Positions 1-64,000 of a stretch of 64,000 nt of DNA are shown here, piece after piece (the stretch's first letter is position 1; the number at the start of each line of letters is the position of its first letter). The position numbers and the translations under genes are program-made. The notes beneath the pieces are model-generated. The model saw only the letters and a program-made list of their open reading frames with translations, was not told where the DNA came from and did no database searches. The DNA comes from Tetrahymena thermophila SB210 (taxonomy: Eukaryota > Ciliophora > Oligohymenophorea > Hymenostomatida > Tetrahymenidae), in assembly GCF_000189635.1 (NCBI RefSeq), contig NW_002476030.1:182458-246457 (forward strand), in the 5' to 3' direction.

Positions 1-180
1 AACCTTACTAAGAAAATCTCCAATTACATTTTTCAATTTTTGATTTGAATAGAATTATTAATAATCATGCTCTTTTTATTCTTAGTCTCCCTCCATTTAA
101 ATTACTTGTTTAGCTACAAATTTACCATGGTTTGTAATTGGTAATAAAGGTATATCTAAAGTATTTTGTTGAATATCCAT
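1..180 (-). CDS. OSCA/TMEM63-like channel paralogue, N-terminal 60 codons (cut by window edge)
   Basis: The frame opens at an ATG at 178-180 and runs without TGA to the left edge, so only the first 60 residues are visible. TAA/TAG codons are read as Gln. The start resembles that of the complete gene at 1023-3380: both have a short variable lead followed by the shared motif DIPLLPI near residue 10. This places it as a tandem head-to-tail copy. The channel domains lie outside the window, so the family call rests on this N-terminal similarity and on adjacency alone. Confidence 0.55.
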
Positions 181-1022
181 TTTGAAAATTTAATGTTTGC
201 TTTTTAGCTTATTGCGTTTTTTGATTTAAAAAATAATAAATTTTTTAATTAAAAATATACATTAAAAGATAAAGGCAAATCTAAATATAAACCAATAACA
301 ATAATTTAACTTTTCGAAGATATTTTAAACAATGAGTAGCTTATTTCTTATAGATAAAGAAAGATAATTTTTGTTCCTTATTTGTTCATTAATTTATTTA
401 TTTGTATGAAACAAACAATTCAACTATTTTAAAATTTAATTTATAACTTCTAAAATAGAATAAAAAGAATTACATAAAATTCTAAATAAACAATGTATTA
501 AAATAATAAAAATAAAAACCATTTCTTAAATGATATTTAATACTATCATTTGCTTCCTATTAAATAACATATTTTAGATTTTATAATTTAAATCTTTTAT
601 TTTTTCTTGATTTATAATTATCATAAATACTTTGGAATATATATTTATAAGAAATTAATTTTAATTAATATGTTTTTTATAAAATTGTTTGTGTATTAAT
701 ACAATATAATTTTTTCAATATTATTATTTTATTTGAAGGAAACTAATTAAAATAAAATATAAATTTAAATCTAATTTTTGATTGAAAATATAACTTAGAT
801 ATTTAAAATTGATTTTTTATTATAATTAAAATTTTAATAAAATTTTTTCTCGTTTCAAAGGATATTATCAAGAATAATAAAAATGGAAAACAATTTTTAA
901 TGAAAAAATAGTCTGGTAAATGAATAAATTACTTAAATTTATCAACTTTTGATACAAATTATATTATTTTAATAAGATACAAATGTTTTTTTTAATATGA
1001 TTAGATCATTTTTTATTTGATT
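181..1022. other. Intergenic, between tandem channel genes
   Basis: About 840 bases of very AT-rich DNA lie between the stop of the complete channel gene and the start of its left-hand paralogue. Both genes are on the minus strand, so this holds the terminator of one and the promoter of the other. I see no gene, RNA or notable repeat. Confidence 0.6.
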
Positions 1023-3380
1023 TCAAGAATTGTCACCTTCTTATGATGTCATAAGCTAACTGATAAGCAGCTCATTTTAAAAATATTATTTTTTTTCTGT
1101 AATTTTTAAGTAATCTATAGTTGCTTGCCTTTTGGTTGCAGGGTTTTCTCTGTCATAGTCAGTTATAAAATTAAGTTTAACTTAATCATAGATTTCCTGA
1201 TTTGGGGGAGCGTTTTAGGTTTAAAAGTATTTTTAATTAACTAGTTTTATTGGTACGAAAAAATGTGCTATTGCAACAATAATACCAATCAAGGCAGGAA
1301 AATCATAGTAGTCAGTATCAGTAGTCATTTAAATGAAGAAATAAGCTGAAAAGGAATAAATTATAATTGACATTTTGAGCATTTCTATCATATTGTAACT
1401 TAAAGATGATCCCATATTATAAGGAACTGTTCTTCTTTTTATTAGGTCGTATTTTGAAGTGAAGTATTAAATCGTTAGAGCTAAAATAGAATATAAGATA
1501 CAAATAGGCATTACAGTGCAATATGCTAGAGTCATAAAAAGTGTTCTCATTGTTTAAGAATATTAGAATTCTATCATAAAAGGAGGCTCTTCGAATGTGG
1601 TAAGAAGTTCCTTTTGAGTTAGAACACATTTTTCTTTATCTTTTAATACTTTATTTCTGAAGTAATTTTTAATTAAATTAGGATAACTGATTAAAAACAT
1701 GATTATTGGTAGGAAGGTATTAAATAGAAAGATACTATTTTAGTTATTCAAAACACCCGCTCTGTTATATAACATAGAATAGTATGTCGTATCATTTAGG
1801 ATAATTTTGACTAACAAGGGAATAAGTATACTGTTGACGAATTGAGCCAAACATAAGAAATAAGCAAAGCCTAAATTATAATTTGTTCTTGTGTGCAACT
1901 TCTTAAAGTTAACAACTTCTCTAACTGCTTTTATAAGGAATAAATTAATGACAAAGATCAAAGTGGAAATCATAAAAGAGAAAGACTAAATAATAGCCTT
2001 TTCTTTAAAGGTCATAACTTCTTTCCTATTTTTTGTATAGTTATACTAAACATAGCATAATAAATAAATGATTAGTGATCCACAAAAGAGGCAAAGCAAA
2101 CCAATTATTATTGCTATTGCTATCCTAACTATTCTATTTATAAGAGAGACATTTAAATTTTCCCAGAATATTTCAGTTGGTTCGGGAGCTTGTCTGATTC
2201 TTAAAACATTTTTTCTGTAAATAATTTGCTTGTTTTTTGCTAATTCTATGATATCCTCTTTCTCTTATTCTGACTAGAAAGTGACAAGTGCTATACCCAC
2301 AAAGTACTTTTTCATGAATTCAGTGCCTTTACCGTCTCCCATTTTGAATTCAAACTGCTCTATTTCTTTATTTATTTCTTTAATATTCTAATCAAACTCG
2401 AGTATACTTGTTGAGTCACTAAACTTCTACTTTTTGATTTAGTCCTTCAGTAACTTTTATTTTTGCTAAATCACTTTTTCTTTTTTCTCTTTTAACTTCT
2501 AAAGCTCAGTCAAATTATAGCACATATTAACTCTAACAACTTTTAAAGGAATTCCTATAAGACAACGGTTTTCAAGGAATTCTTTCAAATCATCATCATA
2601 GTCAATATTTGGGAATCCTGGAACCTATATTTCTATAGGAATATTGCTAATCATAACAGTATAATCTCCAGGAGAAATGCAAACCTCATCTGCTATTTAA
2701 TCTAACTGTCTTTATGTGTAAATAATGTATTAAGTATAAGCTATTAAAGCAAATATAGTCAAAAGATTTAGCCATTGCTACATAAAAATGCTACTCTCAT
2801 CGCTAGACCTATTTCCTAAAGTATAAACATTCACCCAATTCTTATAACAGGTTAGCTTAGTATTAATAGGCTAACACTCTGAACCTTTTTCATTCTAAAA
2901 TATATTATATAACCCGCTCAACAAAAGAATAATCACAAGATAAAGTATAATCAGCTTCACGAACTAAAAAAACATAGGAAATCCAGAACCTAAAAAGCTT
3001 AAATCTGTAATTTTACAATTTAAATCTAAAGGTTTTCTTTCTACGTTTCTCCCACAACAATCGCACTTGTTGCAGTCATCACCTAAGCTGAGAGTTCTTT
3101 TTTCTTGTTCATTTAACTCAGGCCCTACTCTGGTTGCCTTTCTGTGATCTTCTGCAAGAACAAAATCTCCAGGTATTTTATCAAAATCTACCTTACAATA
3201 TAGATCTTCAATCATTTTATTAACTTGCTCTTGACTCTTAATAGTTGATGTTTACTTTAATTCATTGAGCTTTTAACTTTAGTTGAATGTATTTGAAGTA
3301 GATTAGGGCTCTTATACCCCATTATGACTATGGTTTATTGGCAGCAAAGGGATATCAAATGTCTTAGCTATATTTGACAT
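1023..3380 (-). CDS. OSCA/TMEM63 (CSC1-like) mechanosensitive cation channel
   Basis: One uninterrupted frame of 785 aa, with TAA/TAG as Gln, ends at TGA (complement of 1023-1025). A membrane segment lies near residues 139-158 and a second near 200. A cytoplasmic domain with DYTVMISNIP follows. Near residues 397-408 is APEPTEIFWENL, close to the APEP..I.WENL signature of the OSCA/CSC1/TMEM63 cytoplasmic domain. A run of hydrophobic segments then contains AYCTVMPI (about 621) and KYDLIKRRTVPYNMG (about 645), typical of the family's 7-TM domain. The length fits the usual 700-800 aa. Family members are osmotically or mechanically gated cation channels of the plasma membrane or endomembranes; the role here is inferred. 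No intron is needed. The chosen Met (3378-3380) begins the segment shared with the neighbouring paralogue. Confidence 0.88.
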
Positions 3381-4231
3381 ATCTAACTAACCTTTTACTT
3401 TTTTAATATCTATTACGTTTTTTAATTAAAATATCTAAAATTTAAAGAACTTTAATTAATTGTATTTTTGTTTAATTATATACACACAAATTCAATCAAT
3501 CAATCAATCAATCTAACAAACAAACAAACAAACAAACAAACAAACAAACAAAGAAATTTAGAAACAAACTTCTTTGAGTTATTTACCTCAAATTATTTTC
3601 TATCTCTTCTTGTCAAATATTTAACCAAAAATCTAAAAAATTAATAAATGATGTTCTTCCATCCATCAATAATAAGATAAATTTATTTTAATCAAAACAA
3701 AATATTACATTTTTAATAGAATTTTAAATAGAAATTAGCAAATTAATAATAGAATGGTTGAATCTCTATATTTAAAGTACTTAGGCATACAAATTTTTAG
3801 TATCAATTATAAAGTAGTTAAATATAATTAAGTCTATTTAAAAATTGATTTAAAAGAAAATAGCTAAATAATAAAAAAATATATTAAATATTGCAAAAGT
3901 CAAAATTTTTTAATTGAATTTAATAATTGGCTTGAAATTCTTAATAATATTTGTGAGGTATTTAAATGCAATCAAAGCAATTTGTTATAAAACAAAATAG
4001 TTAAATCATTAAAATTTATATTAAATATTAAAGGCAATACTTTTATTTTTTAACTCACTTAAATAATAATTGATAGTCTTTAATGAATGAATTAAAATTT
4101 TCATTTATATTTTGATAACAAAAAATATTATTGTAGAACTTTTGACAAAGACTATTTAATTAAACATATAATTGGAAAATTAGACATAAAATTTTAAGTT
4201 TATTAATAAAAACTAGTCTAAATCCAATAAA
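3381..4231. promoter_or_regulatory. Divergent intergenic region (channel gene / membrane-GHKL gene A)
   Basis: About 850 bases lie between two divergently transcribed genes, so both promoters should be here. A tetranucleotide microsatellite (3493-3552) is the only obvious structure. I can name no specific factor site. Confidence 0.45.
3493..3552. repeat. (CAAT)n followed by (CAAA)n microsatellite
   Basis: About five CAAT units (3493-3513) are followed after a short break by about nine CAAA units (3517-3552). Confidence 0.9.
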
Positions 4232-7200
4232 ATGAACAAATATACACTGAGATTTCGCTCTAACCAATTAGAAGAAAAGTTTAAGAACGAAGTTTCTCAG
4301 ACTAATTGCTCAATTTTCTTAAAAGTACAAAGACTTTATCTTCTACTGATAACTTTTCCTAATTTAGTAATTACGATATCAGAGAAAAACTATGAACTCT
4401 TAATTGGATAGATAGCATAGCTAACATTTTAAGTTGTTGTTTACTTCTTAATATCAAATTACAGAAGATATGTTAATCTGTGGGTTACTTTACTAAACAT
4501 AGCAATAAGCATGTATATGGTGTTTTAAATTCGTTTTAAAAGCGCTACTATTGGATTAGATGAGAAAGGGACGGAATTTTATTATGGAGCAATAGGCTAT
4601 ATTCTTCATATAACTACATCTTTCTTAACCTCGAATCTAATTATGACATTTGCTCAAACAATTATTTCATTTATTTTGTAAAATTAACTGAAAATATAAT
4701 TTATTATCAAATTCTTTTTGAGTCATTTAATTGCTAAATCATTTCTTTTGTTTGTCAAATTGCATTAATAATTTAATAGAATATACATGAATGACGAAAT
4801 TTATTTATTTATTTATTTATTAATTTTAATTTACTTTTACTTAAATATAATATTGTTATTTATTTATATCATTTAGGTATTTTTGGGTCTTGTGGTCTCC
4901 CTAGTTTAACTTGATTAAATATACTTTTGTGGCTATATAGGTCTTTATGCTAACTGCTTATTATGAAAATCAAAAAAATTTTAGATCAACATTTCTATTA
5001 AGAGATGGCGAAAGAGAGTGGACGTAAATAATAAAGAAAGGACTTCTATAAAATATAATCACTGTTTAATACAACATCAAAAATAATGAGATAAAGCTTG
5101 ACTTGATTAATTAGCAGGCATAAAAGCAATTTAATATTTATAATCAGCAGCAATTTACTGCATTCTCACGAAAGGTTCATATATATGACCAAATAAGTGA
5201 CTATTAACAATCCCCAAAACCCTTAGATTAAAAAAAAATAATTGGCAATCTGTCAGTATCCTAACATAGAAATACTCTGGAGAATAAAATAATAACTTTA
5301 ATACAGTAGTATATGCTCCAAAAAAAAGATAAAGCTTGTGCTAAATTAATTAATAAATAAAATGAAGCAAAACAATATAAAAACTAGAATCCTAAAAATA
5401 AGTAAGTAAGTACTTCATGCATATAAGATCAAGACAACCAAACGAATTATTTATTCTATGGAGTGTATAGAACTTCTGAAGAAAATGCAGAATAAATAAT
5501 ATCTATTAAAGTCACTGTATATCGCTTTAAAACACAATATTCTTGTTGCTTAGTACTCAGTGAAAAAACTAAAAAAATAAAGATAAAATCTTTAGAAGAG
5601 ATAAATTTTGGCTTATAAAACAATATTTTTCAGCTATGCAAATTTACAGGTAACTAAGATTTTTAAAAACATTTTGATTTTGAGCATTTTATCTTCATAA
5701 TTAAGTTGAAAAAATGTTCATTTTTTTCAGTTTAAAAATGTTTTTTTATTTTAATTGATAAATTTAAAAAATTTAACTAAAAATTATTTTTTTAATTTTT
5801 TGAACATTTTTTTTTTTGATAGAAGCGAAAAAAAAATAGGCTGAAAAAAGTATTTTTTTATAATAAAATTTTTAGTTTAGTTGTTTATTATTGTTCATAA
5901 AAATAATCAATATATTAATTAATTTAACAAATAATATTTTTTTATTTAATAATTGATTTCTAAATATGATCTTTTGATTAAAAAAGGCGAGAAGCTGTAA
6001 AGTATTTTAATTAATGTATAAAACCAAAACTTTGTGAAAGCTGTTATATCTTAAGGATTAAATTAAATATATAACTATAGAGATCATGCTAATGTCTTGA
6101 AAAATCAGTTTAAAATAAAGTTTGAAAATCTTCCTATATCTTAAATATCATTAGATTAATTTTAATAATGTATTAGTTAAAGATACTTTGATAAAGCTAA
6201 TGAGATAGATCTAAGATTTCAATTTTAAAATTGCAATACCTCAAATTTTATTAATACTTATGTGGAATATTTTTACTAGGCGATTATGAATCTAATTGAC
6301 AATTCAATAAAACATCAAAATAATAATGGTCCTAACACCCCAAGAAAGTCTTATTATGGTTAAAATCATGTTTTAGAGAAATCTGAGTTAAAAATAAGAA
6401 AAAGTAAATACATTTAAAAATCACCATAAACAAAAAAACAGATAGATGATAGTAAAAATAATAATTTTCTTTCATGCAGAAACAAATAAGAAGAAACTCA
6501 AACTTAAAAAACTTTAGTAAGCATAAAAGAAATTATAATTTCTCTTGAGTTATTAAAAGGTGAAAATGAATAATCAAATATATTCAAAGTATCTGTGACT
6601 GACCAAGGCAAGGGAATGTCTCTCGAAGATCTAATTTACATACTAGAAATAGTGGGCACACAAAATCCAGTTTATAAACCTGATTATCAGAATTACAGCT
6701 TTCTTGGATGGAAAAATAATTTGTAAATAATAGGAAAATTAGGTCCATTCTATAATTTTTATATTAAAAGAAACATAAATCAGGTAATAAAAATAAATAT
6801 TTTAAAAATTAATTAAAAATTGAAATATTTTTTATTTAAAAAGGGCCTAGAGTACCATTTTTATATCTATCAAAATATAGATATCTTAAATAATTCTGAG
6901 TAGAAATAATGCAAAGTATTTTAAAACTCTCTCTTTGATAAAAGCTTAATAGAGTCTAATAATGAGTATTTCCATATCAACAACCTAAGCGAGTTAAAGG
7001 AGAGGAGAAATTTATTTAATTCCTTTAGCAAAAATGTAATCAAAAGTAATGTCAGTCTTACATTTACAAATTGTAATATAGCCTTCTAGTAATATGTCAA
7101 CAATCATAATGCTGATGCTGCTAAATAAGATGAACCAAATAGTTCTATTTCTATTTCTTCTGAAAAATTCTTTACATCTAACATTTATTTCTAAAAGTTT

Positions 7201-7266
7201 AATACTAAATTTGTAGAATCATTTTCTCCTAAATAGTAAGACTAAAAATTTCCAAAGTAAAGTTGA
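4232..7266 (+). CDS. Membrane protein with PAS-like and divergent GHKL ATPase domains, paralogue A
   Basis: Exons 4232-4677, 4877-5649, 5987-6783 and 6844-7266 give 812 aa ending in TGA. Exon 1 and the start of exon 2 encode about five or six hydrophobic segments (residues about 30-170). A W-containing segment (EREWTQIIKK, then NIITVQYN) resembles PAS domains. Exon 3 carries conserved NYRDHA (His440), an N-box-like MNLIDNSIKHQ (about 507) and a G1-box-like DQGKGM (612-617), as in histidine kinases. The usual glycine-rich G2 box is missing; GWK..LQIIGKLGPFYNF stands in its place. No canonical phospho-acceptor H-box or receiver domain is seen. The C-terminal exon is polar and Ser/Asn/Gln-rich. 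Introns were placed by matching paralogues B and C. A membrane sensor is inferred; ATPase or kinase activity is unproven. Confidence 0.8.
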
Positions 7267-7899
7267 TGTAATAAATTGTAATTATTATTTTTTTTTTTTC
7301 AAACTAAAATAGTAATTGCCAAAAAAAATAATATCTCATTATGCAAATGAAATAATATCTTGAATTATATTTACAAAATAAATAAATAATTTGTATTCAA
7401 CCATTTTTAAATTTAAATATTAAAAACCATTTTTATATTTTTTGAGTAGAAAAAATTTTATTTCAAGTGATTTTGTGTCTAAATAAATAAATAAAATATA
7501 AATTTTTATTTCAGGTAAAAAGCTAACTCATTTAATTTAAAGTGTTAAGAATCATTTTTTATATTTTTTTAAAAGAACAAATTGTATTCGAAGTGATTTT
7601 GTAATCTCTATGAAAAAATTGTAAATTTTTGTTTTTGTAAAAAAATAACTCAAAATTAAGTAAATTTTACATGGAAATTTGATGGAATTTACTTTAATAT
7701 AAAGCTAATTAAGTAAGTAAATAAATAACAAAATCTAAAAAAAGAAACAAATTAAATAAATATTGATCCATTCATCGACAGACATTTAGTAGAATTACTT
7801 CTATCTAATTAATTAATAAATCAATCAATAGAAAATACTGGATATATAAATATTAATTAACAAAGATAAGAAAAAGGTTTAAAAGACAAATAAATGGTA
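7267..7899. other. Intergenic between paralogues A and B
   Basis: About 630 bases of AT-rich DNA with many short A and T runs, holding the terminator of A and the promoter of B. No gene or RNA is seen. Confidence 0.6.
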
Positions 7900-10821
7900 A
7901 TGAATAAATTTACATTAAATTTCTAAAGCTAATAGCTAGAGGAATAATATCAAAAAGAAATAGTAGAAGTCAACAGAATCATTTTTTTTAAAGCGCTAAA
8001 AATGTATCTTTTATTAATATGCATTCCTGGTATAATTATTAGCATCTCAATGTAATAGATGATTTCACTAAAAAGTTAATTAGTGGCATTATTTCTCATT
8101 ATACTTTACTATTTTTTAGCAATGAAATATCCAAAATACTTTAATTAGTTGATTTTTTCAATTAACTTAATGTTTTCTATTGGAATGGCTGTTTAAATGA
8201 AAGTATATGGCACAAATCTTGGTATTGATGACTAAGGCTTCCTTTTCTTTTATGGGTGTGTTATATACACTCTCTAAATAACTCTCTCTTACCTAAATGC
8301 TAGTCTTAAACTAAATTTTGCACAAGTTCTTATTTCGTTTGGTTTGTAATCCTTTTAACTAAATATTTTAAATAAATAACATTTATTTAGAGTAGGAGTT
8401 GTTCCTACTAATTTCATATAAATTTATTAGTTTTGATTAATTTGATTAGTCAGTCTTTATAAAAATCTAAAATAAATTAAAACAATCAATTTGTGGTTGG
8501 CTAATATTTTTCAAAATTAAAATAAATTATTTTTTAATAATATATTTCAAAGGTGCTTTTGGGTGCTATGGTCTCCTAATTTTTATTTTCTTAAATATTA
8601 ATTTGGCGCTTCTTAGCTATTTGTCTTATTTATGCAATATACAACATAAAAGAACTAAAGGGAGAATTTCTTGCTCAGAGATAGTGAAAGAGAGTGGTCT
8701 AAGATAGTCAAAAAAGTAGTGAATTCTAGCATAATAACAGTAAAATATGACTAAAAAAACAACTAGCTCAAGCTAGATATGATAAATGACCAAACAAAAA
8801 AGATTCTCAATTTGAGTAATTCTGAAGATTTTAAATCGTTTTCTAGAAAAACTATAGTATTTGATAGATTTTAGGATTACTAGGAGGATGATCCAAATTC
8901 AAGTTTTGAAGAAAGAAATAAAGCTTTTTCATTATTAGAAATAAATAAATAAACCTAAAAGAATACTCTTGAAAACAGAATTATCAGCACTATTAAACAA
9001 TATATTTCTTATAAAATAAATAATAATGATTAAGAGTAAAATCAAGTAGAATATTCTCCTGAGATAATTAAAAAGCCAACAAGAATGTCAGTTTTTACTC
9101 CTACCTCATAATTTAATCCAGAGAAAAAGGTTGCTGATTTATTCTATGCTGTCTACAAAACAGATGACAATTAAGAAGAAAAAAGAATTTCGATTAAAGC
9201 AACTGCCTATCAGAACCAAACCGAATATCACTGCTGTCTAGTTATAAATGAAGAAACTAATAGACTTAAAACCTAATGTTTAGAAAAAATAAACTAAAGT
9301 TTATAAAGCTCTTTATTTGAATTCTGCATATATACTGGTATTTATTTATTTATTTTTCCCCTTTTATTTATTTATTTTTCCCCTTTTATTTCAAATTAAA
9401 ATTTCAGATTTTTTTATTTTCATAAAATAAATAATTTAGAAAATAATTTTAAAATACATAAACTAAATAATTAAAACAAATTATAATATAAAAAATAGGA
9501 GATAAGCTTCAAAATATAATGAAAAATATTTCAAAAGAGAGTATAATTAGGGCAAATATATCTCAATGCTTTAACTTTCTATATAATTATAAAGATCACG
9601 CAAATACGATAAAAAATTAGTTTAAAATGAAATTTGATAATTTTAATATATCTTAGCAATCACTTGAATAAATTGAAAATTAAATATACTTAAGATATTT
9701 AAACAAGATTGATGAAATTTAATTAAAATTTTAGCTCATAAATTGCAATCACGATACACAAATTACAACTTACACAGATTAATTCTTGTAATGCCTGATG
9801 AATTTAATAGAAAACTCAATTAAATTTCAATAAAATAATATAAAATGCAGTAGCTATAACTAGAATAGTTGTAGAACACAAATTTCTTTAAACGAAATTA
9901 ACTCTAATAGACACCTTAAATCTAGAAAATATAGTCCTAGCTTTAGTCCTAGGTTCCTAAAATAAATTAATTTTTAAGAAGAAGAAAAGTAAGAACAGGC
10001 AAATTTAAATATTAATGAACTACTTAGTTAAAATTCTAATTCAAAAGGAAACGAAATTATAATTTCATTAGAATTAATAGAAGGAGATAATGAAAAATCA
10101 AATATATTTAAAGTTACTGTTTAAGATAGTGGAAAAGGAATGTCAATAAATAAAATACAGTAAACTCTAGAAATTATTGGAACAAAGAGTCCTGCCTTTA
10201 ACTTTAACTATTAAAGCTATAAATAAATTGGATGGAAAGTAAATCATTAAATCATTGGAAAATTGGGCCCATTCTATAACTTTTTTGTTTTGAGTGAAAT
10301 AAATAAAGTAAAATTTTCTTCTTAACTTAATTAATTAATTTATTATTTGTTTATAAAATTTTCCATTTATAATAATTAATTTATTTAAATAAAAAAAGGG
10401 ATTAGTCTTTCATTTTTACATATTTTAAGATGTTGATATTCTATTAAATAAAGACTTTAAATAACTTAAGCTTTTCTAAAATTAGCTTTTTTAAAAGTAT
10501 TTAGAAGAATCGAAAAAGACATATTATCATATTGATAATATTTAGGAGTTACGACAATCTATTTCTAATTAAAACTTTTCACCTATTAATAGATTGAGCA
10601 GTGTCACAAATTAATATCAAAATAGACCTTCTTTATTCTCGTAATTTCCAGGGAATATAGACCAACAATTAAATGATACAATTTCTATTTCGTCAGAAAA
10701 AATGTAAAAAACACTAAATTCACCTAAAAATTTAGATTATTAAATGTCGAAAATATACACAATTGATAAAATACCTACATTAAAAAATAAATATGTTATA
10801 AGGGATCAAAATTGTATTTGA
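7900..10821 (+). CDS. Membrane protein with PAS-like and divergent GHKL ATPase domains, paralogue B
   Basis: Exons 7900-8345, 8553-9337, 9499-10307 and 10399-10821 give 820 aa. Exon 1 (446 nt) and exon 4 (423 nt) have exactly the lengths found in paralogue A. The start aligns with that of A (MNKFTLNFQSQQLEEQ); an in-frame ATG lies 6 nt upstream at 7894. Membrane segments are followed by CFWVLWSP and a PAS-like SEREWSKIVKK block. Exon 3 has NYKDHA (His444), MNLIENSIKFQ (about 511), DSGKGM (620-625) and IIGKLGPFYNF. The N-box carries Glu in place of Asp, and again no glycine-rich G2 box is visible. It lies in tandem downstream of A in the same direction, which suggests local duplication. Confidence 0.8.
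9341..9388. repeat. Two-copy tandem repeat inside intron 2 of paralogue B
   Basis: A TTTA-rich unit of about 22 bases ending in CCCC occurs twice in a row inside intron 2 (9338-9498). It stands out by its C tracts and has no apparent function. Confidence 0.7.
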
Positions 10822-12577
10822 GATTTCAATAAAATACCATATATCTATTATAAATTAAATCTTTATTTATATTTAATTCTTATTTAAAATATGTTCGTTA
10901 TTATATTTTTAAATTGATTTTTAAATATTCATATTTTTTATTAAAAAATAAAAAATTATTAATGTATTAATAAGTTAAATAAATTAATTTTAGCTTTTTA
11001 AATATTTCTTGAGTAGGAAAAATAAATTTAATAGAGCAATAAATATTATTTAATAAAATAAAAAAAGGTTTTGAAACAGGCTTCAAACCTGATAGAAAAA
11101 AAAATGTTTAATCAAAATTTAGTTTTTTAAAGAAGTAAATCTAAAATTTTTTATTAAAAATTTAATCTTAAATTAAATATTTTTATATAAAATTAATGAA
11201 AAAAAATGTTAACTCAGATTAAATGTTTGAAGTCAAATTAAAATAAAACTTTGCTAATTGTGATTTTCTATTTATGAACTCACTTTTCAAATTAGGAAGC
11301 TGTTTGATTTTTTTAGCTTCAAAAATCAATAAAAATTACATAAATTATTTTTTGATTGTTGATTGTTGTAATCAAATTTCCCTTGTTTATAATTTTCTGC
11401 CTCTTAAATATTTTAAGCGACAAATTAAACCTAAATTTTTATAATATTTTTACTCAGTTTAAAGCAAAGAAATAATATTTTATAATAAAAATAAAAAATT
11501 AGTTTTATATTTTTTTTCTCTATTCTATATATTCATATCATAAATTAAATATTTAATGTGATATATTAGCAAATATTAATCATTTTATTTTTATCAGCGC
11601 CAAAAAATAATTTCAGCAAGCAAGATATTAAATAAACAGAAAATTTACAGATGTATTATCAATTCTTAATCTATTTTGAGAAATTTTAGCTTCGAATTAT
11701 TTCTGAAATCCTTTAGATAAAGAGCAGCTTAAAAAATCAAAAATTAATTAATTAATTTTTTAAACTGATGATAAATAAAAATACAAAAATTATTTATCTA
11801 ATTGTAAATGAATCATTTGTATTTTTTTTTATAAATAGATTTAAATTTGATTTAAATTTATTTTTTCATAAAAATTCAATAAATATTTAAAAAAGTAAAA
11901 ATAAATAATAATTTTAAAATGTAAATATACAACATTTTTTCTGATATTTTTATGTTTTTCTTTTTGTTATTATCTTCAAAATGAAATAACTTATAAATTA
12001 ATAATTTTGGTGTAATTATTTGTTCTGAAAAGGTAAAATTAATTAAGAATCTTAGTTAGATTATTTTAATATACTGTAAATTTTCCCAAATTACCATGAA
12101 TGAGTTTATATTAACACCCAATATTTTAAGAGAGCAAAATTAATATCTAATGGGTAAAAATAAAAAAATATCTTTTTAAAAGATAATAATTTGCAGTAAA
12201 TATAATAAAATATCAATATTTTTGTGGTAAATTAACTTTGAGTGTTTCATATCCTTTAAATCTGAAGATTAAATTAATATGAATATTTCTATTAAGAACT
12301 CAAAAACTATGTTAAGAATAGAGTAATTTATAGACATATATAATATTTATTTAACATAAAATTCATAAAAAGTAAAATTATAAACCTAAAAACTGTTTAG
12401 TTAATACTATACTATAATAATGTTTAAAAAAATTAAACCTCCTTTTAGATAATTTATTATAAATTTGATTTCATATTCATCGAAAAATCTTCTTCAAGTT
12501 ACTACTTTAGGAATTTTATCTTGAGCTATAAATCAGATTAAAGCTTCAAATAGGTAAGCTTTCCCTAATTTTTAAAA
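10822..12577. repeat. Non-coding flank duplicated through the surface-antigen array
   Basis: No gene is seen. From about 11220 the sequence matches, with small changes, the DNA upstream of the later antigen genes (about 15910-17470, and partly 24140-26160 and 29510-31300). Shared landmarks include CACTTTTCAAATTAGGAAGC near 11281. It is therefore the 5' part of the amplified unit. Confidence 0.7.
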
Positions 12578-13284
12578 ATCCTTTCTAATTAATTTTTCTA
12601 GCTTACAGTCATTCAGTAATTAAAAATTATAATAAATAATTAGTTAGATAACATCTATTTTTCTTTTATTATGACAAATATATCATCCATCCATCCAATT
12701 ATTAATAATTCTATTTAATTTTTCGTCATATAATACTTGTTAAATAATATAATTAATTAATAAAACAAAAATATATGAGTTAAATAAACAAAAAAACCAT
12801 GAATAAAAAATCCTTATTCTTTGCTGCAATCCTTTTAGGCTTGATAAGTTGATGTGGTGATAACTAAACATAGATAACTATTATAAGCAACAATTATTGT
12901 ATTTGTAACGAGGGCTACTACGGATTAAGAATCCTTTTTAATTAATTTTTTCTAGCTTACAGTCATTCAGCTATTAAAAATTTTAATATCTAATTAGTTA
13001 GAGAAACATCTATTTTTCTTTTATTATGACAAATATATCATCCATTCATCCAATTATTAGTAATTTTATTTAAATTTTTCGTCGCATAATACTTGTAAAA
13101 TAATATAATTAATTAAATAAATAAAAATATATGAGTTAAATAAACAAAAAAACCATGAATAAAAAATCCTTATTCTTTACTGCAATCCTTTTAGGCTTGA
13201 TAAGTTGTTGTGGTGATAACTAAACATTGGTAACAGTTGCACTCGTCGATTATTGTGTTTGTAACGAGGGCTACTACGGAAAAT
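12578..13284. repeat. About 352-356-bp local tandem duplication of antigen promoter and first codons
   Basis: The block starting at about 12578 repeats at about 12930. Each half holds the same upstream stretch (TCTAGCTTACAGTCATTCAG, later ATATATCATCC) and then the start of an antigen gene. The left half breaks off in the gene after the codons for GYYG (12924) and jumps back into upstream sequence. The right half continues into the intact gene at 13155. Confidence 0.85.
12799..12924 (+). pseudogene. Truncated antigen-gene fragment with in-frame TGA
   Basis: The fragment begins MNKKSLFFAAILLGLIS like the intact copies. Codon 18, Cys in the intact genes, is TGA here (12850-12852). The fragment continues in frame through matching sequence (CGDNQTQ, later YCICNEGYYG) and stops matching at 12924, where duplicated upstream DNA follows. 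It can encode only a 17-residue peptide and is a relic of the tandem duplication. Its promoter region still looks like that of the intact genes, so it may be transcribed. Confidence 0.85.
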
Positions 13285-14234
13285 TAGGACAGTAATGTTA
13301 ATAATGCCCTTAAGGAACTACATCTATATCACCTTATGATCTACCTAATACATCTATTGGCTATTGTTCTAAATGCTTAAAAAATTACTTCATGTCAAAG
13401 AAAAGTTATATTCCTTCTCCTAATTCCCTTTAAAGTGAATCTCCTGCTACCTGTAATCCATGTCCTTCAGGTTCAGGAAATAGCAGTGGATCTTATAGTC
13501 CTGGAGATCAAACTCAATGCGACACATGTTAACCTAATTACTTTATGACAGCTGCAGTTTCATAAACTTAAGCAGCTTAATGTTCTCCTTGCCCACATAA
13601 TTCTGGTAACCAAGGTGTAAATGCTGCTGGAGATTAATCTTAATGCAATTAATGTCAGGATAATTCCTATATGACTGCTCCTGCATAACATGGATAATCT
13701 GCTTAATGTTCTCCATGTCCTCCAAATTCTTATAGTAGTGCTCCAAATTCTGTAGGTTTCTGCACGTGCTTTGATCCATTTGCCATCTCTTTATCATCCA
13801 CTCAAAATTCTTGCGTTTGCTAAAGTGGGTACGCAGGAAATGTAGCTACAGCTAAAGGTTAAAATGGTTGTTATAAATGTGGAAATAATTAATTTATTTC
13901 AGGAAATAAATGTGTGTCTTGTGCAGATGGTTCAACAGTTAATAAGGATTTAACTGGTTGTACTTGCAACGATACAAGTGATGGTACTATTGCTTGGAGC
14001 TCTAACACTAATATTTGTTAGTGCAAACCAAACTACTATGGGTCCCCTGATAAAGCCTCTTAAGGATCCTCAGGATCTTGTAAGCCGTGCCCTCAAGGTT
14101 CAACCTCTTAAGTTGGATCTAAAACAGCAGATTAATGTTAAAAGCCTCCTTCAGATAATCAATCTTAATATTCATACTCTTTAATAATTTCAAATTCTCT
14201 TCTTATTAGTTTTATTTTTATTATATTTTATTGA
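13155..14234 (+). CDS. GPI-type cysteine-rich surface antigen, copy 1 (immobilization-antigen-like)
   Basis: One exon, 359 aa, TGA stop. The start MNKKSLFFTAILLGLIS is a signal peptide. The body is built of spaced CxxC or CxC pairs (CQQCPQGT, CSKCLKNYFM, CNPCPSGSG, CDTCQPNYFM, CNQCQDNSYM, CSPCPPNSYS, CKPCPQGS). The last residues (ISNSLLISFIFIIFY) form a hydrophobic tail straight to the stop, as expected of a GPI-attachment signal. This combination matches ciliate immobilization antigens (Tetrahymena Ser proteins, Ichthyophthirius i-antigens), GPI-anchored proteins that coat cell and cilia. The exact antigen type cannot be told. Upstream lies the duplicated promoter region; the downstream flank is shared with copies 2-4. 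Confidence 0.85.
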
Positions 14235-17200
14235 ATATCATTTGTCTGGTTTTAAATCATTTTTAAATTTTTATCAAAGTGCTTTTTTTGAAATATTTAT
14301 CAAATTAAATAATATTTATATATGGTAAATTTTATGGAGTTATTAAATTCCCATTCTTTTTCAGCGAAAATATCTTAAATTAAAAAATTTACTCTCTTAA
14401 AATTTGCGGTTTTAGTATAAATTTAAGGTAATTTAAAAGATTACAGTATATGGTCACACAGAAAAGTAAAAAATATAATAAGAAAATTAGCTGTTTTATT
14501 ATTTAGATTAATTATATATGTACAATTTTTGAAGAAAAATATTGATTTGATTTTTATGTGGTAGGGATTGATATTATGAAATGTAATACATGAGTTATTT
14601 TCCTTTTTTGATTACGATTAATTTCTTTTAATTAACTAATAAAGAAATTATGTATTATTAAAGTATCGAATATTTAAAAGTGTTACTGCTCATATTTTTT
14701 AAGCTTATCATTAAAGAAAAAATATTTAAATTTAGTTTTAAAATCTTACTAAATAAATAATATAAATTAAAAATATTTAAAAATACATACTCTAATTTAT
14801 TATAATTATCATCAAGAAATACTGATCATTTTTTTATAATAGCTAAAATGAAATTAATTCAAAAAATGAATAATTTATAAAATAATATTTAATTTATATA
14901 TTATTTTTTTTGGGAAGATTAAATAAATTTTGATTTCAGTTTATGAAAAACAAAATATATAGAAATTAATAAATTCTGATAAACTATAAAAGAAAAAAAT
15001 AGCAATTTAATTTAAGGTTATTAAAATGAAACTTATTACTGAATCAAGTTTTTATCACTTTATTTTAAATTATTTAAATACATATAATAAATGAATCCCA
15101 TTTTATTTATGGATTGCAACAAAAATTGACTTTCTAATTTTGCAAATTTTTATTAATTTCTTAAAATTTAAACAAAATTTAGAATTTAAACAAAAAAAGT
15201 AAATCATTTAAATAATGATCAAGTAACTACCTATTGATGATTTATGAAGATTGGCTTGGTTATGCAATAATAGTTAAGTAAATTTTTAAAGTGATGGCAA
15301 GAATAACTTTTCAAATAAAATTTTATTTTTAATTCATTAAATTTAAATTTTCTAGGATTGAGTATTAATTATAAAACTTTGAGAAATTTATCAATTTAAA
15401 ATTAAATTTTAAAAATATAAAATTTCACATTTTTATTCATTTTATATCATAAAATTTTTTTATATTATACTATAAATTATTATAATCCTATCTTTTATCT
15501 AGCGTATATATTTTTGATAGTTATTAGCAAATTTTAATTAAAAAATTTAAATAAGTTTATTATAGCTACAAAAATATTTGAAAAAGCAAACTGATTAATT
15601 AAATGAATAATAAATTATCATTTTGAAGTAATTATTATTTTATTAATGAACTATTAAAAATTGTTAGCTATTTTATCATTTATTATCATTGATTTTTTTA
15701 ACTGTAAACACTTTTTGGTAAACCTATACTTTTATTAAATAATTTTTTTAATTTGCTTTCAATATCCAACTTTTAAGCTTTGTTTCTTCTTTTTTTTTCA
15801 TACCAATAAATTTAACCTTAAATTAAATTATTTTCTAACAAAATATATCAATATTAAATAAAGAAATATGTTAAAACAAAAAATATTTTTATTGTTAAAA
15901 GCAAGCATAATTCAAGCCAAATTAAATAAAACTTTGCTAATTGTGATTTTCTATTTATGAACTCACTTTTCAAATTAGGAAGCTGTTTGATTTTTTTAGC
16001 TTCAAAAATGAATAAAATTTACATTAATTATTTTTTGTTTGTTGTAATCAAATTTCCCTTGTTTATAATTTTCTGCTTCTTAAATTTTTTTTAGCCATTA
16101 ATTAAACATAAATTTTTATGATATTTTTACTAAGTTAAAAGCAAACAAATCATATTTTGTAACGAAAATAATAAATAATTTTTATATTTTTTTTCTAATC
16201 TATATCTTCATATCATAAATTAAATATTTTATATAATTTATTAGCAATTAATAATCATAGTATTTTTATAAGCTCCATAAAATAATTTCAAGCAAGCAAG
16301 ATATTAAATAAACAGAAAATTTACAAGTGTTTTATAAATTCTTAATCTATTTTTGAGAAATTGTAACTTCGAATTATTTCTGAAATCCTTAAGATAAAGA
16401 GATACTTCAAAAATCAAAAAATAAATTAATTATGTAAATTGAAGATACATAAAAATACAAAATTTTTATCTAATTGTAAAAGAATCATTTGCATTTTTTT
16501 TATAAATAGAATTAAATTTGATTTAAATTTGTTTTTTCATAAAAATTCAATAAATATTAAAAAAAGTAAAAATGAATAATAATTTTAAAATGTAAATATA
16601 CAACACTTTTTCGAATATCTTTTATGTTTTTCATTTTGTTATAATCTTCAAAATGAAATAACTTATAAATTAATAATTTTGGTGTAAAAATTAATCTGAA
16701 AAGGTAAAATTAATTAATAACCTTAGATTATTTTAATGTACTGTAAGTTTTCCTAAATTACCATGAGTTTATATTAACTCCCAAAATTTGAAGAGAGCAA
16801 AAATATTAATACCTGATGGGTAAAAATAAAAAAATATCTTTTGAAAAGATAATAATTTGCAGTAAATATAATTAAAATAAATATCAATATTTATGTGGTA
16901 AATTAACTTTGAGTTTTTCATATCCTTTAAAACTAAAAATTGGATTAATTAAAATGAATATTTCTAAAAATAATACAAAAATTATGCTAAGGATAAAGTA
17001 ATTTATAGACATATATCATAATTATTTAACATAAAATCCATAAAAAGTAAAATTATAAACCTAAAAGCTGTTTAGTTAATACTTTTATAATTTTTTAAAA
17101 AAATAAACCGACTTTCAGATAATTAATAATAAATTTGATTTCATAATCAATCAAAAAATCTTCTTCAAGTTACTACTTTAAAAATTTTATCTTTAGCTAT

Positions 17201-17473
17201 AAATCAGATTAAAGCTTCAAATGCGTAAGCTTTCCCTAATTATATAAAAATCCTTTTTAATTAATTTTTTCTAGCTTACAATCATTCAGTTTTTAAAAAT
17301 TATAAAAACTAACTTATTAGATAACATTTATTTTTATTTTATTATCAAATTTATCATCCACCCAAATATTAATAATTCTATTTAAATTTTTCATCACATA
17401 ATACTTGTAATATAATATAATTAATTAAATAAATAAATAAAAAGATATGAGTTAAATAATAAACAGAAAAACC
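14235..17473. repeat. Duplicated inter-antigen spacer (copy 1 to copy 2)
   Basis: No gene is seen in 3.2 kb. The left part (14235 to about 15420) matches the DNA downstream of copy 2 (18548 to about 19990), for example TAATGATCAAGTAACTACCT near 15210 and 19810. The right part (about 15540-17473) matches the DNA upstream of copies 1, 3 and 4. Confidence 0.75.
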
Positions 17474-18547
17474 ATGAATAAAAAATCCTTATTTTTTGCT
17501 GCAATCTTTTTAGGCTTGATAAGTTGCTGTAATGACAACTAAACGTAGATAACTATTAAAGGTAAAATTAATTGTGTTTGTAACTAGGGCTACTATGGAC
17601 CAGTAGGACAGTAATGTTAATAATGCCCTTAAGGATCTACATCTGGTTCACCTGATTAACATTCTAATTAATCTATTGGCTTTTGTTCTACATGCTAAAA
17701 AAATTACTTCATGTCAAAGGCAAATTATATTCCTGTAGGACGTTTCCTTTAAAGTGAATCTCCTGCTATCTGTAATCCATGTCCTTCAGGTTCAGGAAAT
17801 AGCAGTGGATCTGATAGTCTTGGAGATCAAACTCAATGCAACACATGTTAACCTAATTACTTTATGACAGCTGTAGTTTCATAAACTCAAGCAGCTTAAT
17901 GTTCTCCTTGCCCTCATAATTCTGGTAATCAAGGTATAAATAATGCTGGAGATTAATCTTAATGCAATTAATGTCAGGATAATACCTATATGACTGCTCT
18001 TGCATAACAAGGATAATCTGCTTAATGCTCTCCATGTCCTCCAAATTCTTATAGTAGTGCTCCAAATTCTCTAGGTTTCTGCACGTGCTTTGATCCATTT
18101 GCCATTCCTTTATCATCCACTCAAAATTCTTGCATTTGCCAAAGCGGGTACGCAGGAAATGTAGCTACAACTAAAGGTTAAAATGGTTGCTATTAATGTG
18201 CAAATAATTAATTTGTTTCAGGAAATAAATGCGTGTCTTGTGCAGATGGTTCAACAGTTAATAAGGATTTAACTGGTTGTACTTGCAACGATACAAGTGA
18301 TGGTACTATTGCTTGGAACTCTAACACTAATATTTGTTAGTGCAAACCAAACTACTATGGGTCCCCTGATAAAGCCTCTTAAGGATCCTCAGGATCTTGC
18401 AAGTTGTGTCCTTAAGGTTTAATCTCTAAAGCTGGATCTAAAACAGCAGATTAATGTTAAAAGCCTCCTCCAGATAGTTAATATTAATTCTCTTTAATAA
18501 TTTCGAATTCTATACTTATTAGTTTTATTTTTATTATATTTTATTGA
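17474..18547 (+). CDS. GPI-type cysteine-rich surface antigen, copy 2
   Basis: One exon, 357 aa, collinear with copy 1 from signal peptide (MNKKSLFFAAIFLGLIS) to hydrophobic tail (ISNSILISFIFIIFY). Most CxxC blocks are identical to copy 1. Differences cluster in the first third (CCNDNQTQ, then a different short segment before CVCNQGYYG, and a changed loop around KANYIPVGR) and just before the tail. That pattern suggests a variable outer region over a conserved Cys scaffold, though selection was not measured. The start lies 4,319 bases after that of copy 1. Confidence 0.85.
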
Positions 18548-20118
18548 ATATCATTTGTCAGGTTTTATAAATCATTTTAGAATTTTTATCATAAAGCTTT
18601 AATTGAAATATGTATCAAAATAAAATAAATAAAATAATATTTATATATGGTAAATTTTATTGATTCATTAAATTCCCATTTTTTTCTGCGAAAATATCTT
18701 AAATTAAAAACTTGCTCTCTTAAAATTTTGGGTGTTAGTATAAATATATGGTAATTAAAAAGAATTTACAGTATAGATATTAAATTTACACACAAAAGTA
18801 AAAAAAATATCAAAAAATTAGCTGCTTTATTATTTAGATTACATATGTATGATTTTTGAAGAAAGATATTGATTTGATTTTTTTGTGGTGGGAGTTGATA
18901 TTATGAAATGTAATATATGAGTTATTTTCCTTTTTTGATTCTGATTAATTACTTTTAATTAACAAATGAACAAATTATGTACTATTAAAGTATCCAATAT
19001 TTAAAAGTGTTACTGCTCATATTTTTTAAGCTTATCATTAAAGAGAAAATATTAGAATTTAGTTTTAAAATTTTACTAAATTATATCCATTATTAATCTT
19101 TAAAAATACATACTCTAATTTATAATAATTATCACCAAGAAGTATTGATCAACTTTTGATAATAATTAAAATGAAACTAATTCAAAAAATGAATAATTTA
19201 TAAAATAATATTTAATTTATATCTGAATTATTTTGGGAAGATTAAATAAATTTTGATTACAGTTTATGAAAAACAAAATATATAGAAATTAATAAATTCT
19301 GATAAACTATAAAAGAAAAAAAAATGCAAATTAATTAATTGTTATTAAAATGAAAGTCATTACTGAATAAAATTTTTATGACTTTATTTTCGATTATTTA
19401 AATACATACAATAAATTAATCCCAGATATTTTAAAAATATTTCTCATAAAAGACTATTACTAATATTAAAATAATTATTTAAATTACAAAAACTTTTATT
19501 CAAATTGATTAATATTTAATTATGTAAAAAATATATCAAATAATCAGTTTAAATACATTATTAATGAAATTGTTTATGTAAAAAAACTACATAAATATTT
19601 TTTAGTATTCAAAAAGAAAGAAATAAATTTTATCGAATATTTTAGTTCATAAAATGAAAGTGATTACTATTTTACCAATACATAAAATATTTCAATTAAT
19701 TTAGTATATTATATGAATTTAATATGCTTTAAATTCGTATAGTTAAATTATGACTAATTTCTTATTACTTAATAAAAATTGTGAATTTAAATAAAAAATA
19801 TATTATTTAAATAATGATCAAGTAACTACCTATTGATGATATATGGAGATTGGCTTGGTTATGTAATAGTTAAGTAAATATTTAAATTGATGGTTAGAAT
19901 AACTTTTCAAATAAAATTTTATTTTTAATTCATTTAATTTAAATTTTCTAATATTAAGTGCTAATAATAAAACTTTGACAATTTTCAAAATTTAAAATAA
20001 TCTTTGCTTTTTTTTAAGCTGAGCATTTGTCTAAATTTATTTTAATTAAGTATTCATTAGTATATATAGCCTATCCAAAATAAAAAAGGCATTTAATTTT
20101 ATTAAAGATAAAATCTTT
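18548..20118. repeat. Duplicated 3' flank of antigen copy 2
   Basis: The first 1.4 kb matches the DNA downstream of copy 1. Similarity fades at about 20000, where unrelated sequence with the reverse-transcriptase relic begins. No gene is seen. Confidence 0.65.
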
Positions 20119-20720
20119 CAATTTAATATTAATGTCTATAAAGTTCCGTTATTTGTGATTATGTTTATGGATTACTCTAAATTGTTTGAAACAATTAATC
20201 ATAAAGTCAAAACTGATAGTTTTAGCTTCTAGATCTCTTAGAGATTTTTATAAATATAGAAAAATTTAAATATAAAATGATTAAATACCAAATATTTACA
20301 GATTAAAAAAATATCGTTCATTAAACAATGGATGTTAAATAAGGAGTTACTAATTCTATATTTGAATATAGCTATTGTATGACTGATTTTGAAGCTTTTA
20401 TTAATCAATACTTTTAGGGATGGTTTATATAATTAAGCAGGATAGATATTCTACAATTCAGAAAATGTGATGAATACAATATAAAATTCTTATAAGAGGT
20501 TATAATCTAGAAGATCAAAGTGATTAACTCTAATAGAGAATAGATTCGAATAAATATTATAGTATACAGTACATTCTCATTAAGTTTTTTCAAATATCGA
20601 ATTTTACATTAACTTAGAGATCTTAATTTAATAATAAAAAGTATCTTAATTAAATAATTTTTTTTTTCATAGATAAAACAAATTTAGATTTTTTCATTAA
20701 AAATGAGAAAGCTAGATTGA
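20119..20720 (+). pseudogene. Decayed non-LTR-type reverse transcriptase fragment
   Basis: One frame (about 20119-20280) contains FMDYSKLFETINHK at 20164-20205. This closely resembles RT motif A of LINE-type elements (F.D.SKAFD..NH); the metal-binding Asp is kept and the second Asp is Glu. That frame ends at TGA (20278-20280). In another frame, open from 20217 to TGA at 20718-20720, VKQGVTNSIFEY (about 20334) resembles motif B (G.KQG..SP.LF). No clear FADD-type motif C is seen. The frame change between motifs and the short length point to a dead copy. The second frame alone could also be read as an ORF of up to 147 codons from an ATG at 20277. The call rests on motif resemblance by eye. Confidence 0.4.
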
Positions 20721-20905
20721 AAAATAAATTCTATGAAGGTATTTACTTATTTATTTATACATAATTAGCAATTATTTTAACCAATAAAAAGCTTAATTAA
20801 TAATCAGCCTAACAAAATTCAGATTAAAAACTTTAAAATATATTCATAAAAAAACATTTAATCATATTACTTATTTAAATATTATAAGTTAGACTTAAAT
20901 ATTTA

Positions 20906-22075
20906 TCAATTTAAGAATATTGTTAAAATAATAATTCCGATTGATAAAATCTATTAATATGAAGATAATTCTGTCTGAGTGGTAGAGGGAGGATTAAACC
21001 ATCTTGTTGAGTTAATGTATCCAGTATTTGGGTTCATTACATCAGTTGCAATTGTTGTTTATATAAAATTTGGAGATGATGACAAAATGTTAAAAATGTC
21101 TTATGGCTTCCATGAATTCTAATTCAGTAATCCCATTTTTTACTCACAGGGAACTCTTCTGTAGTCACTTGGGTCATCAGGCTACGATCTGTCGAAATTT
21201 GTTTAGCAAATAAACCAGGTAGATCCACTTAATGTCGTTTATAAATGAACCGCTTCTCTATCTCTCTCAATAACTGTTCCTTAATTTCCTGATAAACCTG
21301 CAATAATAAAGTAAGCAGGCATTGCAATTTTAGTATTCATTAAAGAATCGAGAGCATCTGAATAGGTTGTCTTTGTTTAAAGAATCTTATAGATTAGGTA
21401 GCAAGCTGGGATATATTGTTTTTATAAGTAAGATATTGCTTATCCATCATCCTATCTCTAATTGATAGTAATTGAAAAACCATTAGGGACTATACCTGTA
21501 ACCACAATAGCTGTTCCTATTACCATATCTGCAATAAATACAGTTTTACCACCTCTTTAAAAGTCGATGTTAGCAAGAAGTGGGGATATATACTTAACAA
21601 AACTGTAGTCTAAGTTTCTAGCATGATATATGCTTCCATCAGAGTGTCTTGCAACTATAGATGTACATCCAATAGAATCGAGTGCTTCGTACATTTAACT
21701 CAATAACTGAAGAGTTTCAAACTTTACTCCAGCTAAAGTAGCTATAGCTTAAACTTCACCCATGAAATCAGGATCTTTGTAAAAAGGAAGTTAAGATTCC
21801 AAGGCTACAGCTTTTGGGAGCTATTCAATACGAGTTTCAAATCCTTGAATGGCACTTTTATAATTAGTTATAATTTCTCTCCATCTATCTTAGTATGATA
21901 AATCTAAATTAACAACGTATTTAGGTAATGAGGCTCCACTTGTTTATGCTAGACTTGTATAATTTGCACATTATAAAGGTTTTTCGCCATTATAAACACA
22001 ATAGGAAGGCTATAAAGCTATTGCAGATATGAAAGCAAGTATAAGAAGGAATATTGTCTTGAAATTTGTGATCAT
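20906..22075 (-). CDS. Acid ceramidase / NAAA-family lysosomal-type amidase
   Basis: One exon, 389 aa, TGA at the complement of 20906-20908. The start MITNFKTIFLLILAFISAIA is a signal peptide. NLDLSYQDRW near residue 60 matches the N-terminal beta-subunit domain of this family. GCTSIVA with Cys137, then SIYHARNLDY, matches the autoproteolytic Cys nucleophile and the following R.LD motif of acid ceramidase and N-acylethanolamine acid amidase. Later blocks (FIIAGLSGNQGTVIERDRE and WFICQTNFD) also fit. Such enzymes cleave the amide bond of ceramides or N-acylethanolamines after self-cleavage before the Cys; the substrate here cannot be told. An oddity is a hydrophobic C-terminus (ILSIGIIILTIFLN) that could be a GPI or membrane tail. 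It is opposite in strand to the antigens and breaks their spacing. Confidence 0.88.
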
Positions 22076-25000
22076 TTAAGATTTATTTTTTGAGAGTGTT
22101 ATTATTTTATTTTATTTTTAAGATTTATAACTTTAATGAATATCTGATTTAAATAAACAATTACAAACTTATTTGAATTTTAAATATTAAATTGTCTATA
22201 TTATCACAAATGAAAATTCATTAAAATTTTGCATGAGCTGAATTTAAAGCAAATTTTAGTAAGTCATTTAATTAAAAATTCGATAGAAAAAAAAAGAAAA
22301 AAACAAATCGAAAATCGATATTTCTAAAAAGGTAAATATAATAAATTAACAAAATATCTAAAAAACTTAATATAATTATTTTAGCGCTTTGTATTCAAAA
22401 AAATAATTTTTAACTTGAAGGAAAGTAGAAAATGTTACCTTATCAAGTAAATAAATATATTGAATTTCATACATATACATGATACTAAATTAAATACTAA
22501 AGCTTTTTTACTTATTAAATAATGTAAAAAGTTAATTACTATTTTTATCTATTTTCTAATTATAGTCGTAAGAAATGAGCGTATCAAAAAATTAGTAAAT
22601 CAATCAAACCAGTAAATTTTTTTTGGCATTAAAACCATGATAATATACAAAACGCAAATAAAGTTGCTTTAATTATAATGAAATGGACTTACTCAAGTAA
22701 AAATAAAAATTTGAATAAATTATTTTATCTTTATTTACTAAATTACCTCTTAGAAATCTAATTTGCATTAAAATGATGATTTATTAATGATCAAATATAT
22801 TTTTCTTATTGAGGTAAATAGACTAAATTTCAGAAATTAATAATAAATTAAAATATGAGATTTTATCAGAATTGCATAATTACAGAATAATAAAAGAGTT
22901 AGATAGAAAAAATTAATTTTTTTTGAATAAAAGTGATAAGATTTCAGTTGATAAATAATAAACAAAAAGCCAAATTCTTAAATAAAAGAATTTATATTTT
23001 GAATTATTTAAATTAGCAAAAATAATTCTAATCAAATAATTTTTTTTAACTATTTGTTATGATTATACTAATAGAAACATACTAAAATCAATAATAAAAC
23101 AAGTTAAATTATTTTTTTATTCAAATAATAAATATAGATTTTCTATGAAATATAACCCTCGAAAAAAGCGCTTTCTTCCCATTGATAACCAAATATTTTT
23201 TAATAAATTACAATTATTAATATTTTATATATGTATGTAATGATTTGGAATATTATCCAATAAAAATTGTTAAATTTATAAAATAATGTTTTAAAACTAA
23301 TAATTTGAAGTATTTATTTCATAAAATTGTGGTTTAAATTTGTTGTAAAATATCTTTACTAAGCTTATGTATGTATACACTACTTAAAATTAATATAAAT
23401 AATTCAAAACCTATTGAATTTTCTATTCATCTAAAAATTATCATACTTTCTTTTTATTTTATACTTTTAAATTATTATAAACCCCGTATTTTGTTTGGCA
23501 TATCCATTTTGATGATTATTAGTAAATTTTAATTAGAAAGTTCAAAAAAGTTTATTACAATTACAAAAATGTTTGTAAAATTATAATAGAAAAAAGAATA
23601 ACAAAAATTCTTAAACATAAAAGTAATGTAGAAAGATAGATAAACAGATAATATGATAATAAAAAGTCATTTCATTTTGAGATTTTTCTGTTAAGGAGTT
23701 TTATATTAAAAAAAACTAAATCATATTTTTACCTCATAAAAAAAAAAATTTATAAGATGAATAGTATTTAAGCAAATAGATATTAATTAAAACAATGGTT
23801 GCTTAAAACAAGAATATTTTTTTGATTAAAAATAAATAATAGTCTTTTAATCATATTTTTTTATATTTGAAAGGTAAATAATAAGAAGTAATTATTATTT
23901 AGTAATAAATTATTAAATATTGTTTGCTATTTTCTCATTTATAACAATTAATTTTTTAAAACTGTAAACTATTTTTTGATAAACCTAAATTTTATTAAAT
24001 AATTTTTACAATATTCAACTTTTAAGCTTTGTTTCATCATTTTTTTTTCATAACAAATAAATCCAATATAAAATTAAATTATTTTCTAACAAAATATTTC
24101 AATATTAAATACAAAATATTTTGATAAAAACAAACTTAACTCAAGTCAAATTAAAATAAAACTCTACAAATTGTGATTACCTATTTATCAATTCACTTTT
24201 CAGATTAGGAAACTATTTGATTTTTTTAACTTCAAAAATTAATAAAAAAATATGAATAAAAATTGCATTAATTATTTTTTAGATTTTTGTAATCAAATTT
24301 CCCTTGTTTATAATTAATTTTCTGCTTCTTAAATTTTTTTTAACAATAAATGAAACCTAAATTATTATAAAATTTATACTAAATTTAAAGCAAAGAAATC
24401 ATATTTTTATAACGAAAAATATAAATAATTTTGATATTTTTTTTTCTTATTCTATATCTTCATATCATAAATTAAATATTTTAAATAATTTATCAACAAC
24501 TAATAATCATAGTACTTTTTTTTCAGTTTCAAAAATTAAAATCAAACCAGATGTTAAATTAATAGAGAATTTACAGTTGTATAATAATTTCTGAATCTTT
24601 TTTGCGAATTTGTAATTTTGAATAAATTCTGAAATCTATTAGACAAAGAGCAACTTCAAGAGTCAAAAATTAATTAATAATATAGATTGAAGATACATAA
24701 AAATACAGAATATTTTATCAAACTGTAAATGAATTATATGAGTATTTTTTATAAATAGAATTAAATTAAGTTTAAATTTTTTTTTTCATTAAAATTCAAA
24801 TAATATTGAAAAAAGCAAAAATAAATAATAATTTTATAATGTATATATAAATCATTTTATCGAATAGCTTTATGTTTGTCTTTTTGTTATAGTTTTAAAA
24901 TGAAACAACTTCTAAATTAATATTTTGGGTATAAAAATTGATCTGAAAAAAGAAAATTAATTAATTAATTACCTTAGATTATTTTAATATAAATTAATTC

Positions 25001-26165
25001 TGAAACTTATTTATTTGCTGATATAAAAATTAATATCCACTAATTCACTCACACTTACATCTTTCAAACACTTTTATTATAAATACTGTAATTTATTTAA
25101 TATTAGAATCTATAATCTTCTTCATATTTTTAAATTACCTTAATATAAATATTCTGTGATCGAGCTCATTATTATTGGAAATATGAGCTGAAAAGATAAT
25201 AGTTTACAGTAAATATAAATTAAAAAATAAAAAATCAATATTTTTAGTGGTAAATTAATTTTGAGTATATATTTCATATCCTTTAAATCTAAAAATTGGA
25301 TTAAATTAAAATGAGTATTTCGCCATTTTTAAATAAATCTACTATTATTGATTGATCTTCAATTCTAATAAATAAAATTATTTTTTTTAAATCATTTTAA
25401 ATAATGAAATCTATCCCTATATTTATTAAAATCTTTTTTATTCTTTTTTTTGTAAATATACTTATTCATATTCTTATTTAGCTTTTTATAATAATGCTGT
25501 TTTAAAAGCACAAAATTCGTTTCATTAATATTTCCTTTGCTTAAGAATAAGCCTCAAAAAATTTAATTTGATTGGAAAAAAAATAACTAAAAGATTATTA
25601 GAATATTTATAACCACCTAATCTAAATAATATCTATAATCAATTTTTCTATTTGTAAGTCTAAAATGAATACAAAAATATGCTCATATCTAATTAGACTT
25701 TAAATAAAATTATTTTTTACATTATTAATATTTATTTATTTAACATAAAATCCATAAAAAGTAAAATTATAAACCTAAAAACTGTTTAGTTAATACTTTT
25801 ATAATATTTTTAAAAAATGAAACCTACTTTCAAACAATTTAATATAAATTTGATTTCATAATCAATCAAAAAATCTTCTACAAGTTACTACTTTGGAAAT
25901 TTTTTTCTTTAGTTATAAATCAGATTAATGTGTAAGCTTTACCTAATTATATAAAAATCCTATTTTAATTAATTTTTTCTAGCTTACTGTAATTAAATTA
26001 TTTAAAAATTTAATAACTAATTAGATAACATTAAATTTTATTTTATTATGACAAATATATCAGCTAAACATTAGTAATTCTATTTAAATTTTTCATCACA
26101 TAATTAATGCTTGTAATATATTTAATTAAAATAAAAAAATTTGAGTTAAATAAACAAAAAAAATC
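22076..26165. repeat. Long spacer between the amidase gene and antigen copy 3, partly duplicated flank
   Basis: No convincing gene in 4.1 kb. The part up to about 23500 holds the amidase promoter and unassigned AT-rich DNA. From about 23500 it matches the spacers upstream of copies 2 and 4. An extra stretch of about 400 bases (about 25325-25735) is absent from the corresponding place upstream of copy 2. Confidence 0.6.
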
Positions 26166-27260
26166 ATGAATAAAAAATCCTTATTTTTTGCTGCCATCCT
26201 TTTAGGATTGATAAGTTGCTGTGGCGATAACTAAACATAGATAACTATTAAAGGTACTAATTATTGTATGTGTAGCTAGGGTTACTAGGGAGCACTAGGA
26301 CAATAATGTTAATAATGCTCTTAAGGAACTACATCAGGCTCACCTACTTAATATCCTAATACATCTATTGGCTACTGTTAATTTTGCTAAAAAAATTACT
26401 TCATGAAGAATTCAGCTATTCTTCCTCCTAATAGACGTTTCCTTATAACTGAATCTCCTGCTACTTGTAGTCCATGTCCCTAAGGTTCAGGAAATAGCAG
26501 TGGACCTGTTAGTGTTGGAGACGAAACTCAATGCAACACTTGTTAACCTAATTACTTTATGACAGCTGGAGTTTCAAAAACTCAAGCAGCTTAATGTTCT
26601 CCTTGCCCATTTAATTCTGGTAACTAAGGTGTAAATACTGCTGGAGATTAATCTTAATGCAATTAATGCCAGGATAATTTCTATATGACTGCTGCTGCAT
26701 AGCAAGGCAAATCATAATCTGCTTAATGCTCACCTTGTCCTCCAAATTCTTATAGTAGTGCTCCAAGTTCTGTAGGTTTCTGTACATGTTTTGATCCATT
26801 TGCCCTCCCTTTATCAGCCAATCAAAAATCTTGCGTTTGCTAAAGTGGGTATGTAGGAAATGTAGCTACAGCTAAAGGTTAAAATGGATGTTATTAATGT
26901 GGAAATAATTAATTTATTTCAGGAAATACATGTGTGACTTGTGCAAATGGTTCAACAGTTAATAAGGATTTAACTGGTTGCATTTGTAATGATACAAGTG
27001 ACGGTACTATTGCTTGGAGCTCAAACACTAATATTTGTTAGTGCAAACAAAACTACTATGGGTCCCCAGATAAAGCCTCTTAAGGATCCTCAGGATCTTG
27101 TAAGCCGTGCCCTTAAGGTTCAACCTCTTAAGCTGGATCTCAAACAGCAGATTAATGTTCTAAGCCTCCCTCAGATAATACTAATCCAACTTCAAAATCG
27201 ATATCTTTAATAATTTCTAATTCTATACTTATTAGTTTTATTTTTATTATATTTTATTGA
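26166..27260 (+). CDS. GPI-type cysteine-rich surface antigen, copy 3
   Basis: One exon, 364 aa. The signal peptide matches copy 1. Here the first Cys block reads CMCSQGYQG: the residue that is Tyr in the other copies is encoded by TAG, read as Gln. It differs from copies 1 and 2 in the loop around KNSAILPPNRRF and in a QGKSQSAQ segment two residues longer than in copy 4. The tail is identical to that of copy 4. It shares GDETQC and the NTNPTSKS stretch before the tail with copy 4, so 3 and 4 form the closer pair. Confidence 0.85.
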
Positions 27261-30200
27261 ATTTCATTTTGACTTGTTTTTTAATCATTTTGAAATCTTT
27301 ATCAATATCGCTTGTTTTTAAATATTTTTCTAAATAAAATAATATTTATATATGGTATATTTTCTTGAGTCATTAAATTCCTATTTTTTACTGCTAAAAT
27401 ATCTTAAATTTTAAAAAAAATACTATTTAATTAAAATCTGAATTGATTTGGGAATTTGAAAAAAATTTAGATTACAGTTAATAAAAAACAAAAAATAAAA
27501 GAAATCAATAAATTCTGATAAACTATAAAAGAAAATAATTACAAATTTATTAATAATTATTAAAATGAAACTTATTTCTGAGCAAATTTTTTATGAGTTT
27601 ATATTATAAATGAATCCCATGTATTTTAAAAATATTTCTGATTGTATTATTGAACTAATATTAAAATATTTTATTAAATTAAAAAGACTTTTATTCAAAT
27701 TGAATAATATTTAGTTAAAGAAAAAATAAATCAAGTAATCAGTTTAAATATATTATAAATAAAGTTATTTATATAAAAAACTACATATCTTGTAGTAGTG
27801 AAAAGTAAAGAAATAATTATAAACAAGTTTTTAAGTACAAAAATGAAACTGATTTCTATTTTACCAATAAATATAATATTTCTATTAATTTAATAAATTA
27901 TTTGAATTTCATATGCGTTAAATTCGTATTGTTATATTCTGACTAATTAATTTGAGTAAATTCTAAATATAAAAAATTAATTATGTAATCTAAATTGAAT
28001 ATTCTTTAACAAAAGTATATTTTAAAATTTTACTCTTAAAAAAAATAAACAAGAATTTAGAATATTTAAATATATAAAATATATTCTGCGATCTCTGACT
28101 GTGATTAACATTGTGTTAAAATAAAAGGATATCGTGTATTTAATAATTTAAAGCATCTATTTATGATTTGTATGACTAATTAATTTTTAGATTATATTTA
28201 ATTCAGAATTCAAAAGATTGCCAAGAAAAAATAATCTAAAAAATTCATTTTTCAAAACAATAAATTGTAAACAAAGATAAATTAATAATAAATTTAAGTT
28301 GCTTTCTAAGATAGTTTCATAATTTAAAAATGTATTCTAAAAAAAAATTTGATAACTTATAGACTTATAAAATTCAAGTAAAAGCAAAAATTAATTTATA
28401 GATATAGTAGCTGAATTTATAATTTTTTTATAAAATTCTAATAAAATTAAGCAAAAATTGTATTTAAAATCTGAAAAAATATTTTATAATAATAGTTATT
28501 ATCAAATAAAAATAAAATAAATAACTAAAATTAAATTTCTACTAATTTTTTAATTTGTTAAGTACAGAAGAATTATGTCACTCTTAAACCCAATAAGATC
28601 TCTAAAAAACTACTTATTTTTTATTTTCTGACAAATCAATAATTAAGTTGTATCAATATTTTTTCTAATTTAAATAAATGAAACCAAATAATCAAATATC
28701 AAAATAATATTTGTAAATCGTTTCTGTTTAAATCTATTTAATAATTAAATGAATTACAAATTTCAATTTTGTAACTTGTAAGCCAATTTAATTGTTATTA
28801 TACTAATTAATAATTTGAGTAAAAATTATATTTTTTATGATTAAATTTTATCTATTGTAAGTCCGTCAATTTTTAGAAAATATTTTATATTTCCAAACCT
28901 TGATACTGATATTTATTTAATATTTTGGTTCAATAAAAAATGAACCCTAATTTCCTGAATATTTTAGCTTGAAAACACTGGTACATAAATAAAATTTAAT
29001 ATTAATAAGTGTTTGATTAAAAAAAAGTATAAAAATATTGATATAAAATGATTTCAATCTTAAAAATAAAATGCTCATAAATATTATTTAATTTTGAGAT
29101 TTTTCTGTTAAGAAGCTTTATTTTAAAAAAACTAAATCATATTTTTACCTCATGAACGAAAAATTTATAAGATGAATAGTATTTATAGCAAATAGATAAT
29201 AAACAATAGTCTTTTAGTCATATTTTTTAATATTTGAAAGGTAAATTTTGAAACTGATTATTAAATTAATAAAAAATTATCAATAAGAAGTAAATATTAT
29301 TTTCGTAATAAATAAAATAATATTGTTAGTTATTTTATCATTTATAACAATTACTTTTTTAAAGCTTTAAACACTTTTTGATAAACATAAATTTTATTAA
29401 ATAATTTTTTCAATATTCAACTCTTAAGCTTTGTCTCATCATTTTTCTTTCATAATCAATAAATCCAATCTAAAATAAAAAAATATTTTGATAAAAGCAA
29501 ACTTAATTCAAGTCAAATTAAAATAAAACTCTAAAAATTGTGATTACCTATTTAATATGAATAAATTTTTCATAAATTATTTTTTAGATTATTTTAATCA
29601 AATTTCCCTTGTCTATAATTAATTTTCTGCTTCTTAATTTTTTTTAACAATAAATGAAACTTAAATTATATTTATACTAAATTTAAAGCAAAGAAATCAT
29701 ATTTTTATATCGAAAATAATAAATAATTTTTATATATTTTTTCTTTATTCTCTTTCTTCATATCATAAATTAAATATTTTATATAATTTATTAACAACTA
29801 ATAATCATAGTATTTTTATCAGTTTCAAAAATTAAAATCAAACAAGATATTAATTAAATCAACAGAGGATTAAGTAAGAGTTGTATTATAAATTCTGAAT
29901 CTTTTTTGAGAATTCGTAATTTGAATAAATTCTGAAATTAATTAAATAAAGAGTAACTTCAAGAGTCAAAAATTAATTATATAGATTGAAGATATATAAA
30001 AATACTGAATTTTTTTATCATACTAAATGAATAAAATAAGTTTTTTTATAAATAGAATTAAATTTGGTTTAAATTTATTTTTTCATAAAAATTCAATAAA
30101 TAATCAAAAAAGCAAAAATAAATAATCATTTTATAATGTATAAATAAAACGCTTTTTCGAAAATCTTTATGATTGTATTTTTGTTATTTTCTTATCTTAA

Positions 30201-31307
30201 AATGAATCAACTTATAAATTAATATTTTAGGTTTAAAAATTTGATCTGAAAAAAGAAAATTAATTAATTAATTACCTTAGATTATTTTAATATTAATTAA
30301 TTCTGAAACCTATTTGCTGACACAAAAATTAATATCCACTAATTCACTCATACATACATCTTTCAAACACTTTTATTATAAATAATGTAAATTATTTAAT
30401 ATTAGAATCTATATTTTTTTTCATAAAAATTCAATAAATAATCAAAAAAGCAAGAATAAATATTCATTTTATAATGTGTAAATAAAACTCTTTTTCGAAA
30501 ATCTTTATGATTGTCTTTTTGTTCAATTCTTAAAATGAATCAACTTATAAATTAATATTTTAGGTTTAAAATTTGATCTGAAAAAAGAAAATTAATTAAT
30601 TAATTACCTTAGATTATTTTAATATTAATTAATTCTGAAACTTATTTGCTGATACAAAAATTAATATCCACTAATTCACTCATACATACATCTTTCAAAC
30701 ACTTTTATTATAATTAATGTAAATTATTTAATATTAGAATCTATAATCTTCTTCATATTTTTAAATAAACTCAATATAAATGTTCCATGATAAAACTCAT
30801 TATTATTGGAAATATGAGTGTGAAGATAATAGTTTACAGTAAGTATAAATTAAAAATAAAAGATCAATGTTTTTAGTTGTAAATTAATTTTAAGTATTTA
30901 TTTATTTCATATCCTTTAAATCTAAAAATTGGATTAAATTAAAGTAAATATTTTTAAAAATGAAACCAACTTACAAATAATTTAATATAAATTAGATTTC
31001 ATAATCAATCAAAAAATCTTCTACAAGTTAATACTTTATAAATGTTATCTATAGCTCTTAATCAGATTAATGTGTAAGCTTTCCTTCATTAAATAAAAAT
31101 CCTATTTTAATTAACTCTTCTATAGCTTACTGAAATTAAATTATTCAAAAATATAATAACTAATTAGATAAAATAAAATTTTATTTTATTATGATAAATA
31201 TATCAGCTAAACATTAGTAATTCTATTTAAATTTACCATTACAGAATGAATAATAGTAGTATAATTAATAAAAATAAAAATATTTGAGCTAAATAAACAA
31301 AAAAACC
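27261..31307. repeat. Duplicated inter-antigen spacer (copy 3 to copy 4)
   Basis: No gene in 4 kb. The left part (27261 to about 28930) matches the DNA downstream of copy 4 (32397 to about 34100) closely. The right part (about 29090-31307) matches the spacer before copy 3. It contains its own internal tandem duplication, listed separately. Confidence 0.7.
30081..30755. repeat. About 338-bp tandem duplication in the copy-4 upstream flank
   Basis: A block beginning TTTCATAAAAATTCAATAAA at about 30081 repeats from about 30419 with few changes, including the shared TTAATATCCACTAATTCACT. The matching position before copy 3 has only one unit. Confidence 0.85.
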
Positions 31308-32396
31308 ATGAATAAAAAATCCATATTTTTTGCTGCCATCCTTTTAGGCTTGATAAGTTGCTGTGATGATAACTAAACATAGATAACTACTCTAAGTGAT
31401 AGTTTTTGTATTTGTAACTAGGGCTACTATGGAGCAATAGGGCAATAATGTTAATAATGCTCTTAAGGAACTACATCTGGCTCACCTAATTAATATCCTA
31501 ATACATCTATTGGCTACTGTAAATATTGTTTACAAAATTACTTCATGTCAAAATCAGCTCCTAAACCAGGAGGTAGACGTTTCCTTTTAACTGAATCTCC
31601 TGCTACCTGCAATCCATGTCCCTAAGGTTCAGGAAATAGCAGTGGACCTGTTAGTGCTGGAGACGAAACTCAATGCAACACATGTTAACCTAATTACTTT
31701 ATGACAGCTGGAGTTTCAAATACTCAAGCAGCTTAATGTTCTCCTTGCCTACTTAATTCTGGTAACTAAGGTGTAAATACTGCTGGAGATTAATCTTAAT
31801 GCAATTAATGCAAAGATAATTTCTATATGACTGCTCTTGCATAACAAGGATAATCTGCTTAATGTTCTCCTTGTCCTCCAAATTCTTATAATAGTGCTCC
31901 AAATTCTGTAGGTTTCTGTACATGTTTTGATTCATTTGCCATCCCTTTATCAGCCACTCAAAATTCTTGCGTTTGCTAAAGCGGGTATGTAGGTAATGTA
32001 GCTACAGTTAAAGGTTAAAATGGATGTTATTAATGTGGAAATAATTAATTTATTTCAGGAAATAAATGTGTGACTTGTGCAAACGGTTCAACAGTTAATA
32101 AGGATTTAACTGGTTGCACTTGTAGTGATACAAGTGACGGTACTATTGCTTGGAGCTCAAACACTAATATTTGTTAGTGCAAACCAAACTACTATGGGTC
32201 ACCTGATAAAGCATCTTAAGGTTACTCAGGATCTTGCAAGCTGTGCCCTTAAGGTTCAACCTCTTAAGCTGGATCTAAAACAGCAGATTAATGTTCTAAA
32301 TCTTCCTCAGATAATACTAATCCAACTTCAAAATCACTCTCTTTAATAATTTCTAATTCTATACTTATTAGTTTTATTTTTATTATATTTTATTGA
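31308..32396 (+). CDS. GPI-type cysteine-rich surface antigen, copy 4
   Basis: One exon, 362 aa, nearest to copy 3. The signal peptide is MNKKSIFFAAILLGLIS, followed by CCDDNQTQ. Private changes include SKSAPKPGGRRF in the variable first third, CSPCLLNSGN (Leu-Leu in place of Pro-His or Pro-Phe) and SKSSSDN near the tail. The Cys spacing is otherwise the same as in copy 3 and the tail is intact, so the gene looks functional. Confidence 0.85.
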
Positions 32397-35202
32397 ATTT
32401 CATTTTGACTTGTTTTATTAATCATTTTAAAATCACTATCAATGAGCTTTTTTTCTTGAATATTTTTCTAAATAAAATAAAATAATATTTATATATGGTA
32501 AATTTTCTTGAGTCATTAAATTCCTATTTTTTTCAGCTAAAATATCTTAAATTTTAAAAAATACTATTTAATTAAAATCTGAATTGATTTGGGAAATTGA
32601 AAAAAATTTAGATTACAGTTAATGAAAAACAAAAAATAAAAGAAATCAATAAATTCTGATAAACTATAAAAGAAAATAATTACAAATTTATTAATAATAA
32701 TTAAAATGAAACTTATTTATGAGCAAATTTTTTATAAGTTTATTTTCAATTATTTTATTATAATAAATGAATCCCAGTTATTTTAAAAATATTTCTCATT
32801 TTAGTATTGAACTAACATTAAAATATTTTTTTCAATTTAAAAGACTTTTATTCAAATTGAATAATATTTAGTGATAGAAAAAATAAATCAAGTAATCAGT
32901 TTAAATACATATAAAATAAAATAATTTATCTAAAAAACTACATAGTATTGAAAAGTAAAGAAATAATCATTAGCAAATATATAAGTACAAAAATGAAACT
33001 GATTACTATTTTACCAATAAATATAATACTTCTATCAATTTAACAAAAAATTTGAATTTCATATGCGTTAAGTTCGTTTGTTAAATTCTTAATTAATTTG
33101 TGTAAATTCTTAATATCAAAAATTAATTAAGTAAATTTTATATTCTTTAACAAAAGTATATTTTTAAATTTTATTCTTAAAAAAAATAAATAAGAATTTA
33201 GAATATTTAAATATATAAAAAAAATTCTGCAATCGCTGATTGTAATTAACAATCAATTACAAATAAAAGGATATTTAAGTTTTTAGTAACTTTTGAAACA
33301 ATATTAGATAGTGTATTTAATAATTTAAAGCATCTATTAATGATTTATATGACTAATTAATTTTTAGATTATATTTAATTCAGAATTCAAAAGATTGCAA
33401 AGAAAAAATAATCTAAAAAATCCATTTTTCAAAACTATAAATTGTAAACAAAAAATAAATTAATAATAAATTTAAGTTGCTTTCTATGACAGTTTCATAA
33501 TTTAAAAATGTTTATTATAAAAAAAATTTGATAACTTATAAACTTATAAAATTCAAGTAAAAGCAAAATATTAATTTTATAGATATAGTAGTTGAATTAA
33601 TAATTTTTTAATAAAATTCTAATAAAATTAAGCGAAAATTGTATTTAAAATCTGAAAAAATATTTTATAATAATAGCTATTATCAAATAAAAATAAAATA
33701 AATAATGAAAATTAAATTTCTACTAATTTTTTAATTTGTTAAGTAAAGAAGAATTACTTCACTCTTAAACCCAATATGATCACTAAAAAATTACTTATTT
33801 TTAATTTATTACAAATCAATAATTAAGTTGTATCAAAATTTTTTCTAATTTAAATAAATGAAATCAATATATCAAATATCAAAATAATATTTGTCAATCG
33901 TTTCTGTTTAAATCTATTTAATAATTAAATGAATTACAAATTTCAATTTTATAACTTGTAAGTCAATTTAATTGTTAGAATACTAATTAATAATTTGAGT
34001 AAAATTTATATTTTTTATGATTAAATTTTATCTATTGTAAGTCCGTCAATATTTTAAAAATCTTTTATATTTCCAAACCATGATGCTGATATTTATTTAA
34101 ATTTTATTACAAAGTGAATTTAATCTAATTGAAATTTTTTATTTATTTGAGTAATTGCAGTAACAATATAATTATTATTTTATTTTTTGTCTAAAATAAA
34201 TAAGATATTAACTAATCAAAATTAATACAAAATATCTTGAATATATATTTTTTTTTATTAACACATGAAAGCAAATAACTATTTTATTCAATTTATTGAA
34301 TTACTTAAATTTAGAAATTAATAAATAGGGTTCAATATTTGATGTAAATTAAAAATTAAAACTTATTTAGTCTGAAGATGACAAGAATTTCATTGCAAAA
34401 TTTCATTCATATTTGAATAAACGCTTTTAAAAACCATCCTATTCTTTTCCATTTAATAATAAATTCTGCATTTAATAAAAAAAAAAAATATTATTTCTTT
34501 AGATAATTGCAAAAAAAAATATTTTTTTTATTTCTTTTTATAAAATTCTTATTTGAAAAAGAAATCAAAGATTTTTTTTCTAAATTTTGTGTATTTCAAT
34601 TGAAGCGTAAAAAATATAACTCCTCTTAAAATATATACTAAAATGAGCAACTATCATTCAATATATTTAACTTAAAAGGTAAGCTATAGTTGAAATTCTA
34701 AATATTTTAAAACAATAAATCATACAAGAAAATTAAAATAAAATAATACATCATTGAATAGCGACCTCAATCATTATAGATAATTTAAAAACTTAAAATT
34801 TTATTTTATTATTTCTTCCTTCAGTTCTTAATATTCATATTTCAATTAATTTTTTTTATTTTGTAACTTATGTTTCTAGACCTATTTTTTTAATATTTTG
34901 TAATAAATTTAATCAAAAAATCATAATCAAATCAGACTTTTAATAATCTTTAAGGTTTACTTGAAATTAATTAAAAGACTTGTTTAAACTTGTTAAACAA
35001 TAAAAATCCTATTTAATTTATAACTTTTATATATTGATTAATAACTAACTAACTATCAATAACCTATTTATTTCTATTTAATAAAAGAAGTTATAAATTT
35101 TATCTTTCTATTTAAAAAAAAAAACTTATGGTGTTAGTTTTGATAAAAATTTAAGTTTAAAGAAATAAATATCAAAGCAAACACAAAATCTAAAAAAAAA
35201 TA
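32397..35202. repeat. Duplicated 3' flank of copy 4, then unique DNA before copy 5
   Basis: From 32397 to about 34100 the sequence matches the DNA downstream of copy 3. From there to copy 5 I see no similarity to other array flanks and no gene; only AT-rich DNA with several homopolymer runs. Confidence 0.65.
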
Positions 35203-36294
35203 ATGATAAATAAATCTCTAATCTTTGCTTTCTTAATTTTAAGCTTTATAAGCTGTTGCTCGCAAAACTAAGTAGAGGTAACTATTAAAACTAAAGTGTG
35301 CCTTTGTTCAGCAGGTTACTATGGTGATACAACAGCTGGCGATTGTTAAAAATGCCCATAAGGAACTACATCTTTGCCACCAGACTCAAAACAATTGAAT
35401 TTAGATGTCAGTTTTTGTTCATAATGCCAAATAAATTACTATATGAACTAATAAGCTGTACAGCCTAAAGGACGTTTGTTGTAAACAGCAGCTATTTGCC
35501 TTTAATGCCCTCAAGGAACAGGAAATAATAGTGGTCCAACAACTAAAGGCGATTAATCTTAATGCAATGTTTGTTTACCTGGTTATTATATGACAGGATA
35601 TCCTTAACCAAATCAACCTGCTTAATGCACTCCTTGCCCATCTAATTCTACCAATAGAGGAGTGAATATAATTGGAGATGTATCTTAATGTGATTATTGT
35701 AAAGATAATTTCTATTTGACTGCTACTGCTTAACCAGGTAAAAATCCTTAATCTGCTTAGTGTTCTCCTTGTCCTGCTAATTCATATAGTAGTGCTTCAA
35801 ATACTTAAGGATTTTGTACATGTTTTGACTCAAATGCAAATCCTTTATCAGGTTCTCAAACTTCTTGTGCTTGCTAAAGTGGGTATGCAGGAACTGTAGC
35901 TACAAGTAAAAGCGTTCCAAGTGGATGTTAAAAATGTGGAAATAACTAATTTATTTCTGGAAATACTTGTGTGACTTGTGCAGATGGTTCTACAGCTAAC
36001 AAAGACTTCAGTGGTTGCACTTGCAATGACACAAGTGATGGCACTAGTGCTTGGAGCTCATAAAATAATGTTTGTTAATGCAAATAAAATTATTATGGAA
36101 CCCCTGATAAAGCATCTTAAGGATCTACAGGAAGTTGCAAGCAGTGTCCATAAGGAACAACCTCTGTAGCTGGATCAAAAACATCTGATTTATGCCTAAA
36201 ACCTCCTAAGGATAACAGCTCAATCTCCTAATCTAATTCTCTAATAATTTCATTTTATATTATAATTAATTTAATCTTTATTGCATTATATTGA
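35203..36294 (+). CDS. GPI-type cysteine-rich surface antigen, copy 5 (diverged)
   Basis: One exon, 363 aa, TGA stop. It has the same architecture: signal peptide MINKSLIFAFLILSFISCC, the same order of CxxC blocks (CQKCPQGT, CSQCQINYYM, CNVCLPGYYM, CTPCPSNST, CDYCKDNFYL, CSPCPANSYS, CKQCPQGT) and a hydrophobic tail (FIALY). It is much more diverged than copies 1-4 are from each other and starts with an Ile insertion after Met. Its flanks do not match theirs, so it is an older member or an outgroup of the recent amplification. TGTDNDTSDG-type blocks common to all copies are kept as CTCNDTSDGT. Confidence 0.85.
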
Positions 36295-37363
36295 ATACTT
36301 CACATTTATTTGCATTAGAGGTTTTATTTGAATAATTTTTCATTTATGACATTTTAAAATAAATATATGAATGATATATATCTGTCTATACTTTGGTAAA
36401 TCTATTTTTTTTATATATTCCATAGCATAGCATGTATTTAATATTATTATTATATTTTTAATTTTATTTAGTTATTATCTTCAATTACCTTTCTTTTCTG
36501 GTGCATTTGATCTTGATTTTATTAATTCTTTTCTTGTAACAGTTCTAAAGCATAGGATCAAGTTTCTTTTAATTTCTGATTTTTTTTTGAATCTGATGTA
36601 CTTTCTGATAATAGATTAATTGTTGTCTATCTTCCCGATGAATTTTTATCTACTTCGTATTATAAAAATATCTTAAATATTGCTTATCCTGTAGTTAAAA
36701 TATCACCAATTATGTTTGTAGGTACAGGATGTGATATTTCATTTAATTTTTATCATTTTAAGATAATTTTATATTAAAACTAGGAACTGTCTGAAATATT
36801 TTGAATCAGGTGTTAAATATCCCTCTTTAAATTGCTAAAAATAAAGAAATCACTAATATTTTTTTCAAAAAAAACCACTTTTAAATAAATGTAAGAGAAG
36901 TAGAATTAAGTATTAAAAAAGAAATATTAGGATAAAGATAAACTTTAAAAATAGTTTTAAGCTATTTAAAACTATTGATAAGATTGTTTAATTATAAGTA
37001 AGAATAATAACCAAATATATTGATTTTCAAGTATATAAATGAAGTTAAATATTATTTGAGTAAAATTAATTGATCATTTAAAATAATAGTTAATTATTTA
37101 TTTATTTATTTTTAAATTTAATTATTCTGTTATAATGTTTCAAACATATTTAGAAAAATAAATAAGACTATTTATCTTGATATTAATTTAATTAGATCGA
37201 GCCAGCTAATAATTTTTGAATAAATAAATTAATTAACTCAAAAATTAATCTGAACATATTGCTTAGAAATTTGAAGTAAGCAATTTCATTTAATTAAAAG
37301 TAGGATTAACTATAATAACATACATAAAACTCTTCAAAGAGACTAAAAAAGATAGAATCATTA
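36295..37363. other. Intergenic between antigen copy 5 and paralogue C
   Basis: About 1.07 kb. A frame without TGA runs from about 36479 to about 37041, but its translation matches nothing I recognise. Such frames are expected by chance when TGA is the only stop. It otherwise holds the promoter of the next gene. Confidence 0.45.
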
Positions 37364-40300
37364 ATGAATTAATTAACTTTATGCTTTGATTCACGTATTC
37401 TAGAGTAAAAATTTTAAAAAGAAATAACTCATACAAACTAAGAATTGCTAAGGAAAGTATTTATAGTCCATTTAATTCTTGTAATTACTCCTAGTTTAAT
37501 TATTTCTACTTGGCAATTAGAAAAGGCTGGTATGATGCTTTTCGCTGCTTCTTTGATAGGAAGTCTATCATAAATATTGCTATACAAAACTATGTAAAAA
37601 TGTTTCAATTTAGTCATAAACTCTATGATTCTAATGAGCTCTATGTTTCTTTGTTTTCTTGTCTACCTATTTGGGACTAATCTTAAAATCAATGATCCAA
37701 ATATGCTTTTCTATTTAGGTTCGTGTATTTATACTATATAAATAGGAATGTCGCTTTTTAGCTCAAGTTTTATTATGACATCGTTTGCTGTAATCGTTTC
37801 TGTGATATTGTAAGAAAGTTTATTTTTTTTTTCCTTAAAAAAATTAATTTTACTTCAGAGCATTTGTATTTCGCATAATGCCATTTTATTACTTTACTTA
37901 TTTGTTTTTGATTTTCACTATGCATCAAAAAATAAATAAAAATTAATACGTCAATTAAATTAAGAAAGCAAATAAATAAATAAAAATAAGTATCAGAATA
38001 TTGAAAGACAGTAAAAATATTAATTAATTGATTAACTTCAAAAGAAACAAACATTAATAATATTTATTTAATATATATATTAGATTTTCAACAGCTTTTT
38101 TAACACCACAAATATATGGAATAAAGCTGTCGTTTTTTGCAATCACCATTTTCTATCTTTATATAGTTTATATAACACAGAAAAATAGAAGAGAACTCTT
38201 TTTATTTAAAGAAAATTAAAAGCAGTGGTCAGAAATAGTAAAAAAAGTGATACCCTCAAGTATTATAACTGTAAAATACGACCAAAAAAATAACTAATTG
38301 TTTTTGGATAGTATTAATGATGAAGCAAAAAAACTACTTTAGATATTTGATTCAGATTAATTTAAGATTTTTTCCAGAAAAACTGTAGTCTTTGATAAAT
38401 TTTAAGAAATTGATGAAAATGAAGGTAAAAAAAATATGGCTAACAATTTTCATGATAAATAAATAAAGTAAGGTTAAAGAGTGCTAAATTCACTAGAAAA
38501 TAGAATTATTTCCATATTAAAATCAAAAATTATAAATTTCGAAAGATAAAAATCAATCTAATTTAGCAAATTTAAAGTAAATAATTCTTAGGATTAAGAT
38601 AATACGAAATAAGAATTTAAATCTAAAAATAATAAATATTAAATATAAGAAGTATTTTATGGTTGCTTTAAGTAAGAAGAGACATAAATCGATAAAATAA
38701 TATCAATTAAAGCTTCTCCTTATTAAAAGTAAACTGACTTTTTGTGCTGCTTAGTTATTGAAGAGCAAACAAATAACTAAAAAATAAAAGCCCTAGAAAT
38801 CATAAACAAAACATTTGAAACTAATTTCTTGCAATTCTGTTTGTATTTAGGTATTAATTTAATATTTTTAATAGATCAAACGCCTATTTCAATATTAAGA
38901 ATTGATTAATAAATTGAAATTAATTTAAAATATATTTATTTCTATTTGATTTTAAGATATTAAAAAATCTAATTTAATTTTCATAAAAGAAAAAATATTA
39001 AATAATAAAAATTTTATGATTTCTTTTTTTGATAATTCTTAATTTAAATAATATTTTTTTAAAATAATCAAGGGAATAAACTTTAAAATATAATTTTTAA
39101 TATCGGCAACGAGTCAATAATAAAATCAAATATTTATTAATGCTACAATAAGCTTTATAATTATAAAGATCATGCATTAATAGTAAAGAATTAATTTAAA
39201 CTTAAGACAAATAACAGTCGGATATAATAAATTAATTTGGAGGATTTTAAGAGTTTAATTTAATCAAGATTTTTAAATAAGATAAATGAATTAGATATCA
39301 AGTTTAGCTTTATAAATTGTGATACTTCAACATAATTAAACACGTATGTTGATAAACTTAATTAAATAATAATGAATTTAATAGAAAACTCTTTAAAATT
39401 TTAAAAAAATGAGCAATTAACTACTTTATATGATTAATCAGCTTATGCCAGTTAAAGGTCTCGTTGCCATAGCTCATAATATAATAATAGCTAGATGAAA
39501 AGAATAGAACAAGAATCAAATTGTAAAGATTCTGTTTTATCTAACTGTTTAATTGATTTTAATGATTAGACTATAAATAAAAGTATATTTAAATATGATT
39601 AAAGTGGAAATAAATTTGAGATTCTTAATTCTACCAGAAACGATGCAAATATAAGCGCTTTAGAAATTTTATAGGCATAAGAAACAAGCATAAATAAGAC
39701 AGAGGTTAATATAAATATTGAATTAATAAAAGGAGAAAATCAATTTTCAAATATCTTTAAAATAAGTGTCTGTGATAAGGGTTAAGGAATGAGCAATTCA
39801 AGCATAATTCAAATATTAGAGATTATAGCAAATAAAAACTCTGTATTCAACTCTGATTATTAGAATTATAATTTTATAGGGTGGAAAGTCAATCATCAAA
39901 TAATTGGAAAAATGGGTCCTTTTTACAGTTTTTATGTGAAAAGTGAAAAAAATTAAGTAAGTAAATGTTTATTTATTTTTTAAATTAATTCATAATAGAT
40001 ATTTTTTTAATATTTAAGGGATTGGAATATCATTTCTATATATTTTAGGATATTGATATACTAAATTAGACATAACTCAACTCCGAAGTAAAATTATTTG
40101 AGAATAACTAGTTTTAAGAATACATCTTAGACTCTAATCAAAATTATTATCATGTTAACAACATTGAATTTCTCAGAGAAAATATAAAATAAACTAAAAA
40201 AAATTCAAAAATACGCATGAAGAATAACTCTACTCTCAACAATCAATATATGTATTAGTAAACAAAATTAGCATCAAACTAATTTGTAAGATAGCTCAGA

Positions 40301-40516
40301 ACTAGTAGCGTTAATAAATAGATAGAAATTCACAAATTTAACAACACCACATCAAATTCCAATTGCATAGAAGAATCTGAATGCTCACTAAGTTAAAATA
40401 ATATTAAAAAAATTAATTCTAATTAAATTTTAACCGTTTAGTCAGCTCTAAAAATTAACTAAGAAAAATTCCAGGGTTTTCAAAAATATTTTTAAGATCA
40501 AGATTAGGATTTTTGA
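37364..40516 (+). CDS. Membrane protein with PAS-like and divergent GHKL ATPase domains, paralogue C
   Basis: Exons 37364-37809, 38084-38850, 39073-39956 and 40019-40516 give 864 aa. Exon 1 is again 446 nt. The start MNQLTLCFDSRILEQKFQKE aligns with A and B. Hydrophobic segments are followed by a KQWSEIVKK PAS-like block. Exon 3 holds NYKDHA (His438), MNLIENSLKFQ (about 505), DKGQGM (639-644) and IIGKMGPFYSF. Between N-box and G1 it has a longer polar insert than A or B. In G1 the usual second-Gly context GKGM is GQGM. It lies 27 kb from A and B, on the far side of the antigen array, in the same orientation. A role as a membrane signal sensor is inferred only. Confidence 0.8.
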
Positions 40517-41579
40517 AAATTTGTAAAATAAATTATTTTTTCATATTTTTTAACAATTATCTAAAAACAAAACTCAAGATAAGAAAAAAAATTTTTTTTG
40601 TTTTTGAAATTAATTTTTATGTTTTATAAATACCTATAATTTATTTGTTTATTTTTACTGTGTCTAGATTTCTTATTAATAAATTAAGGTAATAAATAAT
40701 AAGGAAATTAATTTAAATTAGATAAATAATGAGTGAATTTATTTATCTATATTTTTGATACATTAATTATATTTTTAAATGTTTTTATATTGAAAAACTT
40801 GAAAAGTTCTTATTAAAATAAACTTTCATTTTAAAAATCTCCTTTTAGAATAAATTAAAAATTTGATTAAATTAATTTCATTAATATATTTTTAATATGA
40901 TTAATCTGAAATTTTGTTTAAAGTAATAGGAAAAATATACTTTATTGATTTCTTAAACACTTAAAATAATAAATAATTTTATTGATAAATTTTATCAAAC
41001 AAAGAAAATATTAAATAAAAATAAATGTTTTGTAAAATATTTATTTTATTATTACAAATAGGTAATTAATAGATAGAGGGCTGGCTATATATAATTAATT
41101 AATTGCCTAATATATTTTCTATTTAAAATAATATATTATGAATTTAGAGTTGTATGTAATTAATGAGAAATAATTTTGTTTAATCAATAAAGAAAGAAAG
41201 AGAAAATAAATGGATTGATTTATTCATTCATTGATTGATTGATTCAGCTTAGATTTTTTGAAATTATTTTGTTGGTAATTATTAAAATTAATTCCATAGA
41301 AAAAAATAATCAATTTAGAAGCTTCAACACTTTCTTCTTTGATAAGCATTAAAGAAAGATACAGACAGAGTGTTCTTACTACTTACTTACTAATTGTGAA
41401 ATAATTAATGCTCATAATAAAATGAGAAATTGCAATTATTTTATGAATGTATGTATGTATTATTTATTTATAGTTAATTATAAGAATGATTTATATTGAA
41501 TTTAACTTAATTATTTTATTAAAAGATTTTTATATTGATTGATTGTTGTAAGTTTTCAATTAATAAATCTAGATTTCTT
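40517..41579. other. Convergent intergenic region
   Basis: The 3' ends of paralogue C (plus) and kinesin-13 (minus) face each other across about 1.06 kb of AT-rich DNA. Short GATT/CATT repeats lie near 41215-41245 and TATG repeats near 41447. No gene is seen. Confidence 0.6.
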
Positions 41580-44500
41580 TCAATTATCATATAGATCAGG
41601 AAGATCATCTAATAATTACATTTCGTCATTATTTGGGTTGATTGTATTTGAGTTTAGATCAAACACATCCATGATTTAAGCTCTCTACTCGTAGAATTTC
41701 TTAGAAAGCAATTCTTCTTTTTTTAAATGAGATCTAAATGTCTAAAGTCTTTATCTGAGCATGTTAATTATTTCGCTTTTATGTTGCAAAATTGCATCTA
41801 AATTCTATACATAAACATCTACATCGCTTGCTGGCTTATCAACATCATGCAAAAGCATCATTTCCTAAATAGTTTAAAATATTTATTCATTTTCTAGAGT
41901 TTAATTAAATTAAATTCTTACTTGTTTTGTTAGCTCAACCATATCATCGATATGAGAACGATGAGATGCAATAACGTCTTCTTCTTCAGCAAGAATGAGA
42001 CTTATAAGCTATTCGTGCTTTTGAGATATCAATTAAAGGTCTTCTTCATTACGAGCAGTCCAGTTTTCTATTTGCTCGATATTCAAATTTATGGGATTGG
42101 TTTGGCTATTAATTGTATTTTAATCCATCTAACTATTATATAAATAATTAAATATTGAGATATTTATTTCAATTTCATTAAATTTTACTTTTGATAACCA
42201 AGTTAGTTGTTTGATGGTGGTCTATATTATTGTTAAGATTGTGGTTGTTGATTCATTTTAATTCCAGCGAATGATTATTATTGCTATTAAGGTGTTTTAT
42301 TTAATTATCTAGGTTCGATATCGAACATTTCTGATTAACTTCCAGGATACATATTATTAGCATTTAAGTTTGGATTTAAGGCATTATTATTATGAGCACT
42401 CAATATGTTGTTATTGTTATTGCCCATTTAATCACCTGCCATAAAATTGTTGTAATTTGTTCTTGGCTATTGAGCTTGAGTCTAAGGCTAATAAGGAGGA
42501 AAGTTGTTAGGTTGTTATGGTAAATTGTAAGCAAAGTTTGAGTTTTATGCACTTTTCATGAGCTATTCTAACTTATGATTACTGTTTGGAATGTTATTTT
42601 CATTGTTATTTTCTACTACTGGCCTTCTCACGATGTTTTCTATTTTTATATTTTTTATTCAAATCCTTTGTTAACAATTACAATAGTATGCAAAAAGCAG
42701 CTCCATTTAAATCAATCCAAATAATTTAAAAATTATTTAAAAATAATACTTTCATTTTAACAATTTTTATTTATTTTCAATTTCAAAAAATATTTTTTTA
42801 TTTGATGGTTAAAATAATTTAATTGAGATAAAATTGTTAATTTTCTAAATAAATCTATTTTTTTTAATCTCTAAAGCTGCTTTTGCAATAAAAAATGATT
42901 ATAAATAAAGTTGATATCTGACTAGACTGGCGTGGAAGCATGAGTTGTTAAGCTAATGAATCTAACTAATTAACTTGTTCAGATAAATCCTAGTTAGTTG
43001 GTTTCTTTAATTCCTTAACTCTATCTGCATAACGAAGAGTATTTAAAGTATGTTCACTACTGCTCTAACAAGGGGATATATTACCTATCATAACAGTTCT
43101 ACAATTTCCAGTAAAAGAATCTTTTAGAACCTAAATATTGTTAATTTATAATTAAAAAATTTAAGGTAAATTCCTACTAAAATCTATATAAATTATTTCA
43201 AACTTTCAAAGTAAAAAGCCTTGAATTCAGCTAAATAAAATATTCTTTTTTTTGATTATGTATTTAATTAAGCGTTATTAATTCATAGAAATCAGTTAAT
43301 AAAAATAAATTAAAGTATTTTACAAGTGTAAGTTTGCTACCTCTAAATGGAGTATAATTTTTTCCTTAATCTAATGCTCTGATACATTCCTTTAATGCTA
43401 ATAAAGATTTGTTGATTTCAGCACCATCTTTTCTGAATTAAAATAAAGTTATTTTTGCTATTATTTAGGCTAAAATATTACCTTGTTTGCTTGTTTTAAT
43501 CGATAACATCAGCACCTCTTTCACTACCAGCTAAATCAATGAAAGATATTTTTCCATATACGTTATTCTATTCTTTTAATTGTATTTATAGAATTGCGTG
43601 AGATCTTGAACTGTCTGTATTGGCGCTATTTTAGGCTAAATTTTATAATAAATTGATTAAATTTCTTTGTATTTTAATTTTAGGAAAATCTAAATTTTTT
43701 AATTTTTTGAACACTAATAACAATAATTAAATTGCTTTTTATATTTTTGATATTCGAGCTATTAATGGATTTATTATTTCACCTATTTTTAGGAATTTCA
43801 ATTTATAAATTTCTATCTAATAAATAATATCTCTCTTTGTAAAAATATCAAAATTCAAGCAGCGAATTTATTTTAGATTAATAAAATACCAGTGACTCTT
43901 GCAGACATTCCGAATTCAATAATTTTAAGTAACTGATCAACGTTTGTAATTCTTTATTCCATCAAACCGATAATGTTAATATTTTGTTTTCCATCTTCTC
44001 TTGGGTGCAAAATTTGACGATCATTTAGCAAATCGAAAAGCTTTCCGCAATAGATTTCATAAAATGAAACAAATATTTATAAGTGAGAAAACTAAGGCTA
44101 TTATTTTTTGATAATTTAAAAAATACTTAATTAATATTTTAATTTTTTAAAAAGTAATTCAAATTTTGCATTTCTGCACCTTTTTTTTTAATTTTGATCA
44201 TGCTTTATTTACTAGAGTTTAGAGTATTACTTAAAATGAAAATTCTCATTTTATTTTTATTATAATTATATTCTTTTAAGCTATTTTAGCCAAAAATTTG
44301 TATGTATAATAGAGTAATAAAATTCAAAAGGTGAGTGAGTTCGATTCAAGCTACAGATTTAATTTAATTTATTTATTTATTAGTAGTATATTATCTATTT
44401 ATTCAACGACTAAAGTTTGTTTAAAGAAAGCAGGAGTCAGCTTTAAATAAATAAAATTTTTAACTCTCTGATTCTAAACAAATAAATCATAATCAATTTT

Positions 44501-45552
44501 TTGAATCCTAACTATCTTATTTAGTCTTTAATTCTATTCCATTTAATGTATAATTATTTTGAATTTGCTAATTGAATTATGGAAACTTTGTCCTTTTTTG
44601 TTTTCTTTTTTTGACCTTTTTTTTGATCTTCTTATCAAACACTCTCAAAATTAATTATTTTAGAGCTAAAACACTTTAAATTTAATTAATTACTCTTTGG
44701 AGAGCTGTAAATATGTCATGACTGGCTAATACGTACATACCAGGTACTCTATTTGCGACACTACCTAACATTGTGTGAGTTTTACCACTACCTATTTAAT
44801 TTATTTTAAATAAAAAATGATTTAACTGTCCCAATCCATTTTTATTAGTAATTAATGCTAAATGAGCATACATTTATTCATTTATCAATAAATTAGATTA
44901 TTAATAATCCCTTTTTAATTATGTAGCTTTTATTATTCTGACACTTTTTAAATACTTTTAATATTTTATACCTGTTTGTCCATAAGCGAAGCATGTAACT
45001 CTAGCTCTCTAAAAGGCAGCAGTAACAATAGGACGCACACAAGTCATGTAAACCTATTTAATAACAATAAAAAATTTAATCATATCGATAACAATTCGCT
45101 ATTTTGTTTCATTTCTATCACAATACTTGAATAGAGACAGATATCAATTAACTACTATGCTAACTCCATTTCAAGTATGAGAAATGCTTTAAATAAATTG
45201 TATCTTTAAAATAATTAATAAAAACCTCTTCGTTTGTGCAATTTTCGCCAAATGCATGGTCAAAGTTGAATAAATGCTCTTCAACATACTTTGTAAGATC
45301 AACCTTTTGCCTATTAATAAAAATATCATCAATCTAATGCTTTCGAATTAATTTGTCTGTCTTCGCGGCGCTTAAAATGAAAAGTTAAACATACTTCATT
45401 TCTTTGACTATGACACTCTAACCTGTCTTAACTTCTATGATATCCACATCAGATTTTGCCTATTCTTTCTTATTAACAGGTCTCTTTCTAATAACGACCT
45501 TAATTCTTGGTTCATTAGATAAATCATCTATATTGAATTCCTGTTGCATCAT
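41580..45552 (-). CDS. Kinesin-13 family microtubule depolymerase (KIF2/MCAK-like)
   Basis: Ten exons: 45226-45552, 44972-45053, 44694-44791, 43890-44091, 43482-43635, 43324-43432, 42923-43130, 42189-42639, 41922-42132 and 41580-41864; 708 aa. Phases agree at every junction. The motor begins [15 protein letters not shown] (16-30) and has the kinesin-13-specific KVD (83-85, in KVDLTKYVE), P-loop GQTGSGKT (134-141), SSRSH (245-249), DLAGSERG (270-277) and [11 protein letters not shown] with the family KEC motif. Exon 8 is an Asn/Gln-rich linker. The last two exons match the MCAK/KIF2 C-terminus ([21 protein letters not shown]). Kinesin-13 proteins depolymerise microtubule ends; in ciliates they affect spindle, cilia and cortical microtubules. 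The KIF2 neck N-terminal of the motor is very short here. A second Met follows the first directly. Confidence 0.92.
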
Positions 45553-47165
45553 GTCTTCTGAGTTCTTTTCCTTTTCCTTTTTCGTTTCGTTGATTTATTT
45601 TTTCTGAATCTCTGTTCAATTAAATTGTTTCTTGATTTCTTAATTTTTTTTGTTTTTTTTTTGATTAATATAGTTTGTATATATTATTCATTTGATTTAT
45701 ATCAATATTATTTCTTTATTCATTCATTCATATATTAATAATGTTAACTAAATTTCAAAAACCATGTTTAAATTTGCATTCATTTATTCACTCACTCATT
45801 CCTTTTGTTTGCTATTCATTAAAATATACTTTTTTCACTATTTTTTGATAATTTAATATAAATCAACTTTTTAAAGTAAATTAAAGCGCCCTCCTATACA
45901 CATTGTATGAATGAATCAATCAATAGATATAATTTAAATTATTTCTGATAAGCTTAGTATTTTTTTAATTTTTTGAATTTTTAATATTTGCAAATAAAAA
46001 ACATCATTTTGGCAGCTTGATTATTTATTTATTGAAAAATATTTAGAAGATAGATAGATGTATTATTTCAAATCTTTAAATTTCATATCTCTTTCTTTCT
46101 TGTCTTATTATCAATAAATCTATCTCAATTCATTTATTCAAAATTTAGTGTCTGCCAAACGACCATTTAATTTAATTGATTAAATTCTTGAATACTATTT
46201 TTAAATATCTAAATTCCTATTTACTTTTCTTATAAATTCTTACTAAATTTCAATGTTAGTTCCTAATTTTTAAAACTAAAAGAATTTGAAATTTTAAAGT
46301 ATTTATTTAACTTCTTCTGGTTCAATTAATCTAAACCCATAAATTATTGGTTTAGTCTATATTAATTTCAAAAAATTTTAATATATAATTCTACTTACCT
46401 ATTTTAATTATTAAAAAATCTTAAGTAAGCAAAAGATAAAAATAAAGAATTTTCATTGTTTAATCAAACATATAAAATTTTTAAAATGTTTTAGAAATAA
46501 ATAAATGATAAATTTTTGAATGAAATAATTAGTTTAGTTTTCATAAAAATAATCAAAATTAACATTTTTACAATTTCTTTTTTTATTCATAATAAAACAG
46601 CTTAGTAATTTTTATTTAAAAGTGATTGCTTTTTGAAAAATAAAAAAAAAAATAATTCCTAGAATTTAATATTTTTGTCAATAAATTAATTGATATGCTC
46701 GTTTACAAAACAATACTTAAATAATTAATTGAAAAAAGAAGACTAAATATTTTAGAATCTACTTTTAAATATTTAAAATCTGATATTAAAAAAAATTACT
46801 TCAAATATAACCTAATAATATATGTGAATATCAAAATTATTTGAACATATTTTAATTTTATTAATTAAAAATTTGACCATAACAAACAATTTTTTATAGA
46901 AATTAAGATAAATAATATAAATACAAAATTATTTATTTATATCTTATAAATAAACATTTTACCTCAATTTGTATTGTGAAATAGAAGAATTATCATAAGA
47001 AAATATATTTTTATCACTTCTAAATGTTTGAAATTATTTATTCTTAAGGATCAAAATTTTATAAAAAAACTTAAAATTTTTACAAAAATTAAGTTAAAAA
47101 TAAATGAAAACAATTAAATTTAATATTTTGTTATGTTTATATATTTTTATTATTATCTTATTTAA
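45553..47165. other. Intergenic upstream of kinesin-13
   Basis: About 1.6 kb holds the kinesin-13 promoter and the 3' region of the actin gene (both minus strand). CATT-type short repeats occur near 45715-45735 and 45779-45802. No gene is seen. Confidence 0.6.
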
Positions 47166-48385
47166 TCAAAAGCATTTTCTGTGAACAATTGAAGTACCTT
47201 CTTCATCATATTCAGCCTTAGTAATCCATTTAGATTGGAAAGAAGAAAGAGATGATAAGATTGATCCACCTATAAAAGCTGAGTATTTTCTTTATGGTAG
47301 AGCTATAACTTCAGCTTTAATACTAAGTGGAGCAAGAGCATTAATATCCTTGGATATTCTTTCTGCAAAACCATCAAACATAGTTGTACCTCCAGATAAA
47401 ACAATATTTTCATAAAGATTTCTTCTAAGATCAATATCACAGCTCATAATGGAGTGAAATGCTAATTCACTTATTCCTTTTTATTCATTACCAATAAAGT
47501 CAGGTTTGAAAAGTAATTCAGGGACTCTAAATCTTTAATCCTAAATTGTGATCATTTTTCCATCAGGAAATTGATATTATTTATGCTTAGAAGAGTTATT
47601 TTAGTAAGCCTTTAATTCTGCCTCATAATCGAGTGCTACATAACAATATTTTTCTTTAATGTCTCTTATTACTTCCCTCTCAACTGAAGATTAAAAATTC
47701 AAACCAACTTCATACATGAGTTTCATGCAGTAATCAGTAAGATCTCTACCAGCTAAATAATTTTTCTATATAGCATGACGTAATGCACATCCTTCAAATA
47801 TAGGAACTGCATTTGTGACACCCTCACCAGAATCTAAAACAATACCTAAAATATATTTTTAAAAATGTTTAATAAATTTAAATTTTTAATCTGATAATTA
47901 ATTATTTTTAATTAGTTACACAATTATATGTAAATTAATTAATTACCTGTAACTCCACAAGAAGAATACAAAGATAAGACTGCTTAAATTTATACATAAA
48001 ATGAAGGGACATCGAATGTTTCAAACATAATGTTTGTCATTTTTTCTCTGTATAACTTAGGAGTCATGGCAGATTCAGTCAACATGCATGGTTGCTGAGA
48101 TGGATCAACTTATAGTTCATTATCAAAGCAATGACGCCATATTTATTCCATGTTATCATAGTTAGTAACTAAACCATTCTCAATAGGATATTATAAGTTA
48201 AATAAAGCTTTATTAGCTAAAGCATCATCTCCAATGTAGAATTCCTTTCCTTAAAGCATTAAATTTTAGTATTTTGGTCTACCAACTATTGAAGGAAAAT
48301 CAGCTCTAGGAGCATATTCGCCAGCTATACCAGCTTTGCATCTTTCAGATCCATTATCAATAACTACGGCAGGATAATCAAACAT
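47166..48385 (-). CDS. Divergent actin
   Basis: Two exons, 47947-48385 and 47166-47845, give 372 aa, close to the usual 375-377. Actin signatures run throughout: [10 protein letters not shown] (10-19), [33 protein letters not shown] (149-156), VLSGGTTMF and the exact actin C-terminus HRKCF. Oddities are Glu14 where actins have Gly in the first phosphate loop, and Glu154 where the second phosphate loop has Asp (DSGDG). These touch the nucleotide site, so ATP handling may differ; that is inference. It looks like an intact minor actin isoform or actin-like protein. One intron of about 100 nt falls in the codon for the Gly after VT. Confidence 0.92.
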
Positions 48386-49618
48386 TTAAAATATGTAAGT
48401 ATTTAGTTTAATTTTTTACTTATTTAGATTTAGAATAATTATCAAAAATGAAATTGATTTTTTATCAAAATTTTAGACTAAGAAAAAAATACAACAAATT
48501 GATATTGAAACCAGAATATAGAATATGAATGAATTTATACATATTCTAAATATTCTATTTTCGAATATATTTTAGAATATTTAAGAATACATTCTAATAT
48601 TCAATATTCTGCAGATCATTATTTTATTTTTAGAAAAGAGTGTCGTCACTTTTTCTTTTAATATATTTCCTTTTTATTATTTATTTAAGATACCATTTTA
48701 ATGGGAAGGTTTAATTACATCATTAACTAAGCTAAGAAAATTTTTATTTATTATTTATATTGATAAAGTCAGTTAAAAATATTTAAGATATTATTAATTT
48801 TATATAAATAAATACCCATCAAAAAAAATTTTTAATTTTAAAATAATCAAAAGAAAATACTGCTCAACTAAATATGTATTAACAGATAGACATTTAAATT
48901 AATTTATAAATAATAGTGGCAATTTGAAGATTCTTATTTAAAAGCATTAACAAACATATTTTCAAAATTAGAAATAAAAGACAATAAATAATTTAAATTA
49001 TTTTAACTTACATAAATATGCAAATTTTTTTTGGTTTAAATATGTATTAAAATTTTATTAATTTATAAAAATTAACAAAAATAAAAGTTTTTGTATTTAT
49101 TTTTAACTATTTTATTTAAGAATCAAACAAGTTTATGTATGTATGCATGAAAGATAAATAATTAACTTAAAAAGTATTTTAGATATCTTCATAATAATAA
49201 AATAAATATGTGATTCAAGGAACTAATAATGTAAGTTATTGTTATTTTTATTTTACTCTAAGCAATTTAAATTGGTAAGAAAACAAACTTTTGATTCAAG
49301 AAATTTAAAATAATTATTTCTTAATCTAAAGATCGAAAGAGAGTTAGAAATATAATTCTGAAATAAAAATGTGATAATGTATTCGTTATATATATATATA
49401 TATATTTATTTATACAGAAAGACAAATTTTTTATCTTAAATTTTCTTCAAATAACATGTTATAGGTATTATTTGGATATTAACATAATGAATGAATGAAT
49501 TAATATATGACCATGTGAAAAATATTTTATTTTTATATTTCATATGAATAGATTTTTAGTATACTATATAATTAATTGTTTTGCATCAAAATTATTTTAG
49601 CTTTCTAAAGCTCATCTT
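48386..49618. other. Intergenic upstream of the actin gene
   Basis: About 1.2 kb of AT-rich DNA holds the actin promoter and the 3' flank of the coiled-coil gene. A palindrome-rich stretch of GAATAT/ATATTC motifs lies at about 48515-48610 and a TA run at 49390-49404. No gene is seen. Confidence 0.6.
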
Positions 49619-50311
49619 TCATTTATCTTTGCTGGGATATTCACCTACGATCTTTCTAACCCTAATTTAATAATATAATTTTCATAAATAAATGAAAAAT
49701 AGCATTAAAAACTTTACTTTTATTGAAGCACCTTATTTTCTTCTTGCAATTTTTAAACAAAATTATCAAGCTCCTTTATTCTTGACTCATACTCGTACTT
49801 CATTTTATCTTCAGCCTATTAAGAAAATAAATAAATAAATAAATAAATAAAACTTCTTAGATAATTATTTAATCTAAATTTTAAAATTACTCTTTCGTGG
49901 GCTTGGAAAAGTTCAATGGCTTTTTCTCTAGTGGTACGCTCTCTTTTCAAGGATTCGTTAAGTTAATCTTGAATATCTTTCATCTTAAAATTAAATTAGT
50001 TCTAAGCATAGTCTAACTTATTTTCAAAGAGCTTTTTAGTTTTATTTATTTCTTCTAAAATAGTTTGTCTTTCTTTTTGGCTTGCATTTACCTTAGAGCT
50101 CATTTAAGCATTTTCCATCTAATATTTTTAAGCCTCTTATCTGTATCTTTCGTTGCTTGATTTCAAATCATTAATAATATTTTGTTAATTTTTATAAGAA
50201 GTTTCGATTTATGCTTTTTCCATTTATAAGCTATGAAGTCTGTCGTTGTGGTATTATTCAGCAAGCTATCATTTTATATTAGAATTAATTATTTAATTTT
50301 TCAATAGAAAT

Positions 50312-50345
<34 letters not shown>

Positions 50346-52393
50346 TTTATGAATATATTACCTAAAGCTTCTCTTCTAACTCACTGATACGACGTTCATA
50401 CTCAGCAACTTAGTCTTTTTGATTACCACCATATTCATTACCAAGGGAATGAGTTATCTTTTTGTATTCCTATTATAAGGTGTTATTTTCTTTCTATAGT
50501 TTGTCTTTAATAAAGTTAGCGCTGTTAAGCTATTCATTTATTTGATGAATTTCATCTTCTCTTTCTTCTAAAATTTATTTATGGTTTTGCTTTAAAGTAT
50601 CTACTAACCTTTCATATTACTCTTTGATTTCATTTAATTCTTGTCTGTGCTAATAATTAATTTTAAATTTAATTTAAATGTGCATTTACACTTTTTTAAT
50701 TATTTACGTTTTCATTCAAAGTTCTCAAGGTTTTTTCTATTTGCTATTCTCTTAGTACAGCTTTATCTTTTTCAAGAAGAGCTTCTTATAGCTTTTCTCT
50801 TTGTTCTTTCTAAAGCTTACCGTTATTTTCTTCTTTTTTTTCATAAGTTTAAATTTTACTTTGATAGTTGTCCATCATTCTCATCATTTCTTCTTGTTAA
50901 TTTTTTAATGTTTCAGATTCTTTGAGAAGTCTACGGTTTTCGTCTTTGATGAAGTCAAGCTCTTTCTCCATAGTTATTAGCTTTTAGAAAGACTCTCTAT
51001 CCTTTGTTTTTACTTAATCAACTTCACGTTTTAATTACTCGATTTCATTATTCTTTTTTTCTTCCATATCACCGCTGTTTCTCTTAAGATTTGAAACCTA
51101 AGTCTTTAAAATCTTAATTTCATTTTCAGTTCTGTTTAGCTTGCTTTACAAGTCAGATTTTTCTCCTTCAGCAAATGCCTAAGATTCAATGCATTATTTA
51201 AGTCTGTTTTCCAAGACATCTTTCTAGTGCTTGATTTAATCATATTCTATTTATAACTTTTTGCAGTGTTCAGATATTTCGGAATGCTAAGTTAAAGACT
51301 TTTGTGCTGCTGCAAGCTAATCTTCATATCTTCTATTCATTTCATTGTATTTGCTCTTTATATAAAATAATTATGAGATGATATTAATCTACAAAAGGAA
51401 ACCCTACTGATATTTCTTGGAATTTAGCAAAAAGTTCTTTATTCTCTTCAGAAAGTAAATTGATTCTTTCATTAAGATCATCACGTTCCAGTTTCACTAA
51501 TATTCAAAATTATATATTTGAATTTAATTATTAATATTGAAGGAATTCTAATAAATTTTTAGATATGCTTTTTTTTTTTAGATTTTAAATAATTCAAAAA
51601 GCAATTTATTTATTTCTTAATTTTAAAGAAGTTGAAAGATTTTACAAAAAGCATTTCCCATGTTATCTATAATAGGACCATCCTTGTATATGCTTAAGAT
51701 AAGTCTAATTTTATAAAATAAATTTAAATTAAGTGCTGAATGAAAGGAGTTATATATCTATGCTTAAATTTTGAATCAATGCATCTTTACTAAGTAGTTA
51801 AAGCTAACAGTTTGAAAAAGCATATTCAAAAATCAAATTAATTTAAATTACTGGCATTTTTATTCTAATTATTCACGCAAATTATTGTTATCTTGAATGA
51901 GATAATCTGCCTTCTTTTCCATATCACGAAAATCATCATAGACAGTTTCAAGAAGACGTTCCATTTTTTGTATTTTGTCATCGTAAGCATTGAGTAATGG
52001 CTCTAAGAATGAAAGCTCTCTATTAACATAAGCAAATTTTGATTAGTCTAATCCTGTATCTTCTGGTCTAAAAGGTTTAAATTATCCAGGATGAATGTTA
52101 AACTTGACTTGCAATTCAGTTAATTCTTTGCCTAATCTGAGGTCTTTTATATACAAAAAGATTTTAAAATTGTGCTTATAAAGAATAAAATCAGTTTGCT
52201 AGTTTAATTCAATCTATTGCTCATTATACTTTGAATATTAAAAAAAGATTAATCAATTACTAATGTTGTCTAAAAATGCCACTTCTTTCTTCAAAGTTTT
52301 ATTTTCATTCATCAACTATATTTCTGAAGGCTTTTTATGGTAAAAATCCTACTCTTAACCTAAGGTATTCTTAATTGAAGAATCTTTTATCAT
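49619..52393 (-). CDS. Long coiled-coil protein of unknown function
   Basis: Exons, 5' to 3': 52283-52393, 51852-52228, a tentative 14-nt exon 51679-51692, 51408-51496, 50708-51355, 50362-50649, 49891-50265, 49718-49815 and 49619-49661; 680 aa. Apart from a less charged N-terminal part (FNIHPGQFKPFRPEDTGLD, then NRELSFLEPLLNAYDD), nearly the whole protein is heptad-rich Lys/Glu/Gln coiled coil. It ends KVRKIVGEYPSKDK. The look is of a basal-body or cytoskeletal scaffold, but I recognise no family. The first intron (donor GTGGC) and the region 51497-51851 are the weak points of the model; the later exons have consistent phase and good splice sites. Confidence 0.7.
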
Positions 52394-53385
52394 AGCTTTT
52401 TTGAATTTATAGCAACTATTTTGTTTTTATTTTGAAGATTCTAATTGATTGGTAACTTTATTTTCTTTATTTATTTATTAATTAATTGTTTTTGTTATTT
52501 ATTGCTGGCTTATTATGTATATGCAAATAAATTTGATATATTAACAACCTTGAATGTTATAATTTATTTCTTTTTATTTAACAATATAAAATCAAACTCA
52601 AATCTATTTATATATCTATCTATCTTCTATGAAAATAATCTAATCAACATTCATATTATTTGTTTGTTATTTTTTGAATTTTTAATCACTATTTAAATAA
52701 AAAAGGGTTTATCTTCAATACATCTATCTATCTATCTATCTTTATATGAATTAACTAATAATATTTACTTAAAACAATCAAATTTTAAAATCAAATATTT
52801 ATTCATTAATATTTTTGATTTAGATTTGTCATTTTTATTTATCCATTCATTTCAATTATACACCATCGTTTCGTTATTATTCTTGTTTCATTTTTAACAA
52901 ACCTTAAAGCATAAATTATTATGTATTTATACATTTTAAATTTTAAACAGATTAGGTAAATTTTTACTCCCTCAATGGATACCCAAATTAGCTTAATATC
53001 AGATTGAAAAACGAATATTTAAAATATATATCTAAAATAATTTTTATTTTCATAAATATCTAAACAAAAATGAAACTTTATTTATAAACTTGAAATAAAA
53101 TTCAATCCTTATTTTAAATTTATTTTAAAATAAAAATAAAAAGTTTGTTTGTTAATTCAACTTTTATTATTAAATAAAATTCTAAATATTTTCATTTATT
53201 ATTTAACTTTTAAGGAATTATTTCTATATATTTATTTATGCTTTCATTTTATTTATTTGGTAAATTCAGTGGTTTGGAAATAAATAATTTTTTAAATAAT
53301 TTATTAGATAATCTGACAAAAAATCGAAGATAAATATCATCATAAATATCTCATTAAACAATTCAATCAAAAATATAATAAAATA
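52394..53385. promoter_or_regulatory. Divergent intergenic region (coiled-coil gene / B-box gene)
   Basis: About 1 kb between divergent genes should contain both promoters. An ATCT microsatellite sits at about 52722-52742. Open frames here are of chance type (Phe/Leu/Ile-rich) and were not called. Confidence 0.5.
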
Positions 53386-55956
53386 ATGGATTTTTAGGAC
53401 GAAGATTACAAATAAAATTTGATAGCAATTGAATCAGATAGTAAAATAAAAAGTGATAAAAAGAATTTATTCAAAAATTTTTGTGAAAAACATAGCAAAT
53501 AGCTAAAATATTTAAATTATAATTTAGAGTGTGGCTAGGTTCTTGTTTGTAGTAAATGCATAAAAGAGCTGAAACTCGATCAAGTATTTAAACTAAGTAA
53601 ATTCAATAAATCGGATGAATTTCAAAATATATAACAAGACAATTATGAAGTTATTTCATCTAAATTTAACAATTTATATAAAAAAATCGACTAAATGTTT
53701 TAATTTGTTCATAAATCTATCGAATAATTCTAAGAGTAGATTTATTAAAAAATATTTGACAATCTTAAAAACTAAATTTTAAAACACCAATAAAATATTT
53801 TCTTTGATATATCGGCTTCAATTAAAAGCTATTAATAAGGGATGATTAATTAAAAAGAGTTTGAAAAAGAGGTTTAAGATTATTTTTTGAAAGAAAAATA
53901 AATACCAAATGAAAATAGTAAAAGATATGAAAACATCTTTAAATTTAGCGATAAAGTTAATGTTATTTTTAAATAGCTAACAAACTAAATACAGTAAGCA
54001 AAAAATTATATTTATGAAGTTTTTGAGGATGATAAGTCATAAATTTAACTGCAAACTTTATATCAAGTAGGAATAAGTTAGAATTTCGATTTGTATAACA
54101 AAGATTTATTAATAATAAAACAATAATATTAAAATAATTTAAAGTATTTAAGTTAAAATGAAAGTTATGAGAATAATTTGATCGAAAAAAAAATAAACCC
54201 ACTTAAACCTGAAAAACTTTCTTCTATTAATGATATTCATATGATTATAACTAAAAATAAATTTGAAATTTTACCAAATTTAGTTAAGTTTTTAGCTAAA
54301 ATATTTCCATATTCCTAAAATCTGAAATTTTTAGCTATTAAAAACCATACATCGTTTGATAAAGTTGATTAAGAATAATTTGTTTCTTTCATGAAAAAGT
54401 TCTATTTCTTTGAGCTAGAAGAAATTTAATTAGAATTTAATAACTCAAAACTAATTAGAGATTTCTCTTAATATTTAAGCTTATTTTATAGTTTGTATCC
54501 TAAACTTTAAAATATAAAATTAACTATTGGTAAGTGCAATATTGTTGATTTTATCTAAAGTTTAACAGAAGGCTTAGTTTCTATAAGATAAAACTTAACA
54601 TCTTTCTAACTAAACATTAAAGTTATTTAGTCATAAAATATTGAATAAATATAAAAACTGTTTGAATAAATATTATAAGATGCAAAAAAAATACAAATTT
54701 TATCACTTAAATTCTAAAGTAATTAGAAATAAGATTGCTTTAGTTATCTTTTTTCTATAATTGTTTAGGCTTTGAAATATCATACTTAACTTTAAATATT
54801 TGAAATATCTCTTCCTTTTATTAAACAATAAATATTAGAGCATGATATGAATCTATTTAATGATATTATTTTATAACAAAAGAATTTATCTGCTATTAAA
54901 ATTAATTTTTGTAGCTATTCAAAAATTAGTTCATAATAAATAAATTAAATAATTAATTCAATAGCAACTCACTCTTGCTTAAAATCTTTGCATTTAAAAT
55001 TGACATAATCTGCCTAAGTTGACGCATAAGCTATTATCCTACTTACTAATTTTTTTAGTCAAAATAATTAAATAGAAGAATTAAAGTTAGATTTTTTTTA
55101 GATAAATCTTACAGATGAAGATGTCTACAAAAAGTTATTTGATTCAATCAAAAATTTGACAAAAATTACAAAAATTTATTTGGATTTGGGTAGCTCTTTG
55201 AATATCAGTGATATTTCTATTTATCAACTAGCGTAAAGTCTTGAATCAATTTCAAAAAAATGTAACATGAATTTATAAATTAATGAATTTTACTTAAATT
55301 TAACAAACAATTTAATTGTAACTTAATTATCTGTAAATTAATTACTCTAAAGTTTAGAGTAAGCAAAAAACCTCTAAAAATTAAAATTAAACTTTTTTAG
55401 AAACAAAAAAATTAACAGTTAACCTTTAAAGTTGCTGACAAAATATATTTCTTTAAAAAAATTTGCCTATTTAAATTAATTAAGTATTTAATTTGGCTAT
55501 TAAAAATATGATGACTCTACAGTTGCTAACTTTATTTAGGGACTTTTTTAATATGATAAATTAGAAGAAATAAGAATATATTTTGGTGCTTCTTTATTTA
55601 GTGATGAAATTTTGGAAAAACTAATATAATTAATTTTTCAAAACTAAAATTTATAAATAATCGAAATTAATCTTTTCAATTGTAATGCTTTTAACAATAG
55701 AACATTCAAATAATTATTAAGATCTATATCTTAATTATAGAATATAAAACAAGTTTATTTAGACTTTTATAGCACTAAATATCCAAATTTACAATTGCTT
55801 TCAAAACTTCTCAAATAAATTTTTGACAAATGCTTTTCATTCAATATTACTCTTTCTGAAAAAAGATTTATCAATTATTTAGAATTCATAAAAAGCTTTC
55901 AGGATTTAAATGCTAACCAAGATTTACTTTAATAAGATAATTTTAATAACGAGTGA
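53386..55956 (+). CDS. B-box-type zinc finger protein with LRR-like C-terminal half
   Basis: One exon, 856 aa, TGA stop, with many TAA/TAG Gln codons. Residues 33-58 hold C33..H36, C49 and C55..C58, a spacing like a degenerate B-box zinc finger. A Gln/Lys-rich, probably coiled-coil region follows to about residue 300. From about residue 300 to the end there are repeated Leu/Ile/Asn-rich segments of about 25-30 residues (pattern LKxLxLxLxxx, for example LKSLHLKLTQSAQ, LQKLKLNFFRN), resembling leucine-rich repeats. This layout is common in large ciliate-specific families of unknown function; ubiquitin-related or protein-binding roles are only guesses. No membrane segment or signal peptide is apparent. 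Confidence 0.8.
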
Positions 55957-56990
55957 TAGATAAAATAGAACATTTAGTTAAAATAATTATAAATTAATTG
56001 CTATTAGTAATACTTGAAATTGTAAAAATTATAATTATATTTTAATAATAAAATATATCATAAAAATTTAATGTTAATTATAAAAAATAGCTTTTCTAAT
56101 TAATTTTATATATTAATTTTTTTACTTAATGATTAAAATTTTATAATTTAATATTGATTAAACAATAAATTAATCACTAAACCACATTCATTAAAATGAT
56201 CAACTAGTAATTTTAAATTTATTTAGCATGAATTGTTACCATACTACAAATGAAAGAAGATGGTTTAAATAAGAAATATTACTGATTGATTAACCATCAA
56301 TCGAACAAACAAATACACCAATCAATCAAAAAGATTGTTTGATAGATATGTTTATTTTTTCTAATAAAGTGATTGATTCCAAATAAAAATAATGTTTTTT
56401 TGCCCTTTTGGTTGATTAAATTTTTTTAAAATAAAATATTTTTTGGTTATTAAATATAAAATAATAGGTGAAACTAATCAAACTTATTAAAAAAATTAAA
56501 TATATAATTATAAAAGTATTTTTAACTTAAACATATTTCTGTTTACTTTAATTATTATTAATATTAAATAATATACAAATTTAGAGGTTAAAAGTATTGG
56601 GGAATATATGTCTTAATTTAATCTTTAAAATTAATTATACTTTATTTACCTCTATTTAAAAAGTTCAATTATTCTTATATTTTATTATTAATGAACTTAA
56701 ATTTAATTTATCATTGAAATATTGAAATGTAAAATTAATAAAAAGGCAATTAATTTCTTTAGCATGGTATCATTTTATAGTGGATTCACATGATAATGGT
56801 TTTGTTTATTGCTTAATAGATAATTACAATGAAAAAGTTTCAAGAGGTATATGCGTTCTCAATATATTTATAATAATATACTTATCAGTAGTGACTCCCT
56901 TTAAATGTAACTTCGAAAATGTGTAATTTATTATTTAGGAAGTTTTAATGATAGCCATTTAAATTTTTGTTTCATTTTTAAGATACAAGA
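55957..56990. other. Intergenic after the B-box gene
   Basis: About 1 kb of AT-rich DNA. The stretch at about 56281-56390 is rich in GATTGATT/AATCAATC motifs in both orientations and could fold. No gene is supported. Confidence 0.5.
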
Positions 56991-57534
56991 ATGAAAGTTG
57001 TATGGATAATTGTTGCTATTAGTGGATTTTTAATAGCATACTTTACTATTTTTATTATTAAAGATCTCATAGTATCTATTTATTAATTAGTTAAATCACT
57101 AGTAATGTACATTAAAAATAAAAAGAGTAAATTTTAGGTATAACCAGCTATCTTAAAATCCTCACATGTATAACTTAACAAAAAAATGGATTAAAATATA
57201 CTTAATAATAACAATTGGATAAGAATTTAGATAATAATGAAGAAATATAATCAATTAGTATTATCTACCAAACTCCTAATGTACAAGGCCAGCCATAAAT
57301 TAATTCTTAAAAATAAATAAATTGGTAAATAAATAGAAGAAAAAGAACTCTGTTTTTTCTTAAAGCATATACAAGAGTAGTCATAGTTTATAATCTACAT
57401 AGCCAAGCAGTAAAAACATCTAAAAAGTTGAACAATAATTATCTCAAACAAATATGTATAACATAAACTAAACAAAATATTATTTTGATTCTTAGTAGAT
57501 CATATTTAATCCCGATACAGAAAGAAAAGAATGA
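56991..57534 (+). pseudogene. Possible broken gene for a small single-pass membrane protein
   Basis: An ATG at 56991 opens a frame starting with a strong membrane segment (VVWIIVAISGFLIAYFTIFI) followed by basic residues. Around 57190 the protein-like composition moves to a second frame (LDKNLDNNEEIQSISIIYQ). Around 57340 it moves to a third (SQSIYKSSHSLQSTQPSSK), which ends at TGA 57532-57534. The first frame itself stays open to about 57429. Either two indels broke a real gene, or unseen introns shift the frame, or part of this is chance. No family is recognised. Confidence 0.3.
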
Positions 57535-57660
57535 AACAAATTCAATATAAAAACGATTCTAAATATTTGTTCTTTAAAGATTATAAATGAATTTTAAAAT
57601 ATTATGATAATTAATTGATTCATTTTATTTTCTTTTTAATATAATTAATATATAGCTAAA

Positions 57661-57812
57661 TGCCATTCAAAAATTTAGTGAATTGAGATAACTATTTTTT
57701 TGAATGGCAGAGAATTTACAATCGGAGCGTTAATGGGCCAATAGGTAGAAAAAAAACATTCTACCTATCACGCCAAATTTTTTCCGCCCTCCAAACATTT
57801 CGCTTGGAGGGC
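57661..57812. other. Cluster of three perfect hairpins in a GC-richer island
   Basis: Three separate inverted repeats follow one another. TGCCATTCAAAAA (57661-57673) pairs with 57697-57709 (13 bp). ATAGGTAGAA (57741-57750) pairs with 57759-57768 (10 bp). GCCCTCCAA (57786-57794) pairs with 57804-57812 (9 bp). The last two have tight loops of 8-9 bases. The sequence between is GC-richer than anything nearby. It could be a structured non-coding RNA, a 3'-end signal or a small mobile-element remnant. No tRNA fold or known RNA family was recognised. Confidence 0.6.
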
Positions 57813-57860
57813 AATTATTAAAGTACTATATAAAAAACTTTTTAAACAAATTTTTATAAA

Positions 57861-58208
57861 TCAAAAATAATAATCGATAACATTTGAAGTTATTTAAAAA
57901 ACTCCCCACCAAATAATTCAATAATCTTATCTCAAAACCTATATTTGAATTAAAAATATAATAATAGAAGGTTGAAAGAATATTTTTTAGTTTTTTTAGA
58001 TTAATTTCAATAATAGAAGTGTACATTTAAATCCTAAATTTGAGATATAAGAATAAAAGAAAAGAATAAGAAACATCAAAAATAATAATTGATAAACATT
58101 TGAAGTTATTTAAAAAATTCTTCACAAAATAATTCAATAATCTTATCTCAAAACCTTTATTTGAATTAAAAAGAGCAATAATAGAAGGTTGAAAAAATAT
58201 CTATTAGT
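57861..58208. repeat. About 215-bp tandem duplication next to the start of the large surface-protein gene
   Basis: A block from about 57861 (TCAAAAATAATAAT..GATAA, then ATTCAATAATCTTATCTCAA) recurs from about 58076 with scattered changes. The second unit ends directly at the ATG at 58209, so it forms the proximal upstream region of that gene. Confidence 0.8.
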
Positions 58209-61200
58209 ATGAGTAAATCATTATTTACTTTGAATTTAACAGTCATAATCTTATTGTAATCAATACAAAACTTAAATGCTTAAATATGTTAAGCATTTTC
58301 TAGGCAGCACCGTAAGATTAAATTAATATTTTAATTCATTATGATATAAATTTTAAAAAACAGAGCCTAGATTTTTTTAGGAATATTATGCTGCTAATTA
58401 TTTGAAGTTGCCTAACACTAATATACTTTTGATAAACACAAAACGTTTTTAAAACGGTGTATAGTCTTAGAGTATAGTATATTACAATGATATTTCTAGT
58501 GAAATTGATAATATTGTGAATGTGGTTAAGAGTAAATTTAAATAAATAGTTTATACTTTTTTAAAACAATTTTTATTTTATTAAAGCTAAATACGTTATA
58601 TTTCAAATGGAGTATGTACTATAAAGAAATCAAATTTTAGTTCTGAATTCAGAATAGCTAATATACGCAGATCCTTATACTCTTGAATATTAATAAACAC
58701 TATCATTCGGTAATTTAGTAAGTATGCATTTCATTAAAGGATCTAATTATTGTGTCTTATAAAGTGCAACATATTTATTATATGTTGTTGACTTTATAGA
58801 AGGAAAATAAATTCTATCTTTGAATATTTCACCTTTTAATTCTGACAGTTATAATTATATTACTTCTACAAAGTTACTTTAGCTTTAAAATGGTTAGAAT
58901 TTTATAGCAGTAATTGATGAGTATGGTGCTTATACTTGGTCAATTGATTTTAAAACTTTTGAATTATCATTCAATGGATATTATTCACTATTAGGTATAA
59001 CTAATTTATTAAGTCTTTTAAAGAATAATATTTTACTCTATTTTATTTAAAAGATTATTATAGCTAAATAGATTTCCACTAGAGTTATGATATTATATTT
59101 TTAGTAGCATTTTATTTTCAAATTAATGTTTTCTAGGTCATTAATTTAAAAGCGAATTAGATAAAATTAATCTTGACTGATTGTAGATTAAATATATAAT
59201 AATTTTCATTATAAATTTCTTAAAATTTTAAAAAATAGATCTACTAAGTGGACAATTAAGTGATATTTTAGTTAGTTTAAGCTTTATAAATTCTTAAAAT
59301 AATTAAGGCAGTTTATACCTAAGCAGCAAGACATCTATTTATAGAATAGATTTAAATTTTGTCTATAATTAGAATACAAATACATTTGATTCTATTAGCT
59401 TTTCTAATATCAATCAACCTTTTACTGTTTAACTACCTGGAAATCAATATTATGATTGGTATCATTTGGAAGAAAGTCAATAATTTTTAATACCATACAG
59501 CTTTTATAGAGATATAAAATCAGCTATATTTGTTTATTCATATAGTACAAACACTTCGCTCACTCGTTTTGGTAAAAATAAAATTTCAAAAATAAATTTA
59601 CTTTAACCATTATACTATAAAACTTAAGCTATCACTTCTATAGGTTTTACAAAAACATTTAGTTTCTAACTCAATTAAGAAATATACTTTGCTGCTACTA
59701 CATATGATGAAATTTTAGTCACTAAAGATTCTCCAAGTAACCTAAAATCTATCCTTACTTATCCATTTATTACGCCAATCAAACCAAGATAAAATACATT
59801 TTTTTCTGTAAAAAACTGTAATACTTGTTATATTGCTATGCATGATGATACATACTTAGCATTTTATAAAGTAATGGACTCATCATTCACTCCTTAAGTT
59901 ATTATTTCTTTCTTCTATCTTAATCAAAAATGTTAAAGTTATTATAATTATAAAAACAGGTATACGATTTAAGTTAGTTAAATCTTGATACTAATTCAAT
60001 AAGCTTCAATATTGATCCCTACTAAGATATTAATCAAGCTATTTGGGTTATTGTAGGATTACCTTAAAAATAAAATAATGAAAATTTCTTATTTTATGCT
60101 ATAAATATTACCTCTTAATAATAGTTTAAATTGCTCTCTAATATAGTAGAAGAAAATAATCAAAATACAAGTTATGCTCTCTATTCTTAAGAAGATTAAG
60201 AAATCGTTGGAGTAGCTGTTAATGGAAGTATTTTTGTTTGGAATTCTATAGACCTTTCATTCAAATACTCAATAGGTAATCTTACAATAAAATCAAACAT
60301 AAAATTCAAAATGGGAATTAATTTCATTTTAGATGAAAATAAACTAATGAAATATCAAATCCTATCCCAACAAGTTAAAAGTTTTTTTTCATTAATTTAA
60401 AAAAAATAATAATAAAATATTTTTAAAATTATTTTATTTATTTATATATTTAAAAAATTAATTTTGATAAAAAGCGTCTAATTGTTCTGGCTCAATAATT
60501 GGTTAATTATTTCATACTGATGATTATAAATTTCTAATAATAGTTTGTGGTGATTACAGTATAATTTACTATAATTTCTCTAAAAAAACATTTTAACCAT
60601 TAATGAAACTATAGTCAAATCCATACTATTTAAATGTATTCATTAAAATTAATATGTTTGGATTTGGAGATTAAGAAAAAGGAGATGTATATTTATGGAG
60701 TTTAAATACATTTACTTAATAATTTGAATTATTTATGCATTTCCAGTCTCCTTTTTTGGCAGATTGTGGAAGTAATATTTAGTATATAGAAATGACTTAG
60801 GTTTTATTTATTTAGTATTACTATAGTAATACATTTTTCCCTATTGGATAATGTCTTTAAAATTTGCCTAGTTGTACTTAGAAATGCTAAACGTAATTTT
60901 ATTTTAATACTACTGAAACTACTGATACTAAAAGTCTATATGGGATAGGTTCTTTTGAATAGCCTTTTACAACTTCTTTGAGTATAATTTCATCTTTACT
61001 TTAAGTAAATCTCTAGATTAAAATAAATATTTTACCAAAGTATTTCTCTATTTAAAAATAATATTTTCATTTTAAAAAAAGGTTTAATAATATTTCGAAT
61101 TAATAAACGGATTTGAATTTCTAAACCTCAATATATTAGTGAGCAACTTAAATTAGATGGTATTTTACAGTGAACTGCTAACTTTGTAAGCTTTTGCATA

Positions 61201-64000
61201 AATAAATTTAACAATTTAGAGTTGGAATAAAAATCAATTAGCTTAAATTAATGTAAATTAGTTGCTCCAATTCTCGGGTCTCTTTATGCTAAACATTGAT
61301 AATATACTTATTAATTTTATTATTAGTGGCTCCTAATAAAAGTGTGGGGTCTATTTCGATGGTATTATTTCAAGTGCTACTATAGATAACATAAGTATAT
61401 CTTCAACAGATAGTACATCTGATTGCTTCTTTATTTAAATAAATAATTCTTTCTTGATTATTAAAAATATAAACATAAAAAGTTTAGATTTTTCAAATAC
61501 ATCAACATTAATAGCAATCGTTAATTCTTAATAGGTAATTTTTTAAACTGTAAATTAAAAATGAAATATTTTTATTATATTAAATAGATTGCACTTTAAA
61601 ATATTCTAATAGATAGCTGTAAATTAAGTGAAAAATTCAGTATATTAACCTAATAGAGCGATGTTAATGTTATTATTGATACTTTTATAATTTAAAATAA
61701 TCTATGCGATATAAATTAAATTTACTATCCACAATTCTCTGGTTAGCTATTTGAAGCTGGTGAATTCAATGTAGCTAATATGACAATATCCAATAATCAG
61801 TTTTGTAATTTATAGATATTCTCAACTGTCAGCACAATCTAACAAAAAAATTAAACATTTTAGTTCTAGAATATAACTATGTACAATAACTCATTTTATA
61901 CAACACACAATTATCTCTTTTTTGATGCTATTTATTCAATAAATCCTCTTCCCTAACACACTTTAAATATGAGTTATTTAAATTTCACTGATAATTCTTA
62001 CTTTCCCTCTTCTTAAGTTTAATCAGACATCTACCTCGGAATTACTTAATTAGTTCTAACTGAACAAATTTTTTCAGTTTTTATAACTGAAGTTACAGTA
62101 AAAAACCAATAAGAAATAGCATTTTGTTCATTATCCTAATCTTCTCTAGTCTCAATTAGCAATATTTCTTGCTTAAATGATAAAAAATTTTTTGATAGTT
62201 TAGTCAATAGAGAGTATGGTGGATGTTTAATTTTCAATGAAATAAAAAAGATTAGCATAACTAATCTATAATCAAGCTATATAAAAGGAATAAGTAATTC
62301 TATTTTAGTAATAAAAAATTAAGCTTACACAAATTCAGTAATAAATTTATCAAAAGTAGTTATCACAAGTTCATATTTTGAATAAAATTAAACTAACTCC
62401 TAAGCTAATCCAATTTTAATTACTTCCACTTATACTTCTAATATAACAATAAGCAACTCAATTTTTAGCTAAAATAGATTAAATGCAATTCCTAATACAT
62501 AAACTTATTCAACTTCTGCAATTCAGGCAATTAATCCATTAGGTTCAATATATTTAGTTAATAACCAATATATTAATTCAGTATCTAGTAGTATCTTTAA
62601 TTTTCAATATATAGTTGGTTTTAATATAACTATCATTAATGCTAATTGCAAGCAATCTTCATTTAATATCACAGATAATGTAACAACTTTAATATAATAA
62701 GGAGGTTGCTTAAGGGCTAAATCAAACAATTTGTAAATTCTTTCTTCAAATTTTAGTCAATCCACAGCAAGCTAAGGCTCGTTTATTTACTTAGAGAGTT
62801 TTAGTTCAGAAACAAATATTTTTATAGAAAAATCTTCATTTGTAGAAGGTTATGCTAAGAATGATGGTGGTGCATTTTACATAAATTCACAAAACTCAAA
62901 TTTAAATTTTGTGTGTAAATCATCTAACTTTAGTAATATCTATACACTTAGTTCTTATTCTTCTTCGATTTCAATAGTGTAAATTATTTTAATTTAAGAT
63001 GAAAATCGTAACTTTGTATAAATGTACGCCTGGCGCACCGCCTACTAGTGCACGGAATTTAAAAATTTTAAAAAGTTATGCACCTAGTGCGTGTTTTATA
63101 AATTTTGATTTTTTTTTGAGCACCAGGTGTGCATTTAATCAATGGATTCAATAAAAATATTTATTAACATAGAGTTATTACCATAAAATAATGAAAATTA
63201 AAAATAATATTAAATTTTTTTTTTATCAATATTCAGATAATCAGAAAATTAGAATTTATTAAACTAGATTCTATTCTATTAAGGAGAGTTAACCAATATT
63301 TTAGGCTAGGCCAACTCATATTTTTTGAATATCTAAAATTCTAATGTTACTCTTTTTAATATTCATAATAATAATTTTAACTAAACTTATCCTGATTATT
63401 TGAATCAAATAACAAAGCAATCTGACATCTAATCAGTGTCATTTTTCTAACTTTAAAAATCTATGCTCTCAATTGTTGATTGTGGATTTTAAAATTTAAT
63501 AATAAAAAATTTACATAATACTTCCCCTCTTCTAATTAATGGTATTAATACTAGTATTATAATTTAAAGATTAATAATTAAAGACTCTACGTTTTCCACA
63601 TACTTAATTAGTGTCAATTAAGGATCTCTAACAATTGAAGATTCTTAATTTATAAATATAAATTAGATATCCTCAAAACGAGTATTACAATCCTAGATTT
63701 CTCTGATAAATTCAGGAGCACTTATATCACTATATTAATCTAAATTATAAATATAATAATAAACAATATTTTAGAAAATAATTTGCATGCTATGCTTTGG
63801 CTCTATACTTTAGTTGAACTAAACACAATTTTTTATATCTGACTCTATGTTTTTAGAATCAAAAGTGATTAAAATAATTTAATATCATACAAGCTTTTAT
63901 GTAATTTAAATATTTATTTAAAAATAGGCCAATAACGGTGGTGCTATATCAATTAATGGTTTGGTTTCTAATCTTAATTATATACAAAATACTCAAATGA
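58209..64000 (+). CDS. Very large secreted/surface protein, beta-propeller-like then beta-helix-like (3' end outside window)
   Basis: Eleven exons fit: 58209-58311, 58364-58531, 58587-58994, 59054-59182, 59239-59897, 59960-60380, 60475-61004, 61082-61534, 61588-63023, 63237-63864 and 63928 to the edge; more than 1,669 residues. Phases agree throughout. The start MSKSLFTLNLTVIILLQSIQ is a signal peptide. Up to about residue 800 the sequence resembles a degenerate WD/propeller repeat set (AYTWSIDF, GSLYLSSKTSIYRID, SIFVWNSID, GDVYLWSLNTF). From about 850 there are Asn/Ser/Ile-rich short repeats (ISISSTDS, SISNISCLN, NDGGAFYIN, NNGGAISIN) typical of parallel beta-helix proteins. Ciliates have large families of such proteins, often with C-terminal membrane segments (not visible here). 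Exons 4 and 11 are the least certain. Confidence 0.7.
63022..63134. repeat. GC-rich foldback element inside intron 10 of the large gene
   Basis: ATGTACGCCTGGCGCAC (63022-63038) is an imperfect inverted repeat (13 of 17) of 63118-63134. Inside are further GCAC/GTGC motifs, including CTAGTGC twice. The GC content contrasts sharply with the surrounding intron. The inferred splice donor GT (63024-63025) lies within the left arm. It looks like a small non-autonomous mobile element or a structured intron. Confidence 0.65.

Follow-up and report, generated by a model that had tools for sequence, protein, structure and literature searches.

Worn histidine kinase cores in a tandemly expanded family of probable membrane-bound sensors in Tetrahymena

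Three related genes, A, B and C, in the 64-kb window (the whole stretch of DNA analysed, which forms the end of contig C391) probably encode membrane-bound histidine pseudokinase sensors, members of a ciliate family derived from ordinary PAS-histidine kinases. In such proteins, a membrane module of putatively six helices would pass a signal to a PAS domain, and the PAS domain would relay it via a helical linker, what is left of the DHp dimer domain, to an ATPase domain of the GHKL type. Autophosphorylation on histidine would have been lost, and the protein would instead change shape in response to nucleotide or signal and so act on a partner kinase or effector, as has been proposed for DivL and discussed for degenerate ethylene receptors.

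Gene structure and family size

The gene models were built with TAA and TAG read as glutamine and TGA as stop (table 6), and rest on open reading frames (ORFs), splice dinucleotides and conservation. Manual rebuilding divides each gene into four exons, with three GT..AG introns between them, and all three genes lie on the plus strand, A and B in tandem and C separate. Gene A occupies positions 4232-7266 (exons 4232-4677, 4877-5649, 5987-6783 and 6844-7266), gene B positions 7900-10821 (exons 7900-8345, 8553-9337, 9499-10307 and 10399-10821), and gene C positions 37364-40516 (exons 37364-37809, 38084-38850, 39073-39956 and 40019-40516). The spliced coding sequences run in frame to TGA, with lengths of 2439, 2463 and 2595 nt, stop included. 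Identity to gene A is 28-48% across the four exons, which is far beyond chance. The sequence-only reading had proposed paralogous genes starting at 4232, 7900 and 37364, a first exon of 446 nt in each, and a DHA histidine codon and an N-box methionine codon beginning 98 and 299 nt into exon 3. All of this agrees with the models, in which GT directly follows each first exon and exon 3 starts at 5987, 9499 and 39073.

The same reading described a family of three members with a rigid gene layout. When exon 3 of gene B was searched against its own genome (101.0 Mb, 445 contigs), 28 matches were obtained, which correspond to 19 places: three in the window, seven on C156, two each on C193, C172 and C116, and one each on C48, C267 and C377. 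Searches with exon 2 of gene B and with two outer relatives added approximately 25 looser relatives, and both counts are lower bounds. The genome is probably that of Tetrahymena thermophila: one of its exons matches the CFAP45 chain of 8g2z, a T. thermophila structure, at 119 of 119 residues. As for the layout, the spacings are exact in A, B and C but are common across the family: the GT donor lies exactly at nucleotide 446 in nine of the twelve members with a visible start, and the exon-3 AG acceptor and its phase are kept in 17 of 18. Given that these sites are kept family-wide, the exon layout is inherited gene structure, and its use as a separate signal was rejected. The copy on C48 reads through without the family's introns.

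Sixteen of the 19 copies have another copy on the same contig, and such tandem arrays would also fit a multiplied family in decay, in which many copies are becoming pseudogenes and the motif losses described below reflect loss of function. The exon 2 matches of C193_161 and C377, which contain two and one TGA, respectively, point the same way, as does a C156 pair whose exon 2 dN/dS reaches 0.71. However, dN/dS was below 1 in all 15 comparisons by simple estimates, ranging over 0.20-0.50 in nine exon-3 pairs and 0.21-0.71 in six exon-2 pairs (dS is saturated among A, B and C). Most copies have intact ORFs and splice sites, and the block comprising the G2 region and its helix is strongly kept. 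We consider decay of the family an improbable explanation. Locus L036 (C193:160136-163312), with broken exon 3 frames and two TGA within its exon 2 match, is likely an individual pseudogene.

The kinase core and its motifs

Exons 3-4 are shown by profile comparison to be homologous to ordinary histidine kinases, from DHp helix 2 through the last ATPase strand. A profile-profile alignment of 18 members against six ordinary histidine kinases encoded in this genome yielded a probability of 97.8, an E-value of 8.1e-13 and a score of 95.1; permuting the columns 60 times never gave a score above 19.3, and the reversed control reached 19.4. A profile of 17 exon 3 sequences searched against PDB sequences gave ten matches at E<=10, nine of them to histidine kinases or to ETR1 (lowest E-value 1.6e-6; ETR1 at 0.08) and the tenth to a centromere protein. 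HATPase_c was matched at E<=0.1 in 11 of 17 members (best 1.3e-5), sensor kinases make up most of the NCBIfam models among the matches listed, and the ordinary histidine kinase profile matched five of the nine outer relatives examined (best 1.2e-21). The histidine-kinase-like ATPase region that had been proposed from the sequence is therefore borne out by these profiles.

Single-sequence Pfam scores are low, HATPase_c (PF02518) scoring 20.5, 21.4 and 17.5 bits in A, B and C, below the cut-off of 26.4, and the block GWK-x5-IIGK-x-GPFY lacks an exact counterpart by eye. These two points would suit a genuinely new fold or nucleotide-binding block unrelated to histidine kinases, yet the profile alignments to ordinary histidine kinases, PDB kinase sequences, HATPase_c and NCBIfam sensor kinases make such an origin very hard to credit. 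An AlphaFold2 model of the ATPase part of gene A (exon 3, intron 3 read through in frame, and the first part of exon 4), built from a three-row alignment only, reached a pLDDT of 35.9, so the assignment of a Bergerat fold rests on the sequence profiles.

The genome's ordinary sensor histidine kinases (L001-L008) resemble the family in having a PAS-type linker before the core, an N-box and a G1 box, a helix and GP turn after G2, and last strands of the form KGxxFxFxIYQ; the exon 4 motif KGLxFHFYIFQDxDI aligns with KGSKFIFEIYQSLDI of these kinases. Unlike the family, they carry SHELRTPLN or THDLKTPLN together with GxGLGL (six of the eight ORFs, with H-box and G2 both seen). Contig C368 (151 kb), which bears L002, L007 and others, holds six of the 38 above-cut-off HATPase_c matches and constitutes an array of ordinary histidine kinases.

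Motifs were compared in an alignment of 17 members, C156_372 and C193_161 being left out as too divergent or broken. The DHA histidine, whose codon lies at 6085-6087 in A, 9597-9599 in B and 39171-39173 in C, is not the phosphoacceptor. Whether all of the alignment is used or just its DHp part (score 23.5, against 19.8 for the best of 100 permutations), the DHA segment falls on LINDILDYSQ in DHp helix 2, and the residue corresponds to the tyrosine in (I)LDY(S/A)Q; its identification with the H-box was thus rejected. In the 17 members the residue is His in eight, Gln in four and Tyr in five. The stretch of gene B aligned to the ordinary H-box (SHELRTPLN), at 9280-9327, is at the end of exon 2 and contains no histidine. 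In that column, no histidine was found among the 17 rows with a letter, which have F, Q, K, R, S, T or N, one further row being gapped. This register is weak, coming from a permissive global alignment only (the alignment with default settings begins after the H-box), and C156_374 and C377 have a histidine one or two residues off the column.

The N-box (MNLIDNSIK in A, 6286-6312; B, 9798-9824; C, 39372-39398) and the G1 box (DQGKGM in A, 6601-6618; B, 10125-10142; C, 39774-39791) had been described as kept, which is true of A, B and C. Among the 17 members, the N-box Asn is present in 15 and the G1 Asp in 16, and the full DxGxG in seven, having been lost in ten. On a tree of exons 1-2, these G1 losses require four changes, at least two of which are forced by well-supported branches, and shuffled labels were as clustered as the losses in 81-84 of 500 trials. 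Independent losses of G1 within the family are likely. The C116 and C172 pairs, both without DxGxG, have exon 3 dN/dS of 0.40 and 0.43.

The G2 box was originally thought to have been replaced by a new block, GWK-x5-IIGK-x-GPFY (GWKNNLQIIGKLGPFYNF in A, 6706-6759; B, 10230-10283; C, 39879-39932). This block aligns with GLGL[A/S]I..kkl..lGP of the same-genome ordinary kinases, GWK falling on GLGL, and IIGK-x-GP on a helix with a GP turn that ordinary ciliate kinases share (e.g., GLGLAICKKLVQLMGP in L004). The part after G1 aligns to ordinary kinases on its own as well, again with GWK on GLGL (E 3.7e-5, score 31.0, with none of 100 permutations exceeding 16.1), and bridging forms exist, namely GLK and GLR in L045, L046 and L054 and LGLQVN in the C116 pair. 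This alignment and these intermediate forms identify the block as a worn G2 box together with the helix and strand that come next. The GxG of G2 is absent from all 17 members, with a single glycine (that of GWK) left in A, B and C. Among exon 3 windows of the same length, the G2/helix block ranks 2nd of 251 in conservation, the N-box 18th of 261, the DHA segment 36th of 260 and G1 123rd of 261.

With the N-box Asn and the G1 Asp present in nearly all members, A, B and C may still bind nucleotide, and some kinase activity towards another residue might persist. A, B and C might even be active GHKL-type kinases that phosphorylate serine, threonine or an unusual histidine, perhaps the DHA histidine, as pyruvate dehydrogenase kinase or plant ethylene receptors can, given that N-box Asn and DxGxG are intact in all three. 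The passages of PMC4730734 used here describe Ser/Thr kinase activity in vitro for degenerate ethylene receptor domains. Against such activity are the missing GxG in 17 of 17 members, the Gln or Tyr in place of the DHA histidine in nine of 17, and the loss of the G1 glycines in most relatives; we regard an active kinase as rather unlikely. The pseudokinase, proposed already as one of two readings of the sequence, remains the best one given an H-box column without histidine, in a weak register, and the universal lack of GxG.

A Pfam scan of the exons 3-4 ORF of gene A showed no C-terminal receiver domain. Beyond the ATPase part, exon 4 of all three genes (6844-7266, 10399-10821 and 40019-40516) retains K-[VL]-F-[QE]-N-x-x-F, a short motif to which FQNxLF in the outer relatives L045 and L046 is similar.

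Input domains

For exon 2, the predicted fold is that of a split PAS domain (in gene B, positions 8659-9279), a match that supports the PAS-like block recognised earlier. At the sequence level, no Pfam model of PAS was matched at E<=1 in 16 members, and a profile search of the PAS region gave no PDB sequence match at E<=10.

Approximately six membrane segments lie in the part encoded by exon 1 and the first portion of exon 2. Hydropathy exceeds the threshold in five, five and six segments of A, B and C, respectively, which makes the earlier estimate of about six a fair one. A profile of exon 1 matched adenylyl cyclase 5 with an E-value of 8.3e-4. The match is short (profile positions 3-75), and both halves are matched, with domain scores of 13.9 and 8.0 bits, neither of which is significant by itself. 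Adenylyl cyclase 9 gave a weak match (E 4.3), three complex I chains rank between the two cyclases, and the best E-value of the reversed control was 0.28. The conserved N-terminal segment of gene B (7900-7974, MNkfTLnFqSqqLEeqyqkE), which lies ahead of the first membrane segment, is similar to the sequence that leads into TM1 and TM7 in adenylyl cyclase 5. None of 2000 shuffles of each of three cyclase fragments scored as well, these fragments having been picked by that same search. A single-sequence genome search with exon 1 of gene B gave 18 matches at E<=1, none of them at a cyclase place; the genome contains 50 Guanylate_cyc matches. The adenylyl cyclase Pfam model (Adcy_cons_dom) gave no match at E<=5 with exon 1 alone in 11 members; weak matches to it had come from ORFs extending upstream of the start codon. 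Kinship of the membrane part with the six-helix adenylyl cyclase domain is a weaker lead of this analysis.

The six-helix membrane domain of class III adenylyl cyclases is a proposed lipid receptor. In both CqsS-type quorum receptors and class III cyclases, as proposed for the family, six membrane helices feed the output domain, a histidine kinase in CqsS and a cyclase in the latter. For CqsS, the likeness lies in the design of six membrane helices and a kinase, known from description rather than from sequence comparison; for the cyclases, it lies in the short, modest profile match above. The portion of PMC4821796 considered here calls the CqsS and cyclase membrane anchors an identical 6TM design. 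A bolder and distinctly less probable proposal than the pseudokinase itself would thus be that the family combines an adenylyl-cyclase-related six-helix module with PAS and a histidine pseudokinase, as a eukaryotic CqsS-like counterpart in which phosphotransfer was swapped for an allosteric, perhaps nucleotide-dependent, output. If true, the cyclase link bears on the open question of what cyclase membrane domains sense.

Known systems and neighbouring genes

Histidine pseudokinases are known one by one, from bacteria and plants. The present case seems to be a tandemly expanded ciliate family of at least 19 members in a genetically tractable model, with motifs graded from nearly complete to heavily worn, which would permit tests of the role of the kinase fold once phosphotransfer is gone. 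DivL and other bacterial histidine pseudokinases, according to the parts of PMC5361649 used here, likewise combine PAS with a histidine kinase fold whose phosphoacceptor histidine is changed, and have been proposed as sensors or regulators of another kinase. DivL binds a response regulator, and its likeness to the family is drawn as an analogy. Subfamily II plant ethylene receptors share membrane helices and a degenerate histidine kinase domain with the family (PMC4730734, in the sections consulted), but have three or four membrane helices and a GAF domain in contrast to six and a PAS domain. As far as tested, the two are of independent origin.

An undescribed class, as first suggested, is too strong a description. 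In the consulted part of the Ichthyophthirius paper (PMC3341644), an 'atypical histidine kinase family' is reported as greatly expanded in ciliates; the expansion is ciliate-wide, with many members found by orthology only. Some or all of the genes of our family may already be in Tetrahymena kinase catalogues as histidine kinases. In the open-licence literature on ciliate histidine kinases, PAS, GHKL and pseudokinases (titles and abstract openings), no description of the A/B/C family was found.

Other ORFs in the window have recognisable relatives. On the minus strand, the ORF at 1023-3491 matches PHM7_cyt (Pfam, 60.3 bits) and the plant-type stress-gated channel chain 6oce, and is OSCA/TMEM63-like. 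Also on the minus strand, the ORF at 20906-22603 is NAAA/choloylglycine-hydrolase-like, and an Actin-family exon at 47723-48961 (146 bits) covers the first third of the model only. Just upstream of gene C, on the plus strand, 35038-36294 has a weak, below-cut-off match of the ELAPOR1-like TNF-receptor type.
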